From Massilia alkalitolerans DSM 17462 (GTDB taxonomy: Bacteria; Pseudomonadota; Gammaproteobacteria; Burkholderiales; Burkholderiaceae_D), in contig NZ_ATYR01000029.1 in the NCBI RefSeq assembly GCF_000427785.1, positions 1 through 64,000 on the forward strand: 64,000 nt of DNA. The letters run 5' to 3'. The translations under genes were made by a program, and so were the position numbers. A model generated the notes under the pieces. That model did no database searches. It had not been told where the DNA came from and worked only from the letters and a program-made list of their open reading frames with translations. Shown here piece after piece: positions 1 to 64,000 of the stretch (position 1 is the stretch's first letter; each line of letters begins with the position of its first letter).

Positions 1-221
1 ATGGCCTGGCGCAAGGGCAGATTGAACAGGCCCTTAACGGTCAGGCAGAACTGGACCGCCGCCTCGCTGTACTTCGGACTGCGGCCCCGCTTGCCGCTCG
101 CACTGCCGTGCCAGCACATGTCCTTGTCCAGCCAGATCAGCAGCGAGCCGCGGGCTTTCAATGCCGCGTTGTAGTCTTTCCAGTTGGTCGTTCGGTACTT
201 CAGCTTTACGGGAGCAATCAT
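1..221 (-). CDS. IS5-family DDE transposase, N-terminal fragment
   Basis: The gene starts at ATG 221 and runs off the window, giving 73 residues. It opens MIAPVKLKYRTTNWKDYN, followed by LLIWLDKDMCWHG and a segment GRSPKYSEAAVQFCLTVKG. This N-terminus is very characteristic of IS5-type transposases that move the element by cut and paste. The catalytic DDE residues would lie outside the window, so intactness cannot be judged. Confidence 0.85.
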   Translation of the reverse strand, partial: MIAPVKLKYRTTNWKDYNAALKARGSLLIWLDKDMCWHGSASGKRGRSPKYSEAAVQFCLTVKGLFNLPLRQA

Positions 222-281
222 GCCGTCAGTTTACCCGTGCTGCGCCTCGGCCGCTGATGGGCCGATTTGTGCAACAAAGCC
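1..281 (-). mobile_element. IS5-family insertion sequence, right end only
   Basis: The element enters from the left window edge. Its inner end reads GGCTTTGTTGCACAAA on the minus strand (281 to 266), the usual terminal sequence of this IS5-type group. It carries the start of a transposase and cuts the helicase gene to its right. The far end and target duplication lie outside the window. Confidence 0.8.
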
Positions 282-652
282 AGTTCGTGAGCAAGACGCG
301 CTAGTTCGCAAGCGTACACGGCACCTTGCTTGTCTAGAAAGCGATTCTGACCAGTAGCTTTGAAATACGGTCTCCCATCGAAATTAAAACCATGAATGCG
401 TTTTCCCGGGAACTTAAAAGGGATGAAGGGCTTAGCAAAATGCGTTAGAAGAAAAGAAAACCATCCCATCACTTCAACACCATGATGGTCGCCGGCATAT
501 TGGTTGAGCCGCGTGCAGAGTTCCGCCTGGTTTGCTTGTGTGAAGGTTAGAACAAGGAGGCGCCGGCCCGCCGGCACGGACGCGCAGTGCTCGACGACGC
601 CCTGCGTTTTCCGAGCTCCCGCAACGGCGAGTGTAAGCTGGTTATTGCCCAT
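282..652 (-). pseudogene. UvrD/Rep-like superfamily 1 helicase, N-terminal fragment (GajB-like)
   Basis: The start is probably ATG 652, which overlaps the last codons of the OLD nuclease gene (CATGGGCAATAA) and so suggests translational coupling. The first residues MGNNQLTLAVAGARKTQG hold a non-standard Walker A (AGARKT in place of GxGKT), followed by LLVLTFTQANQAEL, a typical helicase motif Ia region. About 123 residues remain; the frame then enters the IS5 terminal repeat at 281. UvrD-like helicases paired with OLD nucleases form Gabija-type phage defence. As it stands the protein lacks every motif after Ia and should be inactive. Confidence 0.75.
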
Positions 653-1113
653 GTACAAACCTGACTGCTTGGAGAATGTAGGGTGGTGGTCCAATTGTTT
701 TGGACGACTCGCTTATACGAAGCGCGGCCTCCGTCTTTTCTCGCGTCATCCACGTCATCAAATTCGCCGCTGGCGTGACGCCGAGAATCTCGCGCAGCAA
801 GGGCTCGCCGCATGATTTTATTAGTTGAGGTTCGAGAGTTTTGCCATCGCCTACCTCTCCGATGAAAAGCTCACGTATGCCAGGTTTTAACCATTGTTGG
901 ACTGGCCCTCGAAGATCGGCTGGACTGATTCCGTCGTTATCTCGCAATGCTGTGACCGGTTTGTTCAGCGCCGCGCAAAGCTCCAGTCCACGTGCTAGCG
1001 AAAGCCCACGCATGCTAAGAACGTCGATTCCACATTGCGAAGGAGATTTTCCGTGAATGTCTCGAAATACCCGCTCAAAAACTATCTCATCTGAGGGGCC
1101 TTCGACCAAGACA
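642..1113 (-). pseudogene. OLD-family nuclease, C-terminal TOPRIM part (GajA-like), split by IS
   Basis: This is the 3' part of the gene whose 5' part lies at 5915-6450. It opens with VLVEGPSDEIVFERVF, the TOPRIM glutamate motif of OLD nucleases, and contains ALRDNDG, the TOPRIM DxD motif. OLD proteins couple an ABC-type ATPase to a TOPRIM nuclease. The reading frame joins the 5' part exactly if the insertion and one target copy are removed. The helicase gene follows with an 11-nt overlap. Confidence 0.8.
1106..1113. repeat. 8-bp target duplication of outer IS66 element, left copy
   Basis: CCAAGACA directly precedes the terminal GTAAGCGTTCAGCC of the outer element. The identical octamer follows its other end at 5915-5922. 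IS66-family elements duplicate 8 bp. Confidence 0.95.
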
Positions 1114-1145
1114 GTAAGCGTTCAGCCGTTCCACCTTCACAGCCG

Positions 1146-1153
1146 AATCAAGC
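1146..1153. repeat. 8-bp target duplication of nested IS66 element, left copy
   Basis: AATCAAGC stands next to GTAAGCGTCATCCCAGCACC, the left terminal repeat of the inner element. The same octamer follows the right end at 3621-3628. Confidence 0.95.
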
Positions 1154-1232
1154 GTAAGCGTCATCCCAGCACCGTCTTGAGCACCGGTAGCAAAAACGAG
1201 ATGATGCTTGCTACACCGCTGGGAAGCGGAGT

Positions 1233-2813
1233 TCAGCCGGCCAGCTTGGCGGCACAGTTCCAGGGCAGGAAGTCGTCGACCCGGTTCACAGGATGATCGG
1301 CGATATGCGTCAGCACATGGCGCAACCAGGCTTCGGGGTCGATACCGTTCAGCCTGGCCGTTCCAATCAGCCCATACATGGCAGCAGCGCGTTCGCCGCC
1401 GCTGTCGGCGCCGGCAAACAGGAAGTTGCGCCGGCCCAGCGCGATACCGCACAGCGCCCGCTCGGCGGCCGAGTTGTCGATCTCGATGCGGCCGTCGTCG
1501 ACATAACAAGTCAGTGCCGGCCACAGTTTGAGGGCATAGAGGATTGCCGCTGCCGTATCGGATTTGCGCGACAGCGTGGAGAGCGTGGCGTGCAGCCAGC
1601 GCTCCAGGTCGTCGAGCAGTGGTTTCGCGTGCAACTGGCGTGCGGCGCGTCGTTCGTCCGGCGGCTTGCCGCGGATATTCTCTTCGATGGCATACAGCTC
1701 GCCGATCCGGCGCAGTGCCTCGGTAGTGAGCGATGTGGGCCGCGCTGCGTGCAGGTCATAGAATTTGCGGCGCGCATGTGCCCAGCAAGCAGCTTCCAGT
1801 ACGCGGCCACTTTCGTACACGGCGTTGAAGCCGGCATAGGCATCGGCCTGCAGCACGCCGTGGAAATCGGCGAGGTGGCCTTGCGGATGCTCGCCCTTGC
1901 GGTCGGGCGAGTAGGCAAACCACACCGCTGGCGGGCTAGCGTCGCCGCTGGGGCGGTCGTCGCGCACATAGGTCCACAGGCGCGCCGTGCGGGTCTTGCC
2001 ATTGCCCGGAGCGAGCACCGGCAGCGGCGTGTCGTCGGCATGCAGCTTCGTTGCGGCGAAGACATGGCGACGCAGCGCATCAACCAGGGGACGCAGCAGC
2101 GTGCCGGCGGCACCGACCCAGCTGGCCAGCAGGCTGCGCTCGAGCTCCACGCCTTCGCGGGCGTAGATCACGCTCTGGCGGTACAGCGGCAGGTGGTCAG
2201 CGAATTTCGCCACCAGCACGTGGGCCAGCAGACCCGGCCCGGCCAGGCCGCGTTCGATGGGGCGGCTGGCCGCCGGAGCCTGCACGATCGTATCGCAGCA
2301 GGCACATGCCAGCTTGGGACGCACATGGCGAATCACGCGGAAGCTGGCCGGCACGTATTCAAGCTGCTCTGACACGTCTTCGCCCAGGTGTTTCAAATTT
2401 CCGCCGCAGTCCGGGCACGCATCGCCGGCCGGTGCCTGCACCCGTTCTTCACGCGGCAAATGCGGTGGCAATGGCTTGCGCTCGGCCTTCTTGCGAGGGG
2501 CTAGCTCCATCGGTGCCTGCGCCTCGGCCACAGCCTCTTCCGCTTCGAGATCTTCGAGCTGGAGCTCCAGCTGCTCGATCTGCTGATCGAGCTTTTCCGA
2601 TTTGCGCCCAAACTGCATGCGCCGCAGCTTGGCCAGCACTAGCTTCAAATGCTCGATCTCGGCGGTGCGTCTCGACAGTTCAGCAGTCAGATATGCCAGC
2701 TGCGCTTCGCTTTGTTCCGCATACGCTTCGATTCGTGCGGCACGCGCCTCGCTGGCCAGCAGCATGGCCTTCAAGGCAGCGATATCGTCGGGCAGGTCGG
2801 CGGCGTTGAGCAT
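1233..2813 (-). CDS. tnpC: IS66 transposase TnpC of the nested element
   Basis: This 526-residue protein is the DDE transposase of IS66 elements. An N-terminal coiled coil (about residues 15-100) carries the leucine-zipper region. It is followed by the zinc-binding IS66 domain with CPDCGG and CACC near residues 135-175. The catalytic core shows [10 protein letters not shown] (first Asp), LQADAYAGF (second Asp) and [10 protein letters not shown] (Glu). The C-terminal IS66 domain ends near the stop. Length and motifs are those of a complete protein, so the element is probably still mobile. Confidence 0.95.
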
Positions 2814-2843
2814 GCGTCCAAGTTTACGTGGATCTCGGCAGGT

Positions 2844-3191
2844 TTACAAGGCCGACTCCGGTCGCCAGGTGCGCTCAGGCCGGCGCCAGTCGATCCCCTC
2901 GAGCAGCATCGACAACTGCGCATGCGTCAGCGTGACGCTGCCGCTGTTTGCCTGAGGCCAGACGAAGCGCCCGCGTTCCAGGCGCTTGCACAGCAGGCAC
3001 AGGCCGTCGCCGGTCCACCACAGCACCTTGATCAGGTCACCGCGCCGTCCGCGGAACACGAACACGTGGCCGCTGTATGGATCTTCTTCCAGGGCCGTTT
3101 GCACCTTCGAGGCCAGGCCATTGAATCCCGAGCGCATGTCGGTGACGCCGGCAGCCAGCCAGATGCGCGTACCGGCAGGAAGACCGATCAT
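2844..3191 (-). CDS. tnpB: IS66 accessory protein TnpB (nested element)
   Basis: This 115-residue protein belongs to the IS66 Orf2 family, with the family hallmarks MRSGFNGLASKVQ, VFVFRGRRGDLIKVLWWTGDG and GRFVWPQ. TnpB is needed for transposition of IS66-type elements but its biochemical role is unknown. The start ATG overlaps the tnpA stop as ATGA, so translation is likely coupled. Confidence 0.95.
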   Translation of the reverse strand: MIGLPAGTRIWLAAGVTDMRSGFNGLASKVQTALEEDPYSGHVFVFRGRRGDLIKVLWWTGDGLCLLCKRLERGRFVWPQANSGSVTLTHAQLSMLLEGIDWRRPERTWRPESAL

Positions 3192-3553
3192 GCGCGCAAC
3201 CCTTTCAGAACCAGCGTCAGTGTTGCCGGATCCGGACTGCCCTCGATACGCACCGCTGCCTCGCCAATGCGGATCTCGATTACCCCGCTACCGGCCGGGC
3301 CTTTGCTGATCGGCGAAGCCTGTGCCAGTGTTACCGGCACCAACTCGGCCTGGTCAAGCTGGCCCGCTATCAACTGGCGTCGCCAGCGAAACAGCATGTT
3401 CGTATTCAGTCCATGCTGCAGGGCCAGCTGCGACACACTCACCGACGGATCACACGCCTGCTGCGCCAGCTGCCGCTTGAACTCGAGCGGGTAGTTCGTG
3501 CTACGCCGACGCCTGCTGTGTTCAACTTCGCTTTCCAAGATAGTCCCCACCAA
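3188..3553 (-). CDS. tnpA: IS66 accessory protein TnpA (nested element)
   Basis: This IS66 Orf1-type protein has an N-terminal helix-turn-helix (YPLEFKRQLAQQACDPSVSV, then HGLNTNMLFRWRRQL). It probably starts at TTG 3553 or GTG 3550. The start lies inside an imperfect palindrome (about 3540-3567, CCCCACCAAAATTTAGTGGGG) that could fold over the initiation site. The gene overlaps tnpB by 4 nt. Confidence 0.9.
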   Translation of the reverse strand: MVGTILESEVEHSRRRRSTNYPLEFKRQLAQQACDPSVSVSQLALQHGLNTNMLFRWRRQLIAGQLDQAELVPVTLAQASPISKGPAGSGVIEIRIGEAAVRIEGSPDPATLTLVLKGLRA

Positions 3554-3620
3554 AATTTAGTGGGGGCTACTTTGCGACCGGCGCCGTTCAGTGTCTAGAC
3601 GGTGCTGATTTGACGCTTAC

Positions 3621-3628
3621 AATCAAGC
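3621..3628. repeat. 8-bp target duplication of nested IS66 element, right copy
   Basis: AATCAAGC matches 1146-1153. It also contains part of the stop region of the outer element's tnpC, which explains why that gene survived the insertion. Confidence 0.95.
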
Positions 3629-5143
3629 TGGCGTAGAGTCCGCAAATGGCAGCAGCGAATCGATCTTGCTGTTCGGGCAGGTCGGCAGTTTGTCGAGGGT
3701 GTCGGCTAGCCAGCAGGCCGGATCCAGTCCATTGAGCTTGGCCGTAGCAAACAGGCTCTGGATGGCTGCGGCGCGGCGGCCAGCACGCTCCGAGCCGGCA
3801 AACAGCCAGTTTTTCTTGCCGATGGCGATCGGTCGGATCGCGTTCTCGACCGGGTTGTTGTCGATCGGGAGAGTGCCAGAGCTGGCGTAGCGCTCCAGCG
3901 CCGTCCAGCGCTTGAGGGCATGCTCGATGGCCTTGCCCGTGCCGCTGCCGACGGCGACGCTGCGCTGCGTGGTCAGCAGCCAGGCGTGCATCGCGGCCAG
4001 CGCCGGCACGGCGTGCTCCTGGCGTTTAGCCAGGCGCCCAGCGGGCTGCATGCCCGCAGCGTCCTGCTCGATGGCATACAACTGCGCGATGCGGCGCAGC
4101 GCCTCTTCGGCCACGGGGCTGCCGTTGGCGGCGTGCAGGTCGAAGAACTTGCGCCGGATGTGAGCCAGGCAAGCCAGTTCGGTCGGTCCCTGCGCAAACA
4201 GGGCCTTGTAGCCGGCATAGTCATCGACCATCAGATGGCCGCGCCAGTCCCTCAGGAAAGCGCGCGCATGGGCGCCGGCCCGGCTCGGCTGGTAGTCGAA
4301 AACGACGATGGGTGGGCCATCCTCGCAGGTGCCGGAGCGGTAGGCCCACAGGTAAGATTGCCGGGTCTTGCCGCTGCCAGGATCGAGTTGACGCACCGGC
4401 GTTTCGTCGGCGTGCAGGCATGTGCGCTGGCGCAGCAGCTCTCCCAGCCGGTCCGCCAGCGGCTGCAGGGCTACGCCGATGCGGCCGATCCACTGCGCCA
4501 GCGTCGAGCGCGCCAGCGGCACGCCCTGGCGCGCGGCGATCTGCTCGATCCGGTACAGCGGCAGGTGATCCAGGTACTTGCTGGCGGCTACCCAGGCCAG
4601 CAGGCCAGGCGCGGCCAGGCCGCCATCGATCACCGCAGGCGGGATCGGCGCCGCCGTCACGCTCTCGCAGGCGCGGCAGGCATACTGCGGACGGATGTGG
4701 CGGTGCACGAAGAAGCGCGCCGGCTCGACGTCCAGTTGTTCGCTGACGTCTTCACCGATCTTGATCAGGTTCGCGCCGCACTGGCCACACGCGCACGACG
4801 CCGGCTCATGACGATGCTCGATGCGCGGCAGTTCAGGTGGCAGCGCCTGGCGGCCGGCGCGCTTGCGCGCAGGCTTGCTGCTGGCCTGATTTTCAAGCTC
4901 GCCCTCGATGGCGGCCAGGTCCATGTCGACCTCTTCCTCGAACAAGGAACGCTGCTCGCCGGTGAGCACTTCGCTGGCCTTGCCGTAGCGGATGCGCTTC
5001 AGGTAGGCCAGTTCGTGTGTCAGGGCCGTGATCTTGAAGTCCTTCTCGGCCAGCTGCGCCTGCTGCTGCTCGAACAGCGCCCGCACCTGCGCCAGCATGG
5101 CGGGATCGATATCGGTGCGGGCAAGTTCGTCGAGCAGGTTCAT
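3623..5143 (-). CDS. tnpC: IS66 transposase TnpC of the outer element
   Basis: This 506-residue transposase is related to but clearly different from the nested copy. It has an N-terminal coiled coil, the zinc-binding motifs CACGQCG and CRAC, and a DDE core with CLHADETPVR, LMVDDYAGYK and PIDNNPVENAIRP. The C-terminal IS66 domain (GLDPACWLADTLDKLPTCPN) is complete. The TGA stop lies at the edge of the nested insertion and is retained. Confidence 0.95.
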   Translation of the reverse strand: MNLLDELARTDIDPAMLAQVRALFEQQQAQLAEKDFKITALTHELAYLKRIRYGKASEVLTGEQRSLFEEEVDMDLAAIEGELENQASSKPARKRAGRQALPPELPRIEHRHEPASCACGQCGANLIKIGEDVSEQLDVEPARFFVHRHIRPQYACRACESVTAAPIPPAVIDGGLAAPGLLAWVAASKYLDHLPLYRIEQIAARQGVPLARSTLAQWIGRIGVALQPLADRLGELLRQRTCLHADETPVRQLDPGSGKTRQSYLWAYRSGTCEDGPPIVVFDYQPSRAGAHARAFLRDWRGHLMVDDYAGYKALFAQGPTELACLAHIRRKFFDLHAANGSPVAEEALRRIAQLYAIEQDAAGMQPAGRLAKRQEHAVPALAAMHAWLLTTQRSVAVGSGTGKAIEHALKRWTALERYASSGTLPIDNNPVENAIRPIAIGKKNWLFAGSERAGRRAAAIQSLFATAKLNGLDPACWLADTLDKLPTCPNSKIDSLLPFADSTPA

Positions 5144-5203
5144 GGCGATGCAGTGTAGCGAGCTGCGCCGACGTTTACAAGCAAAACAGTATACGTCTCG
5201 TCC

Positions 5204-5545
5204 CTACAGCCGCCACTGCGCCGGCGCCTGGGCCGACAGGCGCTGCCAGTCCACGCCCACGACCAGCCATTGCCACTGTTGTGCACTCAGCTGCCAGCAC
5301 TTGTCGCCAGGCTGCGGCCAGACGAACTGGCCACGGTGTAGCCGGCGCAGGCACATCCATACGCCGGTACCGTCCCAGCTCACCACCTTCAGGCGCGTGC
5401 GGCGCCGGTTGCTGAACACATAGGCCGTACCGTCGCATGGGGCGCGCCCCAGCGCCTGCTGCACATGCAGGGATAAGCCGTCGACACCGGTGCGCATGTC
5501 GACCGGATCGAGCGCCAGCCAAATCGATTCGGGCAGCAGCTTCAC
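5204..5545 (-). CDS. tnpB: IS66 accessory protein TnpB (outer element)
   Basis: The protein of about 113 residues is in the IS66 Orf2 family (ALDPVDMRTGVDGLSLHVQ, then AYVFSNRRRTRLKVVSWDG and RGQFVWPQ). The likely start is GTG 5545, which overlaps the tnpA stop as GTGA. A longer frame upstream in the same phase overlaps tnpA and is not needed. Confidence 0.9.
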   Translation of the reverse strand: MKLLPESIWLALDPVDMRTGVDGLSLHVQQALGRAPCDGTAYVFSNRRRTRLKVVSWDGTGVWMCLRRLHRGQFVWPQPGDKCWQLSAQQWQWLVVGVDWQRLSAQAPAQWRL

Positions 5546-5838
5546 CGTAACTCCTGCAGCAGCCTGGCCAGCCAGACGGAATCGACGCCAGCGTCCATGC
5601 GCATGCTCCAGCCGGAAGGGCTGCGCAATTCCAGAGGACTTGCCGCTGCCGGAACGGCGACGCGCACCGGCAAGAGCTGCCCGCCGCCTGAAGCGCGCTT
5701 GACGCGGCGGGCCCAATACATCAGGCGCTCCAGGCCAATATCGTGCTCGCTGGCATAGGCCTCAGCCGTGAGACCGCTGCTGCGCCATTGCGCCACGCGC
5801 TCATGCCAGATCGATGCGGGAATTCGGTGACGGGTCAT
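5542..5838 (-). CDS. tnpA: IS66 accessory protein TnpA (outer element)
   Basis: This 98-residue protein has a helix-turn-helix near the N-terminus (WHERVAQWRSSGLTAEAYAS, then GLERLMYWARRVKR), typical of short IS66 Orf1 proteins. It is first in the tnpA-tnpB-tnpC set, with 4-nt overlap to tnpB. Confidence 0.9.
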   Translation of the reverse strand: MTRHRIPASIWHERVAQWRSSGLTAEAYASEHDIGLERLMYWARRVKRASGGGQLLPVRVAVPAAASPLELRSPSGWSMRMDAGVDSVWLARLLQELR

Positions 5839-5914
5839 GGGTTCCTCGAAGTAGAAAACCTCGAGTCTGCCGGCAACCGGCGCTATTTCACAGGTGGGCG
5901 GGCTGAACGCTTAC

Positions 5915-5922
5915 CCAAGACA
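5915..5922. repeat. 8-bp target duplication of outer IS66 element, right copy
   Basis: CCAAGACA is identical to 1106-1113 and directly follows the terminal GGCTGAACGCTTAC. Confidence 0.95.
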
Positions 5923-6450
5923 ACCTTCTTTGCGAGAACAATGCGGAGGGTGTCGTACCCAGGAAGCTTTTTGAAATATGCCACGGTTTCCGGAGCGAGC
6001 TCCGTAAGCTTAGCTGCTGTATTTACGCCCATCAGTATCAATGCGTCAAGCCCTAAGCGATTCAGTACAAAAGAGCTATGTGTACTAATGAACAGCTGCT
6101 GTTGCTCGCCCGCCAAGCGCTCCATCCGACCGAGAAGTGTTGTAAGGCTGGTGTGGCTGAGGTGATTCTCAGGTTCTTCAACCATAACAAATTGTGCCCG
6201 CTCGGCATTACGGTTCATGGCAAGCGAAATCTTGATGGCAGATTGCTGCCCTTGGCCAGACATCGAAAACGGAACATTTTGTACATGTGGTGTTACCACA
6301 CCCTCCCAAGACGTTCTCGCACTCTGATCCATTGCGAGTTCTATCGGCTGATCGTGCAGCGTCGCTTGGAGCGCCTTCATTCTTATGTTCACCGTGCTCA
6401 GCGTGCTTTCAGACATTGACGCCTTTATTTTTCGGTATTCAAGAGAAAGG
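5915..6450 (-). pseudogene. OLD-family nuclease, ATPase part (GajA-like), truncated at both ends
   Basis: This is the C-terminal half of an ABC-type ATPase domain. It shows the signature SGQGQQSAIKISLAM, Walker B FVMVEEPENHLS and the H-loop ISTHSSFVLNRLG. It ends in LAKKVVL, directly before the outer IS66 element, and continues in frame at 1113. The Walker A region is missing: upstream of about 6450 the frame runs into rdgC DNA with no start of its own. Without Walker A and with a transposon before TOPRIM, no active nuclease can be made. Confidence 0.8.
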
Positions 6451-6451
6451 G

Positions 6452-6669
6452 CAGGGCAGCTTCTTTTCGGTCTGCAGGGCGATCAAGAGCTGCTTGTTCA
6501 CGGTATGGACCAGGCCGCCATTTGGCAGTGGCGCTGTCCAGCCCGAAGTGGTGAGCTCCGCACTGGTAGCGGGGCGAAAGGCCTGTGGCGCCAGCAGCTC
6601 TGCGAGGGTTTCCGCGGTCATGCCGTAGCCGGCAGGGAGGCGATAAATCTGGGCATTCTTGAAAAACAT
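6452..6669 (-). pseudogene. rdgC: Recombination-associated protein RdgC, N-terminal fragment
   Basis: ATG 6669 opens MFFKNAQIYRLPAGYGMTAE. The segments QAFRPATSAELTTSGWTAP and LVHTVNKQLLIALQTEKKL are the classic start of RdgC, a ring-shaped DNA-binding protein that modulates RecA-dependent recombination. Normal RdgC has about 300 residues; only some 72 remain before the frame crosses into the OLD gene and stops. The junction near 6450 probably arose by a deletion. Confidence 0.85.
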
Positions 6670-6742
6670 TGTTCGATTCCTTCAGTGGTAGTTCGATACA
6701 ATGACTATAATACAGAACAGATGTTGCAGAACGGTATTATTG

Positions 6743-6754
6743 GTGCAACCACGC
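6743..6754 (+). promoter_or_regulatory. GTGCAACCACGC motif, copy without -10 partner
   Basis: This is the first copy of the recurring motif, 35 bp upstream of a second copy. No -10-like hexamer lies at the usual 19 nt. It may be a second binding site for the same regulator. Confidence 0.5.
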
Positions 6755-6777
6755 CTGGCGCCCAAAAGCCCTTGCGA

Positions 6778-6809
6778 TTGCAACCACGCGTCCGGCGCGC
6801 GCGTAGGAT
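6778..6809 (+). promoter_or_regulatory. Shared-motif promoter (TGCAACCACGC, 19 nt, TAGGAT)
   Basis: TTGCAACCACGCG is followed after TGCAAC and 19 nt by TAGGAT at 6804-6809. The next start codon is at 6842 with a good Shine-Dalgarno sequence. Confidence 0.55.
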
Positions 6810-6841
6810 CGGGGCATCGCAACAATCATGAGGAACAGGTA

Positions 6842-7828
6842 ATGTCCAGCAAACCATCCCGCTCGTTCTCCAGTGCTTTCGTCGCGGCCATGTCCGACAC
6901 GGCAATCCAGGCTGCGCGCCACGAGGTGCTGTCCAAGCGGATGTCGGCAGCAGCGACCGCGGTCATCGCTGGCCTGGCAATCGGGCTGACGGCGGCGCCG
7001 GCACCGGCGCAGGCCCAGAACAACCAGGTCATGCGCACGGCCGCGGACGTCGTCGGCGGCATCGTTGGCGGAGCGATCGGCAACCAGATCGGCGGCGGCA
7101 GCGGCAAGAAGGCCGCAACTGTCGCCGGGGCCGCGGCCGGTGTCTGGGTAGCTGAAGCAATGCAGTCCAACTCGGGGCAGCCGCAGCGTAGCCGTACCAG
7201 TTCGAGCAACTTCGGGCCGGCCATGGCCGCTGGTTGGGGCAATGCACCAGGTTCGAATACAACCACCCGCGTGGTCACGCGCTCGGCGGCACCCGGCGTC
7301 ACCTATACCCAGGTGCCCGTGCGCCATCAGCAAGTCCAAGGCGCCTCCTCGGTACCGGGCGTGACCTTCACCAGGGTGCCGGCGGCGCCACCGCAGCTGC
7401 ACAGCGGTACGACGCGCCTGTCGGAAGAGCGCATGGGTAAGCTCCTGACGATGGAGCGCACCTTCCTTGCCGCGCGCGACGGCTATGCCCGCGCGATCTA
7501 CACGGCGGAGCAGGCTGCTGACGATGTGGTGCTGGACGGCGGCTCGCGCACTGCCCAGCAGCAGCTGTCGGCGGCGCGCGCGCAGCAGGTCAAAGCGCAG
7601 GAAGACTTCGAAGCCGCCCGTGGCACGTTCACCAACGCGGTCGAGCACATGGGCAATCGTGGCTATGACGTGCACCAGTTCGCACATTCGCACAAGCTGG
7701 CGCAGGCCCGCGTGACGGCCGGCGATATGCGGCATGGTGACATCGTCCATGCAGCTCGCGGCCCGCGCGCCGCAATCGGCCAGGACGACAGCGACACCAT
7801 GCGCGGCCAGAGCTACAGCGCCCGCTAA
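6842..7828 (+). CDS. Glycine-zipper 2TM-type envelope protein with coiled-coil tail
   Basis: The ATG at 6842 follows GAGGAACAGG, a good ribosome site, giving 328 residues. A hydrophobic segment (AAATAVIAGLAIGLTAAP, about residues 35-55) ends in APAQAQ, like a signal peptide preceded by an unusual charged 35-residue extension. Next comes a glycine zipper (GGIVGGAIGNQIGGGSGKK), as in Rickettsia 17-kDa-type surface proteins. The middle has two copies of a PGVTxTxVP motif and the end is Ala/Gln-rich helix. It probably sits in the envelope; the function is unknown. It is the first gene behind the shared-motif promoter at 6778. Confidence 0.6.
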   Translation: MSSKPSRSFSSAFVAAMSDTAIQAARHEVLSKRMSAAATAVIAGLAIGLTAAPAPAQAQNNQVMRTAADVVGGIVGGAIGNQIGGGSGKKAATVAGAAAGVWVAEAMQSNSGQPQRSRTSSSNFGPAMAAGWGNAPGSNTTTRVVTRSAAPGVTYTQVPVRHQQVQGASSVPGVTFTRVPAAPPQLHSGTTRLSEERMGKLLTMERTFLAARDGYARAIYTAEQAADDVVLDGGSRTAQQQLSAARAQQVKAQEDFEAARGTFTNAVEHMGNRGYDVHQFAHSHKLAQARVTAGDMRHGDIVHAARGPRAAIGQDDSDTMRGQSYSAR

Positions 7829-7884
7829 CGCGTTTTTTTATCCTCGGCGCCAGCTTGCGCGCCGATTTTCCATCAGGTAGGACT

Positions 7885-8268
7885 ATGAACAAGAGCACAA
7901 TCAGCGAAGCACTTGCGGAAATGCGGATCCCTCATCGCCACATCGAAGCGATGATCCGCGAGACAGCGGTATTCCTCGGAGACGATCGACTCGACGATCG
8001 GCTGCGTGGTGAGCCGGGGTTCCACATCAAAGCAGTGGATCTGACCCAACAACTGGTGATCGCGATGACGCTGGCGCAGACGCTCAAACCGGAAGAGAAG
8101 TTCGCCAACCTGATGGGACCGGAGCGTTTTGCAGGTGGCGACAGCTGCTTGGAGAAGCTCGGTACCGCTATGCTCGAGAACATGGTGCAGTCGCCGCGCC
8201 TGGCCGAGAACCTGGTGTCGGACGATATCCTGCGCGAGCGCGCGCGAGCAATCCAGCTTTGGATGTAA
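7885..8268 (+). CDS. Hypothetical protein, 127 aa
   Basis: The ATG at 7885 follows AGGTAGG. The protein is helical and soluble, with no signal peptide and no recognised domain; it opens MNKSTISEALAEMRIPHRHI. It lies 56 nt after the glycine-zipper gene on the same strand and before a strong terminator, so the two probably form one transcript. Confidence 0.6.
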   Translation: MNKSTISEALAEMRIPHRHIEAMIRETAVFLGDDRLDDRLRGEPGFHIKAVDLTQQLVIAMTLAQTLKPEEKFANLMGPERFAGGDSCLEKLGTAMLENMVQSPRLAENLVSDDILRERARAIQLWM

Positions 8269-8332
8269 TTACGAATTCTCTGGGTGCGGCCGCTGTCTGG
8301 GCCGTGCAGTAGAAAACTGGCAGGGAGTGTTC

Positions 8333-8370
8333 AGCCGGGCGTGCTCATCGAGCATCCCGGCTGTTTTTTT
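8333..8370 (+). terminator. Rho-independent terminator after the 6.8-8.3 kb unit
   Basis: The stem AGCCGGG/CCCGGCT is extended by an inner stem TGCTC/GAGCA with loop ATC, and is followed by seven T residues (8364-8370). The minus-strand gene that follows ends right at the T run, so the site separates convergent units. Confidence 0.9.
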
Positions 8371-8986
8371 ACATACCGGAAGGGCGATCGCTTTGTTCGT
8401 CCTGGTCGTCGTCCTCGTCCTCGGCGTCGTCCTTCACCGCGGGCGCGCCGGTCATGTCAGCGATGGCCATGGCCTGGTAGGTGATCCACTCACCGCGCTC
8501 CGGCTCGAATTCTTCCACCAGCAGGTCGATCATGTGCTGCTCGCTCGGCGCTTCCTTCGACCAGGTCGTGTAGAAGGTTTCGCCGTGCCGATGCGAGTGG
8601 ATCACGACGTATGGCTGCATGCCGTCGAGCTCATGCGCGCGCTGCAGCAGGGTGCGGGCTAGTTCGCGCAGGGTATGGGCGGGCAGCGCGCCGGCGCCGG
8701 AAGGATTGAGGACCGCGTCGGCGCGCCGGTCGGCTGCGTCGAGGTCGGCAATCAGTTCGGCATGCTCCTCTTGAACCGAGTCTTCTTCCCCTTCCCAGGC
8801 GGCGAGTGATTCGCCGAGGTTCTCGTGCAGATCGTGCGCGACGGCTACCACCGCCGGCGTCGCAGCGATCAGGTGGCCCAGTTCGTCGGACTGGCGCGGC
8901 GGCACGATACAGACGATGCCGCCGTCGTTCGCCAGCACCGTGCGGGTGGCGGGGTCAAATTTCCAGGGGGTGTCGATCTTGCTCAT
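8369..8986 (-). CDS. Hypothetical protein, 205 aa
   Basis: The start at ATG 8986 (MSKIDTPWKFDPATR) is chosen because GGAGA stands 7 nt upstream; an ATG 12 nt earlier lacks a site. The N-terminal region with GGIVCIVPPR and LGHLIAATPAVVAVAHDLHE resembles small phage or plasmid proteins. The C-terminus is strongly acidic (AEDEDDDQDEQ). It lies 12 nt after the 8999-9571 gene and is probably co-transcribed with it. Confidence 0.6.
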   Translation of the reverse strand: MSKIDTPWKFDPATRTVLANDGGIVCIVPPRQSDELGHLIAATPAVVAVAHDLHENLGESLAAWEGEEDSVQEEHAELIADLDAADRRADAVLNPSGAGALPAHTLRELARTLLQRAHELDGMQPYVVIHSHRHGETFYTTWSKEAPSEQHMIDLLVEEFEPERGEWITYQAMAIADMTGAPAVKDDAEDEDDDQDEQSDRPSGM

Positions 8987-8998
8987 AAGGGTCTCCAT

Positions 8999-9571
8999 TC
9001 AGGGGGTAGGGCCGGCCATGGGCTCGGCGTCGACGTCAGTGTCGGTGTCGGGGTCGGGGTCGGCGTCGATCTCACTCTCGCCCGCGCGGCGCTGGGCTGG
9101 CCCGACGTGCACGTACGCACAGTGCTTGCGCACCAGGTCGAGATTGCCGCGGCCGTAGCGGGAAGTGACGCCGAATTGCAAGTCGCGCATGTTCACGTCC
9201 AGCAGCTCGCCATTGGCGAAGCGGATCGGCGCGGTCTCGGGCATGTCGGCCGCCTCGTAGCTAACCAGGACTTCGTGCAGCCACTGGTGCATGCCGTTGG
9301 CGTCCGGTACCGGATTCAGGGCGTTGCGGACCCACACGTAGGGGTAGAGCGCCTGGGGCTGCCGCTCGGCGAAGAATTTGTCCAGGGCCGCAGATCCGAC
9401 AGCGACGGAGACGGCACGCGACACGCCGGTGTTGAACTGGGCAAGGCTGTCGAGGAAGCCAGCCTTCTTGGCGGGGAACGTATCCCAGAGGGAGGGGAAC
9501 CGGCGCCAGGAGGGTTCGCTGGCGCGCCGGCGTAGGGCGGCTGCAGGATCGAAGGGAACGGTAGCGAGCAT
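8999..9571 (-). CDS. Hypothetical protein with acidic Asp-Pro/Asp-Thr tail, 190 aa
   Basis: The start at ATG 9571 has GAGG 8 nt upstream. The body has no recognised domain. The tail (DADPDPDTDTDVDAEP) is encoded by an imperfect tandem of a 6-bp unit around 9035-9065, where slippage could occur. The gene lies behind the shared-motif promoter at 9602-9633 and leads a short unit with the 8369-8986 gene. Confidence 0.6.
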   Translation of the reverse strand: MLATVPFDPAAALRRRASEPSWRRFPSLWDTFPAKKAGFLDSLAQFNTGVSRAVSVAVGSAALDKFFAERQPQALYPYVWVRNALNPVPDANGMHQWLHEVLVSYEAADMPETAPIRFANGELLDVNMRDLQFGVTSRYGRGNLDLVRKHCAYVHVGPAQRRAGESEIDADPDPDTDTDVDAEPMAGPTP

Positions 9572-9601
9572 GGATGGCCTCATAAATGAATCAACCATGC
9601 A

Positions 9602-9633
9602 ACTGTATCGGGGGGGCACGCGCGTGGTTGCAC
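9602..9633 (-). promoter_or_regulatory. Shared-motif promoter (GTGCAACCACGC, 19 nt, TACAGT)
   Basis: On the minus strand GTGCAACCACGC (9633-9622) is followed, 19 nt after TGCAAC, by TACAGT (9607-9602). The start codon at 9571 lies about 30 nt further on. Confidence 0.6.
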
Positions 9634-9643
9634 CCCGGTAGGG

Positions 9644-10417
9644 TCAGGGGCGAGGGCTTTCTGGTTCGTCGTCATCGTCAGGTGCAGACGCCGCGTGCGC
9701 CTGTGCTTGAGCCTGGGCCAGGATCAGGCGGCTCTTGCGGATGATGTCGGCCAGGTGAGCCTGCGCGGCCCCTTCCGTCAGGACTTGGGCCTTCCCGTCC
9801 GGTCCGATCTCGCCGGGCAGCGCCATTTGCGACAGCGAGATGATCAGGTCGCGAGCTGCGTCAGCTGGCGCCGGCAGGCGCTCGGCCGCAGGCTCGTCGA
9901 TGGTCTCGGCTCGCACAGTGCGTTGCTGCGCCTGGATCTCCGCCTGGCGACACTCGACCACGAAGTTGATGTGGTCCTGGCTCAGTTCGGCGAGCCTGGA
10001 TACACCGAAGAAGTCGCACATCAAGTCGACCAGCTGCACTTCGTGTGGGCCATCCCATTGCACGTGTGCCTGACCAATGACGTCGGACGAATCGTTGTTG
10101 TCTCGAATACGGATAACGTCCTTGTACGGCATCGACAGGATATGCAGCGTGGCATCGAAGCGCTCTTCGTCGAAGTAGATCGCGTCATCGCCCTTACGGC
10201 CGCCCCAGATCTGTTTGGTGAAGTCGCCCATGATCCGGCGCGTCGAAAAGGAAGCCACCGGCACAGCGGTGTTTTCCAGTTCAACGGTAACGGTCACATC
10301 GGGCTTTTTCAGGCCGTGGTAATTGCGGGCGAAGGCGATCGCCTCGGGCAGCGTGTCTTCGGCCCCGACCTTCATAAAGGTCACCTGGGCCTTGCTCATC
10401 TGGTGGATGGTGTACAT
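9644..10417 (-). CDS. Hypothetical protein, 257 aa
   Basis: The start could be ATG 10417 (MYTIHQ) or ATG 10399 (MSKAQVTFMKV). The protein has an alpha/beta N-terminal half, with VTVTVELENTAVPVASFS and IWGGRKGDDAIYFDEERFD, and a helical Gln/Ala-rich C-terminus. I recognise no family. It lies 36 nt after the 10454-10906 gene in a minus-strand series driven from 10966. Confidence 0.6.
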   Translation of the reverse strand: MYTIHQMSKAQVTFMKVGAEDTLPEAIAFARNYHGLKKPDVTVTVELENTAVPVASFSTRRIMGDFTKQIWGGRKGDDAIYFDEERFDATLHILSMPYKDVIRIRDNNDSSDVIGQAHVQWDGPHEVQLVDLMCDFFGVSRLAELSQDHINFVVECRQAEIQAQQRTVRAETIDEPAAERLPAPADAARDLIISLSQMALPGEIGPDGKAQVLTEGAAQAHLADIIRKSRLILAQAQAQAHAASAPDDDDEPESPRP

Positions 10418-10453
10418 GCAATCTCGCGAGAAGGTGGAATTCTGGATCAGCGG

Positions 10454-10906
10454 TTACGCGTAGCTCAGGCACGAGACTTCAGCCTCCTCGATCGGCTCAC
10501 CATGCGCGTCAAAGCGCTCCTCGCTGGCATAGATCATGTGCACAGCATCGAGGCCGGTAAACTTGGCGAAGGCCGCTGCGACGTCGCCGTCGAGCAGATC
10601 CACCAGCGCCTCGGGCACGTACACGTGCTGGCCGACGCCGTCGTAGTCGCCGCCGCGGTAGTTGCGGTCGAACTCCACTTCCACATGCGGATCTTCAGGC
10701 TCGCACATCATGGCGTTCATTTCCGCGCTGGAGAAGTTGGCCACGAATGCGGCGTGCTGGTCCCTCGACCAGTCGCGGCCGGGCATGCCGACCAATTTAG
10801 CGCGCAGGCGCCAGACGAAGGTATCGCCCACCGGGGCTCCGTCGCGGTCAACGTAGTCGTCCGCGAAGATGCCGGCGGCGCGGTTATTGAAGTAGAAGTT
10901 GGTCAT
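10454..10906 (-). CDS. Hypothetical acidic protein, 150 aa
   Basis: The ATG at 10906 follows GGAG at good spacing. The sequence opens MTNFYFNNRAAGIFADDYVD; it is acidic, has no membrane segment and shows no recognised domain. It is the first gene after the shared-motif promoter at 10935-10966. Confidence 0.6.
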   Translation of the reverse strand: MTNFYFNNRAAGIFADDYVDRDGAPVGDTFVWRLRAKLVGMPGRDWSRDQHAAFVANFSSAEMNAMMCEPEDPHVEVEFDRNYRGGDYDGVGQHVYVPEALVDLLDGDVAAAFAKFTGLDAVHMIYASEERFDAHGEPIEEAEVSCLSYA

Positions 10907-10934
10907 GATCGCTCCACGATATTGATACGAAGCG

Positions 10935-10966
10935 ATGGTAGTGCGGCGAGGCGGGCGTGGTTGCAC
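10935..10966 (-). promoter_or_regulatory. Shared-motif promoter (GTGCAACCACGC, 19 nt, TACCAT)
   Basis: GTGCAACCACGC on the minus strand (10966-10955) is followed, 19 nt after TGCAAC, by TACCAT (10940-10935), about 30 nt before the start codon at 10906. Confidence 0.6.
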
Positions 10967-10977
10967 GCCCTGGGATG

Positions 10978-11442
10978 TTACGGCGCCGGACGCTCGCCGT
11001 CGCCTTCGTCTTCGTGCTGGGCCCCGTCCTCGCCCTGTTCAGCGGGGCGCGCCTCGGCCTTAACGGCCAGGTGGAGGAGGCGCTGATATTCGCGGTCGGC
11101 CCGGACGTAGACTCTCGAAAAGTCGCCGCGCAGGAAGACCCATTCGTCGCGCACGAGGCGGCCATACATGGTGCGCATTTCGGCGCTTGATGCGCACTTG
11201 GCCAGCGCCTGCAGCTGGGGCTGCAGCAGTGCCGTCATGCGGTCTTCCGCGCAGTCGTGCACTCGGCGCCCCAGGCGGCGTATTTCGGGCAAGGCGCGCA
11301 CGGTCGCACTTGCATGAACGTCCGCTGCGTGCTTCACGCCACGCATCGTTGTCGCCGACCTGATACGAGCTTGCGCGGAATCGCACTGGGACGAAAACTG
11401 GTTGAACAGCTGTTGAAGGTACAAGTGCGTGCTCATATTCAT
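10978..11442 (-). CDS. Hypothetical helical protein, 154 aa
   Basis: The ATG at 11442 follows AAGGA. It is predicted mostly helical and basic in the middle (PEIRRLGRRVHDCAEDR), with an acidic tail. No domain is recognised. It is 12 nt downstream of the 11455-11925 gene and likely in the same unit. Confidence 0.6.
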   Translation of the reverse strand: MNMSTHLYLQQLFNQFSSQCDSAQARIRSATTMRGVKHAADVHASATVRALPEIRRLGRRVHDCAEDRMTALLQPQLQALAKCASSAEMRTMYGRLVRDEWVFLRGDFSRVYVRADREYQRLLHLAVKAEARPAEQGEDGAQHEDEGDGERPAP

Positions 11443-11454
11443 CGGACGTGTTCC

Positions 11455-11925
11455 TTAGGGAGCCGGAGCCTGGTGCTCGTCGTCGTCGGTCGGATCCAGG
11501 GCCGCGGCAACAGCAGCGCGCTCGGCCCGCATCAGGTTCTTCACGTACTGAAGCAGGCGGTCGGCCAGCTGGTCTTCGACCTGCACGCGGCACTTGAAGA
11601 AGCTCATGTCCGGGGCATGCATATTGGCGGCATCCACCCACGGCACCAGGCCGCCGCCGTCTTGCGCCAGCACGAAGGCATGTTTGTCCATGAAGACCAC
11701 CGTCGCGCGGGTATTGCTGCATACGACGTAATCGCGTCCGCCATGGCTGGCAAGGGCGGTCATCATGATGTCATTACGGTTGCCGGGAAGCTCCGGTACC
11801 TGCTTGAGGATCTCGACGGCTACGCGCGTCGCCTTGTTGCGCAGCGGCTCGTCGTGGGCGTCGTCCATGATGGCGGCGATGGTTGCTGGGTTGGCGCTCG
11901 GGGCCTGGCTTGCTGTCGTGGGCAT
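11455..11925 (-). CDS. Hypothetical protein, 156 aa
   Basis: The start ATG 11925 is preceded by AGGAACC. A longer frame extends upstream but would cross the promoter motif at 12003-12014. Visible features are a helical N-terminus (LRNKATRVAVEILKQVPELP) and a compact middle with DYVVCSNTRATVVFMDKHAF. I recognise no family. Confidence 0.6.
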   Translation of the reverse strand: MPTTASQAPSANPATIAAIMDDAHDEPLRNKATRVAVEILKQVPELPGNRNDIMMTALASHGGRDYVVCSNTRATVVFMDKHAFVLAQDGGGLVPWVDAANMHAPDMSFFKCRVQVEDQLADRLLQYVKNLMRAERAAVAAALDPTDDDEHQAPAP

Positions 11926-11974
11926 GATGGTTCCTATTGCTGCGGGCGCAGCGTGGGTCGTTTCTGATGCGGAG

Positions 11975-12014
11975 ATGGTATCGACAACGGCCCGGCGCGG
12001 CAGTGCAACCACGC
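11975..12014 (-). promoter_or_regulatory. Shared motif in reverse orientation with TACCAT at 22 nt
   Basis: Relative to the gene at 11925 the motif reads GCGTGGTTGCAC. TACCAT (11980-11975) follows exactly 22 nt after TTGCAC, the same spacing as in the other reversed copy at 12939. Confidence 0.5.
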
Positions 12015-12041
12015 CACCCAGGGCCGCCTGGTGGTGCACGG

Positions 12042-12884
12042 CTAGATTGTTGGCGCCGACTCGGCCGCTTCGCGCGCTTGCTCACGCTGCTCGACCACCA
12101 GGTCGATGAGCTGGTCAAAGGCGTCGATGTCCAGGCATGCGATGTCGGACGGCTCGATGGGCTTGTCGTTGAACCAGAGGTCCGGGCATGCCTCGGGGAT
12201 GGAGCTGACCTCGATGTCGTGCTCGCCGATGAAATGCAACGCCGGGCGCGGTATCGCGCGCGATCCAGTGCTTGTGCCGGCGCTGCCGGCGGCCGGCAGG
12301 TACTTGATCAGGGCCACGGTGCCCACGGCCTCGCCGTTCTCGGACAGTTCGATGGCCAGCGGGCGGGCACCGTCTGCGTCGCCTGCTCGAACGAAGGCCT
12401 CGAAGCCGCGCCGGCGCAGCACCTCGGCCATCTGCGCGATCGGCGCGCGCGCGACAGGCAGCAGCTTGTCCCAGAACGCCTGGTCGCGGTAGCACGCGAG
12501 CTGCTGGTCGATCCTATCTGGCGCGCAGACAAGCTGGAGGGCAGCTTCGCCGGCCGAGAAAGCGTCGATGGCGTCGACGGTGATAGTGACGCTAGCCTGG
12601 CAGCTGTAGAGGCGATCGCGCCCGGAGTCGGGGACCGATTCCTTGACCAGGATGGAGATCGGCTCAGTGTTGGCCGATCGGGTCAGCTTCTCGCCAACAG
12701 CCGCGCGAATCGGCCCAACCGCGTAGTTCCAGGAGCGGAGGTATTCGTGGGCGTCGTCGGCCGCGTACTTGCTTGCCGTGAGGCGGTTGGTGGCCGTCAC
12801 CTGAAAATCACTGGCCGTGAGATCGACTGAGTATCGGGACAACGCCGGCGTGGCGCTCGAAGTGGGGGCGGTTGGGGTGGGCAT
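12042..12884 (-). CDS. Hypothetical protein, 280 aa
   Basis: The start is taken at ATG 12884 (MPTPTAPTSSATPALSRYSV) because an in-frame upstream extension would run through the promoter motif. The protein is acidic, with an alpha/beta middle (CQASVTITVDAIDAFSAGEA) and a helical C-terminus. No domain is recognised. It is alone behind the reversed motif at 12911-12950. Confidence 0.6.
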   Translation of the reverse strand: MPTPTAPTSSATPALSRYSVDLTASDFQVTATNRLTASKYAADDAHEYLRSWNYAVGPIRAAVGEKLTRSANTEPISILVKESVPDSGRDRLYSCQASVTITVDAIDAFSAGEAALQLVCAPDRIDQQLACYRDQAFWDKLLPVARAPIAQMAEVLRRRGFEAFVRAGDADGARPLAIELSENGEAVGTVALIKYLPAAGSAGTSTGSRAIPRPALHFIGEHDIEVSSIPEACPDLWFNDKPIEPSDIACLDIDAFDQLIDLVVEQREQAREAAESAPTI

Positions 12885-12910
12885 GAGGTTCGTTGAAGTA
12901 GGGATGCGCA

Positions 12911-12950
12911 ACCGTACCGCAACGATAAGCGAAATGCAGTGCAACCACGC
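12911..12950 (-). promoter_or_regulatory. Shared motif in reverse orientation with TACGGT at 22 nt
   Basis: GCGTGGTTGCAC on the minus strand (12950-12939) is followed by TACGGT (12916-12911), 22 nt after TTGCAC and about 27 nt before the start codon 12884. Confidence 0.5.
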
Positions 12951-13071
12951 CTTCGACAGGAGGCGCGGGAGGTGAAGCGGGTGAGGGTGAAGATACTGCA
13001 GTTGGGCGGCCGGCTATGCACGCGGCCGTGAGGGCGGACAGACGATGCCCGGCGCGGCCGGGCCTGATCGG

Positions 13072-13683
13072 TTATTCGAAATCCACGGTGGTGGTGAGCG
13101 CTGCGATCTGGCGGAAGCAGAAGGTCTCGCGAAGGGCATGGCGCAGGGACTCGGTAGGGGCCAGGAGCATTGCGTCGGCGAGCTCGGCGCGCGAGCAGGT
13201 GAAACGGTCGAGATCTGCCAAGTATGCCTCGAATACCGGGTGTGCAGCCAGCAGGATGTCCCACTCTGCCTTGGCGCCGGCGATGACGATCGAAGCACGG
13301 TCATCCGCAGGCGGCTCTTGCAGGTCGAGCATCGCGGCCATCTGATCGCGGCAATACGCGACTTCCCGCAGGGCCTGACGGAAGGCGCTGGTCGGTGCTT
13401 GAGCAATTAGCTCGGCGAGACTGACCAGGTCGCAAACGTAGGGGTCGCTCGACTCCAGTTTGTCTGCAAATTCAGGATGCTGGGCCAGGAGCTGTGCCCA
13501 GTCCGCTTGCATCAGATTAAACATGGCCATGTCGTCGGCCATATCCAGCGTCTGCATTAGCGCCGTGTCTTGGCGTGCTGAGCGCATCACAGCTACAGCC
13601 GATGCACGTGAAATTAATTTGGCTACGCCCCGAGTGTCGTGAGATCGTCGGCTTGCGAGTTCCGTTAAATTCGAACTGCCCAT
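13072..13683 (-). CDS. Two-repeat helical protein of unknown function, 203 aa
   Basis: The ATG at 13683 follows AGGAAC. Residues about 60-120 and 130-195 are diverged copies of one unit: W-x-x-LLAxHPxF, then F or Y-V-C, then SLAELI or ELADAM, A-P-T-S/E-xx-R-x-ALRE, then C-R/F. The family is unknown to me. The gene is preceded by a 268-bp AT-rich spacer unlike its GC-rich surroundings. Confidence 0.65.
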   Translation of the reverse strand: MGSSNLTELASRRSHDTRGVAKLISRASAVAVMRSARQDTALMQTLDMADDMAMFNLMQADWAQLLAQHPEFADKLESSDPYVCDLVSLAELIAQAPTSAFRQALREVAYCRDQMAAMLDLQEPPADDRASIVIAGAKAEWDILLAAHPVFEAYLADLDRFTCSRAELADAMLLAPTESLRHALRETFCFRQIAALTTTVDFE

Positions 13684-13951
13684 TTTGTTCCTATAGGTGT
13701 TAATTCAGCCAAATTTCACGGTCTAGACTGAGTGTGCAACTATTGCCTTGCGGCAAAATGTAACTTTACGTGACAATTACGCACCAATCAAGAAATGGGT
13801 TTGCACAAATGGAGAAAATATCACCGTCTGTCTCTACATAGCGACATTACTTAATGCGCATATAACGCTTTTGTGACAATTGGTGAGAATTGATTAAGCC
13901 AGTATTGACAAATCCTGAAACTAAGTAGCAAAAAAAAGGTAGTACCATGGC
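13684..13951. other. AT-rich intergenic spacer, probable promoter region of the 13072-13683 gene
   Basis: No gene fits here. The spacer is much richer in A and T than its neighbours. It contains two direct copies of GTGACAATT (13770-13778 and 13873-13881), a plus-strand TTGACA at about 13905, and a small dyad TTGCCGCAAGGCAA. These could be regulator sites for the minus-strand gene starting at 13683, but no single promoter stands out. Confidence 0.4.
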
Positions 13952-14818
13952 TTACGAGGTTGGGGCGGGGCCGTCCTCAAGGGGCCGGTCCGGCTCGAGA
14001 TCGCTCTCTTGCTCGTCGGGGGCATCTGCGCGCAACGCTGCTGCGGTCGCGCGCTCTGCACTGGCTTGCGCCAGCTTGTGGTTCCAGTTCCCCATAATGT
14101 GCGCCGGTGTGTACCAGTGCGAGTACTCTTCCAGGGTGAGCGTGTTACCGTGCACGACCACGGCGGGCACGTGCAGGAGGGACAGCTGGACGTAGGCCAT
14201 CAGCGCCGACGTCGAATCCAGGTCGACCGCGGTGACGTGGGCGTGGCGCTGGTAGTTCAGGTCACGCCTCTGCAGGGCCATCATTGCCGCGATGATAGTC
14301 GCGCCCGAACCGGATGCTGGCTCAGAAAATGTGATGAAACCCTTCTTCTTCACCTGCTCGACGACGTTGTCGGACATCGCGAGCTCGGCCATAAGTTCAC
14401 AGATGTGATGGGGGGTAAAATACTGGCCAATCCGGCTGTTCCCCAGTTCGAGCTGCATGTAGATCTCGCCCAGGATGTCGCGTGGCGCTACGGATAGGCC
14501 GTTTTGCAGCTCGGCGAACATGTGGGCGATGGTCTTCGCCTCCTCGCTGGTGTACTTACGAACTGTCTGCATATAAAGCTCTTCGCGCGCCTCTGCCTGG
14601 CGGAAGTCCAGCTTGCTGAGCGCGACGGCGCTCATTGTGACGAAGTCCCTGAATACAGTCTGGCGGCCGTGGCGCCGCCCGACTTCCTCGATCATCTTGA
14701 TAATGTTCGTGCGGTGATCAGTAGCCTGTTTCGTGAGGTTCGCTGACCGATCGTGCTCCGAGAGAAGGAGGGGCGCCTTGCTCGGCCGGGCCAGGGATGG
14801 ATCTAGGTCGCGCTTCAT
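13952..14818 (-). CDS. N6-adenine DNA methylase-like protein (HsdM-type fold), 288 aa
   Basis: The ATG at 14818 follows GAGGTG. The protein resembles the short HsdM-like methylases of plasmids and conjugative elements. It shows RIGQYFTPHHICELMAEL and the SAM-binding motif FSEPASGSGATIIAAMMAL (about residues 165-185), then VTAVDLDSTSALMAYVQLSL. The catalytic (N/D)PP(Y/F) motif expected after VHGNTLT is not visible; the chain continues EEYSHWYTPAHIMGNW. It may therefore bind SAM or DNA without methylating, or belong to a divergent subfamily. It is transcribed away from the Mrr-like nuclease gene, from a shared-motif promoter. Confidence 0.75.
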   Translation of the reverse strand: MKRDLDPSLARPSKAPLLLSEHDRSANLTKQATDHRTNIIKMIEEVGRRHGRQTVFRDFVTMSAVALSKLDFRQAEAREELYMQTVRKYTSEEAKTIAHMFAELQNGLSVAPRDILGEIYMQLELGNSRIGQYFTPHHICELMAELAMSDNVVEQVKKKGFITFSEPASGSGATIIAAMMALQRRDLNYQRHAHVTAVDLDSTSALMAYVQLSLLHVPAVVVHGNTLTLEEYSHWYTPAHIMGNWNHKLAQASAERATAAALRADAPDEQESDLEPDRPLEDGPAPTS

Positions 14819-14901
14819 GCGACACCTCGGGGCGCTTTGGCCAAGGCGGGAGAAGGCAAAAGGGGTTGCGCATTTCGGAAGGAGCGGGACATGGTTCAGG
14901 G

Positions 14902-17073
14902 ATGAGACGGTGGAGCCCGGATTACACCAGCTCGCGCCTGGCGTGGTTGCACGTGTTGGACGTCGATGCCAATCCAGACGCTGTCCGTGCGAGGCAACAC
15001 GAACTCGAGCGGGAGCGATACACTTGCACGGTCGACCTCATTTTGCTGTTTTACAACGTGCCTACTCTCTACGATATTGCCGCTCAGTGTGAGCTACCGC
15101 GCCCTAACGACCCGTCCGGGCGCCGGTTCGAGGAGATGTGCCTCATCATCTATTCGCACCAGTATATCGACGGCATGTTTTATAGCCGTGGCCATGTGCA
15201 GCACGGGATCGACCTCAAGATGCGTGAGCGTTGCACTGACGGCACGGCGCGGGACGTTCTTGTACAGTGTAAGGACAAGAAAGTTCTCTCGCCGTCAGAT
15301 GTCGAAGAAGACATGGCTGACGCGTTGAAACGCTGGGCGCCAACAGAAAGCATCCACCCCGATCTACTGTACGTACTCGCCACCACCGTCGAGAATCCGA
15401 ACACCGATGGCTTCAAAGCGAAATTTGCCAAGATTCGCGATCAGATCGTGGCGCCAGCTTTCCGTGACAAGGTCGAGTTAGTTGTGCATGGTTGGCCGGA
15501 CCTGACACGGTTTGTCCGCGCCACACAAGCTCTTACCGATTATTTCCTCGAACCTCTGGCCGACCATGGAACCCCAGATAGTATCGAGCTTGAGCGCATT
15601 GGAGCCTGCCTTGGCGAGTGCCTCGAAACCGGACGATTAGAGGACGCGCGTCAATATTGGGAGCAGGCCGAGAGGGCGCATCCCGGCGCGAAGTTGCCGG
15701 CGGGGTTTTCCGATAACCTGATCGAGCTGTTCTTGCGTGCAGGCGACTTTGCAGCCATGGACCGCCACCTTGATCGTTTGCTGGCATCGCGCCGCTATCG
15801 GGCCGGATACTGGGTCGCCTATCTTAGGGCCAAGCGCTTCACCACGAAGGTCGCGCGGCCGATGACCTTCAACGAACTGATGGCGAGCCGCCCTACGCCA
15901 CCATTCGACCTTGGCGCGACAATACGGCAGCGAAAAGCATCTCTACTTGCAGCCCAAGGCACGCTCGACGAGACATTGACGTTGGCGGGCTGGATGGTTA
16001 CCTACGGTGAGTACGCTGTGGCCCGAGCCGGCCTACTGCGCGCGTTGAGTCTGATTCGACAGCACTGGGCACACGAGACCGGCTTGGATCTGCCCGGTCC
16101 GGAACACCACCTGACCATCCGCGACAACCGCCTGGTTCCCATTAGCCAGCCGCTGCGACCTGATTACGTGTCCCCAGTGCCCACGACGGCCAGTGAACGC
16201 ACTGCAGTAGCCTTCGTGCAGGCCTACGAATACCTGCGCATGCTCTTCGCTACCCGGTTTGACCATGCGCGCCTGTTAGACGCCGAGACTTCGGCGCAAG
16301 GATGGACGCAATTCTTCGACGAGAACCGGCACGCGTTGTCGGTCGAGGACTATTTTGCTTTTCTCCATACACGCGGATTCGAGGCCGAGGTCGAGGCGCG
16401 CTTCCGCGAAGCTGGTTTGGCTGGCTTCTATGCCGAAGCCATGCGCATGCAGTTCAGTTGGCACGAAACCGACATGGGATACGAAAAGGTTCCCCATGCG
16501 AGCATCCCCTACAGCGTCGTATGCACCTCAAGCGTCATGCTGGCGGACTGCGAATTTGACAGTTTCGAGACGCGCCGCTCTGAGGCTTGGTTGACAGCGC
16601 CAACTCTGGCAGTCGAGCGCATGATAGCGACAGTTAGCCTTCTGGACATTCTCGATGACGACGTGCGCCGATTCTCTGGGCGGAGCGAGGCGAATCATCA
16701 CTCGAGGCGTGCTGTTAAAGTGCGCGCCCTGCTGCGCGTGTGCTCATTGGACCAGCGAACTGTTGGTAGCCGCGACGTGTTGGTTCGACCCGTTTATGAG
16801 AACGCACAGGCCATCGGCGCAGAACCCGCATCCGATATCGGGCGCCTGCGGTCTCCTTGTGGCGACTATCCGGGTGGGCCCGGTTGGGCGAGCGTAGACC
16901 GTTACAGCGCGGAACTGGATGCGGTGATCGCAATGTCGAACCATGGCAGGTCACCAATGATCGGGAGTTGGTCGGAATGCGCGCGCGCCAAAGCGAGCGG
17001 TGCTTTGCAAATTCAGTTGCCATGGCTTGTGGTTCCGAATGTCCAGGGCGAGGCGAGCCTGGGACAGTTATAG
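14902..17073 (+). CDS. Mrr-like PD-(D/E)xK nuclease with helical-repeat tail (putative defence protein)
   Basis: The start is uncertain: ATG 14902 is used, but GTG 14953 is possible, and the first option places the shared motif inside the coding region. From ATG 14902 the protein has about 723 residues. An N-terminal nuclease fold shows a helix glutamate (RRFEEMCLII, about 75), HGIDLKMRER (Asp, about 102) and VLVQCKDKK (Q-x-K, about 118), the restriction-endonuclease-like pattern of Mrr. A TPR-like helical stretch follows (ECLETGRLEDARQYWEQAER, later YAVARAGLLRALSLI). The last 120 residues look less orderly. It is divergent from the methylase gene. The domain layout suggests a nucleic-acid-cleaving defence effector; this is inference. 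Confidence 0.6.
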   Translation: MRRWSPDYTSSRLAWLHVLDVDANPDAVRARQHELERERYTCTVDLILLFYNVPTLYDIAAQCELPRPNDPSGRRFEEMCLIIYSHQYIDGMFYSRGHVQHGIDLKMRERCTDGTARDVLVQCKDKKVLSPSDVEEDMADALKRWAPTESIHPDLLYVLATTVENPNTDGFKAKFAKIRDQIVAPAFRDKVELVVHGWPDLTRFVRATQALTDYFLEPLADHGTPDSIELERIGACLGECLETGRLEDARQYWEQAERAHPGAKLPAGFSDNLIELFLRAGDFAAMDRHLDRLLASRRYRAGYWVAYLRAKRFTTKVARPMTFNELMASRPTPPFDLGATIRQRKASLLAAQGTLDETLTLAGWMVTYGEYAVARAGLLRALSLIRQHWAHETGLDLPGPEHHLTIRDNRLVPISQPLRPDYVSPVPTTASERTAVAFVQAYEYLRMLFATRFDHARLLDAETSAQGWTQFFDENRHALSVEDYFAFLHTRGFEAEVEARFREAGLAGFYAEAMRMQFSWHETDMGYEKVPHASIPYSVVCTSSVMLADCEFDSFETRRSEAWLTAPTLAVERMIATVSLLDILDDDVRRFSGRSEANHHSRRAVKVRALLRVCSLDQRTVGSRDVLVRPVYENAQAIGAEPASDIGRLRSPCGDYPGGPGWASVDRYSAELDAVIAMSNHGRSPMIGSWSECARAKASGALQIQLPWLVVPNVQGEASLGQL
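14921..14952 (-). promoter_or_regulatory. Shared-motif promoter (GTGCAACCACGC, 19 nt, TGTAAT)
   Basis: On the minus strand GTGCAACCACGC (14952-14941) is followed, 19 nt after TGCAAC, by TGTAAT (14926-14921). The methylase start at 14818 lies about 100 nt on. The motif overlaps the possible 5' end of the divergent nuclease gene. Confidence 0.55.
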
Positions 17074-17095
17074 TAGCGAAGCAGGGAGCAAAGTA

Positions 17096-17127
17096 GAGCA
17101 ACCACGCCTGCCGCAACTCGGCAATAT
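17096..17127 (+). promoter_or_regulatory. Shared-motif promoter (GAGCAACCACGC, 19 nt, CAATAT)
   Basis: A one-base variant of the motif is followed, 19 nt after AGCAAC (17097-17102), by CAATAT (17122-17127), 24 nt before the start codon at 17152. Confidence 0.5.
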
Positions 17128-17151
17128 GGCGTCCATCTTTATGAGGATGCC

Positions 17152-18699
17152 ATGCCTACTCAGCCCTTCATCACCCCTGAACGACACCTCACCCTGCGCA
17201 ACATCCTCGGCTTCTGCGAGGAGTTCAAGCGCCACCATGGTCGCTGGCCGCGCGTCACCGATGGCGACGAGCAGTTCCAAGAGGCCGGCATGCAAGGCTT
17301 GTCCGGTGCCGCTATCGAGCGCGTCTTGCGCAAGTCGAGCAACGGCCTGGCCGACGACCCCGAGTTCCAGGAGGTTCGCTCGCTCGCGTTCGCCAACGGC
17401 GGCTGGGACGTCTCGATCCAGTTCATCGATCCCGAGCTGTGCCGGCGCATGCCGGAAGCCCAGCTGGAGCGCCTGGTCGATTCGATCTCGGTGCGCACCG
17501 AGCGCGGCGTATCAGCTGCCGGGGCGGCCGACGGCCGGATGTATGTGAGCCTGCCAATCGAGACGAATTGGCGCACTGGCCAACCTGCCTATGCGCCGGT
17601 CAGCAGCGAGCTGCTGGACTACATCGGCGCCCGCGGCCTGGTGTACGGGAACAACCCGGCCTCGGTGCCGCAAGAGTACTACCTGGAGGTCGTTCCCAAC
17701 GGTCGCCTCTACCTGAAATACAACCGGATTATTGGCAGCCGATACGTGGGCACTGTCTCGCCCGAGCGCCTTGAGCAGCTGCGAGAGCGGTTGGTGAGCG
17801 AATCCCTGCGGGAGCGCATCGCAGGGCCGCGAGCTGGAGCGGATGCTGCGGCCCCAGCCCCGGCGCAGCTTACGCTTTCGCAGGAGTTGGCGCTGCTGAC
17901 CGTCGTTGACGGAAGGCTCCAGCTGCCGAAGCAGCAGCTGCGCCACTATGACGACATCAGTCGCCTCATGGGCAAGGCCGGCGGCCGCTATGTAACGGGC
18001 CGCAAGCAGTTTGTCTTCGACGAGGGCATCGACAGCGCGGATCTGCTCAAGCGCCTGATCGCAGGCGAAACCGTGAATTTCCAGCAGCAGTACCAGTTTT
18101 TCGCCACGCCTGAAAAGGAAGCGGTCGCCGCGGCCGAGCAGCTGCGCGCAGCGCTGGGAACCCTGAAAGGCATGCGCATTCTAGATCCCTCGGCTGGCGA
18201 CGGGGCACTAGCCCAGGTGGCGCGCAGCATGGGGGCCGAGGTGGTCACCATCGAGCTGTGGAAGGTCAATGCGATCAAGCTGCGCGCGAATGGCTTCAAC
18301 GTACTGGAGCGGGACTTCCTGACTGTGACGCCAGACGAAATTGGGAAATTCGATGGCGTGCTGGCGAACCCACCATTTTCCTCAAATCAGGATATTGCGC
18401 ATGCGAAACACATGCTGCAGTTCATCCGCCCAGGCGGCGCGCTATCGGTGATTATGTCGACCGCCTGGACAGACGGCCGCACGAAGGCGCATGCGGAATT
18501 CAAGGAGTTCCTGGCGTCGCAGAACGTGACGATCACGCCGATCGAGGCGGGAGCTTTTCGCGAATCCGGCACCACAGTCCCTACAGTGCGGCTGGACTTC
18601 AAGGAGGTCAACGTGCCGCGCGTGGCGCAGGACTTCCAATACGACCCGGCCCTGGAGGAAGTGGAGCAGGAAGAGCCATTCGCCCTGACGATGCAATAA
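17152..18699 (+). CDS. Class I SAM-dependent N6-adenine DNA methyltransferase, 515 aa
   Basis: The C-terminal half is a methyltransferase domain with motif I ILDPSAGDGALAQVA (about residue 343), the acidic loop VTIELWKVNAIKL, and the catalytic FDGVLANPPFSSNQD with NPPF (about 405). This is the signature of adenine-N6 methylases. The N-terminal 300 residues, including YVTGRKQFVFDEGIDSADLL, form a separate region often seen fused to phage and plasmid methylases. It has its own shared-motif promoter and precedes the AbiE-like pair. On a mobile element it could protect DNA from host restriction. Confidence 0.8.
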   Translation: MPTQPFITPERHLTLRNILGFCEEFKRHHGRWPRVTDGDEQFQEAGMQGLSGAAIERVLRKSSNGLADDPEFQEVRSLAFANGGWDVSIQFIDPELCRRMPEAQLERLVDSISVRTERGVSAAGAADGRMYVSLPIETNWRTGQPAYAPVSSELLDYIGARGLVYGNNPASVPQEYYLEVVPNGRLYLKYNRIIGSRYVGTVSPERLEQLRERLVSESLRERIAGPRAGADAAAPAPAQLTLSQELALLTVVDGRLQLPKQQLRHYDDISRLMGKAGGRYVTGRKQFVFDEGIDSADLLKRLIAGETVNFQQQYQFFATPEKEAVAAAEQLRAALGTLKGMRILDPSAGDGALAQVARSMGAEVVTIELWKVNAIKLRANGFNVLERDFLTVTPDEIGKFDGVLANPPFSSNQDIAHAKHMLQFIRPGGALSVIMSTAWTDGRTKAHAEFKEFLASQNVTITPIEAGAFRESGTTVPTVRLDFKEVNVPRVAQDFQYDPALEEVEQEEPFALTMQ

Positions 18700-18714
18700 A
18701 TACACCTCTCAACA

Positions 18715-18754
18715 ATTCCTAGTTTATCTAAAGAAGTTTAGATAAACTAGGAAT
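18715..18754 (+). promoter_or_regulatory. Perfect 18-bp inverted repeat before the AbiE-like pair
   Basis: ATTCCTAGTTTATCTAAA (18715-18732), loop GAAG, then its exact complement (18737-18754). The stem is AT-rich and no T run follows, so it is more likely an operator than a terminator. AbiEi-type antitoxins are known to autoregulate by binding inverted repeats in their promoters. The start codon of the next gene lies 15 nt downstream. Confidence 0.65.
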
Positions 18755-18769
18755 CATATCGGAGCCAAT

Positions 18770-19669
18770 ATGCCAAAACGTCAAATTTCCCCCACTGAGG
18801 CCTTCGACCTGCGTCAGGCTCTCCATGTGTCCGTACTCGAGGCCCTGATGGCTTCGCGCCGATGGGCGCCGGGCGAACTGATTTTCCAGGGTGGCACGAG
18901 CCTTCATCTGGTGCACGGTTCCCCTCGGTTCTCCGAAGACCTGGACTTCCTGGTCTCCGATGCGCTCAAGCTCGGCTCGATCGGCACGTCGGTGCAGTCG
19001 CGGCTGGCCGGCATGCCCTGGGTACCTGCAGACATGGCGCTGAGCGTGACGCCGGCCAAAGATGGGCGCAATCCTCACATGTTCGATGTGGCCATCAGCG
19101 GCGAGGGCGTGCTGGGCTCGGTGCGGGTGAAGGTCGAGTTGTGGCAGGCGCCAGCCGAGGCGCTCAAGCCGTTGGCCACCACTGTCTCACCCGTACGCGT
19201 CATCGTTGGCCGTGCGGCTGGCGCTCAGGCCTTCGTGCCGACGCTCGAACTCAGGGAGATCTTCGCCGACAAGGTGTTCGCAGTGGCGGCGCGCCCATAC
19301 TTGAAGCCGCGGGATGTATTCGATCTGTACTGGTTGGCCGAGCGTGGCGAGGCCAGCTCGTGCACGAGCGAAGACCTGCAGATCCGCCTGGCCACGTATC
19401 CGAACGAGGCGCCGGAAAGCTGGCTGGAGAAGGCCGCCGTGCGGCGCCAGGAGCTCCTGGGGTCGGCCAAGCAGGTGAAGGCGGACCTGCGCCGTTGGTT
19501 GCCTGCGTCGTGGCCCCTGACGGACGACAAGGTGGCCGCCATGGTCGAGGCTTCGGTCGCAGCACTCGACCGCGGCGTGCACAGCATGCGCGAGCTCGCG
19601 GATGCGCGAGTAGCGTCGGCCGACGAAGATCAGGACGTCGAGCCTGAAGGAGATTACCCAGCACCATGA
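18770..19669 (+). CDS. AbiEii/AbiGii-type nucleotidyltransferase toxin, 299 aa
   Basis: The ATG follows GGAG. Near residues 42-62 it shows FQGGTSLHLVHGSPRFSEDL and then DF, matching the GGT-x-L and GS-x-R-x-S-x-DLDF active-site pattern of AbiEii nucleotidyltransferases. Such toxins transfer nucleotides to target RNAs in type IV toxin-antitoxin modules and phage abortive infection. The later part (LELREIFADKVFAVAAR, then KPRDVFDLYWL) matches the family C-terminal region. It overlaps the next gene as ATGA. The usual gene order is antitoxin first; here the toxin-like gene is first. Confidence 0.85.
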   Translation: MPKRQISPTEAFDLRQALHVSVLEALMASRRWAPGELIFQGGTSLHLVHGSPRFSEDLDFLVSDALKLGSIGTSVQSRLAGMPWVPADMALSVTPAKDGRNPHMFDVAISGEGVLGSVRVKVELWQAPAEALKPLATTVSPVRVIVGRAAGAQAFVPTLELREIFADKVFAVAARPYLKPRDVFDLYWLAERGEASSCTSEDLQIRLATYPNEAPESWLEKAAVRRQELLGSAKQVKADLRRWLPASWPLTDDKVAAMVEASVAALDRGVHSMRELADARVASADEDQDVEPEGDYPAP

Positions 19670-20292
19670 AAAGCACGGTTTCCGCTTACGAGCGCCTCGG
19701 CGCGCTGTCGCCAGTCTTCCGGGGCGCCGAGCTGACTGTTCGGTTCCAGTGGACGTCGAAAACAGCCTCGCATTACCTCTACCTGTGGAAGCGGCGTGGC
19801 CTCGTGGAGTCTCTCGGCGGCCATAGTGATGTTTTCGCGAACCTGGTGGTGTGCCGCGAGCCCGACTGGGAAGCGGCGCTGCGCCTGGCCATGCCGTCGG
19901 CAGTGCTCATGGGCGTTGAGGTGCTCCGGCGCGCCGGATGGACGACCCAGATTCCATTTCGCCCGGAAGTGGCGGTCAACTCGGCTGAGCCGGTGTACCA
20001 GGTAGACCACTTTGACGTGAAGCCGCGGCCTCCAGGCTGGTTCAAGCTGCTGGCGCCGGGCATTTGCCGATCGCAGGCTCGCGGCCCGAGCTCGCTGTCT
20101 CCCGGCTGGGCGCTGGCTGAGATGATCAGGTCGGAAGGATGGGGCGCATGTGGGCTGACGCCCGACGACATCTACTGGGACGAAGTGAGCGACCAGGATC
20201 GAGCCGACTGGGCGCAGGCGTGCGAGCAGCTTGGACTTGGCGAGATTTCGATGAACCCGGATGAGGACGGAGGCCGTAGCCGCTACAGGTGA
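19666..20292 (+). CDS. AbiEi-like antitoxin / winged-helix partner, 208 aa
   Basis: The protein begins with a winged-helix segment (SAYERLGALSPVFRGAELTV, then SKTASHYLYLWKRRGLVESL), as in AbiEi antitoxins. A C-terminal alpha/beta region would be the toxin-neutralising part. It overlaps the nucleotidyltransferase gene by 4 nt, which supports a two-gene module. By family analogy it would repress its own promoter at the 18-bp repeat. The match to AbiEi is by layout and context, not by strong motifs. Confidence 0.65.
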   Translation: MKSTVSAYERLGALSPVFRGAELTVRFQWTSKTASHYLYLWKRRGLVESLGGHSDVFANLVVCREPDWEAALRLAMPSAVLMGVEVLRRAGWTTQIPFRPEVAVNSAEPVYQVDHFDVKPRPPGWFKLLAPGICRSQARGPSSLSPGWALAEMIRSEGWGACGLTPDDIYWDEVSDQDRADWAQACEQLGLGEISMNPDEDGGRSRYR

Positions 20293-20302
20293 CGCACGCC
20301 GG

Positions 20303-20821
20303 TTAACGCCCTGGCTTCCACCCTGGCGGCGCCTGTCCGGGCAAAGGAACCGCATTGCAAGGTATCGAGCGATACCGGTAACCCGAGAACAAGGGATGGC
20401 CATCGAGGGTGCATTGGTACAGTACTGTCGCTGCGGGTGCGCCGCTTCGCTTGCGCGTGGCCTCGGCCATGTCGACCGCCTTGTGCTCCTTGATGAAAGC
20501 GCATACGGTTTTGGGCGGCTTGCGGCCGCGATAGCGTTGTTCTGCCTGCTGGATCCCGGAGTCGATCCACTCCTGCAGCCTGGTGTCGGTCACCAGCGGG
20601 GATTGCTGCAGGATCGCACTGCGCCACTCGTCGTAGTCGGGTTGGCGACTGATGCGCGCTTGCCCGTCGATGCACATTTCCCCGAGGGCACGGAAGAACG
20701 CGGCACTGCGCGTCGTCGCGTGCAGCTCGTTTATGTCGACGGCATGGACCGGCGAGCCGAGGGTGGCGCAGGATGCCATGGGAAGCAGGCAGCGCCGGAT
20801 GAAGCGGTTCGTTTTCGTCAT
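20303..20821 (-). CDS. Secreted protein of unknown function, 172 aa
   Basis: The start ATG 20821 gives MTKTNRFIRRCLLPMASCAT with a signal peptide ending near SPVHA. In-frame starts up to 30 nt upstream exist. The mature part has four cysteines and a C-terminus YQCTLDGHPLFSGYRYRSIP. It is convergent with the AbiE-like pair. No function can be assigned. Confidence 0.55.
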   Translation of the reverse strand: MTKTNRFIRRCLLPMASCATLGSPVHAVDINELHATTRSAAFFRALGEMCIDGQARISRQPDYDEWRSAILQQSPLVTDTRLQEWIDSGIQQAEQRYRGRKPPKTVCAFIKEHKAVDMAEATRKRSGAPAATVLYQCTLDGHPLFSGYRYRSIPCNAVPLPGQAPPGWKPGR

Positions 20822-20944
20822 GTTGGCTGACTGGCGCATCTCAGTTTTCAATGACGCCCGGAGCCGGACTGAAGCGACAGTCGGCCGACGCGCCAGGCGC
20901 GCGATCGCATCGTACGCTTCGCGCGGCGTGGTTTAGGAATAATT

Positions 20945-21748
20945 TCAACGTCCCAGACTCGACGGCAGGATCCCTTTCTTGCAGCGGCTGGGGAAATCCG
21001 TATTCAGCTTGTATTCGCGCTCGTACTCATTGGCAGACTTGTACAGCCCGGATTCCTTGTACTCGGCCATCCACGCGTCCCTGCACAGTTCCAGATTACG
21101 CACAGTGGTGGGATCGTCAACGACGACTTCCCCCGCCTTGTACATCAGCTCGTAGTACACCTCGCCACGCGCGTTGAAATGCTGGGTGAGACCGTCCAGC
21201 TGCTCATGCGCAAAGTGCTCGATCTTCTTGAGCCGTCCGTCACCGAAGGTCTTGACAGGACCGTCTTTCATCCCGTCCTTGAACTGGACAATCTTGTAGC
21301 CAACGATCTTGGTGCTCGTGAAGTTGTCGTTCAGGTCAGTCAGCATGTAGCCGGACGGCTTGCCATTCTTCCACTCGACGTGGCCGACCAGCTCTCCCTG
21401 TGCAGTCCATGCCTTCTCGGCGCCGGTCCTGACGCCATTGGCCGCATGGTACTGCCTCATGAGCGTCTTGCCGTCGTCGCGATTATAGAAATCCTGTGCG
21501 CCATGCTCGCGACCATTCTTCCAGCGGCGGATCGCGATCAGGTTCTTATTATAGATATCGTAGACTTTCTCTTCGCCTTCCTTGGGCTTCTTATTCGCGT
21601 TCAGCACCCTGCCGGCCGCCTTGTAGCGCTCGCATTCAGCTTGCCGATTCTTGAAGTACGCTGTCTCGCAGATCTCGATTTGCGCGTGGCTGGATGCGCT
21701 GACGGCGAACAGGGAAGCGAGGAAAAGGAATTTACGCATGGGTTTCAT
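20945..21748 (-). CDS. Secreted MORN-variant repeat protein, 267 aa
   Basis: A signal peptide (MRKFLFLASLFAVSASSHA) is followed by several MORN_2-type units with the pattern xxxWKNGxxxG and FKDGMKDGPVKTFGDGRLKK. Proteins of this type are often annotated as YwqK-family antitoxins, but here no toxin partner is adjacent and the signal peptide points to the periplasm. Three late cysteines may form disulfides. The start could also be ATG 21739. Confidence 0.65.
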   Translation of the reverse strand: MKPMRKFLFLASLFAVSASSHAQIEICETAYFKNRQAECERYKAAGRVLNANKKPKEGEEKVYDIYNKNLIAIRRWKNGREHGAQDFYNRDDGKTLMRQYHAANGVRTGAEKAWTAQGELVGHVEWKNGKPSGYMLTDLNDNFTSTKIVGYKIVQFKDGMKDGPVKTFGDGRLKKIEHFAHEQLDGLTQHFNARGEVYYELMYKAGEVVVDDPTTVRNLELCRDAWMAEYKESGLYKSANEYEREYKLNTDFPSRCKKGILPSSLGR

Positions 21749-21999
21749 TAATATGTGGTTCGCGGCACGGAACGATATCTCGACGTGATGACGGGATTGC
21801 GGACCGCCGCCGATTCAATACCAGGCAAGTTGTGCCAGGAGGGAGTGCAGGAAGGCCTAGCGACCGGACGCCATCTGCTCCGGCGCCTTGAAGCGGGGGT
21901 GTTAATTGTAGCTCAGTGATTGCTTTACGGCATCGTCCAGCGCACCGGTTCGCCAAGTTTATGCATGACAGGTAAGCGGCGTGGCGCCATGCTCAAGGA

Positions 22000-22377
22000 T
22001 CAACCAAGCGCGACCAGGTGGAATAGGAGCGGCACGCCCAGCGACATCATGCCCAGGAGCGGTGCGATCCCGAGCACGCCGGAGGTGCGTCCGGGGCCGC
22101 TACGCCGTAGGATGAACAGCCAGGCCAGCGGCTCCAGCATCGCGCACACCGCGATCGCCTGGCTCCATGCGACGTCGAGGTAGGCCACCAGTGTCAGGTG
22201 CAACAGCGGAGCTAGAGCCCAGCACCACAGGTCGCCTGCCAGCTCCCGCGCGCCTCTACGACTGCCAGGTTGCGCCGACTTGGCCTGGAACGCGTCTTCG
22301 AGCGCGCCCGCAGCGCCTTCGCCGAGTGCCGCCAGGGCGTGGTACAGCGACCGCGCGCCGCGGCGCCACCCGGCGTG
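22000..22377 (-). CDS. Small membrane protein with unresolved start (possible remnant)
   Basis: An open frame of 125 codons runs from just after a stop at 22380 to 22000. It ends with two hydrophobic segments (VAWSQAIAVCAMLEPLAWLF and GVLGIAPLLGMMSLGVPLLF). The upstream 60 codons look like real protein (YHALAALGEGAAGALEDAFQ), but no ATG, GTG or well-placed TTG precedes them. TTG 22203 would give only 67 residues. It may be a 5'-truncated gene. The 250 bp to its right end (21749-21999) show nothing clear. Confidence 0.4.
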   Translation of the reverse strand, partial: HAGWRRGARSLYHALAALGEGAAGALEDAFQAKSAQPGSRRGARELAGDLWCWALAPLLHLTLVAYLDVAWSQAIAVCAMLEPLAWLFILRRSGPGRTSGVLGIAPLLGMMSLGVPLLFHLVALG

Positions 22378-22506
22378 CTACTGGCCGATCGCCGAGAGCG
22401 CGGCACCAGTCAAAATGTTGCGCTCAACATGTCGTTCTGAGCTATTATTGCACTTGCACAACATTTGCCGGGCTTCGCAGGCCTGCTCATCCGCAAGAGG
22501 CTTGTT

Positions 22507-23469
22507 TTGGACCAGATCGCGACCTATGGTGCTTACCGCACCGCTCCCCTCCATGAGCTAGAGCTATTCCAAGGCGAAACCGATCCAGCCGTAGGCGAGA
22601 TGGTCGCCGACTGTGCGATCGTGCGAGTATTGGCCGGCAAGCCGGTCGAGCACGAAGGTCGTGCGCGCATCTATATCGTCCTGGCGGGCGAGCTCGAAGT
22701 TGCGGCCAGTGCGAACGCCGGCGGCGGCGTATCCAGCACTGTGTTGCCCGGCGAGTGCGTGGGTGAGCATGCGGTGCTCGACGGCGCGGCGGAGCTGGCC
22801 ACCATGACGGCAGTGCAGGACAGCGAGCTGCTGGTGATCGAGTCGGATACCGTCTGGGCGCTGATCGAGCGGTCGCACCTTGTCTCGCGCAACCTCCTGC
22901 GTCTCCTTTCCTTCCGCATTCGCGCGGCGAACGCGATGCTGCAACGCCGCCAGAAGCTGGGTGACTTTTACCGCCAGCTCTCGCTCAACGACGCGCTCAC
23001 CGGCTTGTACAACCGGGCCTGGCTCAACGAGATGCTTCCCAAGCTCGCCTCGCGCGCCATGGAGCAGGGCAGCGCCCTGTCCCTGTTGATGATTGATCTC
23101 GACCATTTCAAGCGCTTCAACGACACGCATGGGCATCCTGCCGGCGACGCCGCCTTGGCGGCCGCGGCGGGCGCGATTCGCAGTGCTCTACGGCCGACGG
23201 ATTTCGCCGTGCGCTATGGGGGAGAGGAAATGATGGTGCTGCTGCCCCACACGACCCAGGAGCAGGCGCTCAGCGTCGCAGGGCGCCTATGCGAGTGCCT
23301 GCGAACGGCCGCGGTGTTTGACGACATGCGGTTGCCGCTGCCGCACATCACCGGCTCGCTCGGCCTGGCCAGCCTCGGGCCGGACGGGAACGAGCGCGCC
23401 CTGATGGATGCGGCCGACGCAGCCCTGTATCGTGCGAAGGAACAGGGCCGGAATCGCGTCTGTACGTGA
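22507..23469 (+). CDS. Cyclic-nucleotide-binding-like/GGDEF diguanylate cyclase, 320 aa
   Basis: TTG 22507 is preferred because AAGAGG stands 6 nt upstream; TTG 22465 is also in frame. Residues about 20-140 form a cNMP-binding beta barrel (IYIVLAGELEVA, then GECVGEHAVLDG). A GGDEF domain follows with LNDALTGLYNRAWLNE, LLMIDLDHFKRFNDTHGHPA and the active loop RYGGEEMMVLLP. The loop reads GGEEM rather than GGEEF, and an I-site RPTD sits five residues before it. The enzyme should make c-di-GMP from two GTP if the Met is tolerated. It lies between plasmid-like hypothetical genes. Confidence 0.85.
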   Translation: MDQIATYGAYRTAPLHELELFQGETDPAVGEMVADCAIVRVLAGKPVEHEGRARIYIVLAGELEVAASANAGGGVSSTVLPGECVGEHAVLDGAAELATMTAVQDSELLVIESDTVWALIERSHLVSRNLLRLLSFRIRAANAMLQRRQKLGDFYRQLSLNDALTGLYNRAWLNEMLPKLASRAMEQGSALSLLMIDLDHFKRFNDTHGHPAGDAALAAAAGAIRSALRPTDFAVRYGGEEMMVLLPHTTQEQALSVAGRLCECLRTAAVFDDMRLPLPHITGSLGLASLGPDGNERALMDAADAALYRAKEQGRNRVCT

Positions 23470-23494
23470 CGGTCGCATCGAGCAGGGATGAGCG

Positions 23495-24199
23495 TCAGGC
23501 CATCCTTGCGGTGCAGGTGTCGCGGTCGTCCGGTGCCAGAGTAGCTTCGACCTGGTCGAAGTCGATCTCGGAAAGCACGTCGCCCACGGGATCGCCCAGC
23601 TGGTCGACCCATTCGAAATAGGCGTCAGCGCCACGGCCGCATACGCGCAGCTGGTACACACCTTCGTCGAGCACCGCGGTGTGCAGCGTCGTGTTCGCAT
23701 CGCGCGAGAGGTGGCCGCATTGCAGCGCCAGCTGGCCGCTCGACACCACGCTCGTGAAAACGTCTTCATACTTCAGCCCGGCGTCTTCCAGGACATGGCC
23801 GCGCGCCTTGGCCAGATCGCGCCATGCCTGGTTCTCGACCAGGTATTCGCCGCAGGTGACGTCGTCGCGGTCCTGCTCGTCGCCCCAGTAGTAGCGGCCG
23901 TCCGGAGCACGAGCGACGTCATAGCCATCATTACGCAGTTCGGTCTTGACCTGGTGTGCCAGCGCGATGCGCTCCGCGTCGGTACCGGCCAACCAGCACA
24001 CGTCCGGATGGGCGCCGAGCGGCAGACCGAAGATGCGGCTCAGCTCGGCGGTGAACTTGGTTGCGGCCTCGAGCACGGTCCAGCCGGAACCATTGGACCA
24101 GAAGCCGGCGCCGTCGCCGGAGATGTCGGCTTGGCGGGCGGAATAGATGACGACGTCGTCGTCGGGCAGGCTTGCGGCGGGGGTGGAGGTATTCGTCAT
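23495..24199 (-). CDS. Hypothetical protein, 234 aa
   Basis: The start at ATG 24199 (MTNTSTPAASLPDDDVVIYS) has no strong ribosome site. The protein is acidic, soluble and alpha/beta, with no recognised domain (DGRYYWGDEQDRDDVTCGEY is a distinctive stretch). It is convergent with the diguanylate cyclase gene. Confidence 0.55.
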   Translation of the reverse strand: MTNTSTPAASLPDDDVVIYSARQADISGDGAGFWSNGSGWTVLEAATKFTAELSRIFGLPLGAHPDVCWLAGTDAERIALAHQVKTELRNDGYDVARAPDGRYYWGDEQDRDDVTCGEYLVENQAWRDLAKARGHVLEDAGLKYEDVFTSVVSSGQLALQCGHLSRDANTTLHTAVLDEGVYQLRVCGRGADAYFEWVDQLGDPVGDVLSEIDFDQVEATLAPDDRDTCTARMA

Positions 24200-24277
24200 G
24201 GCTATCGAGGACAAGTAGATTGCGCCGGCGCGCAGCGCGCCAGCTGGGGTTATGTGCGGCCGAACCTGGCCGTGTGC

Positions 24278-24853
24278 TCAAGCGCGGGACGCCATGCTTT
24301 CCTGCTCGTGCTCCTCCGGACGCGCAGGTGGGATCGAAGCGAGTGCCGCGTTCGCGAGCTCGGGCGTGAGGCCAGCTTCGGTGAAGCGCTCGACGAGCCT
24401 GTCGTAGCTGTCGATCCCGGTGCCGACGGACACGAAGCCCTGGGCCTGCAGTTTGTAGAGAAGATTGGCGGTACCGAAGGCGCCTTCCGACTCATAGCCG
24501 TAGTCGACCATCAGGTGGCCATCGTCGACGCCGATCGCAACAGCGTTGTGGTCGGGCAGCGCCAGGATGCAGCGCCGCGTGCGCCCGGTCGCGTCGGCCA
24601 CCAGGGTGTAGTAGGACATCATGGCTGGCAGCCATGGCGTGCCGGCCGGTGAGCCTGCGAACAGCGAGCGGTACATGCAGGTGCGGTTCGTCACTGGAAA
24701 GCCCTTTGCTTCGAGCATTGCACAGTGCTCCGCCAGCCGATTGGCCGCCTCTTCGAAGAGTTCGCGATCGCGGTAGTCGAAGTGCTCCACCTCGCGGCCA
24801 CGCCAGGCGATGTAGCCGCCCCGTAATTGGGTGATCAGGTGCCGCGAGCTCAT
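24278..24853 (-). CDS. Hypothetical protein, 191 aa
   Basis: The ATG at 24853 overlaps the stop of the upstream gene as ATGA, so the two are translationally coupled. A helical N-terminus (DRELFEEAANRLAEHCAMLE) is followed by a beta-rich middle with YYTLVADATGRTRRCILAL. No family is recognised. Confidence 0.6.
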   Translation of the reverse strand: MSSRHLITQLRGGYIAWRGREVEHFDYRDRELFEEAANRLAEHCAMLEAKGFPVTNRTCMYRSLFAGSPAGTPWLPAMMSYYTLVADATGRTRRCILALPDHNAVAIGVDDGHLMVDYGYESEGAFGTANLLYKLQAQGFVSVGTGIDSYDRLVERFTEAGLTPELANAALASIPPARPEEHEQESMASRA

Positions 24854-25251
24854 TGATGCATTCCTTCTGCCGGAGCGTCGATCGGCGCGACCTCTTCGGA
24901 CAGGGCATCGACCAGGAGCGCATCAAGGATCGCAGGGTTCACCATGACATGCGGCTGGCGGATAATCGCATCGGTGTTGAACGCGGTCAGGCGGCGCACC
25001 GGTTCATCTTCGTCAGCGCCCTCGAGGTCGTAGTCGCCCAGCACCACCTGAACGCCGAAGTTCGCGGTCGCGCCCTGGACCATGCCGCCTTCGAGGCCGA
25101 CGTAGACCTTCGGCACAAAGCCGGCGCCAGTGACGGCCGCGCGCAGCTGCTCAAGTGCCGGCGCCGGCGCGCCGGCCGGGCCCGACAGGGTGTTGTTCAG
25201 GAGCGCAGCGAGTTGCTGCTCCATTTCTGGCGTCAGGGCGATGAGTTTCAT
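24850..25251 (-). CDS. Hypothetical protein, 133 aa
   Basis: This is the first gene behind the shared-motif promoter at 25320-25351. It is helical at the N-terminus (LTPEMEQQLAALLNNTLSGP), followed by a small beta region (VYVGLEGGMVQGATANFGVQ). No domain is recognised; it is coupled to the next gene by ATGA overlap. Confidence 0.6.
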   Translation of the reverse strand: MKLIALTPEMEQQLAALLNNTLSGPAGAPAPALEQLRAAVTGAGFVPKVYVGLEGGMVQGATANFGVQVVLGDYDLEGADEDEPVRRLTAFNTDAIIRQPHVMVNPAILDALLVDALSEEVAPIDAPAEGMHQ

Positions 25252-25319
25252 GGTTCCTTTCGTGTCGTGGCAGCGCCACGGTTGATCGTCAAATTTGGCT
25301 TATTAGGGCTGATCAGGTC

Positions 25320-25351
25320 AGTGTAAGGAGCCGCCGCGGGCGTGGTTGCAC
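25320..25351 (-). promoter_or_regulatory. Shared-motif promoter (GTGCAACCACGC, 19 nt, TACACT)
   Basis: GTGCAACCACGC on the minus strand (25351-25340) is followed, 19 nt after TGCAAC, by TACACT (25325-25320). The same hexamer at the same distance is found at 31791-31796. Confidence 0.65.
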
Positions 25352-25407
25352 CCACAAGGTCGGACAGCTGGGTTATGTTTCTCCACGTCATTTTTTTGCT
25401 AGCCGAC

Positions 25408-26154
25408 ATGCCGCCTAACGCCGACACCAGCACTTCGTGCAAAACTGAACTCGCCGCCTACTTAGCGCGCCGCCTGGAATATTCCGTCGGGGGGCACTCA
25501 ACGGGTGAGATCAGCGCCAGCCTGATCGAAGGCTTCATCGCGGACTTCGAGCGTGCCGGCGACTCCTCAGGCCAGCGTCGGCTTTCCCTGGTGTCGGGCT
25601 TCGACCAGATGGAGCTGGCCAACGCAAAGCAGGAATCCAAACAGGTCGCGGAGACGCTGCGCAGTGCCCTCGATCCAGCTCTCATCGCAGCCGTCGGCGA
25701 GCAGGCGCACCACGCTGGCACTCTGGCAACCCTGGTGGTGGAAGAAAACCGGGACATGAAAGCCCAGGTCCAGGCCGGCAACCTGGTAGTCGACATGCAC
25801 AAGGATCTCGTGCAGATGCTTGGTGAGATGCTGCCCAAGCTCGAAGAGGCCAATGCGGACAAGGCGCCGCTGGCCACTGCGCGCGGCCTGCTTGATCGAG
25901 CGCTCGCGATCCAGGAGGGGCGCGGCGTGATCCCCACGGGCGTTTCTCCGATCCGCATCCTTAATGCGATCGAGCGTGTGTCGACGGCGCACCACGAGAT
26001 CCTGATGCGCCTCGGGAAAACGCTGGACAGCGCCACGCTCGTGCGCGGTATCCGTGTGGTCGGCGAGGCCGCGAAACTGCTCGAAGAGATACACGGCCCG
26101 GCTGCCCAGGAGGAGCTGGACGACGAGGAGGGCGAGGCGCCCGGCCAACGCTGA
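25408..26154 (+). CDS. Hypothetical helical protein, 248 aa
   Basis: The start could be ATG 25408 (MPPNADTSTSCKTELAAYLA) or ATG 25375, which would add a short hydrophobic leader; neither has a clear ribosome site. The chain is nearly all helix, with coiled-coil propensity around VVEENRDMKAQVQAGNLVVD, and has an acidic tail. It is divergent from the 24850-25251 gene. No family is recognised. Confidence 0.55.
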   Translation: MPPNADTSTSCKTELAAYLARRLEYSVGGHSTGEISASLIEGFIADFERAGDSSGQRRLSLVSGFDQMELANAKQESKQVAETLRSALDPALIAAVGEQAHHAGTLATLVVEENRDMKAQVQAGNLVVDMHKDLVQMLGEMLPKLEEANADKAPLATARGLLDRALAIQEGRGVIPTGVSPIRILNAIERVSTAHHEILMRLGKTLDSATLVRGIRVVGEAAKLLEEIHGPAAQEELDDEEGEAPGQR

Positions 26155-26195
26155 GCGCTGCGGTTCCGGCACCAGGCTTCGGCATACAATGGGGC

Positions 26196-26534
26196 ATGAA
26201 GAGATTCAAGACCCCCTTGACCAGAGCGGTCCTGCAGGAGATCCAGGCACGCAATCCGCAGCGCCCTGGTGATCAGCAATCGGACGACCTATACGCTGCG
26301 CTATGGGAGATTCAGCGGCTGCGCGCCATGGTGCTGCGCGCCGACCAGCTGCAGCGCGCCTATGGCGAAACGGTCGTTGGGGGAGGTCTGGAGTTGGTGC
26401 TGCAGGCGTTTCGCGCAGACCTGGCGCAAGAGCCGTGTGTGCTGGAGCAGGTAAACTTGCCCGAGCTGTCCGCCGGCCCCAGGATGCCGCCAGGTGATGG
26501 GGCGAACGAGGGACCGGCAACGGCCGGTCCGTAG
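26196..26534 (+). CDS. Hypothetical protein, 112 aa, possibly leaderless
   Basis: The sequence opens MKRFKTPLTRAVLQEIQARN. A TACAAT hexamer at 26185-26190 lies only 5 nt before the ATG, which would place the transcript start at or next to the start codon; no Shine-Dalgarno sequence is seen. It is helical and basic at the N-terminus. No family is recognised. Confidence 0.5.
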   Translation: MKRFKTPLTRAVLQEIQARNPQRPGDQQSDDLYAALWEIQRLRAMVLRADQLQRAYGETVVGGGLELVLQAFRADLAQEPCVLEQVNLPELSAGPRMPPGDGANEGPATAGP

Positions 26535-26544
26535 TAGAGGTGCT

Positions 26545-26937
26545 TCACATGCCAGGTGCTTCGGTGGTGCCTTCTTCCTCGCCGTTTTCCTCGCTTTCGG
26601 CGAAGAGGTCGAGCGTTTGCGGCGCGGGCACTGGGGTTGCTTGCATCGGCGCCCTGGCCGGTCCCATGGCGGGCGCAGGTGTCGGCGCAGCGGTGGGCTT
26701 GTATGCAGGCGCGGGCTCGCTCGCGGCCAGCATCGCATCATAGTCGACTGTCGGCGCCCAGAACGGCTGGACAGGTACGATTTTCGGGATCGACATCGGC
26801 TTCACTGGCGCCTGGATGGCGCTGCTGCGCCGCGTATAGGCAGCGTGCTTCTCGTCGTCGCTGAGGGCATATTCGTCACGGCGAGACAGGTATGTCCTCG
26901 TGCCGCGGGCGTTGCCATAATTGCGGAATCGACCCAT
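26545..26937 (-). CDS. Pro/Ala-rich protein with a possible sliding-clamp motif, 130 aa
   Basis: The ATG at 26937 follows a strong AAAGGAG. A basic Arg/Tyr-rich N-terminus (GRFRNYGNARGTRTYLSRRD) is followed by a long Ala/Pro linker and the peptide PQTLDLFAE near the C-terminus, which resembles beta-clamp-binding peptides (QLxLF type with one extra residue). It is mostly unstructured. The function is unknown. Confidence 0.6.
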   Translation of the reverse strand: MGRFRNYGNARGTRTYLSRRDEYALSDDEKHAAYTRRSSAIQAPVKPMSIPKIVPVQPFWAPTVDYDAMLAASEPAPAYKPTAAPTPAPAMGPARAPMQATPVPAPQTLDLFAESEENGEEEGTTEAPGM

Positions 26938-26949
26938 GTTGTTACTCCT

Positions 26950-27279
26950 TTACGATACGGATGGGGAAGTGGCTTCTTCGTCTTCGTCGTGGTCAATGCT
27001 GTCCAGCGTGATCTGCGGATTCCTGCACGCGTAAATGCTGGCCGTGAGCGATGCCCGCAAGTGTTCCAGTCCGCCCGCGCCATGCCGGAATGTCACGGAG
27101 ACCGGCGACTCGGTGCTCACCAGCAGTACTCGGTCTGGGAAATATTCCTGCTTGGCCAGGCGAAGCCAGCCGAAGCCGACGTCGCTGGCGGCCGGGTGCT
27201 CACGGAGCTCGCAAGCGCGTGCTTCGGGCACGTGTTCGCATTTAATTTCCAGGGATTGTGCGCTGATGGACGGTTGCAT
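26950..27279 (-). CDS. Hypothetical protein, 109 aa
   Basis: The start is taken at ATG 27279 (MQPSISAQSLEIKCEHVPEA) because the shared-motif promoter ends at 27308. The protein is a small alpha/beta chain with a beta strand pair near VLLVSTESPVSVTFRHGAGG. It lies 12 nt before the 26545-26937 gene, so the two probably share a transcript. Confidence 0.55.
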   Translation of the reverse strand: MQPSISAQSLEIKCEHVPEARACELREHPAASDVGFGWLRLAKQEYFPDRVLLVSTESPVSVTFRHGAGGLEHLRASLTASIYACRNPQITLDSIDHDEDEEATSPSVS

Positions 27280-27307
27280 GCTCTTCGGTGACAAAAGTAG
27301 AGCGCCC

Positions 27308-27338
27308 AGTATCGCCCGCGCGGCGAGCCGTGGTTGCA
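27308..27338 (-). promoter_or_regulatory. Shared-motif promoter variant (TTGCAACCACGG, 19 nt, GATACT)
   Basis: A slightly diverged copy of the motif is followed, 19 nt after TGCAAC (27338-27333 on the minus strand), by GATACT (27313-27308), about 29 nt before the start codon. Confidence 0.5.
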
Positions 27339-27486
27339 AAGATGGTGCTTGTCAGCGTCGAGCTGCTATGCCGCGCGCAGTCGGCTGGCGCTCGTTGCAC
27401 CTGTGGCGCCGCGGGACAAAACCGTAGGAACGTCAGGTATTGGGGAAGATGCGTGCGCAGGAGCTCCGCGCACGCGCACAGAGGGT

Positions 27487-28473
27487 TCAGCCCTGACGGG
27501 GTGGTTTGTGCAGGGACCGTCGATTGCGAGCGACAGGTTTTGTTCCAAGCGCCTTGCCGCCGGCGGGCCGTACCGTCGGTTTCATCCGCTCGGCCTGGGT
27601 GGCGCCGGCATGCGCGGCGCGCAGCGCTTCGGTCATTCGCCTGACTTCCTCGGCGTGGGCTTTACGCAGGCTCTCCAACTCCTTGCGGGCCGCTGTAGCC
27701 TCTGACTGGGCCTGCGCATGTTCGTGCACCAGGCGCCTGTTCTCGCCGACCTGACCCTGGAGCGAGAGTTCGACGCTCTTGGCGCGCTGGCGAGCCATGT
27801 CGATCTCAAGCTGATCGCGCCTGCGGTCCTTGGCTGCGTCCTCGAGCAGCTTGTCGGCGCGATCACGTTCGGCCTTGCGCACATCGTTCAACTGGACCTC
27901 GTGCGCCGCCTGCTTCTCGTATGCGGCCTGCAGCTTGGCATTGAGCTCGCGCACCTCGGTGCCGGTTGCCTCCAGCTGCTCCTTTGTCCCGGCATGCGCC
28001 TGGAGCTCGGCCTCGTACTGGCCCTGCACCTCGGCCAGGCGCTGCTCGATGCCCTGAACCTGCTCCTGCAGGCCGCGCACGACATTTTCAGCCTCCTGCG
28101 CCTGGCGCTGGAAATCTGCGCGCTCGACGTCGAACTGCGCGCTGGCCGCCGCCTGCAGCTGCATGACGATGTTGTGGAAGGACTCGGTGAAGATCCGCTT
28201 CACCTCGCCAGGGAATCCGCTCTCCTGTGGCACGCTTCCCATCGCATGATAGGTCGGCCAGAACACGTCTTCATGCCATTTCCTAATCTCGTCCTGGATG
28301 GTCGACGCTGAGGGATTCATCGCGCCGTTCGTGACCCTGCTGATCTGCTTTCGGATCACCTCAGCATTTGGAAATTGGTTGTGGGCGACCATCTCGGCTG
28401 CCAGGTAGCGCGCGAGCTCGCGCGAGTTCTGGAACGAGGCGTAGTCGACGTCGGTGCGAATCGGTTCGGTCAT
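27487..28473 (-). CDS. KfrA-like DNA-binding coiled-coil protein, 328 aa
   Basis: The N-terminal 100 residues (FPNAEVIRKQISRVTNGAMN, then SASTIQDEIRKWHEDVFWP) match the KfrA_N helix-turn-helix type. About 180 residues of continuous coiled coil follow (for example EQRLAEVQGQYEAELQAHAG), then a basic tail. KfrA proteins bind their own promoter and help plasmid stability. This is one of the best signs that the block belongs to a plasmid or conjugative element. It follows the 28498-28812 gene by 24 nt. Confidence 0.75.
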   Translation of the reverse strand: MTEPIRTDVDYASFQNSRELARYLAAEMVAHNQFPNAEVIRKQISRVTNGAMNPSASTIQDEIRKWHEDVFWPTYHAMGSVPQESGFPGEVKRIFTESFHNIVMQLQAAASAQFDVERADFQRQAQEAENVVRGLQEQVQGIEQRLAEVQGQYEAELQAHAGTKEQLEATGTEVRELNAKLQAAYEKQAAHEVQLNDVRKAERDRADKLLEDAAKDRRRDQLEIDMARQRAKSVELSLQGQVGENRRLVHEHAQAQSEATAARKELESLRKAHAEEVRRMTEALRAAHAGATQAERMKPTVRPAGGKALGTKPVARNRRSLHKPPRQG

Positions 28474-28497
28474 ATGTGTTCGTGTTCGGCCGGCGCC

Positions 28498-28812
28498 TTA
28501 CCCTGGGGCGCAGTCCATGGTTTCTTCGATCTCGGCTACCAGGGCGCTTTTAAGCGCCTGCCGGCATGCCCAGTACTGCCGGCGCACGCCTTCGCTCGGC
28601 ACCAGCACCACCGTTTTGCGTGGCGCGGGCACGGCAGCGAAATATTGCTTCAGTGCGTCGACCAGCGCCAGTGGCTGGCTTGGTAGGTCAAGACAGGCAC
28701 GGTCGATGTCACCGAGACATCGAATAATAACCTTGTCCTGATGGGTTTCATACTCGCAGGGCATCCACAGGCCGTGGACGCGCACGTATTCGAGCGTGAC
28801 TGGGGTACTCAT
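28498..28812 (-). CDS. Hypothetical protein, 104 aa
   Basis: The ATG overlaps the stop of the DUF4262 gene as ATGA. It opens MSTPVTLEYVRVHGLWMPCE and is a small alpha/beta protein without a recognised domain. It sits between the DUF4262 gene and the KfrA-like gene in one probable operon. Confidence 0.55.
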   Translation of the reverse strand: MSTPVTLEYVRVHGLWMPCEYETHQDKVIIRCLGDIDRACLDLPSQPLALVDALKQYFAAVPAPRKTVVLVPSEGVRRQYWACRQALKSALVAEIEETMDCAPG

Positions 28813-29381
28813 TGCATTACAGGTAATTCCGCCGGCTCAGGATGGGGAGGGGGTAGATACTTGAGCACCGGCTGGTTCTCCGCGAAAGCGAGGGTGACAC
28901 CATCTTCGAAGGGAAGCCGTCCGTCGCGATCAGGCCAGAGCAACTGGATGGCCTGCAACGACGTCGATGTCGCCACGGCGTAATCAAGGGCAAACAGGGC
29001 GCGGTGATTGGCCTGGTCCGTCGGCACGTGGACCAGCATGGCACGCGTGCCTTTGAACACGTCGTGAAGCACCGTGTTCATCGTGAACGGGGATGAGGCT
29101 GCCGCTTTGTTATCTGCCAATGCTCGCCTGATGATTCCGTCGGCCGCCTCGATCGCGACGTGTGGGTCGAGGCCAATGTGAGGCTCATATCCCATCCGCA
29201 TGTCGGGGCCGACGATGATAAGTTCCGGAAGGCCTTGCTCCGCCAGACCAATCGTGTAGCAGTAGGCTGGGAAGACTTCACCTGAAACTGCTCCGTCGTC
29301 GCGTCCAGCGCACATCCACGCCCAGCCCCTTCTGTCGATCTGGTCCAGTAGATTATTCCAAATGGTGGCGCTGATTGACAC
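28809..29381 (-). CDS. DUF4262 family protein, 190 aa
   Basis: The layout matches DUF4262: a GWAWMCAGRDD start, CYTIGLAEQGLPELIIVGPD, and later LDYAVATSTSLQAIQLLWPD with RLPFEDG and a QPVLKYL end. The biochemical function of this family is unknown. It is first in an operon with a small gene and the KfrA-like gene. Confidence 0.75.
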   Translation of the reverse strand: MSISATIWNNLLDQIDRRGWAWMCAGRDDGAVSGEVFPAYCYTIGLAEQGLPELIIVGPDMRMGYEPHIGLDPHVAIEAADGIIRRALADNKAAASSPFTMNTVLHDVFKGTRAMLVHVPTDQANHRALFALDYAVATSTSLQAIQLLWPDRDGRLPFEDGVTLAFAENQPVLKYLPPPHPEPAELPVMQ

Positions 29382-29584
29382 TCAAACTCCTCAGTCAAAT
29401 AGGTTGGCCACGGCATGGCGCCGGGCAGGGAAACTACCAGATTATGCCGCAAAAGTTGTTACGTAGCATAGGCACGCGGCGTAAATGTTGCGCGGTGGGA
29501 TCATAGGGATGGCATGAATTCCGTGTATGTATTGTGAAATCCGCATCAGGCAAAATAGAGCTTCACAACTACTGGAGCATTGCG

Positions 29585-29830
29585 ATGAACCCTACCGAGA
29601 AGAACACTACCTGGAACGTAACGGTCGAGGACGAAGAGGGCGAGAGCCGCGTGATCGATATTCAGTGGTGCGCGACGGCGCCGACGGTCGACGAGGCGGC
29701 CAGCGCCATCAGGCACATCGTCCTGGCCGGCACGATGTTCCCGAAGAATGACACCCGCGAGTCGAGCTACCACACCGCAACGCTGCTGGAAGCGCACGGC
29801 CACAAGATCACCAAGATCGAGAAGGCCTAG
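29585..29830 (+). CDS. Hypothetical small protein, 81 aa
   Basis: The ATG at 29585 follows GGAG; longer in-frame starts have no such site. It opens MNPTEKNTTWNVTVEDEEGE. The protein is acidic and small, with VIDIQWCATAPTVDEAASAI. Its stop overlaps the end of the convergent DndC-like gene by 4 bp. No family is recognised. Confidence 0.6.
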   Translation: MNPTEKNTTWNVTVEDEEGESRVIDIQWCATAPTVDEAASAIRHIVLAGTMFPKNDTRESSYHTATLLEAHGHKITKIEKA

Positions 29831-31719
29831 AACGGCACGGCGCCCTGCGTGACCTGGTCGTCGGCCGGGTCTTCCTCGTCGACGTCGGCGCTGGGCTCCG
29901 CCTCCGGTGCACTGAACTCCGTTGGCGCCGGCGCGGCCGCGGCGATGCGGGGATCGTCGCTCGGTACCAAGGCCTCTTTCTTCGGCGGCCGCCACGCGAG
30001 CTGCGCTTCAGGTGGGAGCTCCTCGAACGGCACCGAGCGCGCCAGCAGGTCTTCTACCGAGTACTCCAGGGAGAGCCCCTGGCGATCCTTGAAGGCCGTG
30101 CGACGCAGGACTTCATCGTGCTTGGCCAACTGCCCGTGCGAGAGCGTGAGTACGCCCAGCAGCACGTATCGCTGATAAGCGAAGCCGGCGCCGTTGCCGG
30201 AGTATCCCCTGTCGATGTCCTCGTATATTCTCTCCAGCTCGAAGTCCTCGAACATCATCGCCGCCTCCATGTCCACGCCGAACTGCAGCTCGCGGTTGAC
30301 GTCCCAGACCTTCGTCCCGTCCTTCAACTCCGTCAGCGGCACGCAGCCGCTGTCGCCGACAAGGCCTTCGATATAGTCGCTGCGCAGTCCAGTGAAGTTC
30401 GACCTGCTGTTGTCATCCCATTCGGTACCGACGTACAGGTACCGGGAGCTGGGAAACGGCTGCGCTGGGGTGGTCGGCACCTCCGGGATGTCGTAGCGGA
30501 TGCCGCGCTGGTGAATATCGCGGTAGTCGGCCCAAACCTGGAAGGGGCGGGCCACGCCGTTGAGGTTTTGCATCGCGTCGACAGCGATCATCATGTCGAC
30601 CGGAAGCAGCTTGAATTTCGGTGGTTCGCCGGCGCGCCGCGCGCGCAACCCTTCATCGTGGTCGAGCTGCAGCATGTAGCGGGTGAGCTCGCGGAGGAAT
30701 TTCGGGTGGTATGTGTCAGGCTTGATTTCGACCCAGCCGCCCTTGATCGTGCGGCCGATCCAGTGGCGCCTGGACCAGTCATAGCGCGTTGCGCGAATAA
30801 GTTTGTTCAGCTTATTCAAGCCCTGAGCGTATGCGTAACGGGGGTCGAACGCGATCATCGCTTCGAGGCTTTTGTCCTCTGCTCGCTGACAGCTGTGGCA
30901 ACCATGTCGCGCGCCATAACCTTTGCTCTTGCGAGCCTGATGCTCGTCCATAGCCATGACTGAGCACGACGTTCCGGCCGAGTGCGCATAGATCCGGTCG
31001 GTCTCTTTCATGTCCGAGTACGAGTCGAGCAGGCCATTGGAGATGTTGCCCAGGTGCTCGAACACGTCGTCTTCGGACCAGTCGGCGATCGGCGACAGCA
31101 CCAACTCGCCGGCCTTGTTTCGGACCGGTTCAATCGCGTTATCGCCTCGTGCACGCATGTTGTTGCCGCGTGCGACCGACTCATCCAGGCGCATGCCAAG
31201 GACCGTTACCGGCTCTGGCAAGCCCTGCTTCAGCCAGTGCGCAAACAGGTTCTTTCTGAACCGTTTCTGTGGTGCACCTTTCAAGTCCGCACTGCAATCT
31301 GCAGAGCCGCCAGGGAAGCTTGGAATGCCGCGGCCGGACAGGATTTTCACCTGCCAGGTCGAGGCCAGAGTCGGCGTAACAATCGCGGTTTTGAGGTTCA
31401 ATCCGTGCCTGCGCGCGTACTGGCCCATCTTGTTGAGTTCGCTGCGATAGTGGTTTGAAATCTCCGGATTTTCAACGAGAGTGTCACTGGTGCCCACGAC
31501 CAAGACAGGCTCGCCACCTTCGGCCTTGAAACGGCGCGCGGCCCGCAGACCAATGTCCACGCATACGCTCGAGTCCTTTCCGCCGCTGTAACCAAAATAT
31601 GCAGGTCGACCTTGCACGAACAGGTCGTAGATAGCCTCCTCCGCAGCCGCGAGCTTCTGTGCGATATCGTCGGAGATGGCCGGTATGCGGGCATGGAACT
31701 GCAGAGTTTCGATCTTCAT
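29827..31719 (-). CDS. DndC-like PAPS-reductase-superfamily sulfurtransferase, 630 aa
   Basis: The N-terminal half is an ATP-pyrophosphatase fold with YSGGKDSS (residues 44-51), TSDTLVENPEIS (about 77-88) and LGMRLDESVARGNNM (about 174-188), which closely parallel DndC. Cysteines 142, 252, 274 and 277 (GCHSCQRAEDKSLE) could hold an Fe-S cluster as in DndC. The 250-residue C-terminus is extra. DndC activates sulfur for DNA phosphorothioation, but no dndB, dndD, dndE or cysteine desulfurase is nearby, so the substrate is unknown. It is driven from the shared-motif promoter at 31791-31822. Confidence 0.75.
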   Translation of the reverse strand: MKIETLQFHARIPAISDDIAQKLAAAEEAIYDLFVQGRPAYFGYSGGKDSSVCVDIGLRAARRFKAEGGEPVLVVGTSDTLVENPEISNHYRSELNKMGQYARRHGLNLKTAIVTPTLASTWQVKILSGRGIPSFPGGSADCSADLKGAPQKRFRKNLFAHWLKQGLPEPVTVLGMRLDESVARGNNMRARGDNAIEPVRNKAGELVLSPIADWSEDDVFEHLGNISNGLLDSYSDMKETDRIYAHSAGTSCSVMAMDEHQARKSKGYGARHGCHSCQRAEDKSLEAMIAFDPRYAYAQGLNKLNKLIRATRYDWSRRHWIGRTIKGGWVEIKPDTYHPKFLRELTRYMLQLDHDEGLRARRAGEPPKFKLLPVDMMIAVDAMQNLNGVARPFQVWADYRDIHQRGIRYDIPEVPTTPAQPFPSSRYLYVGTEWDDNSRSNFTGLRSDYIEGLVGDSGCVPLTELKDGTKVWDVNRELQFGVDMEAAMMFEDFELERIYEDIDRGYSGNGAGFAYQRYVLLGVLTLSHGQLAKHDEVLRRTAFKDRQGLSLEYSVEDLLARSVPFEELPPEAQLAWRPPKKEALVPSDDPRIAAAAPAPTEFSAPEAEPSADVDEEDPADDQVTQGAVPF

Positions 31720-31790
31720 CGGCGATGCTGTTTGCGTTCCCACACACACAAACGTTTGTGGGAGACACGCGTTCTGTTTGTGATGCTCGG

Positions 31791-31822
31791 AGTGTAGGAG
31801 TCAGCGAGACGCGTGGTTGCAA
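31791..31822 (-). promoter_or_regulatory. Shared-motif promoter (TTGCAACCACGC, 19 nt, TACACT)
   Basis: TTGCAACCACGCG on the minus strand is followed, 19 nt after TGCAAC (31821-31816), by TACACT (31796-31791). It would drive the DndC-like gene starting at 31719. Confidence 0.65.
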
Positions 31823-31868
31823 CGCAACCGGCAGCGGCCTGGCCAAGCCACCGAACACTGGAAGGCAC

Positions 31869-31930
31869 GTGGATACATGTGATAACATTCTCATTGACAA
31901 CAATTGCATTGGTGATTACCATGTATCCAC
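31869..31930 (+). promoter_or_regulatory. Sigma-70 promoter bracketed by an 11-bp dyad, before the AbrB-type gene
   Basis: TTGACA (31894-31899) and TACCAT (31917-31922) are exactly 17 bp apart. GTGGATACATG (31869-31879) and its complement CATGTATCCAC (31920-31930) flank them, the second overlapping the -10 element. This is a classic layout for autorepression, most simply by the AbrB/MazE-type protein encoded 14 nt downstream. Confidence 0.8.
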
Positions 31931-31943
31931 AGCGAGAGAAACG

Positions 31944-32207
31944 ATGAAGCTTAGAAAAATTGGCAATTCCCAGGGCACCACGTTCAGCCGGGACGTCTTG
32001 AACAAGGCTGGCTTTGCGGACGGCCAAGAACTCGACATCGTGGCCTCGCCAGGCGAGATAAAGATCGTTCCGGCCGCGGTCGAGGGCGTGTTGGTATCGC
32101 TTACGGTTGCCGAGGCGAGGGCGCTCGCTTCCGGGAAGATCGACTCGAGGCCCGGCCTCGCTGCTGTAAATAAGGTCCGGCGCCTAATCGGCGAGGAAGA
32201 GAATTAA
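31944..32207 (+). CDS. AbrB/MazE-type antitoxin or transcription factor, 87 aa
   Basis: MKLRKIGNSQGTTFSRDVLN and then GQELDIVASPGEIKIVPA form the swapped-hairpin AbrB domain, which binds operator DNA as a dimer. The C-terminal part would contact a toxin if one exists. The next gene, 4 nt downstream, is not a recognisable PemK, PIN or MazF toxin. The dyad promoter just upstream suggests autoregulation. Confidence 0.8.
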   Translation: MKLRKIGNSQGTTFSRDVLNKAGFADGQELDIVASPGEIKIVPAAVEGVLVSLTVAEARALASGKIDSRPGLAAVNKVRRLIGEEEN

Positions 32208-32211
32208 GTGA

Positions 32212-32547
32212 ATGGCAATCAAAACCACTGGCGCAGAATTCTGGCGCTTCTATAACGACGAGAAGGCGTGGCCCGAAGGCGCATGGCATGAGGACACCGT
32301 TGTCAAGGTTGACGGCGAGGTCGTCGATGATTACACCCGCGAGCTGGTGCCTGATGGCGCGCAGGTCGTGATCGATGGCGGCGTGATCTACATGGACGAG
32401 CGCGGCGATAAGAGCGTTGCGTTCGAGAGCCACTTCCGGAAGTGGCGCAAGGCCCAGGATACCGTCGCGCTCGTGGTTGAATGCCCAGCTGAGGTCGTGG
32501 AGACGGTCAAGGCAGCCATCAAGGCTGCGGGCGGCAAGGTGATTTGA
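32212..32547 (+). CDS. Hypothetical protein after the AbrB-type gene, 111 aa
   Basis: The start ATG 32212 lies 4 nt after the AbrB-type stop, so the two are almost certainly co-expressed. The protein (MAIKTTGAEFWRFYNDEKAW, later KVDGEVVDDYTRELVPDGAQ) has an alpha/beta look and no known toxin motif. It may be the partner of the AbrB-type protein or simply the next plasmid gene. Confidence 0.6.
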   Translation: MAIKTTGAEFWRFYNDEKAWPEGAWHEDTVVKVDGEVVDDYTRELVPDGAQVVIDGGVIYMDERGDKSVAFESHFRKWRKAQDTVALVVECPAEVVETVKAAIKAAGGKVI

Positions 32548-32557
32548 AGGGGGCAAC

Positions 32558-32851
32558 ATGCGAGACGTATTTGAACCACGCAACGAGCCGGCCAAGAGCA
32601 TCTACTTGGCGTTCCAGGCGGAGGCGGCGAAGCGCCAAGGACGCCCGCTTCAAGACCGGCTTGAGGCCGAGCGCGCGGCGGTGCATCAGGAGTGTCAGCG
32701 CCAGGCCGAGAGCCGCGGCCTGAAAGCGCCGACGATCGACGAGGTAGCCGCTGCCGAGCGATACGCCATGGGCTCGATCGACTACGGCTTCAAATGGGCA
32801 TATCAGCTCGCGCGCATCATGACTCCCGTCGCCGGCGCGCCGGCCAAATAG
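32558..32851 (+). CDS. Hypothetical protein, 97 aa
   Basis: The ATG at 32558 follows AAGGGGGC. It is helical and rich in Glu, Arg and Ala (QAEAAKRQGRPLQDRLEAER). It continues the AbrB-led operon with a 10-nt gap. No domain is recognised. Confidence 0.55.
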   Translation: MRDVFEPRNEPAKSIYLAFQAEAAKRQGRPLQDRLEAERAAVHQECQRQAESRGLKAPTIDEVAAAERYAMGSIDYGFKWAYQLARIMTPVAGAPAK

Positions 32852-32863
32852 GATAGAGAAATC

Positions 32864-33094
32864 ATGGCTTCACAGAAGTGCTGGCTCCTCAAGTACGTCG
32901 TCGGTAATCCCGCGATGTTTTCGCGCGTGACGACCGACGATTCCAGCCCGGCGCGACGTGCCTTGGTGCTCGAGGATGCGGCCAAGGTGGCGGCAAACGG
33001 CTGGCGGGTATGGGTCGAGCATGCAGTCACCGGCGCGCGGATTTTCGAGAGCGCCGCTGAGAAAGCGCACCAGAAGGCCGCAAAGGCCGGATGA
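32864..33094 (+). CDS. Hypothetical protein, 76 aa
   Basis: It opens MASQKCWLLKYVVGNPAMFS and continues the same operon after 12 nt. It is small, basic and alpha/beta (WRVWVEHAVTGARIFES), resembling short plasmid proteins of unknown role. Confidence 0.5.
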   Translation: MASQKCWLLKYVVGNPAMFSRVTTDDSSPARRALVLEDAAKVAANGWRVWVEHAVTGARIFESAAEKAHQKAAKAG

Positions 33095-33112
33095 CACTCA
33101 ACCGATTTGAAG

Positions 33113-33418
33113 ATGACCGAGAGTTGCACACTGAGGAAGAGCGCGAGGCCATGCCGAGCTTGCCCATGGCGCGAAGACGCCAGCGCGCCCGACATCCCGA
33201 ACTTCGACATGGATTTGGCCGAGTCCTTGGCCGCGACATGCCCGGACGAGCGCGGGATGGGGCCGGACTTCAGCGCAAGCCTGTTCGCCTGCCACAAGAG
33301 CAGGGAAGGCAAGGAAATCGCCTGCGCCGGTTGGCTGGCGATGGTGGGTCACCGGCATCCCCAGGTGCGCCTGGCGGTGCTGCTCAAGCGCCTTAGTACG
33401 CCTAACAAAACCCTCTAG
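33113..33418 (+). CDS. DUF6283-like cysteine-rich protein, 101 aa
   Basis: The start is ATG 33113 (TTG 33107 is in frame). The pattern RPCRACPWR, then IPNFDMDLAESLAATCPD, FACHKSREGKEIACAGWLA and HPQVRLAV is that of the DUF6283 family of phage and plasmid proteins, with five conserved cysteines plus His that may bind metal. The function is unknown. It ends the AbrB-led operon. A different frame overlapping it from 33091 lacks such motifs. Confidence 0.7.
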   Translation: MTESCTLRKSARPCRACPWREDASAPDIPNFDMDLAESLAATCPDERGMGPDFSASLFACHKSREGKEIACAGWLAMVGHRHPQVRLAVLLKRLSTPNKTL

Positions 33419-33463
33419 TTGCTCAGCAGGAAACAGCCGAGTACACTGAGACGTGCTGACCGC

Positions 33464-33486
33464 CCGCTATCGGCCAAAAGCGGACG
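33464..33486 (-). repeat. REP-like 23-bp repeat, copy 1
   Basis: On the minus strand it reads CGTCCGCTTTTGGCCGATAG followed by CGG. The ends CCGCT and AGCGG can pair. It is related to the copies at 33784 and 34829. Confidence 0.5.
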
Positions 33487-33534
33487 AACATCAGTCAAAC
33501 CGTTTACTCCTACCTAACAGTTGAGAAGGTCAAT

Positions 33535-33737
33535 TTGCAAAGTTTTTTGGAAACTCATTGGCACCAAATATGGGGAGCAGGGCTAGCTATTCTGGGGATG
33601 TATTTTGCTATCCGCAGAGATCTCCCGGTTGTATTCAAGGTGGTCGGACATTGTTTCGCTTAACAGGCATGAGCGCGATCGTCGCGGGCCTGCTCATTGC
33701 ACTAATCGGCGTTGCAGTCGCGGCGGGCGTATTTTGA
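33535..33737 (+). pseudogene. Small two-helix membrane protein broken by a frameshift
   Basis: From TTG 33535 (with GAAGG upstream) the frame gives a hydrophobic helix (GAGLAILGMYFAI) and DLPVVFKVVGH, then stops at 33663. The next frame over, from about 33648 to the TGA at 33737, gives LFRLTGMSAIVAGLLIALIG and VAVAAGVF. The two pieces fit one protein of about 67 residues if one frame slip near 33630-33650 is corrected. The function is unknown. Confidence 0.5.
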
Positions 33738-34069
33738 TGAGCTGTCTGCAGATCGATCGGCCAATGTCAGGATAGTGGGTGGGGCCACTTTGGGTCGGTT
33801 GCTGACGTAAATTGACTGGCGGTAACTATCTAGGAACGGACGTTACGCACGACTTCCGTTTCCATGATTGCACGCGATGGCCGCAGATGATAAGGCTACG
33901 GCCGTGGCGAAGAACCCGCTTCGGAGTAATTAAACCACGAGAGCTTTAAAGCAACCAAAAGCCATTACTTGTGTCGCCGCAAGACCGTTATATTAACTAA
34001 GATACGAAGCAGTTGAAAGCGCGCACACGATTGGCCTGCAAGTTGCAAAGATGCTACTACAGGGTTAAG
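33738..34069. other. Non-coding stretch
   Basis: No convincing gene or RNA is visible. It contains one diverged copy of the REP-like repeat at 33784-33808, and its codon usage is unlike coding DNA in any frame. It looks like decayed DNA. Confidence 0.4.
33784..33808 (+). repeat. REP-like repeat, diverged copy 2
   Basis: GCCACTTTGGGTCGGTTGCT followed by GACGT aligns with copy 3 at 34829 but has lost the complementary ends. Confidence 0.35.
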
Positions 34070-34279
34070 CTAGAGGCGTTCTTTTGCACACGGCTTAGTC
34101 GGCCATTTGGGCCCTTCGGGGCCCTCTTTTTCGCCCACGCGTTCTTGCGACGCAGCTGATCGTGGTTCGTGCGCGCTGCGCATACCCAGTCGACGCGAAA
34201 CTACAGTGATCAGCCCTGCAATCAAAACCATGAACCATGCAATCAACAAGATTGCCAGTACGTCAAGTTCAGTTAGCAT
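34070..34279 (-). CDS. Small single-pass membrane protein, 69 aa
   Basis: ATG 34279 follows GGAG at good spacing. One transmembrane helix (VLAILLIAWFMVLIAGLITV) is followed by a basic, hydrophilic tail. A longer frame upstream has no ribosome site. The function is unknown. Confidence 0.5.
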   Translation of the reverse strand: MLTELDVLAILLIAWFMVLIAGLITVVSRRLGMRSAHEPRSAASQERVGEKEGPEGPKWPTKPCAKERL

Positions 34280-34457
34280 CTCTGCTCCAGTTGAATGTGG
34301 ACCGCTCGAATACGATCTAACTAAGCTTGATGTCGAACGTGCTGGAAGTAGAGCGTGCAGGTCCCGGCGCACATGACAGGTACGAAATTCTTATCTGCTA
34401 CCAGTCAATTTATGACGTCTAGGAGGTGGCACGCTCACCTTAAGTCCGTAATGGACG

Positions 34458-34679
34458 TTATCTTGGAGCCTTACGGCGTTCGGACGTAAGCGGTACGCCC
34501 GAAGCACTATGATTGGAGCGAAAATGACCAGCGGGGCGGTTGAGGATCCGCTCAATTAACTCATGCGGCACTCCGGCAAGTGTGGCGAACGTTAAGCCGC
34601 GCTCTCGCTCGAATGCTGCTTGTGTAAGCAACGTTATCTCAACCAGCTCAGCGGTTCGTACATCTACTCTGCGGGTCAT
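34458..34679 (-). CDS. Hypothetical protein, 73 aa
   Basis: It opens MTRRVDVRTAELVEITLLTQ and continues AAFERERGLTFATLAGVPHE, a plausible small helical protein. TAAGG lies close to the ATG. The last 20 residues look less regular, so it may be a remnant. No family is recognised. Confidence 0.4.
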   Translation of the reverse strand: MTRRVDVRTAELVEITLLTQAAFERERGLTFATLAGVPHELIERILNRPAGHFRSNHSASGVPLTSERRKAPR

Positions 34680-34828
34680 ACCTTACCAAACCTCAACCAG
34701 ATTTGCTGTTGCGCCTTTACCCCCATCCGAGAGTTGATTGTGACATGGTCTAGAAGAAACGTATGTTAGTAAGCGTACCGAAAGCCTCCAGTAACTATTG
34801 ACTTGCAACCCGACCACAACAAGTTGCT

Positions 34829-34856
34829 ATGTCTGCTTTGGGTCGATAGCGGACGT
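34829..34856 (+). repeat. REP-like repeat, copy 3
   Basis: ATGTCTGCTTTGGGTCGATA followed by GCGGACGT matches copy 1 at 19 of 23 positions by eye. The same word is common between genes of many proteobacteria and often creates false short frames. Confidence 0.55.
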
Positions 34857-34913
34857 ACGCTGGTCCAGTCAGGGCACTAATATGGCGTCCGTGTTCGTAG
34901 ACGAACTGATGCC

Positions 34914-35054
34914 ATGGCCCGTGCACTTCTTCCCGAAGACCTGTGGTCGCTAATAGCAGCCCATCTTCCGACCCATCGCCCATCGCCGAAAGGCGGCCGC
35001 CCGCGCGTCGATGATCGCGCGGATGAAGTTGACCGGCGATTGACGAACTTCTAA
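34914..35054 (+). pseudogene. IS5-family transposase, N-terminal remnant
   Basis: MARALLPEDLWSLIAAHLPT and then HRPSPKGGRPRVDDRA is the classic opening of IS5/IS1031-type transposases. After about 36 residues the similarity stops and the frame ends at 35054. It is the scar of a decayed element different from the one at 1-281. Confidence 0.75.
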
Positions 35055-35132
35055 TGGCGAACTCTTGTGGGCTCGCCGAACAGGCGCCGCTGGCGCTCCG
35101 CACCGGACGGCATCCGGAATTCAACCAGACCC

Positions 35133-35378
35133 ATGAAACTTCTCGCTACTCTCCTTGCCACCATGGCCTTCATCGCGCCGGCGACTGCCGCTTCCAAGAA
35201 CGGCACGACTACGCCGGCGAGCTGGCTCAAGTACTACCAGGCTAACCTCCCCGAGGCGAAGGCCATGCTCCAAGCATGCGTTGCCAAGGGTTTCGATTCA
35301 CTCCGCGGCGAAGAACTCATTAAATGCGAAGCAGCGCGCGACGCATGGCACTTCCAGCCCTATAAGCCCAAGAAGTAA
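35133..35378 (+). CDS. Small secreted EexN-like protein (possible entry exclusion), 81 aa
   Basis: The start at ATG 35133 gives a signal peptide MKLLATLLATMAFIAPATA. The mature part WLKYYQANLPEAKAMLQAC with KCEAARDAW follows the layout of EexN-type entry-exclusion proteins: a YY-x-x-N-x-x-x-A helix, then two cysteines separated by about 17 residues. Such proteins block redundant conjugation. No lipobox is seen, which is a difference from many EexN proteins, so the assignment is tentative. Confidence 0.45.
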   Translation: MKLLATLLATMAFIAPATAASKNGTTTPASWLKYYQANLPEAKAMLQACVAKGFDSLRGEELIKCEAARDAWHFQPYKPKK

Positions 35379-35420
35379 GCAGCTTGCGGGAGCGTTGGCC
35401 ATGGCCATCTCCGGCGGCCG

Positions 35421-36530
35421 TCATGCAAATGCCAGCTGTCCGAGCCCTTCGTTCTCATCGAGATCGGCCTCGAGCTGGGATGGCGTGGTGGGCAAGTGAT
35501 CCTCGATCCAGTCGGCAAGGGTCGTTTTCCCTATCCATCCCGCGGTCTCGCGCCTGAGGGCATTGTCGATCTGGAGCCAGCTCCAGCGGCCACCTGGCGC
35601 GGCCGCACCGAGACTTTGTCGGGTCGGGTAATGGCCGTGCACACCGACATAGGCGCCGACCCAGGCATGCAGATTGGGCTGGGTGAGCAGGCGTACAGCC
35701 GGGTATTCCTGGTCTAGCCATACACTCAGGCGCATCTTCTCTGACCAGCCCATCGCCCCCCGCTCCATCACGGCGTTGATCCTCTCCCACGTCCAGCCGC
35801 TTTTCGCAGCCACAGGCGTCTCGCAGTCCTTGGTAGGGAAGCAGCCGTGCATGGCTACGTGGTCCCGGACCCACCGGCGCAGGTTTGCCGGCGTGAGAAA
35901 ACGCTCGTCCGGATATGTGCGATCCAGCCATCTGGCCAAGCTCTCGCCCACCACCCAGCGCCAGGTGCCGCGCGCCATGCTGCTCTCGACCTGGCCCCAG
36001 GTCCAGCCGGTGCCCTCGATCGGTCCGGACTTCGCTGTCGGCAGCGCGCGGGCGTTCCGATCGGCATAGTCCTCGACCCAGCGGCGCAGCCGCGATTCTG
36101 GCACTTCCTCGAACTCGGGATAATGCTTCTGCATCCATTTCGCCAGACTGCTGCCTGCCTGGATCAGGGTGTTGTCGAGGTGCGCCCAGGTGAAGTTGTG
36201 GCCAGCGATCCTGCCGGACTCCCGGAAAGGGAACTCGCCGTCGTGCGAAGTCCTGTACCCGGTCACCAGCTCGTTGATCCTGTCGGCAGTCAGGCGGGCC
36301 GACCGACTTCGCTTGAGCTGTGGGTACTGGTCGGCGAGCCATTCGGCCAGCGAGGTGCACGTTGTGAAGCCGAGCCTCCCAGTGCGAATCGCGTCGTTCA
36401 CGGACAACCAGGTTCGATCGGCGCCAGCGATGGCGCCAGAGTGCGCGTGCGGGACTGCGCCGTCGTTGGCCGCCATGTGCGCGGTAACCCACTCCCGCAG
36501 CATGGCGCTGGTGATCGAAGATGGCGTCAC
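35421..36530 (-). CDS. Tandem-repeat protein of five units of about 65 aa, 369 aa
   Basis: The whole chain is built from about five diverged units of the form L-x-x-WV-x-H/Y, then G/A-x-x-P-T/H-x-x-SG-x-I, then G-x-TW-x-x-I/V-x-x-A-x-x-x-G, then G-W-x-x-x-x-SLA-x-WL-x-x-x-YP. Each has two helices flanking a conserved Trp. The repeat spacing and basic content suggest DNA binding, as in other helix-pair repeat proteins of mobile elements, but no named domain is recognised. The stop overlaps nothing; the upstream neighbour at 36527-37525 lies in the opposite gene order with a 4-nt overlap. Confidence 0.65.
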   Translation of the reverse strand: MTPSSITSAMLREWVTAHMAANDGAVPHAHSGAIAGADRTWLSVNDAIRTGRLGFTTCTSLAEWLADQYPQLKRSRSARLTADRINELVTGYRTSHDGEFPFRESGRIAGHNFTWAHLDNTLIQAGSSLAKWMQKHYPEFEEVPESRLRRWVEDYADRNARALPTAKSGPIEGTGWTWGQVESSMARGTWRWVVGESLARWLDRTYPDERFLTPANLRRWVRDHVAMHGCFPTKDCETPVAAKSGWTWERINAVMERGAMGWSEKMRLSVWLDQEYPAVRLLTQPNLHAWVGAYVGVHGHYPTRQSLGAAAPGGRWSWLQIDNALRRETAGWIGKTTLADWIEDHLPTTPSQLEADLDENEGLGQLAFA

Positions 36531-37525
36531 GACATGCCCATTCCCGGCCCGTTCATATCGTCTTCATCGGCTTGCTCGCCGGCAGGGCAGTAGAGTTGGC
36601 CAGTGCTCGCCAGCGCGTCCTTCAGCTCCTCCCAGTGGGTCGCGACCCAGCCACTACCAGGCTTGTCGAAGTTCTGCTCGAGATCCGAGCGAACGCGGGT
36701 CAGCAAGGTTTGTGCGAGATGCTGCATGTGCACTTCATCCACACTGTTGTGCTGGAGTTCGGCATCCTGCTGAACCAGGCGAAGCGCGTCGCCAATGCCC
36801 CACGCAGCAAGGGCGACCCTGCGATCGCGCAACATCGTCGAAAGGTCAGCGTTCCCCAGCTTCTCGGTCATCAGCACGGCCAGTTTATTTTCCAGCTGCG
36901 CGCGCGTGCCAGTGTCCACGACCGAGCCCAGGATTTTCTCAACCTGCAGCGCGAGGTGCTTCGCTGCGGCATCCAGGTCGTTGCGGGTCAGCGCCTGTTC
37001 GAGGTCATTGCCGAAGTCCTTCGCAGTAGACGAATCGACGCTGTAGCGCACATTGCGGCTCACATACAGGCCATCTCCGCCGAACTCGAAGAGCCTGGGG
37101 CGATCGCCATGCCAGCATCCTTCCAGTTTCATCGCCTTCAAACCGTGGCCGTCGTCGAAATGGTTCGCAAGCGCGAACACGGCCCTGAGACTTGCGCCAC
37201 CTTCGAATTCGTAGGTGTCGAGAAGCTTGTTGAATGCAACATCCTCCGCAGTACCGAAGTGCTGCGCGAGCAACCGCAGGTAGTCCTGGATGGATTCGTT
37301 GGCGGGATCGGGCAGCGGCAGATTCAGGTCGCTCGCCAGAGACGCAAGCCCGTCGTGAATTTCATCCCAGGTGGGTTCATCGGACTCGGACATGCTTGCG
37401 ATGTAGACCTGGCCGTCGCCCGGCTGGCTTTCATCCAGATTGAATGCACCGAACAAGGCCTTGATGACTGGGGTCACGTTGTTCAGCACAATCACGCCAG
37501 TGGCGTCGTAATAGTTATTTGACAT
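36527..37525 (-). CDS. Hypothetical protein, 332 aa
   Basis: It opens MSNNYYDATGVIVLNNVTPV and overlaps the repeat-protein gene downstream as ATGA, so they are coupled. It is acidic, mixed alpha/beta in the first half and helical in the second (NDLEQALTRNDLDAAAKHLA). No domain is recognised. It lies 26 nt after the DpdA-like gene. Confidence 0.6.
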   Translation of the reverse strand: MSNNYYDATGVIVLNNVTPVIKALFGAFNLDESQPGDGQVYIASMSESDEPTWDEIHDGLASLASDLNLPLPDPANESIQDYLRLLAQHFGTAEDVAFNKLLDTYEFEGGASLRAVFALANHFDDGHGLKAMKLEGCWHGDRPRLFEFGGDGLYVSRNVRYSVDSSTAKDFGNDLEQALTRNDLDAAAKHLALQVEKILGSVVDTGTRAQLENKLAVLMTEKLGNADLSTMLRDRRVALAAWGIGDALRLVQQDAELQHNSVDEVHMQHLAQTLLTRVRSDLEQNFDKPGSGWVATHWEELKDALASTGQLYCPAGEQADEDDMNGPGMGMS

Positions 37526-37551
37526 TCTACTTTCCTTAATAAAGTCGGGAG

Positions 37552-38556
37552 TTAGGCTGGTGCGAAAGTGCTCTCGGACGGGTTCTCTTCTCCGCCTTCT
37601 TCGTCTTGGTCTTCGTCAGGGAAGAGCTGTTCGAACCCTTGCTCCGCGTGCCAGGCCGGGTTTGGCCCGTCGATTTCGTTTCCTGTGATCAGGTCCAGCC
37701 AGGCACCCATATGCTCGTCCACCTCTTCCGCTTCGACAGGGAGCAGAGATGCGGTGCGGCTCACCTGCGTGCCGGCCGCGGCTGCTCGGTTTTTCGATAC
37801 CCAGTCCAGCATGAATTGGCCTCGCAAGTCCATCGTGCGGCCAGTGGGATGTTCTTTGCGGGCAGCGAAGTCCCACGCGAGGGAGTCGATACTTGCAATG
37901 CGCGGGTGCTGGCCCAGGTGCTGCATGCTTCTGCCTTTGACCCCGAACAAATGTACGCGCGTATGTGGCGGCAAGATCCTGTCGAGGGTGTCGAGAACAG
38001 CGAAAACTCCTACCTCGCCATGCAAATTCCTCCGGCACATAGAGCCGATCCCGATCAGTTCGGGCCATTCCAAGAGAGGCAGCTTGTCAGCGCAGTAGAC
38101 GTACTGCGCGGGCGTCCAGCCCTGCAGCACCGGCATGGGTGGCGGAAGGCCACGATCAGCCGCAGCACGGCGCAGGGCACTGAACATTCGGACGGTCTCA
38201 GCGACCCTGAACATCACGCCAGCTTTGTCGCCGGCGATCTCCGGTTCGACACAATGGTCCATACTCGCGTACCAGGACCAGTCGTAGGATTCGACCAAAT
38301 TGAGGTACTGGTCAATCGACCAGGGGAAACCAAAATATTTTGACGCCGCCACGAAGCCGCCACTGTCTAAGGCTGCATTTAGCCCACCGAAATGGGCGCG
38401 ATCGACCGTGCGCACGCTCGTGATCTCGCCGAGTTCATTGCGTCGCATGAAGGCGTTTGCCGAGAAAAGAACGGGGAGGCCGGCATCGCGTGCGATCTCG
38501 ACCAGGCGGCCGCCCGGCAGCGGGATTCCCGCGCGGATCATCGCGGGGGAAGTCAT
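37552..38556 (-). CDS. DpdA/TGT-like (tRNA-guanine transglycosylase fold) protein, 334 aa
   Basis: The layout matches the TIM-barrel transglycosylase relatives grouped with DpdA. It has ALDSGGFVAASKYFGFPW (DSGGF, the substrate-pocket Asp region of TGT, about residue 64), WYASMDHCVEPEI, PVLQGWTPAQYVYCADKLP, GIGSMCRRN, VHLFGVKGRSM and RIASIDSLAWDFAARKE (about residue 210-226). DpdA inserts 7-deazaguanine bases into DNA, while TGT acts on tRNA. No dpdB or preQ0 synthesis gene is in the window, so the base and substrate are open. It leads the unit 38556-35421 and overlaps the small gene at 38553. Confidence 0.75.
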   Translation of the reverse strand: MTSPAMIRAGIPLPGGRLVEIARDAGLPVLFSANAFMRRNELGEITSVRTVDRAHFGGLNAALDSGGFVAASKYFGFPWSIDQYLNLVESYDWSWYASMDHCVEPEIAGDKAGVMFRVAETVRMFSALRRAAADRGLPPPMPVLQGWTPAQYVYCADKLPLLEWPELIGIGSMCRRNLHGEVGVFAVLDTLDRILPPHTRVHLFGVKGRSMQHLGQHPRIASIDSLAWDFAARKEHPTGRTMDLRGQFMLDWVSKNRAAAAGTQVSRTASLLPVEAEEVDEHMGAWLDLITGNEIDGPNPAWHAEQGFEQLFPDEDQDEEGGEENPSESTFAPA

Positions 38557-38681
38557 TCGCTTCTCCAGTCGTCACTGGCCAACGCACGCCGCTCGCGCGC
38601 GTCCTCAGCCAGGTGTCGCACCCTGGTGCGCTGGCCGGCGATGGGCGCATGCATGTCGGCCGACATCGGCTGCGCGGTCAT
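38553..38681 (-). CDS. Small hypothetical protein at the edge of the accessory block, 42 aa
   Basis: ATG 38681 to a TGA that overlaps the next start as ATGA; it opens MTAQPMSADMHAPIAGQRTR. It lies directly at the junction with the copper island and could be the remnant of a longer gene. Confidence 0.35.
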   Translation of the reverse strand: MTAQPMSADMHAPIAGQRTRVRHLAEDARERRALASDDWRSE

Positions 38682-38716
38682 GATCGTTCGCAGGCTCGCC
38701 TGACTCTCCTGCAACT

Positions 38717-39298
38717 TTGGACAGACAGCTCGCGCAGCGTCCACAAAACCGCATGCTCGTGCGGGAACAGGAAGTGGCCTCCGCCGAGTCGAGCCTGGCC
38801 CAGGCGGACCGGAACCCTGACTGGAGTGTCGAACTGGCGTACCAGCAGCGCGGCCCTGCCTATTCGGACATGGTATCGGTCGCCGTGTCGGTCCCCCTGC
38901 AGTGGAACCGGAAAAACCGGCAGGATCGTGCCCAGGCTGCGAAGCTGGCCACCGTGGAGCAGCTCAAGGCCGAGAATGAGGAAGCATTGCGGTCGGACCT
39001 CGCCCAGGTACGCGCGATGATGGACGAATGGACCGTTAACCGTGAGCGCATCGACCGCTACTCGCGTGAACTGGTTCCGCTGGCGCAGGCCCGGATCGAG
39101 GCCAGCTTGGCCGCCTACCGCGGTGGCAAGGCCAGCTTGGCCGACGTGCTGTCGGCGAGGCGCGAGGAGGTCGACGTGCGGCTGCAGGCCCTGCAGCTGG
39201 AAGCCGAGACCGCCCGACTTTGGGCGCAATTGAACTTCCTCTTCCCACAAGGCGAGCCGACAGCACCAGGCATGCAGATCACCGGAGGGCGCCAATGA
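38717..39298 (+). pseudogene. cusC: CusC/TolC-type outer-membrane efflux protein, C-terminal half
   Basis: The frame resembles CusC only from about VREQEVASAESSLAQADRNP to the end. The usual first half of the roughly 420-residue protein, including signal peptide and first barrel strands, is missing. The segments YSDMVSVAVSVPLQWNRKNR and LVPLAQARIEASLAAYRGGK are typical of the second structural repeat. The break near 38700 is the border with the accessory block. The stop overlaps cusB as ATGA. Confidence 0.8.
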
Positions 39299-40869
39299 AC
39301 ACGAAGCGAATCGTGGGGGTAGTGCTTGTGGCGGGCGCTGCCGCCGTCGCTGGTTACGGCCTCTACTGGCTAGGCGAGCAAAATGGCGCAAAGATGGGCA
39401 AGGCCGGCACCGTTACCGGCACGCCTACGCAACCACCTGGCGGGGACGGCATGGTCGATCCCGCCACGGGGCGGCGCGTATTGTACTGGCATGACCCCAT
39501 GGTGCCGGGCCAGCGTTTTGACAAACCTGGCAAGTCTCCGTTCATGGACATGCAGCTCGTGCCGGTATTTGCTGACGAGGCGGGCGGGCAGGGCGGGGTC
39601 GCGATCGATCCGCGGCTGCAGCAGAACCTGGGGATGCGCACCGCCGAGGTCACGAAGTCCAGCATGACCCAGGCCGTCGAAGCGGTCGGCAACGTGGCGT
39701 ACAACGAGCGCGACGTCACACTGGTACAGGCACGGAGCAACGGTTTCGTCGAGCGCCTCCACGTGCGGGCTCCGCTCGATCCGGTACGCAAGGGCCAGCC
39801 CCTCGCGGAACTCTATGTTCCTGAATGGATCGCCGTTCAGGAGGAGTATCTTGCGGTCAGGCGAATGACTGGATCGGGGACGGACGCCATGGCCGACGCT
39901 GCCCGCCAACGCATGCGCCTGGCGGGCATGACGGAAGACCAGGTGCGCCGGGTTGTCTCTTCCGGGAAAGTGGTGGCACGGGTTACCTTGAGCGCGCCTG
40001 CCAGCGGTGTCGTAACAGACCTGGCCGTGCGCGAGGGAATGACCGTGTCGGCAGGAGCGCCGCTATTCCGTATCAACGGTCTGGACCGCATCTGGGTGAA
40101 TGCGGAGGTGCCGGAAGCGCTATCCGGGCAGGTCCGTCCAGGCGTCGCCGTCGAGGCACACACGCCAGTCATGCCCGGCGCGGTTTTCAAGGGCAAGGTC
40201 AGCGCAGTCCTGCCCGACGTGAGTGCGACAACCCGGACATTGAAGGCGAGGGTGGAGCTGGCGAATACCGGGCATCAGCTGGTGCCCGGCATGTTTGCGA
40301 ACGTGGTCTTCGTGCCGGCAGCCCGCGAAGACGTCCTGAGTGTTCCCACCGAATCGGTCATCCTGACGGGACAACGCTCCCTCGTGATCCTTGCCGAGGA
40401 CAAGGGCCGCTTCCGGCCCGTGGATGTCGAGGTCGGGGCGGAGACCGGCGACCGGACCGAGATCCGCAAGGGACTGGAAGCAGGGCAGAGGGTCGTCGTG
40501 TCGGGGCAATTCCTGATTGATTCGGAAGCCAGCCTGAGGGGTGTGGTCAGCAGGATGAACGAAGCTGCGCAAGCCGGCGTGGACGCGAAGGCTGGCACTG
40601 AAGCCCCGGTGGAACGTTCGGACATTCACAAAGCTGAAGGCAAGGTGGAGGCGATCGGGAAGGACAGTCTCACGCTGTCGCACGGACCGGTCGCAAGCCT
40701 GAAGTGGCCTGCGATGACGATGGACTTCCAGTTCGCGCCCGATGTCCTGCCCGCCGGTGTCAAGGTGGGCGATACCGTCAGTTTCGAGTTCCGCCAGACT
40801 CCGGAGGGTGAATACGCGATCACCAGGATGGTGCGCACATCCGGCGGCGGGACGGGAGCTGGGGGATGA
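39295..40869 (+). CDS. cusB: CusB-type periplasmic adaptor with fused CusF-like domain, 524 aa
   Basis: This is the membrane-fusion subunit of a Cu(I)/Ag(I) RND efflux pump. An N-terminal anchor is followed by a heavy-metal-binding segment ([20 protein letters not shown], then MDMQLVPVF). The adaptor core runs about residues 90-430 ([34 protein letters not shown]). A C-terminal CusF-like barrel follows ([13 protein letters not shown]), with the Trp and Met residues that bind Cu(I). Start ATG 39295 with GGAGGG upstream overlaps cusC; the stop overlaps cusA. Confidence 0.92.
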
Positions 40870-43800
40870 TTGCGAAACTGATCCGCTGGTCCATCGCCAA
40901 CCGCTTCCTGGTCCTGCTTGCGACCGTCATCGCTACCGCTTGGGGCATCTGGTCCCTGCAACGCACGCCGCTCGATGCGATTCCCGACCTGTCGGACGTG
41001 CAGGTCATCATCCGCACCGCGTATTCGGGGCAGGCGCCGCAGATCGTCGAGAACCAGGTCACGTACCCGTTGACGACCACCATGCTGTCGGTGCCCGGCG
41101 CGAAGACCGTGCGCGGCTATTCCTTCTTCGGGGATTCCTTCGTCTACATCCTGTTCGAAGACGGCACCGATCCCTATTGGGCGCGCTCCCGGGTGCTCGA
41201 GTACCTGAACCAGGTACAGTCGCGGCTGCCCACCCAGGCCAGGGCGTCGCTCGGTCCCGATGCCACCGGTGTCGGCTGGGTATTCGAATACGCACTGGTC
41301 GACCGTACTGGCAGGATGGACCTCTCGCAGCTGCGTGCGCTGCAGGACTGGTTCCTGAAGTACGAGCTCAAGACCGTCCCCAACGTTGCCGAAGTGGCCA
41401 GCGTCGGCGGCATGGTCCGCCAGTAACAGATCGTGCTCGACCCGGACCGGATGCGGGCGCATAACGTCGCGCATAGCACAGTGGTCGACGCCGTACGCAA
41501 GGCCAACCAGGAGACCGGCGGCTCTGTGCTCGAGCTCGCCGAAGCCGAGTACATGGTGCGCGCGTCGGGCTACCTGCAGTCGCTCGACGACTTCCGGAAA
41601 ATTCCCCTCCTGAGCACGGAGGCGGGTGTTCCGGTACGGCTGGGGGACGTCGCGCATATCCAGATCGGGCCGGAAATGCGGCGCGGTATCGCCGAGTTGA
41701 ACGGCGAAGGCGAGGTGGCTGGCGGCGTGATCGTGATGCGGTCGGGGAAGAACGCGCTCGACACCATCGCGGCGGTCAAGGCCAAGCTGGCTACGCTCAA
41801 ACCGGGTCTGCCCGCCGGCGTGGAGATCGTCCCGACCTACGACCGCTCCGGCCTCATCGAGCGGGCCGTCACGAACCTGGAGCGCAAGCTGGTTGAGGAG
41901 TTCATCGTCGTCGCCGTAGTCTGCGCGATTTTCCTGTTCCACCTGCGTTCAGCGTTCGTGGCGATCGTCACTTTGCCGATCGGGATCCTGATTGCCTTCA
42001 TCGTGATGCATTACCAGGGCGTGAACGCCAACATCATGTCGCTGGGCGGCATCGCGATCGCCGTCGGCGCCATGGTGGACGCCGCCGTGGTGATGATCGA
42101 GAACGCGCACAAGCATATCGAGGCCTGGAACCACGCGCATCCGCAACAGGAACTGAAGGGCGAGGAGCGCTGGCGCGTCATCGGCGACGCCGCGGTCGAA
42201 GTCGGCCCGGCCCTGTTCTTTTCCCTCTTGCTCATCGTCCTGTCCTTCCTGCCGGTGTTCGCCCTGGAAGCGCAGGAGGGCAGATTGTTCGCGCCGCTGG
42301 CCTTCACCAAGACCTACGCGATGGCCGCAGCGGCCGGCCTTGCGGTGACGCTGATCCCGGTCCTGATGGGTTACCTGATTCGCGGCCGGATCCCTGAAGA
42401 ACACAGGAATCCCGTCAACCGTGTCCTGATCAAGCTGTACCGTCCCTTGCTGGACGCGGTGCTGCGCCATCCGAAGGCGACCCTGCTTGCCGCGGCGCTC
42501 GTCTGCGTCGTGACGGCCTGGCCGCTGCTGCGGCTCGGCGGCGAATTCATGCCGCCGCTCGACGAAGGCGACCTGCTGTACATGCCGTCGGCGCTGCCCG
42601 GCCAGTCGGCCGGCAAGGCATCGGAACTGCTGCAGCAGACCGACCGCCTGATCAGGACCGTGCCCGAAGTGCAGACTGTGTTCGGCAAGGCTGGCCGGGC
42701 CGAAACGGCGACCGATCCCGCGCCGCTGGAGATGTTCGAGACAACGATCCAGTTCAAGCCCCGCAACCAGTGGCGGCCAGGCATGACGCCCGACAAGCTG
42801 GTGGCGGAGCTGGACCGGGTGGTGAAGGTGCCCGGGCTATCGAACATCTGGGTGCCGCCGATCCGGAACAGGATCGATATGCTCGCCACCGGGATCAAGA
42901 GCCCGGTCGGCGTCAAGATTTCAGGAACCGACCTGCAGGCGATCGACCGCGTCGCGGCCGAGGTCGCGCGTATCGTCAAGCGCATCCCGGGCGTCAGCTC
43001 GGCGCTGGCCGAAAGGCTCGGTGGCGGGCGCTACATCGATGTCACGGTCGACCGCGACGCGGCCGCACGCTATGGCCTGAACATTGCGGACGTCCACAGC
43101 ATCGTCTCGGCCTCGATCAGCGGCGACACGATCGGTGAAACCGTCGAGGGCCTCCAGCGCTTCCCGATTAGCGTGCGCTATCCACGCGGGATCCGCGACT
43201 CGCTGGAGAAGCTGCGGCAACTGCCGGTCCTCACCGAGCGCGGCGGCCAGATTCGCCTGGGCGACGTCGCGACCCTGCGCATCAACGACGGCCCGCCGAT
43301 GATCAAGAGCGAGAACGCGCGCCCGTCCGGCTGGGTGTATGTGGACATCGCGGGACGCGACATCCGGTCCGCCGTCCGCGAGATGCAGGAAGCGGTCGCA
43401 AAGGAAGTGATGCTTCCGGCGGGCTATGCGATCGCATGGTCGGGGCAGTTCGAGTATCTGGAGCGGGCAAGCGCGAAGATGAAGGTCGTGGTCCCGGCGA
43501 CACTCCTGATCATCTTCGTGTTGCTGTACCTGACCTTCGGCAGGATGGGCGAGGCGGCGTTGATCATGGCGACACTGCCGTTCGCACTGGCTGGCGGGAT
43601 CTGGCTACTGTGGGCGCTTGGGCACCAGGTGTCGGTCGCGAGTGCAGTCGGTTTCATTGCGCTTGGGGGAGTGGCTGCCGAATTCGGCGTGATCATGCTC
43701 CTGTACCTGAAGCACGCTTGGGACGACCGTTGCAGGGCCGGCCGGCGCACCGAAGCCGACCTGCTCGACGCGATCAGGGAAGGGGCGGTGCTGAGGGTAT

Positions 43801-44000
43801 GGCCAAAGGCCATGACGGTCGCGGTCATCGTTGCCGGGCTGGTTCCGATCCTGATCACCTCCGGCACGGGGTCGGAAATCATGCAGCGTATTGCCGCGCC
43901 GATGGTGGGCGGGATGGTGACCGCCCCCTTGCTGTCGATGTTTGTCGTTCCGGCGGTGTACCTGCTGATGCGCAGACGCGACCTGCGCCCGAAAGCATGA
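40866..44000 (+). pseudogene. cusA: CusA-type Cu(I)/Ag(I) RND efflux pump with one in-frame stop
   Basis: The full frame of 1,044 codons is open except for a TAA at 41424-41426, in [15 protein letters not shown], where relatives have a Tyr. Everything else is typical of the heavy-metal RND pump: [37 protein letters not shown], and [20 protein letters not shown], the last typical of the monovalent Cus/Sil type rather than Czc. A GTG at 41433 could restart translation but would drop the first 189 codons. Unless read through or a sequencing error, the pump is inactive. Confidence 0.88.
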
Positions 44001-44070
44001 AAAATCTGCTTCATTCCGGGGCAGGTGGCGGAACGGGCGCACCACCATCGGGCAGCGAGAACGGGCGCGC

Positions 44071-44098
44071 AATTTTATGTTGCAGGTGCAACAAAATT
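44071..44098 (+). promoter_or_regulatory. Dyad upstream of copL1
   Basis: AATTTTATGTTGCA and TGCAACAAAATT are inverted around GG, with one extra base in the left arm. The centre lies about 51 bp before the start codon of copL1, a position suited to an activator site. Confidence 0.5.
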
Positions 44099-44123
44099 AG
44101 TGCCGATCCCGGCCGTGTCATGC

Positions 44124-44129
44124 TACATT
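44124..44129 (+). promoter_or_regulatory. -10 element of copL1 (leaderless start)
   Basis: TACATT lies within CATGCTACATT, and its last base is 6 nt before the ATG at 44136, so transcription should begin at or next to the start codon. The second copL gene has the same arrangement. Confidence 0.55.
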
Positions 44130-44135
44130 GACCAT

Positions 44136-44558
44136 ATGCGGAATCGGTTACGGCTATTTTTCTTGTGCCTGCTCATCGTCTCCCTGCCCATGCAAAGCAT
44201 CGCGGGAGTGGCGAGATTCGAATGCGGCATGAGCCATCATCCCCTGGACGACAGCAGTGTCCAGGCGGACGACATGCCGATGGCGGAGATGATGCACGAA
44301 GCCACGCATGAAGAATCGCACGAGCACGATGTCGCAGCCATGCAGGGCGCCAGCCAGTCCGACGAAGACTGCGAGAGCGATCACGAGCGTGCTGGTTGTG
44401 GAACCTGCACAGGTTGCTGCCTTGGTGCGGCCGCGCCACCCCCGGTCGTTTCCGGCACCGCTGTCGAAGAAGCAGTAAGCGACGTCCGGCAATTTTCACT
44501 CTCTTCCTTCCCCGGGCATATTCCTGCCCGCATAGAACGTCCCCCTCGAGCTGCCTGA
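44136..44558 (+). CDS. copL: CopL-like small secreted metal-binding protein, copy 1, 140 aa
   Basis: A signal peptide (MRNRLRLFFLCLLIVSLPMQ, then SIAG) is followed by a His/Met-rich stretch (DDMPMAEMMHEATHEESHEH), a cluster CGTCTGCC and the ending ARIERPPRA. This is the layout of the CopL/DUF2946 family, found upstream of copper operons in Xanthomonas, where copL is needed for copper-inducible expression. No Shine-Dalgarno sequence is present. It precedes the TonB-receptor unit. Two paralogues at 50534 and 62533 share the signal peptide style and the RPPR end. Confidence 0.75.
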   Translation: MRNRLRLFFLCLLIVSLPMQSIAGVARFECGMSHHPLDDSSVQADDMPMAEMMHEATHEESHEHDVAAMQGASQSDEDCESDHERAGCGTCTGCCLGAAAPPPVVSGTAVEEAVSDVRQFSLSSFPGHIPARIERPPRAA

Positions 44559-45089
44559 TCGACATGCGTCGAAACGGACACTTGCGGCTGATCCTGTCTT
44601 TGCCTGGTCCGCTTTGCGTAGCAAAGCGCGCCGTTTGGTTGTGCATCCCAGACGACCAAGGGTGGCAGTCCGACGTTCCGTTCCCGGCGGCCGACGCCAT
44701 ACCCATGTGCACTCGCCATGGTCCGACGACGATTTTCGCTCGTCTGCGGTCTGACAGGCTGCTGGGCTGAAGGGCAATCCGGATTGGTGTCGTCGAATGA
44801 AAACGGGATGTGTGAGCGGTATCGCCACGCACATGGGCGGAGCTTTGCCCGTCCACCCCGCAGGCCCCAAATTTCAAACAACCATCGGTTTAAACCGGTT
44901 TCACAATTTTTTATGTGGCCTACTGGCACAGAAATAGCTTTTTGTTGCGCTCACTTCATTTTGCGAATAAATTAAAAAAAAGCGCTTATCTGTATAGACA
45001 ACTTGCTTCCAGTGTCGTTTCGTCTGTTGCCGTGCGCTTTGCGTCACGGCTGATCCTGAGTCTTCACAAAAACAAAACCCGGAGGGTAA
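44559..45089 (+). other. Long intergenic region before the TonB-dependent receptor
   Basis: No convincing gene is seen. A small hairpin GCTTTGCGTAGCAAAGC lies near 44610-44630. The last 150 bp are AT-rich, with a run of eight A residues near 44976 and TATAGA around 44993 as a possible -10. The receptor start has GGAGGG directly upstream. Confidence 0.4.
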
Positions 45090-47801
45090 ATGGCTTACAA
45101 GTACATCCCAGCAACCACTGCCGCGCTCGCACTGATGATGGTGCAGCAGGGCGCGCACGCACAGCAACCTGCGACGACTGGCGACCCCGCCTCGGGTCCC
45201 GGGATGGAACGTGTCCAGATCACGGGCAGCCGGATCAATCTGCGCCAGGAGCAGATCTCGGGCGTGGGCCCGGTAACGGTGATCGATGCCGAGACCATCC
45301 AGCGTTCGGGCGCAATCTCGGTCGAAACCCTGCTGCAGCGCCTGCCGTCGTCGGCCGGCACCGCGGGCAACCAGTCCAGCGCCTACTGGACCAGCAACGG
45401 CTACGGGACCACGCAGGTGAACCTGCGTGGCCTGGGCATCGACCGCACCCTGGTCCTGTTGAACGGACGGCGCGTCGTCTCGGGCGGGACGGGGGCCAAC
45501 AGCTCGGTCGACCTGAACATGATCCCGGTCGCGATGATCGAACGCATCGAAGTGCTGAAGGACGGTGCCTCGGCGATCTACGGTGCCGATGCCGTCGCCG
45601 GCGTGGTGAACATTATCACCAAGAAGGCCTTCGACGGCGTCGACGCTGCCGTCCGTTACGGCAAGACCGATCGCGGCGATGGCGACGAGAAGTCCGTAGA
45701 CCTGGTGTGGGGCATGCGCGGCGAGCGTGGATCGCTCGTCTCCTCCCTGAACTATTCCGAAAGCGGACCGGTTAACCTGGCGTCGCGTGCGCCATGCTCG
45801 CTGTTCGAGGAGGACGGAGAACTGGTCTGCTCGGGAAGCTCGTCGACCATCGGCGGCCGTGCACGCCTGGCCGATGGCCGCCGCGTCAACTTCAACCAGG
45901 ATCCCAACGGTAATCCGCGCGGGTTCGAGACCTACAGCGCGGCCAAGCACGCCTACAACAGCAACCCCTTCCTCAACGCGGTCAACCCGATCAAGCGGAT
46001 CGGCGTCAGCGCCTTCGGCAACCTCCGCCTGAACGACCAGGTGGACCTGTTCACGGAACTGATGTTCACGAACCGGAAATCCGAACAGCTGGCAACGCCG
46101 GGCGCCATCGGTGTGTACCGTCCGATCAATATCGCAGCGAGCCACCCGACCAATCCAACCGGCCAGGACCTGACGCTGGAGCGCCGCCGCGTGGCAGAAG
46201 TCGGACCGCGCTACTTCTTCCAGGAGACGAACACTTTCCGCGTCGTCGCCGGACTCAAGGGCAGGCTGGCGGATACCTGGGACTGGTCGGCATCGCTGAA
46301 CTTGGGCCGCAACACCGGTATCGACGGGATGACCAACATCATCAACCTCGACCGCGTCGACGCGACCCTGAATGCCGCCACTTGCGGCAAGAGCCCGACG
46401 GCCGCGCCTTGCGGCAACTACCTCGGTTATGGAAACCTCAGCCCGGCCGTTCTGGACTACATCCACTTCACCACACGCGACCACGGCGGCAACGACCAGA
46501 AGAGCTTCAATGCCAGCGTCAGCGGCGAGCTGTTCTTGCTGCCGGCCGGCCCGGTCGGTTTCGCCTCTGGCTTCGAATACCGTCGCGAGCAGGGGTGGCG
46601 CGATCCCGACAGCCTGATCGTCTCGGGCGCCGCCAACACGCCCGCCATGGATCCGATCGCCGGCGAGTACAGCGCACGCGAGATCTTCGCCGAGCTGTCC
46701 GTTCCGCTGCTGGCGAAGCTGCCGCTGGTGCAGGCGCTGAACCTGAATGCCGCCGCGCGCTACTCCGATTACAGCCTGTTCGGCTCCCAGGGCACCTACA
46801 AGCTCGGTCTGGACTGGCAGGTCATCCCGTCGCTGAAGGTGCGCGCGAACCGCTCGACCGCGTTTCGCGTTCCCAACGTTCCCGAACTGTTCGGTGGCGT
46901 GTCCGAAGGTAATCTGACCACGACCGACCCATGCAACAACTGGAATACCATGGACCCGAATTCGGCGGTCTACAAGAACTGCCAGGCATCCGGGGTGCCG
47001 GTGGGCTTCCGCCAGTTCGGTCCCTCGATCCTGACCACCGGCGGGGGCAACCCGAACCTGGAACCGGAGGAGGCAGACACCTTCACCGTGGGCGCTGTCT
47101 GGACGCCGACCAAGGCGCTGACCCTGACGCTCGACTACTTCAACATCGAGATCGACAATGCGATCGAGACCGTGCCGGGATCGACCAAGCTGTCGGTGTG
47201 CTACAACTCGCCGGGCCTGAGCCACATCTTCTGCAACCCGTCCAGCTTCACGCGCGATCCGCGTACCGGCGAAATCAACTTCCTGTCCTCGCAGCCGGCC
47301 AACGCGGCGCAGCAGCGGGTGTCGGGCATCGACGTCGGCGCACTGTATGACTTCTCGCTGTTCGGCTGGACCTCGTCCCTGCAGGCCGATGTCTCGCGCC
47401 TGAACCGCTTCGACGTCGCGCCGTTCCCCGGTGGCGACGTGATCGAATACGCGGGGAAGATCACCGGCGGCCGCGGAAGCTACGCGAAATGGCGTTCGAC
47501 CGCGTCGCTGACCATGGCGAAGGGGCCGTGGTCGGGGGCCTACACGGTCCAGCACATCGGCAAGGCTGACGATATCAATGCCGCGCCGGAAGACATCGGC
47601 GCCCGTGCGCCGAGCGTCCTCTATCACAACGCCAGCGTCAAATACGCCTTCAGCAAGGCGATGGCGCTCTCGTTTGGCGTCGACAACCTGTTCGACAAAC
47701 GTCCGCCGTATATCCAGAGCTGGACTGACGGGAATACCGACACGATGACCTACGACCTACTTGGACGCCGCTGGCATGTCCGCCTCGGCTACAAGTTCTG
47801 A
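45090..47801 (+). CDS. TonB-dependent outer-membrane receptor, 903 aa
   Basis: A signal peptide (MAYKYIPATTAALALMMVQQ, then GAHAQ) is followed by the plug domain with VQITGSRI, LRGLGIDRTLVLLNGRRVV and IERIEVLKDGASAIYGADAV. The long beta barrel ends in WHVRLGYKF with the terminal Phe typical of outer-membrane proteins. Such receptors import metal chelates using TonB energy. The context, a copL gene upstream and two PepSY genes downstream, suggests a copper- or metallophore-related substrate; the ligand cannot be read from sequence. Confidence 0.9.
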   Translation: MAYKYIPATTAALALMMVQQGAHAQQPATTGDPASGPGMERVQITGSRINLRQEQISGVGPVTVIDAETIQRSGAISVETLLQRLPSSAGTAGNQSSAYWTSNGYGTTQVNLRGLGIDRTLVLLNGRRVVSGGTGANSSVDLNMIPVAMIERIEVLKDGASAIYGADAVAGVVNIITKKAFDGVDAAVRYGKTDRGDGDEKSVDLVWGMRGERGSLVSSLNYSESGPVNLASRAPCSLFEEDGELVCSGSSSTIGGRARLADGRRVNFNQDPNGNPRGFETYSAAKHAYNSNPFLNAVNPIKRIGVSAFGNLRLNDQVDLFTELMFTNRKSEQLATPGAIGVYRPINIAASHPTNPTGQDLTLERRRVAEVGPRYFFQETNTFRVVAGLKGRLADTWDWSASLNLGRNTGIDGMTNIINLDRVDATLNAATCGKSPTAAPCGNYLGYGNLSPAVLDYIHFTTRDHGGNDQKSFNASVSGELFLLPAGPVGFASGFEYRREQGWRDPDSLIVSGAANTPAMDPIAGEYSAREIFAELSVPLLAKLPLVQALNLNAAARYSDYSLFGSQGTYKLGLDWQVIPSLKVRANRSTAFRVPNVPELFGGVSEGNLTTTDPCNNWNTMDPNSAVYKNCQASGVPVGFRQFGPSILTTGGGNPNLEPEEADTFTVGAVWTPTKALTLTLDYFNIEIDNAIETVPGSTKLSVCYNSPGLSHIFCNPSSFTRDPRTGEINFLSSQPANAAQQRVSGIDVGALYDFSLFGWTSSLQADVSRLNRFDVAPFPGGDVIEYAGKITGGRGSYAKWRSTASLTMAKGPWSGAYTVQHIGKADDINAAPEDIGARAPSVLYHNASVKYAFSKAMALSFGVDNLFDKRPPYIQSWTDGNTDTMTYDLLGRRWHVRLGYKF

Positions 47802-47835
47802 CCGCCGGCCGTGATATAAAGCCGGTCGTTCCGAT

Positions 47836-47858
47836 CCCGGCCCGTCGCGCGGGCCGGG
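47836..47858 (+). terminator. GC-rich hairpin between receptor and PepSY gene
   Basis: CCCGGCCCG and CGGGCCGGG form a perfect 9-bp stem with loop TCGCG. Only TT follows, so it may attenuate or stabilise the mRNA end rather than fully terminate. Confidence 0.45.
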
Positions 47859-47881
47859 TTACTCACTTCACTGTCAATACT

Positions 47882-48574
47882 ATGCAATCAGCTTTCTGGG
47901 TGCGCCGCGCCCATAAATGGATCGGACTGGTCATCGGGGTGCAGGCCCTGTTATGGATGATCAGCGGCCTGTACATGGTCGTGGTACCGATCGATGTGAT
48001 CCATGGCGACCACCTGGCGCACGTGCCGACCGAACAGCTCGAGCCGTCCAGCCCTCGCACCACGCAGGCACAGCTCCATGCGGACCATCCGGGCATCACG
48101 TCGGTCCGTATGAAGCGCCTGCTCGGCAAGGAGGTTTACGAAATCAAGCAGGGCAAGACGACGAGCCTGATCGATGCGGCGAGCGGCAAGACCATCAGTC
48201 CACTCGACCGGGACAGCATCGCAGCGCTGGCCGACGCCGCCTACGTGGGGGAGGGCAGCATTCGCTGCATCGAGTGGGTCACCAAGGCTCCGCAGGAGGT
48301 CGGCGCGCGGCCGGTGCCGCTGTGGGCCGTGCACTATGACGAGCCGGGCAAGAGCACGCTGTACTACTCGCCGTATTCGGGCGACCTGGTCGCACGCCGT
48401 CATGAACTGTGGCGATGGTTCGACTTCGTGTGGATGTTCCACATCATGGATTATGAAGAGCGCGAAAACGTCAACAATACCCTGCTGCGGGTCGCGTCGA
48501 TCAGCGGCCTGGCATTCGCCTTGAGCGGCGTGTGGCTGCTCTTTTACAGCTTCCAGAGGAGGACGGAAGCATGA
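47882..48574 (+). CDS. PepSY-associated membrane protein, 230 aa
   Basis: An N-terminal helix (HKWIGLVIGVQALLWMISGL) and a C-terminal helix (SGLAFALSGVWLLFY) bracket a periplasmic part with a PepSY-like fold (YEIKQGKTTSLIDAASGKTI). The WMFHIMDYEERENVNNTLLR motif matches the PepSY_TM family. Such proteins occur with TonB receptors and act in periplasmic metal release or reduction. The stop overlaps the next start as ATGA, so the two are probably made together. Confidence 0.85.
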   Translation: MQSAFWVRRAHKWIGLVIGVQALLWMISGLYMVVVPIDVIHGDHLAHVPTEQLEPSSPRTTQAQLHADHPGITSVRMKRLLGKEVYEIKQGKTTSLIDAASGKTISPLDRDSIAALADAAYVGEGSIRCIEWVTKAPQEVGARPVPLWAVHYDEPGKSTLYYSPYSGDLVARRHELWRWFDFVWMFHIMDYEERENVNNTLLRVASISGLAFALSGVWLLFYSFQRRTEA

Positions 48575-50373
48575 GCCACTGGATGAGAAAGCTGCACAAG
48601 TGGGTTGGACTGATCATCGGGATCCAGTTCCTGCTATGGATGTCGAGTGGCGTGATGATGAGCCTGCTCGATGCGAACAAGGTGCAGGGACGCGAGTTCC
48701 GCATCAAGCCGCCGGCGCCTGCCGCCTGGCCCGCGAATGTACTGGCCCCGGAAGCGGTACTGGCCGCGAGCACTGACAAGGTCATGGCGATCACTTCCGG
48801 CTGGCTGCTCGAGCGGCCGGTGTACCGGCTCCAGAACGACAAGCGCAGCTGGCTGGTCAGCGCGACCGACGGCCGCACCGTGTCGGTCGACGCGCCGCTC
48901 GCACAGGCGATCGCGAGCGCTTCGTATTCCGGCAGCGGGAAGCCGGCAATGCCTCGCCTGCTGAACTATTCGCTGGAGGCGCGGGCACACAAGGAACCCG
49001 TATGGCGCATCGACTTCGCCGATGCGGACGACACGACGGTCTATGTCTCCAGCGTCTCCGGCAACGTGCTCGAGCACCGCAACAGCACCTGGCGGCTGTT
49101 CGACATCTTCTGGATGCTCCACATCATGGACTACAGTGAGCGCATCGATTTCAACAACCCGCTGCTGGTGTCGAGTGCGATCGGCGGCCTGTGGATGGCC
49201 TTGAGCGGCGTGTGGCTCCTGTTCACCAGCGTTCGCCTGGCCGAGTTCGTGCCGGCGCGCTGGCGCAGGCAGCGCCGCGTGAACCTGCTCGGCGGCGCCG
49301 GGCAAGTGGCGCGTTCGATCGATGCGGCCGAAGGCGACACCGTGTTCCGCGCACTTGCGCGTTCGGGCCTGCAGCTGCCGTCGAACTGCGGGGGCGGGCA
49401 AAGCTGCGGCCTCTGCGAAGTCCGCTGCATCGGCCAGGCGCCCGAGCCCACGGCTGCCGACCGGGCCTTGCTGTCGCCGCAGAAGCTCGCGGCGGGTTAC
49501 CGGCTCGCGTGCAACCTTCCGGTGAAGCTCAGCCTCGACATCGAGGTAGCCGACACCGCCGCGCTGGAGGAAGAGTACGCCGCCACGGTCACCGGGATCA
49601 AGGCGCTGACCCCGTTCCTGCGCGAGATCACGCTGCGGCCTCAGCGTCCGATCGACTGCCGGCCCGGCGCCTACCTGCAGGTGCACGTGCCGGCCTATGC
49701 GCGCGAGGCCAGTCACATCGACGTTCCGGAGCATCACCGCGAGGACTGGCGCGCCGTGGGTGGCTTGGCGCAACTGGTGAACGATGCGCCGGTGCGCCGC
49801 TGCTATTCGATCTCCGTTCCGGTCGAGCAGGTGGATGGCCAGCTGTCCTTCCTCGTGCGTTTCATGCCGGGGGATAGGCCAGGCCGGGGATGCGGCTACA
49901 TGTACACGCTCAGGGAAGGCGACGAGGTCCGCTTCAGCGGCCCGTTCGGCGACTTCGCGCTCAAGCCCGGCAGCCGCGAGAAGGTGTTCATCGGCGGCGG
50001 GGCGGGCATGGCGCCTTTGCGCGCCATGATCCATGAACTCCTCTCGAAAGGCGCCGGCGAGCCGCTGCATTTCTGGTACGGCGCGCGCAGCCTGCGCGAT
50101 GCGCCCTATGTCGGGGAGATGGAAGCGTTCGCCCGGGAGCACCTGAACTTCCGGTGGCACCTGGTGCTTTCGGAGGCGCCAGGCAACGGAGGCGAACCGG
50201 TGCGCCTCGTGCACGAGGCGGTCCGCGACGGCCTGCTGCGCGGTCGCGGCGACATCGCTTCGCTCGACTTCTACGTTTGCGGTCCGCCAGCGATGCTGGA
50301 CGCTACACGCAGGATGCTGCGCGAGATGGGAGTGCACGATGCGCAGGTCGCGTTCGACGATTTCAAGGTCTGA
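48571..50373 (+). CDS. PepSY / 2Fe-2S ferredoxin / NAD(P)H-flavin reductase fusion, 600 aa
   Basis: Three modules are visible in order. Residues 1-230 are a PepSY_TM part closely similar to the preceding gene (HKWVGLIIGIQFLLWMSSGV, later MLHIMDYSERIDFNNPLL). Residues about 240-330 are a ferredoxin domain with SNCGGGQSCGLCEVRC and a later Cys (YRLACN). Residues about 340-600 are an FAD/NAD(P)H reductase like NqrF, with RRCYSISVP, FSGPFGDF, FIGGGAGMAPLRAMI and DFYVCGPPAM. It could pass cytoplasmic NAD(P)H electrons to a periplasmic metal. The reduced metal is inferred from context only. The ATG follows AGAGGAGG. Confidence 0.85.
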   Translation: MSHWMRKLHKWVGLIIGIQFLLWMSSGVMMSLLDANKVQGREFRIKPPAPAAWPANVLAPEAVLAASTDKVMAITSGWLLERPVYRLQNDKRSWLVSATDGRTVSVDAPLAQAIASASYSGSGKPAMPRLLNYSLEARAHKEPVWRIDFADADDTTVYVSSVSGNVLEHRNSTWRLFDIFWMLHIMDYSERIDFNNPLLVSSAIGGLWMALSGVWLLFTSVRLAEFVPARWRRQRRVNLLGGAGQVARSIDAAEGDTVFRALARSGLQLPSNCGGGQSCGLCEVRCIGQAPEPTAADRALLSPQKLAAGYRLACNLPVKLSLDIEVADTAALEEEYAATVTGIKALTPFLREITLRPQRPIDCRPGAYLQVHVPAYAREASHIDVPEHHREDWRAVGGLAQLVNDAPVRRCYSISVPVEQVDGQLSFLVRFMPGDRPGRGCGYMYTLREGDEVRFSGPFGDFALKPGSREKVFIGGGAGMAPLRAMIHELLSKGAGEPLHFWYGARSLRDAPYVGEMEAFAREHLNFRWHLVLSEAPGNGGEPVRLVHEAVRDGLLRGRGDIASLDFYVCGPPAMLDATRRMLREMGVHDAQVAFDDFKV

Positions 50374-50409
50374 CGCCCGACTTGGCCATCTGTGCTGACG
50401 GAAGACCAG

Positions 50410-50433
50410 CCAGGCCGGGACAGCAAGGCCTGG
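50410..50433 (+). terminator. Hairpin after the reductase gene
   Basis: CCAGGCC and GGCCTGG enclose a 10-nt loop 37 nt after the stop codon. No T run follows, so terminator activity is uncertain. Confidence 0.3.
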
Positions 50434-50521
50434 TCTGGTTGGGTTGCCGAGTGATAAGATACTCGGCGACCCTCGGTCTGCTGCTCTAGCGAAACGTGTG
50501 CGCCGCACGTGTCGGACATGC

Positions 50522-50527
50522 TAGATT
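50522..50527 (+). promoter_or_regulatory. -10 element of copL2 (leaderless start)
   Basis: TAGATT within CATGCTAGATT lies 6 nt before the ATG at 50534, the same spacing and nearly the same flanks as for copL1. A short dyad ACGTG...CACGT sits about 20-40 bp upstream. Confidence 0.55.
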
Positions 50528-50533
50528 CGCCGC

Positions 50534-50965
50534 ATGCGTCATAGGCTACGGACATTCTTATTGTGTCTCCTGTTCGTCTCTCTGCCGATACAAAGTATCG
50601 CCGGGGTCACGATGTTTCAGTGCGCCATGGCGAACGCTTCGCGCGCTGGTGCTAGCACCGAGCCGGTCATGCACCCTGCGCATAACATGCAGGCAGCAAT
50701 GGCGGACAGCGGTATGCAGGACGATATGTCGATGGCTTCTGCCAGCAGCACGATGTCCGACGACGACTGCGAAAGCATGGGAAGCCACAAGTGTTCGAGC
50801 TGCGGATGCTGTATCGGCAGCTATGCCCCTCCGCCCGTGGTAACCGTAGCAGCCGCGCAGGCTCCTGCGCAGATCGTACACCCCCAGTCTTCCCCTTCCT
50901 TCACCGGGCCGGTTCCGGCCCGACTCGATCGACCTCCTAGAGCCGCACTGTTACTTTTGTCGTGA
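50534..50965 (+). CDS. copL: CopL-like small secreted metal-binding protein, copy 2, 143 aa
   Basis: The signal peptide (MRHRLRTFLLCLLFVSLPIQ, then SIAG) is nearly identical to that of copy 1. Met- and His-rich residues (HPAHNMQAAMADSGMQDDMS) lead to a Cys cluster KCSSCGCC and the end ARLDRPPRA. It precedes copA and copB, as copL does in Xanthomonas. It is predicted leaderless. Confidence 0.75.
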   Translation: MRHRLRTFLLCLLFVSLPIQSIAGVTMFQCAMANASRAGASTEPVMHPAHNMQAAMADSGMQDDMSMASASSTMSDDDCESMGSHKCSSCGCCIGSYAPPPVVTVAAAQAPAQIVHPQSSPSFTGPVPARLDRPPRAALLLLS

Positions 50966-51143
50966 CATGGAGCAGCGCGCTGTGTGGCGTGATGTTCGAT
51001 CGGCTCCCCCTTTCCTGCCGTAGGCCTCACGCCTTCCATTTCGCGCATTTCCGGAAATCTTTGATGCGGACATTCGATGCGCGGACCGGCGCATCCTGCT
51101 CGCGCGTCGAAAGCAGGTGTTTATTTCCTCATTGGAGACTGAT

Positions 51144-53021
51144 ATGAATGTGTTGGAACTGGATACCAATTGCCAGAGCAGTTGGCGCCGCCGTTTTCTG
51201 CAGGGACTCGGCGCAGCGGCCGGGCTCGCCGGGCTAAGCCCGCGTCTGTTGTTCGCGCAGCAAAGCGACCGAGGCGCATTGCGGGGAACCGAGTTCGACC
51301 TGGTTATCGGGCCCACGCCCGTCAACTACACCGGCGCCGACCGGATCGCCACCGCGGTCAATGGCCAGGTGCCGGCACCGACGCTGTACTGGAACGAAGG
51401 CGACACGGTGACGATCCGTGTCACTAACCGCCTGCCGACGGTCAGCTCGATCCACTGGCACGGCATCCTGCTGCCCGCTGACATGGACGGTGTACCGGGC
51501 CTGAGTTTCTCCGGTATCGCCCCAGGCCAGACCTTTACCTACCGGTTCGAGGTAAAGCAGACGGGAACCTACTGGTATCACAGCCATTCGGGATTCCAGG
51601 AGCAAACCGGGCTGTACGGTCCGATCGTCATTCTCCCGAAAGGGGGGGAGCGGGTCCGCGCTGACCGGGACTACGTCGTCATGCTCTCGGACTGGACCGA
51701 TGAGAAGCCTGAACGTGTGATGGCCAACCTGAAGAAGATGAGTGACTTCTTCAACAACAAACAGCCGACCTTCGGCGAGTTCGTACAGGACATCCAGCGC
51801 ATGGGATTCGCGGCCGCAGTCGACAAGCGCAAGATGTGGAACCAGATGCGCATGATGCCGACCGACTTCAGCGATGTGACGGCCAGCAGGAACATCAGCG
51901 GCGCGCTGCGCTATCTGATCAACGGGGCGACCGCGGAGAAGAACTGGACGGGGATTTTCCGGCCCGGCGAGAAAGTGCGGCTTCGGTTCATCAATGGGGC
52001 CGCCACCACGATCTTCGACGTCCGCATTCCCGGATTGAAGATGACGGTGATTTCCGCGGACGGACAGGATGTGGAACCGGTTGCGGTCGACGAATTCCGC
52101 ATATCGGTTGCCGAAACCTACGACGTGATTGTCGAACCGGTCGAAGACCGGGCCTACACGATCTTCGCCCAATCGATCGGGCGGTCGGGATCGGTACGCG
52201 CGACGCTCGCCCCGCGTCCCGGCATGCAGGCCCCGGTGCCCGACATCGATGAAGCGCAGTGGCTCACGATGGTCGACATGATGGGCGCCATGGCCATGGG
52301 AGGCGTGCATGGTGCGCACGGAGCAGCCATGCCGGGTATGGACCACGGCCCGGCAGCGGCGCCAGCTGCGGCAGCGGCAGCGGCAGCGCACAACATGCAT
52401 TCGATGCCCCACGGCGAGACACAGCAGACAATGCCGGTGCAAGGCCCGCACGCAGGCCATGCGCAGATGGGGTCCCCGGCAGCCGGCCCCAGGCAGCCGC
52501 CCAAGGTGACCCACGCGCGCACCGAATACGGTCCTGGCGTCGACATGCGCGTCGACATGCCCAGGACGAACCTGGACGACCCCGGCGTGAACCTGCGCGA
52601 CAACGGCCGCAGGGTGCTGACCTATGCCGACCTGCGTACCATCGGCGGGCCCGTCGACCCACGCGAACCGGCCCGCGAGATCGAGCTGCACCTGACCGGG
52701 AACATGGAGCGCTTCATGTGGTCGTTCGACGGCCAGAAGTTCTCGGAGTCCCTGCCCATCCACTTCCGGCATGGCGAACGCCTGCGGGTCGTCCTGGTGA
52801 ACGACACGATGATGAATCACCCGATCCACCTGCATGGCATGTGGAGCGAGCTCGAGTCGGAATCGGGCCAGTTCCAGGTCCGCAAACACACCATCAACGT
52901 GCAACCAGCCCAGCGCGTCAGTTTCCGCGTGACCGCCGACGCGCTCGGGCATTGGGCGTTCCACTGTCATCTCATCTATCACATGGAAGCCGGTATGTTC
53001 AGGGAGGTCGTCGTATCATGA
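51144..53021 (+). CDS. copA: CopA-type multicopper oxidase, 625 aa
   Basis: The start ATG 51144 has GGAG upstream. A Tat signal (WRRRFLQGLGAAAGLAGL) exports the folded enzyme to the periplasm. The copper ligands are SIHWHGILLP, YWYHSHSGFQEQ, HPIHLHGMW and the type 1 region HWAFHCHLIYHMEAGM. A Met/His-rich insert (GMDHGP, HNMHSMPHGETQ) lies between about residues 385 and 450. CopA oxidises Cu(I) to less toxic Cu(II) and binds copper. The stop overlaps copB as ATGA. Confidence 0.95.
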   Translation: MNVLELDTNCQSSWRRRFLQGLGAAAGLAGLSPRLLFAQQSDRGALRGTEFDLVIGPTPVNYTGADRIATAVNGQVPAPTLYWNEGDTVTIRVTNRLPTVSSIHWHGILLPADMDGVPGLSFSGIAPGQTFTYRFEVKQTGTYWYHSHSGFQEQTGLYGPIVILPKGGERVRADRDYVVMLSDWTDEKPERVMANLKKMSDFFNNKQPTFGEFVQDIQRMGFAAAVDKRKMWNQMRMMPTDFSDVTASRNISGALRYLINGATAEKNWTGIFRPGEKVRLRFINGAATTIFDVRIPGLKMTVISADGQDVEPVAVDEFRISVAETYDVIVEPVEDRAYTIFAQSIGRSGSVRATLAPRPGMQAPVPDIDEAQWLTMVDMMGAMAMGGVHGAHGAAMPGMDHGPAAAPAAAAAAAAHNMHSMPHGETQQTMPVQGPHAGHAQMGSPAAGPRQPPKVTHARTEYGPGVDMRVDMPRTNLDDPGVNLRDNGRRVLTYADLRTIGGPVDPREPAREIELHLTGNMERFMWSFDGQKFSESLPIHFRHGERLRVVLVNDTMMNHPIHLHGMWSELESESGQFQVRKHTINVQPAQRVSFRVTADALGHWAFHCHLIYHMEAGMFREVVVS

Positions 53022-54406
53022 AAAACCAGTTCAAGCGGCCGATTCCCTACACATTGGCACTCGCCTTGCTGCTGTCGCAAAACGCCTGGGCGCAAAGGGA
53101 TCCGGCCTCGGCAGGAAGCAACCAGTCGCGGGCGGCGCCCACGCGCGAGCAGTCTGCAGTTGATCATGCCGCAATGGGACATGGTAGCCCCGCGTCCACA
53201 AACAGCACCACTGCGCAGGAAACGCCAGCCCACCCACAGTCGGGTGCCCATACGAAACAGGCCACGGCGAAGCGCTCCGACAAGCCGGGCAAGAAGCAAT
53301 CCGTCCAGTCCGGGCAGAAAGACCAGCCCCAGGAGCAGCACAGTGGCCATTCCGGACACACCATGCCTGCACAGCCAGCGGCAACGCAAGTACCAGCGGC
53401 ATCCGGGCAGACACAACCAGTCGACCACGCAGCGATGGGACACGGCAGTTCCGCTCCTGCCGAAAGCACGCCCGCACAAGGCGCTCATGCAGGCCATGCC
53501 ATGCCTGTACAGCCTCAACCTGCTCACCAGCAGGGGCAAGCCGGAACGGCGCAGGCGCCCGCCATGGATCATGCGGCGATGGGCCACCCGGCCGCAGGTA
53601 CAGCGCCGGCCATGCCCACCCACTCGGGAAGGGCGCAAACAGGCCAGGCCAGCGGCGGGCACGACATGCAGATGGGCCGGATGCAGGGTGGACCGCCGCC
53701 GGCCGATGCGCGCGACCCCAGCGCCTATAACGAAGGCACGCGTTTTGCGCATCTTGGCAACCACGAGATGAACGATAACGCGCCCTTCTGGAAAGTCCTG
53801 GTGGACAAGGCCGAGGCAGCCAAGGGCGATGGCGAGCGCGGACAGAATGTCGAGCTCGAGGCCTGGTACGGCAACGACTATAACAAGGCCTGGGTCAAGG
53901 TCGAGGGAGAACGGCGGGGCGGGACGCTGGAAGCGGCGCGCACCGAGCTGCTGTGGGACAGGGCATTCGCGACCTTCTGGAGTACCCAGCTCGGCATCCG
54001 GCACGACAGCGGCGAGGGCAAGAGCCGGGACTGGCTCGCCTTTGGCGTGCAGGGCCTGGCGCCGTACTGGTTCGAGACCGAAGCCACAGCCTACTGGCGC
54101 CCGGGAAGCGGCCTTGCCGCGCGGCTCAACGCCAAGTACGAGGTCCTGTTCACACCGCGCCTGATTCTCGAACCCGAGATCGGCGCCAACCTGTACAGCC
54201 GCGCCGACCCGGAGCGCGGGACCGGAAGCGGGCTCTCGGACATCAATGCAGGCCTGCGCCTGCGCTATGAAATCACGCGCCAGTTCGCACCCTATGTCGG
54301 GGTGACCTGGAACAGGCAGTTCGGAAGGACCGCGGACATCACGCGGCAGCGTGGAGGAGACAGCAGCGAGGTGCAGGCTGTGGCCGGCGTCCGCTTCTGG
54401 TTCTGA
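53018..54406 (+). CDS. copB: CopB-type outer-membrane copper resistance protein, 462 aa
   Basis: A signal peptide (MKNQFKRPIPYTLALALLLS, QNAWAQ) is followed by a 200-residue low-complexity region with three DHAAMGH copies (after residues about 47, 127 and 185) and many His/Met pairs, suited to binding copper. The C-terminal 230 residues are the CopB barrel (FWKVLVDKAEAAKGDGERGQ, GLAPYWFETEATAYW, end FRFWF-like). Only the start at 53018 fits; a much longer open frame upstream is a shadow of copA. Confidence 0.93.
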   Translation: MKNQFKRPIPYTLALALLLSQNAWAQRDPASAGSNQSRAAPTREQSAVDHAAMGHGSPASTNSTTAQETPAHPQSGAHTKQATAKRSDKPGKKQSVQSGQKDQPQEQHSGHSGHTMPAQPAATQVPAASGQTQPVDHAAMGHGSSAPAESTPAQGAHAGHAMPVQPQPAHQQGQAGTAQAPAMDHAAMGHPAAGTAPAMPTHSGRAQTGQASGGHDMQMGRMQGGPPPADARDPSAYNEGTRFAHLGNHEMNDNAPFWKVLVDKAEAAKGDGERGQNVELEAWYGNDYNKAWVKVEGERRGGTLEAARTELLWDRAFATFWSTQLGIRHDSGEGKSRDWLAFGVQGLAPYWFETEATAYWRPGSGLAARLNAKYEVLFTPRLILEPEIGANLYSRADPERGTGSGLSDINAGLRLRYEITRQFAPYVGVTWNRQFGRTADITRQRGGDSSEVQAVAGVRFWF

Positions 54407-54503
54407 TCCCACGCGGAGCATCAGGATCGTCATTCGACGCACCACACAGGCGCGCGATGTCCTGGAAGGGGCGACCTGTCAATGAACTTCAAGGAGAAAG
54501 ATC

Positions 54504-54881
54504 ATGAACCAGAATCAGTTTCAATCGTGCATCCAGGCTTGTTACGACTGCGCCCAAGCATGCGACACCTGCGCCGCAGCCTGCCTGCAGGAGCCGGACC
54601 CGAAAATGATGGCCCGTTGCATCGAGCTCGACAATGAATGCGCGGCGATGTGCCGCCTGGCCGCGCAACTCATGAGCCGGTCGAGCGAGCACGCCATGCA
54701 GGTGTGCCAGCTATGTGCCGACATTTGTGAAGCCTGTGCGGACGAGTGTGCGCAGCACCAGGCGCAGCATTGCCAGGACTGCGCCGCGGCTTGCCGGCGC
54801 TGTGCCCAGGAGTGCCGCAGCATGGCCCAGTCGGGTTCCGGCGCCGGGACCTCCTCCGGCGCCCATGCGGCGTCCCACTGA
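54504..54881 (+). CDS. Four-helix-bundle copper-storage protein (DUF326, Csp-like), 125 aa
   Basis: The ATG follows AAGGAG. The protein carries 19 cysteines, most in CxxxC steps along four helices (CYDCAQACDTCAAAC, CQLCADICEACADEC, CQDCAAACRRCAQEC). Csp proteins bind many Cu(I) ions inside the bundle. No signal peptide is present, so it would act in the cytosol, like Csp3. It follows copB by 97 nt. Confidence 0.9.
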   Translation: MNQNQFQSCIQACYDCAQACDTCAAACLQEPDPKMMARCIELDNECAAMCRLAAQLMSRSSEHAMQVCQLCADICEACADECAQHQAQHCQDCAAACRRCAQECRSMAQSGSGAGTSSGAHAASH

Positions 54882-54945
54882 GCAGGCAGGGCCGGCGTCC
54901 GCCGGCCTTTAGCAACGAGCAAGTCCAGTTTCAGGAGAACAGATT

Positions 54946-56457
54946 ATGGCAAACAATATGAATACAGCAAGAGACCGAGTGGAAGCACGCCTGCAGGACG
55001 CGGGCGAGCGCGCGCTGGAGCGCGTCGCGGCGCAGCAGTCCCGGTTCGACGGCATTTCCTTCGACTTCGACGCCGGCACGGCTCCCTATGATTATGCGAT
55101 CCGTGTCGGCACCGGTTCCGCCAACGCATTCCAGGGTAGCGACGCACGCGACTACCTGTGGGGGCTGGGCGGCGGCGATTCCCTGGGTGGCGGCGCGGGG
55201 CAGGACAACCTGTTCGGCGATGCGGGCAACGACCTGCTGGTCGGCGGCGACGGCGGTGACCGCCTGGTGGGCGGCATGGGCAACGACCGGCTGTTCGGCG
55301 GCGCGCAAGCCGACGGGTTGATGGGTGGCATGGGCAACGATATCCTCGACGAGGGCGACGGTCATGGCGACCTCAACGGCGGAGCGGGCGACGACATCCT
55401 GATCGGTGGCCGCGGCGCCGACGCCTTCATGATCTCGGCCGACAGCGGGAACGACGTGATCCGTGATTTCACGGCCGGCCCGGGCATGTTCGACCACCTG
55501 GCGATCAGTGGACTGCACTGGAGCGACTTGGCCTTCGCCGATACGGCCGACGGCGTCAGGATCAGCTGGAAGGGCGGCTCGGTGCTCCTGAACGGAGTGA
55601 TGAAGGCCGACCTGTCGCAGGACGACTTCATGTTCGCCGATTCTCCCGAGCTTCCTCCGTCCTCGCGCCCCGCCGACGGGCCGGCGCCGGAACGCCCGAC
55701 CATGAGCCAGGAAGGCCCCGCGATCGCGGGATCGGAGCGCGCGAACCCGGCGTTCGACCGGATCGCCGACGCCATGCTCCGGCGCGACACGCCGGTGGGC
55801 TTCGACTTCGCTGGCGACGAACACTATACCGTCAAGTTCGGCACGGATGGCGCCGACGGATTCCATGGCGGTGCGAGCTGGGACCAGCTGTTCGGGCGCG
55901 ACGGCGACGACCGGCTGTTCGGTAATGGCGGCAACGACATCCTCCAGGGTGACGCCGGCAACGACCAGCTGGACGGCGGCGCGGGCTCCGACCGGCTCGA
56001 TGGCGGCATGGGCAACGATCGGCTTGCCGGTGGCGACGGGGAAGACGAGGTGATAGGGGCGGAAGGTGACGATACGATCGACGCCGGCGCCGGCCACGAC
56101 ATGATCGATGGCGGCATGGGCAACGATACCATCCGCGGCGGCACGGGCGCCGATGCCTTCATGGTGATGCCCGACAGCGGCCACGATATCGTGCTCGACT
56201 TCGAAGCCAGGGGAGCGGCGCAGGGCGCCTTCGATCACATCGCATTCATCGACATCCTGCCGGAGCAGGTATCGGTACGGGACGTGGACGCCGGTGCGCT
56301 CATCGCCTGGGATACCGACGGCGATGGCTCAGCGGACGGTTCGGTACTGCTGCAGGGGGTCTACAAGATTGACCTGCGGCAGTCCGACTTCATGTTCAAT
56401 GAAGAGCCGGCGTTCATCGCAGGGATCAGTACCGTCGGATCGGATTACATTTTCTGA
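54946..56457 (+). CDS. RTX-type calcium-binding repeat protein, 503 aa
   Basis: The ATG follows AGGAGA. Two blocks of nonapeptide repeats GGxGxDxLx (about residues 65-150 and 300-385) are each followed by a conserved unit ADAFM-x-x-x-DSGxD-x-I/V-x-DF with FDHxA and a C-terminal W/DTDGDGSADGSVLLQG stretch. No signal peptide is seen; such proteins normally leave by type I secretion using a C-terminal signal. The two halves look like a duplication. Why it lies in a copper operon is unclear; no type I exporter is in the window. Confidence 0.85.
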   Translation: MANNMNTARDRVEARLQDAGERALERVAAQQSRFDGISFDFDAGTAPYDYAIRVGTGSANAFQGSDARDYLWGLGGGDSLGGGAGQDNLFGDAGNDLLVGGDGGDRLVGGMGNDRLFGGAQADGLMGGMGNDILDEGDGHGDLNGGAGDDILIGGRGADAFMISADSGNDVIRDFTAGPGMFDHLAISGLHWSDLAFADTADGVRISWKGGSVLLNGVMKADLSQDDFMFADSPELPPSSRPADGPAPERPTMSQEGPAIAGSERANPAFDRIADAMLRRDTPVGFDFAGDEHYTVKFGTDGADGFHGGASWDQLFGRDGDDRLFGNGGNDILQGDAGNDQLDGGAGSDRLDGGMGNDRLAGGDGEDEVIGAEGDDTIDAGAGHDMIDGGMGNDTIRGGTGADAFMVMPDSGHDIVLDFEARGAAQGAFDHIAFIDILPEQVSVRDVDAGALIAWDTDGDGSADGSVLLQGVYKIDLRQSDFMFNEEPAFIAGISTVGSDYIF

Positions 56458-56464
56458 TGCGGTG

Positions 56465-56518
56465 CCTGCCGGACCGGTAAGGTCCGGCAGGAAGGCGGGC
56501 AGCAGTCGCCCGCCTTCC
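56465..56518. terminator. Two perfect hairpins between convergent operons
   Basis: CCTGCCGGACC/GGTCCGGCAGG (56465-56491, loop GGTAA) and GGAAGGCGGGC/GCCCGCCTTCC (56490-56518, loop AGCAGTC) are each perfect 11-bp stems. They overlap by two bases and can fold one after the other. They separate the copB unit from the minus-strand copper operon. Confidence 0.8.
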
Positions 56519-56523
56519 AAATG

Positions 56524-56967
56524 TCACTTTGCCTTGCGTGAAGACCAGTGGACGTGCACGATCGACCAGCCGTCGCCCTTCTTCTCGAGGACGGCCGTGC
56601 CTGTGCCGAACACGTGAACCGGTTGGCCGCGCGAGGTTCCGGTCGTTTCGGTTTCTTCCCAGACGATGGCGGTGTTGCCATCGATGCGCTCGGTCTGCTT
56701 CAGTACTTTCCGGGTCGAGCTCTTGGCGAACTGCATGTCGCCGCCGAGGTGGTGGCTCGCATATTCGTCGCGCGAGCGCTCGACATAGCCTGCTTCGTAG
56801 ATCGCAATCTCGGGAGACAGCAGCGCGAGCGCCTTCGTCTTGTCGCCGCTGACAAGCGCTTCATGGAAAGCTGCAAGGGTTTCCTTCGGGGAGGCAGCGA
56901 AGCTGCTCGCGTGGATTCCGAGCAGGCCGGTCGCGAGGATGGTGGCTGCCAGTGATTTCTTGAACAT
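56524..56967 (-). CDS. Secreted NTF2-like (SnoaL/DUF4440-type) protein, 147 aa
   Basis: A signal peptide (MFKKSLAATILATGLLGIHA) is followed by a cone-shaped NTF2-like fold (TLAAFHEALVSGDKTKALAL, DEYASHHLGGDMQF, GDGWSIVHVHWS). The function is unknown; similar genes often end copper operons in this group. It lies 25 nt after copD. Confidence 0.75.
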   Translation of the reverse strand: MFKKSLAATILATGLLGIHASSFAASPKETLAAFHEALVSGDKTKALALLSPEIAIYEAGYVERSRDEYASHHLGGDMQFAKSSTRKVLKQTERIDGNTAIVWEETETTGTSRGQPVHVFGTGTAVLEKKGDGWSIVHVHWSSRKAK

Positions 56968-56992
56968 GTGTGCTCCTTGGTATAGTTATTGT

Positions 56993-57934
56993 TCAGGATG
57001 CCATAGGTGGCGAGGTTGAGGTCAGGAAGGCCGCTGCAATGAGCACCGCCACCAGGACGATTGCCTCGACCTGGAGAATGCGTGCAAACCGTCCGCTTGC
57101 AGCGCGTGCCTCTTGCCCTTGCTGTTGCAGGGAGCGCAGCAGGGAAGGCATGACGACGAAGCGGTTGAACCCGCCAAGCGCCGCCGCACAGAGGACAAGC
57201 CCGATCTTGATGAGCAAGGTCGTGCCGTAAGGATTGCCAAACAGGTTCGCAGGGGTTTCCAGCACGCGCCAGGTGCTGATCGCACCGGTCACGAAAATGC
57301 CCACCAAGGCGACGGTCGCGCTGCGCGAGAGGGCGTCGACGTAGGCGGCGCAGTCGGCCCGGCTGCCGGATGCGGCATCAGGCAAGCCCCGCAGGGTGAT
57401 CAGGCCCGCCACGATCACTTCGCCCACCCAGATGCTGATCAACACAAGGTGGACCCAGTCGACCGCGACGGCCCAGGTGAAGTCGCCGGCGGCGCCGGCG
57501 TGGCTGACCATGCTGCGGCTGTAGATCAGCACGCCGATCGCCCCGATACGGAGCGCGGACGTCGCTGCAGTTGCCTGGAAGCGCGCCCCGGCAGCGGAGA
57601 CAGCCGCCGCCACGACGAGCGCGGCAGCACCGATAACCCACGCGAGCCCGAAGTGCGTCCCGGTGATGACCGACCGCACTGCGGGCCATGCTTCGGCAAG
57701 CGGGACTTCGGCCATGGACGCCGCCTCGATCCAGAGGATCGCGACATAGGCCAGCATCGCCGTGCCAGTTCCCGCCAGCAGGGCCGTCCGCAGGCGCGGC
57801 AGCATGGCGCGCGCCCAAGGGGAGGCCCTAGTGCGCAGCCAGAGCGTTGCGGCGCTGGCCCCGACCAGTACGGCCAGCGACAGGTTCAAAAAAGCGGTGA
57901 CGGCGCGTTGCGCGGACGCGAGATCCGACTCCAA
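56993..57934 (-). CDS. copD: CopD-family inner-membrane copper protein, 313 aa
   Basis: Eight or so membrane helices carry the CopD motifs SRSMVSHAGAAGDFTWAVAV, DWVHLVLISIWVGE and FNRFVVMPSL. CopD is thought to move copper across the inner membrane together with CopC. The start is TTG 57934, immediately after the copC stop (TAATTG), so translation is coupled. Confidence 0.92.
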   Translation of the reverse strand: MESDLASAQRAVTAFLNLSLAVLVGASAATLWLRTRASPWARAMLPRLRTALLAGTGTAMLAYVAILWIEAASMAEVPLAEAWPAVRSVITGTHFGLAWVIGAAALVVAAAVSAAGARFQATAATSALRIGAIGVLIYSRSMVSHAGAAGDFTWAVAVDWVHLVLISIWVGEVIVAGLITLRGLPDAASGSRADCAAYVDALSRSATVALVGIFVTGAISTWRVLETPANLFGNPYGTTLLIKIGLVLCAAALGGFNRFVVMPSLLRSLQQQGQEARAASGRFARILQVEAIVLVAVLIAAAFLTSTSPPMAS

Positions 57935-58300
57935 TTACTTCACCTGGAACGAGAATTCGCCCTTGACCTTGTGTCCATCGCGGGTGACGGTGGTCCATTG
58001 CACGCGGTAGGCCCCCGCGTGCAGGCCCGGCGTGGTGGCGATCAGCGCCTTCGCGTCGGCGGGATCGGCAGCGATCTTCGACGGCTCCACGACCGCGCCT
58101 TTCTCGTCGACCAGTCTGACCTTGCTGAAGGGCAGTTCCAGCGGCTCGTTGAACTGCAGCCGCACTTGTGCCGGTGCGGGGCTCACGACGCTGTTGGCCT
58201 GGGGGGACGAGGCCAACAGTTTTGCATGGGCGAGGGCAGCTGGAGCGGAGACCGTCGCCACGGCCGCGGCTGCGGCAACGATGAGATTCTTGATGTTCAT
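57935..58300 (-). CDS. copC: CopC periplasmic copper-binding protein, 121 aa
   Basis: A signal peptide (MNIKNLIVAAAAAVATVSAP, AALA) is followed by the mature N-terminus HAKLLASSPQ with the N-terminal His that binds Cu(II). FNEPLELPFSKVRLVDEKG and the C-terminal TVTRDGHKVKGEFSFQV supply the second His. The Met-rich Cu(I) loop of some CopC proteins is absent. It is paired with copD. Confidence 0.93.
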   Translation of the reverse strand: MNIKNLIVAAAAAVATVSAPAALAHAKLLASSPQANSVVSPAPAQVRLQFNEPLELPFSKVRLVDEKGAVVEPSKIAADPADAKALIATTPGLHAGAYRVQWTTVTRDGHKVKGEFSFQVK

Positions 58301-58363
58301 TTACTTCTCCTGGATCTCCTGCGCGCTATGCGTGCAGGAAGGAATGTGAGGACGGGCTTGTGA

Positions 58364-58726
58364 TTACTGCGCTTTCTGCATCTGTACGATGGTCACGGCG
58401 CCGTTCACGCGCTCGGCTGCGAACTTTACCGTGTCGCCCACCTTGACCTGGTCGAGCATACTCGCCTCCTTCACGCGCAGGACCATGGTCATCGCGGCCA
58501 TGTCGAGGTTCTTGATGACGCCGTGGCGCAGGGTGATCTTGCCGGTTTCCTTGTCGATCTTCTTTACTTCGCCATCGGTCAGCTCTGCCGCAGCAGCCGT
58601 CTCATGGCCGGCATGGGAGGCATGCGCGCCGTGCGAGCCGTGTCCTGCATGGGAGTCCTGCGCGAATGCGACAGAGCTTGCAGCGGTCATCACGATAGCC
58701 AGGGTCAGTTTCGAGAATGCGTTCAT
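58364..58726 (-). CDS. cusF: CusF-like periplasmic copper chaperone, 120 aa
   Basis: A signal peptide (MNAFSKLTLAIVMTAASSVA) and a His-rich stretch (DSHAGHGSHGAHASHAGHE) precede a small OB-fold with IKNLDMAAMTMVLRVKE and VKVGDTVKF. The two Met match CusF; the Trp that normally contacts Cu(I) is replaced here. It would shuttle copper to the Cus pump. Confidence 0.85.
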   Translation of the reverse strand: MNAFSKLTLAIVMTAASSVAFAQDSHAGHGSHGAHASHAGHETAAAAELTDGEVKKIDKETGKITLRHGVIKNLDMAAMTMVLRVKEASMLDQVKVGDTVKFAAERVNGAVTIVQMQKAQ

Positions 58727-58750
58727 GGTGTTTCCTTTCCTTGAGTCGGT

Positions 58751-59191
58751 TCAGTTGTAGTGTTTGAAAACTTTGGTCTTGCCATTGGCTTGCACCAGCA
58801 GGACGTCGAACGGGTCCTTGCGCGGGCCTTCCATGCCCGGGGAGCCGAGCGGCATTGCGGGAACAGCCAGTCCCTTCGCCTTCGGCTTTTGGGCCAGCAG
58901 CCGCTTGATGTCGCTCGCCGGCACGTGCCCTTCGATCGCATAGCCCTGCACCATCGCGGTGTGGCACGAGCCCAGCTCGTTGGGGATGCCACCCCGTTCG
59001 CGATAGTCCGACGGGTTGGCGACGTTCGACTCCTTGGGCGCGAAGCCATTGGCCTTCAGGTGATCCACCCAAGCGGCGCAGCAGCCGCAGGATTCGCTCT
59101 TGAAGACCTCGATGACAGGGGCAGCCGCCATCGCAAACATGGGTGCGCACAACGCAGCGGCGAGTGCAGCCTGGCGTAACAATCGGTTCAT
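58751..59191 (-). CDS. DUF411 thioredoxin-like protein (CopG-type), 146 aa
   Basis: A signal peptide (MNRLLRQAALAAALCAPMFA) leads to VFKSESCGCCAAWVDHLKAN with the CGCC centre, then GSCHTAMVQGYAIEGHVPAS with a Cys-His pair, and AVPAMPLGSPGMEG. DUF411 proteins are periplasmic and were linked to copper as CopG, proposed to interconvert Cu(I)/Cu(II). It lies 39 nt after the oxidase gene. Confidence 0.88.
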   Translation of the reverse strand: MNRLLRQAALAAALCAPMFAMAAAPVIEVFKSESCGCCAAWVDHLKANGFAPKESNVANPSDYRERGGIPNELGSCHTAMVQGYAIEGHVPASDIKRLLAQKPKAKGLAVPAMPLGSPGMEGPRKDPFDVLLVQANGKTKVFKHYN

Positions 59192-59230
59192 GAGACACTC
59201 CTTTCGTACTCTGGTTGGGTCGTACTTTAG

Positions 59231-60622
59231 TTAGTGATGGCCCTGGTGGCCAGTCGGCTTACGAACGGTTACCTCGACGTCCGCAGGCTTCGTGGCAGGC
59301 ATGGACTGGCCGCCTGCATTCTGGTTGCGGACCGCCGCTGGCGGCTCGCCCTTCCATTCGTAGGCAACCGTCCCGGCCGGGTGCTTGTACCAGCCCGGAT
59401 CCTTGTAGTCGCCTGGCCTCTGGTCCTTGCGCACCTTCAGCACGGTGAACATGCCGCCCATTTCCACGCCGCCGAACGGGCCCTGGCCCGTCATCATCGG
59501 CAGCGTGTTGTCCGGCAGCGGCATTTCCATGTCGCCCATCGAGCCGCCCTTATCGCCCATCACCATGTAGTCCGGGACCAGCTTGGTGATCTTCTCGGCG
59601 ACGCCACGGTGGTCCACGCCGATCAGGTTCGGGACATCGTGGCCCATGGCATTCATGGTGTGGTGCGACTTGTGGCAGTGGAAGGCCCAGTCGCCCGGTT
59701 CGTCCGCGATGAACTCGATGGCGCGCATCTGACCCACGGCGACGTCGGTCGTGACTTCCGGCCAGCGCGACTCCGGACGGGTCCAGCCGCCGTCGGTGCC
59801 AGTCACTTCAAACTCGTGCCCGTGCAGGTGGATCGGGTGGTTGGTCATCGTCAGGTTGCCGACGCGGATGCGCACGCGATCGTTCTGGCGCACGTTCATC
59901 GTGTCGATGCCCGGGAAGGCGCGGCTGTTGAAGGTCCAGAGGTTAAAGTCCAGCATCTCGTTGACGCGCGGGGTGTAGCTGCCCGGCTCGATGTCGTAGG
60001 CATTGAGCAGGAACACGAAATCGCGGTCGACCCGGTGCTGGGCCGGATTCTTCGGGTGGGTGACCCAGAACCCCATCATGCCCATCGCCATCTGGACCAT
60101 TTCGTCCGCGTGCGGGTGGTACATGAAGGTACCCGGGCGGCGCGCGACGAACTCATATACGAAGGTCTTGCCTGGCTGGATACCCGGTTGGTTCAGGCCG
60201 GTGACGCCGTCCATTCCGTTGGGCAGGCGCTGGCCGTGCCAGTGGATGCTGGTGTGCTCCGGCAGTTTGTTGGTGACGAAAATGCGCACGCGGTCGCCTT
60301 CGACGACTTCGATGGTCGGGCCCGGGCTCTGGCCGTTGTAACCCCAGAGGTTCGCCTTCATACCCGGCGCGATTTCGCGCACCACGGGTTCGGCGATCAG
60401 GTGGAACTCCTTGACGCCGTTGTTCATGCGCCAGGGCAGGGACCAGCCGTTCAGGGTGACGACCGGGTTGTACGGACGGCCGTTGGGCGGCGGCGGAGGC
60501 GGCTGGGTGGCCGCGCTGGTCATGATGGGCGCTTCGGGCAGGGTGGCCGCGCCGGCGCGGCTCACCAGGCCGGCGCCAACCAGTGCGGCTGCGCCAGTGA
60601 AAAAATCTCGACGAGAACTCAT
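59231..60622 (-). CDS. Multicopper oxidase, second type, 463 aa
   Basis: A Tat signal (MSSRRDFFTGAAALVGAGLV) is followed by three cupredoxin-like parts with copper ligands TSIHWHGQRLP, FMYHPHADEMVQ, HPIHLHGHEF and WAFHCHKSHHTMNAMGHD. A Met-rich late section (GSMGDMEMPLPDNTLPMMTG) may bind Cu(I). It is shorter than CopA at 51144 and of a different subfamily. It lies 15 nt after the TolC-like gene. Confidence 0.9.
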   Translation of the reverse strand: MSSRRDFFTGAAALVGAGLVSRAGAATLPEAPIMTSAATQPPPPPPNGRPYNPVVTLNGWSLPWRMNNGVKEFHLIAEPVVREIAPGMKANLWGYNGQSPGPTIEVVEGDRVRIFVTNKLPEHTSIHWHGQRLPNGMDGVTGLNQPGIQPGKTFVYEFVARRPGTFMYHPHADEMVQMAMGMMGFWVTHPKNPAQHRVDRDFVFLLNAYDIEPGSYTPRVNEMLDFNLWTFNSRAFPGIDTMNVRQNDRVRIRVGNLTMTNHPIHLHGHEFEVTGTDGGWTRPESRWPEVTTDVAVGQMRAIEFIADEPGDWAFHCHKSHHTMNAMGHDVPNLIGVDHRGVAEKITKLVPDYMVMGDKGGSMGDMEMPLPDNTLPMMTGQGPFGGVEMGGMFTVLKVRKDQRPGDYKDPGWYKHPAGTVAYEWKGEPPAAVRNQNAGGQSMPATKPADVEVTVRKPTGHQGHH

Positions 60623-60637
60623 TACTTGTTTCCTTGA

Positions 60638-62071
60638 TTAATGTGCTGGGGCAGCGGCTTCAGCGCTTGCGCCGCCGGCCATGCGGACCGTGGCGCCGCC
60701 CGTACCGTTGATGGCAGCCTGCAGGTCGGTGTCGGCAATCCAGTAGTCGCGCTGCGCTTCGATGGCCGCATTCACTCCACTGATCTGCGCGCGCGCATCG
60801 GCCAGCAGCTCGAACACGCTCATGAGCATGCCGTTGTAGCGCAGCAGGGTCTCTTCCGAGATCTTCTTGCGCAGCGGGACGATCTCGTCACGGTAGTGCT
60901 TCGCCACGTCGTAGCTGGTCCGGTAGGCGGAATACGCTTCCCGCACCTGGGACCTGGCCGAGATGGCGGTATCGGCGGTGCGATGAACCGACTGCATATA
61001 AAGCGCCTCGGCTTTCGCGATGCGGGCGCCGCCCCAGTCGAACAGCGGCAAGGCAAGCTCGATCTCGTAGCCGTTCTCGCGCGGTTCGCCGGATTTGCTC
61101 GAATTCACGTACCCGGCCTCGAGCACGTTGATGAAGCCGGTGGCCTTCGACAGGCCCAGCGCGCGCGCCGTCGCTTGGGTGCTTAGCTTCGCCAGCTGGA
61201 CGTCCAGACGCTGCTGCATCGCGAGCGCTTCGATATTGCCGGGTTCGCGCGGCGCGCCTGGCAGATCGGGAAGCCTGTCTGGCAGCTGGAAAGCGACGTT
61301 CGCCCCCCAGACGCCCATCAGCCTTGCCAGCTGCTCGCGTGCGGCCGTCGCGTTGTGGCGCGCACGCGCGAGCTGCGTGGTGGCTTCGGCGGAGAATGCC
61401 TGCTCGCGCGCCTGGTCGAGAGCGCTCAGGTTACCAACCTTGGCCATGCGCGTTGCCAGTTCGGCGCTCGCCTGCGCGGCCTCGCGCACCTGCTCGGCGT
61501 AGCGGGCGGACTGCGCGGCCGCGACCGCATTGAACCAGGCCTTGCGCGTGTCCGCAGCAGTGCGAACCGCTTCGGTAGCGGCAACGAGCTTCGCACTTTC
61601 GAATCGGCGCCCTTCGATGTCCCGGCGCAGCGGGATCGTGACCAGCCCGACCAGATCGAACATGACGCTGCGTTCGATCTCGGTTTCCTCGTGACCCTTC
61701 ATGCGGCCAAAGCTGAAGGACGGGTTGGCCATCCGGCCAGCCTGTACCAGGTCGGCTTCGGCAACGCCCAGTTCGGCAAGCGACGCACGCAGGCCGCGGT
61801 TGTTGAGCAGGGCAACGCGCACTGCATTGTCAGCAGACAGGGGCTGCTTCAGCAGCGCGGACAGTTCTGCCTGCGCCTCGGTTTCCGCACTCGTACCGCG
61901 CGGCAGACGGATGTCCTGGCCGATGCGCTCGGTGGTCATGGACGACACGGCGTCGAGGCCCCCGTCCTTGGAGAAGGTGGCGCAACCGCTGAGCGTGAGG
62001 GCAATGGCGCCGATCACGATACTGCGAAGGGCCGGGCCGCGAAAGGCTGGGTGTTTTTGTATTGTTCTCAT
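60638..62071 (-). CDS. TolC-family outer-membrane lipoprotein, 477 aa
   Basis: The start ATG 62071 gives a lipoprotein signal ending LTLSGC. The chain has the TolC double repeat (VRVALLNNRGLRASLAELGV and, later, YNGMLMSVFELLADARAQIS). It is complete, in contrast to the broken cusC at 38717, and could serve as outer channel for the Cus pump. A longer frame upstream crosses the next gene and is not used. Confidence 0.88.
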   Translation of the reverse strand: MRTIQKHPAFRGPALRSIVIGAIALTLSGCATFSKDGGLDAVSSMTTERIGQDIRLPRGTSAETEAQAELSALLKQPLSADNAVRVALLNNRGLRASLAELGVAEADLVQAGRMANPSFSFGRMKGHEETEIERSVMFDLVGLVTIPLRRDIEGRRFESAKLVAATEAVRTAADTRKAWFNAVAAAQSARYAEQVREAAQASAELATRMAKVGNLSALDQAREQAFSAEATTQLARARHNATAAREQLARLMGVWGANVAFQLPDRLPDLPGAPREPGNIEALAMQQRLDVQLAKLSTQATARALGLSKATGFINVLEAGYVNSSKSGEPRENGYEIELALPLFDWGGARIAKAEALYMQSVHRTADTAISARSQVREAYSAYRTSYDVAKHYRDEIVPLRKKISEETLLRYNGMLMSVFELLADARAQISGVNAAIEAQRDYWIADTDLQAAINGTGGATVRMAGGASAEAAAPAH

Positions 62072-62081
62072 CGGCTTCGAC

Positions 62082-62426
62082 TCAATGATGCTTGTGTTGA
62101 TCCTTGGATGGGGCGACCGGCGGCGCTTGGCGTGCTGCGTCGTTGGCAGGTGCGGGGACCGGCGCGGCAGCTGGGGCGGAGTGGCTGCCGTGGCCGGCGT
62201 GACCCGCCTGGCCCGCAAGGGCATCATTGGCCGCGCGCCAGGCCTTGTCAGGCGTCTGGTTGCTGTTCGCGGGCGGGACGTGGCCGGTCAGCACAGATTC
62301 ATACACGGTCGCAGGCACGGCGACCGACGGATCGGCCGGGTCGGGCGTACGAGGGGACTGCTGGGCCTGGGCTCCAAGCGCAGCAGCGGACAGGGCGGCA
62401 AAGGCAGCCCACAGCTTGAGTTTCAT
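62082..62426 (-). CDS. Secreted His/Pro-rich protein, 114 aa
   Basis: A signal peptide (MKLKLWAAFAALSAAALGAQ) is followed by a disordered chain with QAGHAGHGSHSAP and a C-terminal DQHKHH. It probably binds copper in the periplasm. It lies 10 nt before the TolC-like gene. Confidence 0.7.
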   Translation of the reverse strand: MKLKLWAAFAALSAAALGAQAQQSPRTPDPADPSVAVPATVYESVLTGHVPPANSNQTPDKAWRAANDALAGQAGHAGHGSHSAPAAAPVPAPANDAARQAPPVAPSKDQHKHH

Positions 62427-62532
62427 TGTTCAATCCTCAAAATCGGTTATGAGGTGCGCAGGGGCACCAAACTCCAAGGCGCTTCGCTGCCGCGGCTAGG
62501 TGCCGGCACGAAGGCTTGGTCGATTAAGTGGA

Positions 62533-62949
62533 TTACTGCCGTGGAGGGCGTTGCGGGCCGTCCGGGATGAAACCGGCGACAAGGTCGGCAGGGGCGGCAA
62601 CGACCGCCTCCGATCCGTCGAAGCTGGGGACGGAGAGCGAAGAAGAGGGAGGAGCAACGGCACCGATACAGAATGCCGAGCAGGCGCTGCAAGAGGAGTG
62701 CGAAAGCTTCCCGGTCTTGGTATCGGAAGAATCGCCGTCCGCTGCAGTGCCGGCCGAATCCATGGCGTGCATGCCGTGGTGCGCGTGCGGATCATCGGCG
62801 GCAGCGTGCGAACCGTGGTCAGTTAACTGTGCTGCGCCAGTGTGTTGCTGAACCGGTGCGCAGGACATGCTGACGGACGCAGCCACCGCGTGCAGCGGAA
62901 GTGCGGCCATCAGGAGCCATACCAGCAATGTCGTGAGCAGACGGTTCAT
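62533..62949 (-). CDS. copL: CopL-like small secreted metal-binding protein, copy 3, 138 aa
   Basis: A signal peptide (MNRLLTTLLVWLLMAALPLH, AVA) is followed by His residues (DPHAHHGMHAMDSAG), a Cys cluster SSCSACSAFC, and the end PDGPQRPPRQ. It is less similar to copies 1 and 2 than they are to each other, but has the same layout. It leads the nine-gene minus-strand copper operon. The ATG lies only 10 nt after the -10 element. Confidence 0.75.
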   Translation of the reverse strand: MNRLLTTLLVWLLMAALPLHAVAASVSMSCAPVQQHTGAAQLTDHGSHAAADDPHAHHGMHAMDSAGTAADGDSSDTKTGKLSHSSCSACSAFCIGAVAPPSSSLSVPSFDGSEAVVAAPADLVAGFIPDGPQRPPRQ

Positions 62950-62959
62950 AGGTGCGGCG

Positions 62960-62988
62960 AGTATAGCACGACAGTTTTCGCGTTGTAA
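62960..62988 (-). promoter_or_regulatory. Promoter of the minus-strand copper operon
   Basis: On the minus strand TTACAA (62988-62983), 17 nt, TATACT (62965-62960) preceded by TGC. The predicted start of RNA lies 3-4 nt before the ATG at 62949. Confidence 0.6.
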
Positions 62989-63291
62989 CAGGTTTAAGCC
63001 TGAGCAAAGTCCGTCGGAGACCCTCAATTTGTAGCTAAACGTAAGTTTGCGGTGCGCCTCTGAACGCTTGCAGTGCGCGGGCAATGAAGCATCGCGGCAG
63101 CCTGGATCTGAAGACAACGGCAAGGCCTTTCCTTGTCGATAATCGGGAGCAGGCGGCTGCCGAGAATGACCTTGGCGCCGATTGCACGACGCTAGCTTCC
63201 GGATCAGAGTTCTGCGACACGAAATCGCCTGAATGAGGGGTGCCCACATTTTGAGGGCACCGCCGGTGTCACCCGGTGAGCCTGGGATTGG
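62989..63291. other. Intergenic region between copL3 and copZ
   Basis: About 300 bp without a convincing gene. A short dyad AGGTTTAAGCCT stands near 62990 and a GC-rich partial hairpin (CCGGTGTCACCCGG) near 63264. Nothing else is seen. Confidence 0.4.
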
Positions 63292-63486
63292 TCAAGACTC
63301 CCGCGGCGGGAAGCCAGCGTCGCGAAGCGCTTCGGCGATCTGAGTCCGTGGCGCGGAGGTTTCAACTGTCACGAGCCGCGCCGGAGGATCGGTAGCGACA
63401 ACCGCATGCGCATCGACCGACTGGATGGCCTTGGTGACGCTACGCGCGCATCCGCCGCAGGTCATGTCGTCAAGATGAAATTGCAT
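63292..63486 (-). CDS. copZ: Copper chaperone CopZ-like HMA-domain protein, 64 aa
   Basis: A single heavy-metal-associated domain (MQFHLDDMTCGGCARSVTKA) has the MTCGGC copper-binding loop and a typical ferredoxin-like fold length. It would carry Cu(I) in the cytosol. The ATG follows AAAGGAG. It has a MerR-type promoter and lies next to cueR. Confidence 0.93.
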   Translation of the reverse strand: MQFHLDDMTCGGCARSVTKAIQSVDAHAVVATDPPARLVTVETSAPRTQIAEALRDAGFPPRES

Positions 63487-63516
63487 GATAAAACTCCTTT
63501 TTCAATGTGAACCGTC

Positions 63517-63547
63517 AGCATAAGGGTTGCCACGGTTGGAAGGTCAA
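63517..63547 (-). promoter_or_regulatory. CueR-type promoter of copZ with 19-bp spacer
   Basis: On the minus strand TTGACC (63547-63542), exactly 19 bp, TATGCT (63522-63517). The spacer starts TTCCAACCGTGG and carries an imperfect dyad. The overlong spacer with TTGACCTT is the hallmark of promoters activated by CueR and related MerR proteins. Confidence 0.8.
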
Positions 63548-63595
63548 GCGTCCCGCCTCGTCGCCACGCCGGCGCCGGCGCCGGCAGGCCAAGGA

Positions 63596-64000
63596 TTAAA
63601 GGCTCACTCCGGCCGGGTGCCGCTGCAACGCACCGGTGCGCTGATCTGGCTCCTCAGGATTGTCGCCCGGCAGCGCCAGGTTGGCCAGGATGGGACAATC
63701 AGGGCGCTCATCACCGGCGCAGCAGCTGACCAGCGTTCTCAGGGTGTCTACCATCTGCTGCATGGCCGCCATCCGTCGCTGCAGGTCGAGGATATGTTCC
63801 TGCGCCAGGCGCTTGACGTCCGCGCTGTGCCGCAACTTGTCGTTCCACAGGCTGAGCAGGTCGCTGATCTCCGCGACCGAGAACCCCATGTCGCGCGCGT
63901 TACGGATGAAGTGTAGGCGGTGGATGTCCGACGAAGTGTATGCCCGGTAGCCGGAGTGGGTCCGGCTGGCCGGAGGAATCAGGCCGGTCTGTTCGTAGTA
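63596..64000 (-). CDS. cueR: CueR-type MerR-family copper regulator, truncated by the window end
   Basis: The visible part starts in the helix-turn-helix (YYEQTGLIPPASRTHSGYRA), continues through IHRLHFIRNARDMGFSVAEI and a dimerisation helix, and ends with the metal loop CCAGDERPDCPILANL. This loop has the two cysteines of CueR that sense Cu(I). It would activate the copZ promoter just downstream. The N-terminal residues lie outside the window. Confidence 0.9.
   Translation of the reverse strand, partial: YYEQTGLIPPASRTHSGYRAYTSSDIHRLHFIRNARDMGFSVAEISDLLSLWNDKLRHSADVKRLAQEHILDLQRRMAAMQQMVDTLRTLVSCCAGDERPDCPILANLALPGDNPEEPDQRTGALQRHPAGVSL

Follow-up and report, generated by a model that had tools for sequence, protein, structure and literature searches.

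A box at a fixed distance from sigma-70-like -10 hexamers points to one plasmid-wide regulon in Massilia alkalitolerans

A repeated 12-bp word, GTGCAACCACGC, very probably marks a plasmid-wide regulon in Massilia alkalitolerans DSM 17462, in which one activator would bind a box that replaces the -35 element and make use of the host sigma-70. The motif, its spacing, its restriction to the plasmid and its conservation were computed directly. The window, 64,000 nucleotides of contig NZ_ATYR01000029.1, belongs to contig C21 of the draft genome (6.1 Mb). Contigs C7 and C34 are also rich in the box, and much of these three contigs matches the Janthinobacterium plasmid pJAB4160. Boxes at orthologous places also occur in a third plasmid, which comes from a metagenome-assembled genome (MAG). 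An earlier note on this DNA had tied the motif to an accessory block; its observation was right but understated, and the motif is instead spread over the plasmid contigs.

A recount of the window gave the same 11 copies (seven exact, three with one mismatch and one with two) and the same ten hexamers as the earlier note. Allowing one mismatch, ten copies were found, compared with a mean of 0.73 and a maximum of 4 in 100 dinucleotide shuffles. Allowing three, the excess was gone (93 vs 109 expected), so the tight motif is the signal. The spacings first reported were also exact. Eight forward hexamers (TAGGAT, TACAGT, TACCAT, TGTAAT, CAATAT, TACACT, GATACT, TACACT) lie 14 nt past the 12-mer, equal to 19 nt past TGCAAC, and two reversed hexamers (TACCAT and TACGGT) lie 22 nt past the reversed box. 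The consensus of this second block, (T/C)A..(A/C)T, is that of a sigma-70-like -10. Two copies are now read differently: that at 6743 is the upstream partner of the box at 6778 and has no -10 of its own at 14 nt, and the site at 25340 has, besides the forward -10 already described, a conserved reversed -10 for a divergent gene that had been missed. The sites are:

6743..6754, + strand: box GTGCAACCACGC, upstream member of a pair spaced 35 nt apart, with no -10 at 14 nt; the pair (6743/6778) is kept in the MAG plasmid at C518:48751/48786.
6778..6809, + strand: box TTGCAACCACGC and -10 TAGGAT (6804-6809), ahead of a gene with likely start ATG 6842 and end 7828; pJAB4160 and the MAG plasmid both have an orthologous site.
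9602..9633, - strand: box 9622-9633 and -10 TACAGT, ahead of gene 8999-9571 (-).
10935..10966, - strand: box 10955-10966 and -10 TACCAT, ahead of gene 10454-10906 (-); found in all three plasmids.
11975..12014, - strand: reversed box 12003-12014 and -10 TACCAT (11975-11980), ahead of gene 11455-11925 (-); the MAG plasmid ortholog has TAACAT.
12911..12950, - strand: reversed box 12939-12950 and -10 TACGGT (12911-12916), ahead of a gene with likely start 12884 (-); the MAG plasmid ortholog has TACCGT.
14921..14952, - strand: box 14941-14952 and -10 TGTAAT, ahead of the N6-methylase gene 13952-14818 (-).
17096..17127, + strand: box GAGCAACCACGC and -10 CAATAT, ahead of a methyltransferase-like gene (17152-18699) and an AbiEii-like gene (18770-19669); box and -10 identical in the MAG plasmid.
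25320..25379, both directions: box 25340-25351 (-) flanked by a -10 in each direction, TACACT (25320-25325, -) serving gene 24850-25251 and TATGTT (25374-25379, +, reversed class) serving the divergent gene with likely start 25408; the MAG plasmid has the same two hexamers.
27308..27339, - strand: box TTGCAACCACGG (27328-27339) and -10 GATACT, ahead of gene 26950-27279 (-).
31791..31822, - strand: box TTGCAACCACGC (31811-31822) and -10 TACACT, ahead of the DndC-like gene 29827-31719 (-).

The fixed spacing was maintained across the three plasmids, where 59 of 101 boxes were followed at exactly 14 nt by a -10-like hexamer and every other offset accounted for six at most. The other 42 had no hexamer at 14 nt that reached the score set for a -10; among them are reversed boxes and boxes located within genes or in the replication region. 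Two one-mismatch copies within C21 genes (42125 and 71403) were retained in the counts, and an exact copy on C20 of the same genome was excluded, having no -10 at 14 nt. MAG pieces C478 and C498, which lack both a plasmid-protein match and a -10 at 14 nt, were excluded from the 101-box and start-distance counts. That TTGACA-like -35 elements are missing, as the earlier note had it, holds for all 59 forward sites: at 16-18 nt spacers the best match was 2/6 bases at 56 sites and 3/6 at three. Distance from box to start codon had a median of 56.5 nt (32 forward sites, window's plasmid and pJAB4160).

Conservation followed the same two blocks. Among 32 ortholog pairs hand-listed as forward-class sites, identity was 0.96 in the box and 0.94 in the -10 (1.00 at its bases 2 and 6), compared with 0.54 in the spacer and 0.36-0.61 in the flanks. 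Across all 46 listed pairs the -10 position still exceeded the spacer (0.82 vs 0.55); in the 14 pairs outside the forward list it did not (0.54). For the reversed class, 146 of 2000 shuffles of the window's plasmid gave some offset equally high, and six ortholog pairs, chosen as reversed candidates, were conserved. Reversed boxes with a -10 at 22 nt are likely to be real, though weak taken alone.

Equal density in chromosomal DNA, which the earlier note had named as grounds for rejection, was not seen. The composite of box and -10, at up to one mismatch, had 32 matches in the genome, 30 of them on C7, C21 and C34 (266 kb of 6.11 Mb), and its backward control had two. Among 10-mers of the window's plasmid set, TGCAACCACG was the most over-represented (35 vs 0.61 expected); for pJAB4160, the ten top 10-mers listed were repeats and did not include the box word. 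The MAG genome held 24 exact 11-mer matches, of which 11 were on C518 and eight on C346, C407, C450 and C463, all five being pieces with plasmid-protein matches; C180, C320 and C399, outside the analysed set, had one each. At up to one mismatch its 218 matches were not above the backward control (244).

The carrier is a rare family of large plasmids of the pJAB4160 type with Dot/Icm-like transfer genes. The window's own genome was the only one to encode DotH among 392 genomes of the family, a conserved 150-aa protein family among 399 of the order and a strawberry-notch protein among 369 of the class. It had 11 exact composite matches, and 16 of the other family genomes had one (15 genomes) or two (one genome), which we took as chance. 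Two plasmids with related backbone genes had no exact box copy. Viral contigs gave five single composite matches and no protein-level carrier. In the literature searched, neither TTGCAACCACGC nor pJAB4160 was found, and GCAACCACGC combined with plasmid and regulon returned only unrelated plant work.

The repeated word is best read as the predicted binding site of one transcription activator controlling genes across the plasmid. An asymmetric 12-13 bp box, (T/G)TGCAACCACGCC, would occupy about -38 to -26, the place of the -35 element, with a sigma-70-type -10 coming 13-14 nt past it. Because of this arrangement we propose class II activation, in which the activator, once bound, would retain host RNA polymerase through the alpha C-terminal domain or sigma region 4. 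As judged from sequence, the box-to--10 geometry fits a class II position. By that geometry, the sites have a box replacing the -35 at a fixed distance from a sigma-70 -10. In a smaller promoter set the box would be reversed and lie at about -46 to -35, 22 nt before the -10. A pair of divergent genes seems to share a single box in at least one case. A one-regulator regulon of a mobile element, including the methylases and the DndC-like gene, had been suggested before. It is strongly supported by the plasmid restriction, the fixed spacing and the ortholog footprints in two other plasmids, with the plasmid as the element in place of the accessory block.

SetCD of the SXT/R391 ICEs governs a comparable regulon. 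In IncA/C plasmids, AcaCD promoters show a class 2 profile, and one activator likewise serves many promoters across a conjugative element (PMC4207636). However, by eye the box here is unlike the AcaCD sites compared, and a reversed class is likely in this plasmid set. A FlhC-like subunit, expected of AcaCD, SetCD or FlhDC-type regulators, was not found on the plasmid contigs: PF05280, run against a six-frame translation of the whole genome (E <= 0.001), had a single match, on C1. The BisDC regulon of ICEclc is also element-wide, with a 27-bp motif common to 8/9 bimodal promoters (PMC9286271), and BisC carries DUF2857 (PMC7423338). A DUF2857 search (PF11198, E <= 1) had two below-cut-off matches, on C1 and C22, and none on the plasmid contigs, a difference at the protein level. 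At T4 middle promoters, the -35 element gives way to a short MotA box that is centred near -30, with a sigma-70 -10 lying 12 +/- 1 bp further on (PMC2988021). The arrangement is similar, but the box differs, the distance here is slightly longer and the carrier is a plasmid, not a phage; a PHROG scan of 10 plasmid proteins gave no match named MotA or AsiA. MarA, SoxS, Rob and RamA use a monomer site in opposite directions at a class I and a class II promoter (PMC8811837). Sites in two orientations may occur here too: six reversed pairs are conserved, although the shuffle test is weak. Sequence and distances differ, and no AraC-type domain was detected among the plasmid proteins scanned.

Two candidate regulators, if the regulator is plasmid-encoded as we infer, are a 150-aa protein (G000:C7:59542-59994) and a conserved 75-aa protein resembling sigma region 4 (G000:C7:128127-128354). 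In the former, the C-terminal region is strongly conserved and similar to the helix-turn-helix tail of HNH endonucleases; the 150-aa family had no match in a PDB profile search, and a 105-aa family had one weak unrelated match. The latter matched sigma region 4 in Pfam at 6e-4 (below cut-off) and a PHROG sigma model at 3e-5. With its single-sequence structure model (pLDDT 79), the best five Foldseek matches were chains of sigma/anti-sigma complex entries, a likeness that is suggestive only, since the best E was 1.0. In the PDB profile search, the two best matches of its family were immunoglobulin-binding protein A entries, and sigma matches were weak (0.21, 0.85). Three other leads were dropped. 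A conserved 188-aa protein (C7:47316-47882) had no Pfam match and weak unrelated PDB matches, and among plasmids was found only in pJAB4160. ParB was set aside because it has relatives in 192 plasmid records. TTTCACCGGTGAAA, a 16-mer over-represented in an Achromobacter plasmid, was considered as a parallel system and taken for a partition site, since seven of its eight exact copies adjoin parAB (120.2-120.8 kb; the eighth is at 64.2 kb).

The earlier note had left the choice between an activator and an alternative sigma factor. An activator fits better because the -10 is sigma-70-like, where a non-sigma-70 hexamer would be expected of the alternative, and because some boxes seem reversed, which does not fit a sigma. 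In the rival reading, a plasmid-encoded alternative sigma, or a split sigma that includes the 75-aa protein, would recognise the box as its -35 element. This is improbable, even though the box spans the -35 position at fixed spacing and the box promoter of the 75-aa protein's operon is conserved in all three plasmids. No region-2 partner was present among the plasmid proteins scanned, the 75-aa protein alone being region-4-like, and its presumed recognition helix varies among plasmids while the box is constant. Still less probably, a global repressor would bind the box as its operator, in the manner of KorA and KorB on IncP plasmids. A site over the -35 position would suit a repressor too, but promoters with no usable -35 would be weak unaided and leave little to repress, and the box is asymmetric and its offset exact. 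Copies of a dispersed repeat or DNA-maintenance signal, near genes by chance, are scarcely credible: two boxes do adjoin the rep gene in the replication region (C7:77451, 77567), but in forward pairs the -10 keeps a fixed position relative to the box and is conserved almost as well, and the spacer between them is not.

Activation by a single regulator over host sigma-70 is thus the reading we favour. An extension of it, rather unlikely as it stands, is that a novel family of plasmid activators re-targets host sigma-70 plasmid-wide, possibly with the 75-aa protein as partner, through one asymmetric box in two orientations and at two fixed distances; this would be the plasmid analogue of sigma appropriation in phages. 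A precise promoter code that can be tested (12-mer, 14 nt, -10) and a short list of regulator candidates come from the finding. If true, it would parallel AcaCD and BisDC control, yet with a regulator lacking a detectable FlhC-like or BisC-like subunit, and would provide a natural case of an asymmetric activator working in two geometries. One factor would then jointly set the methylases, the DndC-like protein, the AbiEii-like gene and the transfer and DNA-processing genes of the plasmid.

The 12-bp promoter motif (box) was present in the window wherever the earlier note had placed it, and its -10 hexamers lay at the reported spacing when positions were re-measured. Genome-wide (6.11 Mb, 75 contigs), 48 copies were found at ≤1 mismatch, comprising 33 on contigs C7 (19), C21 (10; the window is its positions 1-64,000) and C34 (4), together 266 kb, and 15 on other contigs. 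The backward control gave 99 copies in the same genome versus these 48; hence there was no genome-wide excess at ≤1 mismatch, only an excess on C7, C21 and C34. Equal motif density in chromosomal DNA, the outcome the earlier note had set against a dedicated regulon, was not what the scan returned once the -10 was added at its exact place: 30/32 matches to this composite were on C7, C21 and C34, and the backward control gave 2.

Across three plasmids (that of the window, pJAB4160 and one from a metagenome-assembled genome, MAG), the -10 score was reached 14 nt after the 12-mer in 59/101 boxes (25/46, 13/22 and 21/33 per plasmid) and at every other offset in ≤6, the -10 being unselected in these counts. 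Information was high at (T/G)TGCAACCACGCC and again at positions 27-32, which read (T/C)A..(A/C)T (47 pre-gene boxes, two plasmids), although selection sharpened the box logo, since sites entered the set on their last 11 bases (≤1 mismatch allowed). Among 32 ortholog pairs hand-listed as forward-class sites, identity was 0.96 in the box and 0.94 in the -10, versus 0.54 in the spacer, 0.47-0.61 downstream and 0.36-0.42 upstream. Fourteen further pairs that could be listed (reversed, intragenic, replication-region or second-box sites) had a spacer-like 0.54 at the hexamer position, so that the hexamer is conserved where it acts as a -10 and not elsewhere; over the 46 pairs listed this position averaged 0.82 versus 0.55 for the spacer. 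One box within a TraM-like gene (C7:49726) was conserved across the three plasmids at ≤1 mismatch and is followed after 25 nt by TACACT, about one helical turn beyond the usual distance; its conservation may reflect protein constraint.

The box system is probably located on a large plasmid, as judged from protein matches to pJAB4160, the circular 160-kb plasmid of Janthinobacterium sp. HH102. Ninety-seven of 310 predicted proteins (C7, C34, C21 and a stretch of C20) matched pJAB4160 at E ≤ 1e-4, in long stretches with conserved gene order; genes were called with a simple purpose-written script, which places start codons and small genes only roughly. pJAB4160 encodes DotA, DotH and TraM-like transfer proteins, replication and partition genes, a strawberry-notch protein, topoisomerases and ImuA. 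It also carries 57 copies of ACCACGTCGA and 64 of CTGCAGGAAC, far above the expected number and likely long repeat arrays. A MAG supplied one more relative, in the form of an 87-kb contig and companion pieces; 115/310 proteins matched at E ≤ 1e-8 on five of the seven MAG pieces compared. RdgC was split between the end of C7 and C21:6439, suggesting that these contigs adjoin. Other genes on C21 (1-6 kb) precede the second rdgC part (6439-6669), including those at 1233-5143 near the contig start, which from size and layout we take to be IS-like.

By a looser -10 score, 74/241 predicted genes of the plasmid part were in transcription units (borders rough) behind a box. In the window, boxes stand before an N6-methylase gene, before a methyltransferase-like gene that has an AbiEii-like gene behind it, and before the DndC-like gene, in agreement with the regulon first proposed; on C7 they precede the gene for the strawberry-notch protein, the operon of the sigma-4-like protein and a unit that leads to DotA. 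Beyond 33.5 kb, C21 had no box with promoter spacing, and there a scan of ten window proteins identified copper-related cargo. Features of the window were:
22507-23469, protein with cyclic-nucleotide-binding and GGDEF domains, on the plasmid
37552-38556 (-), DpdA-like protein (Pfam, 4.5e-20; DpdA, DeoxyPurine in DNA protein A)
39295-62071, copper-type cargo (CusB-like, CusA-like, multicopper oxidase, TonB receptor, outer membrane efflux protein), with no box at promoter spacing

The N-terminal half of the 22507-23469 protein also weakly matched PADLOC TIR/PycTIR effector models. On MAG piece C407 the DpdA-like protein had a match of 79% identity and the protein at 35421-36530 one of 53%; neither this neighbour nor that at 36527-37525 had a Pfam match. 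The CusA-like match in ORF 41433-44000 covers the 1021-position profile only from position 188 on, and a further ORF lies directly before this one.

Boxes read backward had their best -10 offset at 22 nt (11/101; runner-up 8). In the window's plasmid alone, however, 146/2000 shuffles reached at least the observed peak at some offset. The spacing of the reversed boxes in the earlier note held in the window, and such promoters are graded as no more than a likely class. In six picked ortholog pairs, identity was 0.99 (box), 0.56 (spacer), 0.86 (hexamer) and 0.36 (following 20 nt), and the second and sixth hexamer bases were conserved in 6/6; in a seventh, beside the rep gene, the hexamer was shifted by one base. 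The box at 25340 had a -10 in each direction, forward and reversed, and the MAG plasmid carries the identical two hexamers. Upstream of rep, two boxes (C7:77451 and 77567) adjoin a CCCCGAAAACTATGGC repeat, likewise in the MAG plasmid, and for one of them a reversed hexamer lies at 23 nt, not at the usual 22.

In mode of action the system resembles AcaCD, BisDC and T4 middle promoters, and membership tests assigned it to none of these. No description of the motif was found in the literature searched, a coverage that excludes supplements and many journals. Since the composite is almost limited to the plasmid, the factor reading the box is likely plasmid-encoded. Searching the whole genome for FlhC-like and DUF2857 proteins returned none on C7, C21 or C34. 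Seventy-eight proteins were common to all three plasmids, 47 of which had no match at E ≤ 1e-3 in either of two comparison plasmids with parts of the backbone, from Achromobacter (185 kb) and Cupriavidus (first 100 kb of 104 kb). These two sequences contained no exact 11-mer and 8 and 2 one-mismatch matches, respectively. The 47 included a 114-aa protein whose MerR/HTH matches were weak, a 75-aa sigma-4-like protein (59 and 56% identity to its two relatives) and a 150-aa protein without a Pfam match whose C-terminal region is HNH-type (PHROG, 9e-4). Within the plasmid collection, the latter two were found in pJAB4160 only. The 150-aa protein was 82% identical to each of its two relatives (alignments of 132 and 131 residues), and its segment SEGTLRDIVSRRTW, which we read as a recognition helix, was identical. 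Both are candidates of low probability for the box regulator; the 150-aa protein is tentatively placed first, narrowly ahead of the 75-aa protein, because an invariant box calls for an invariant reader.
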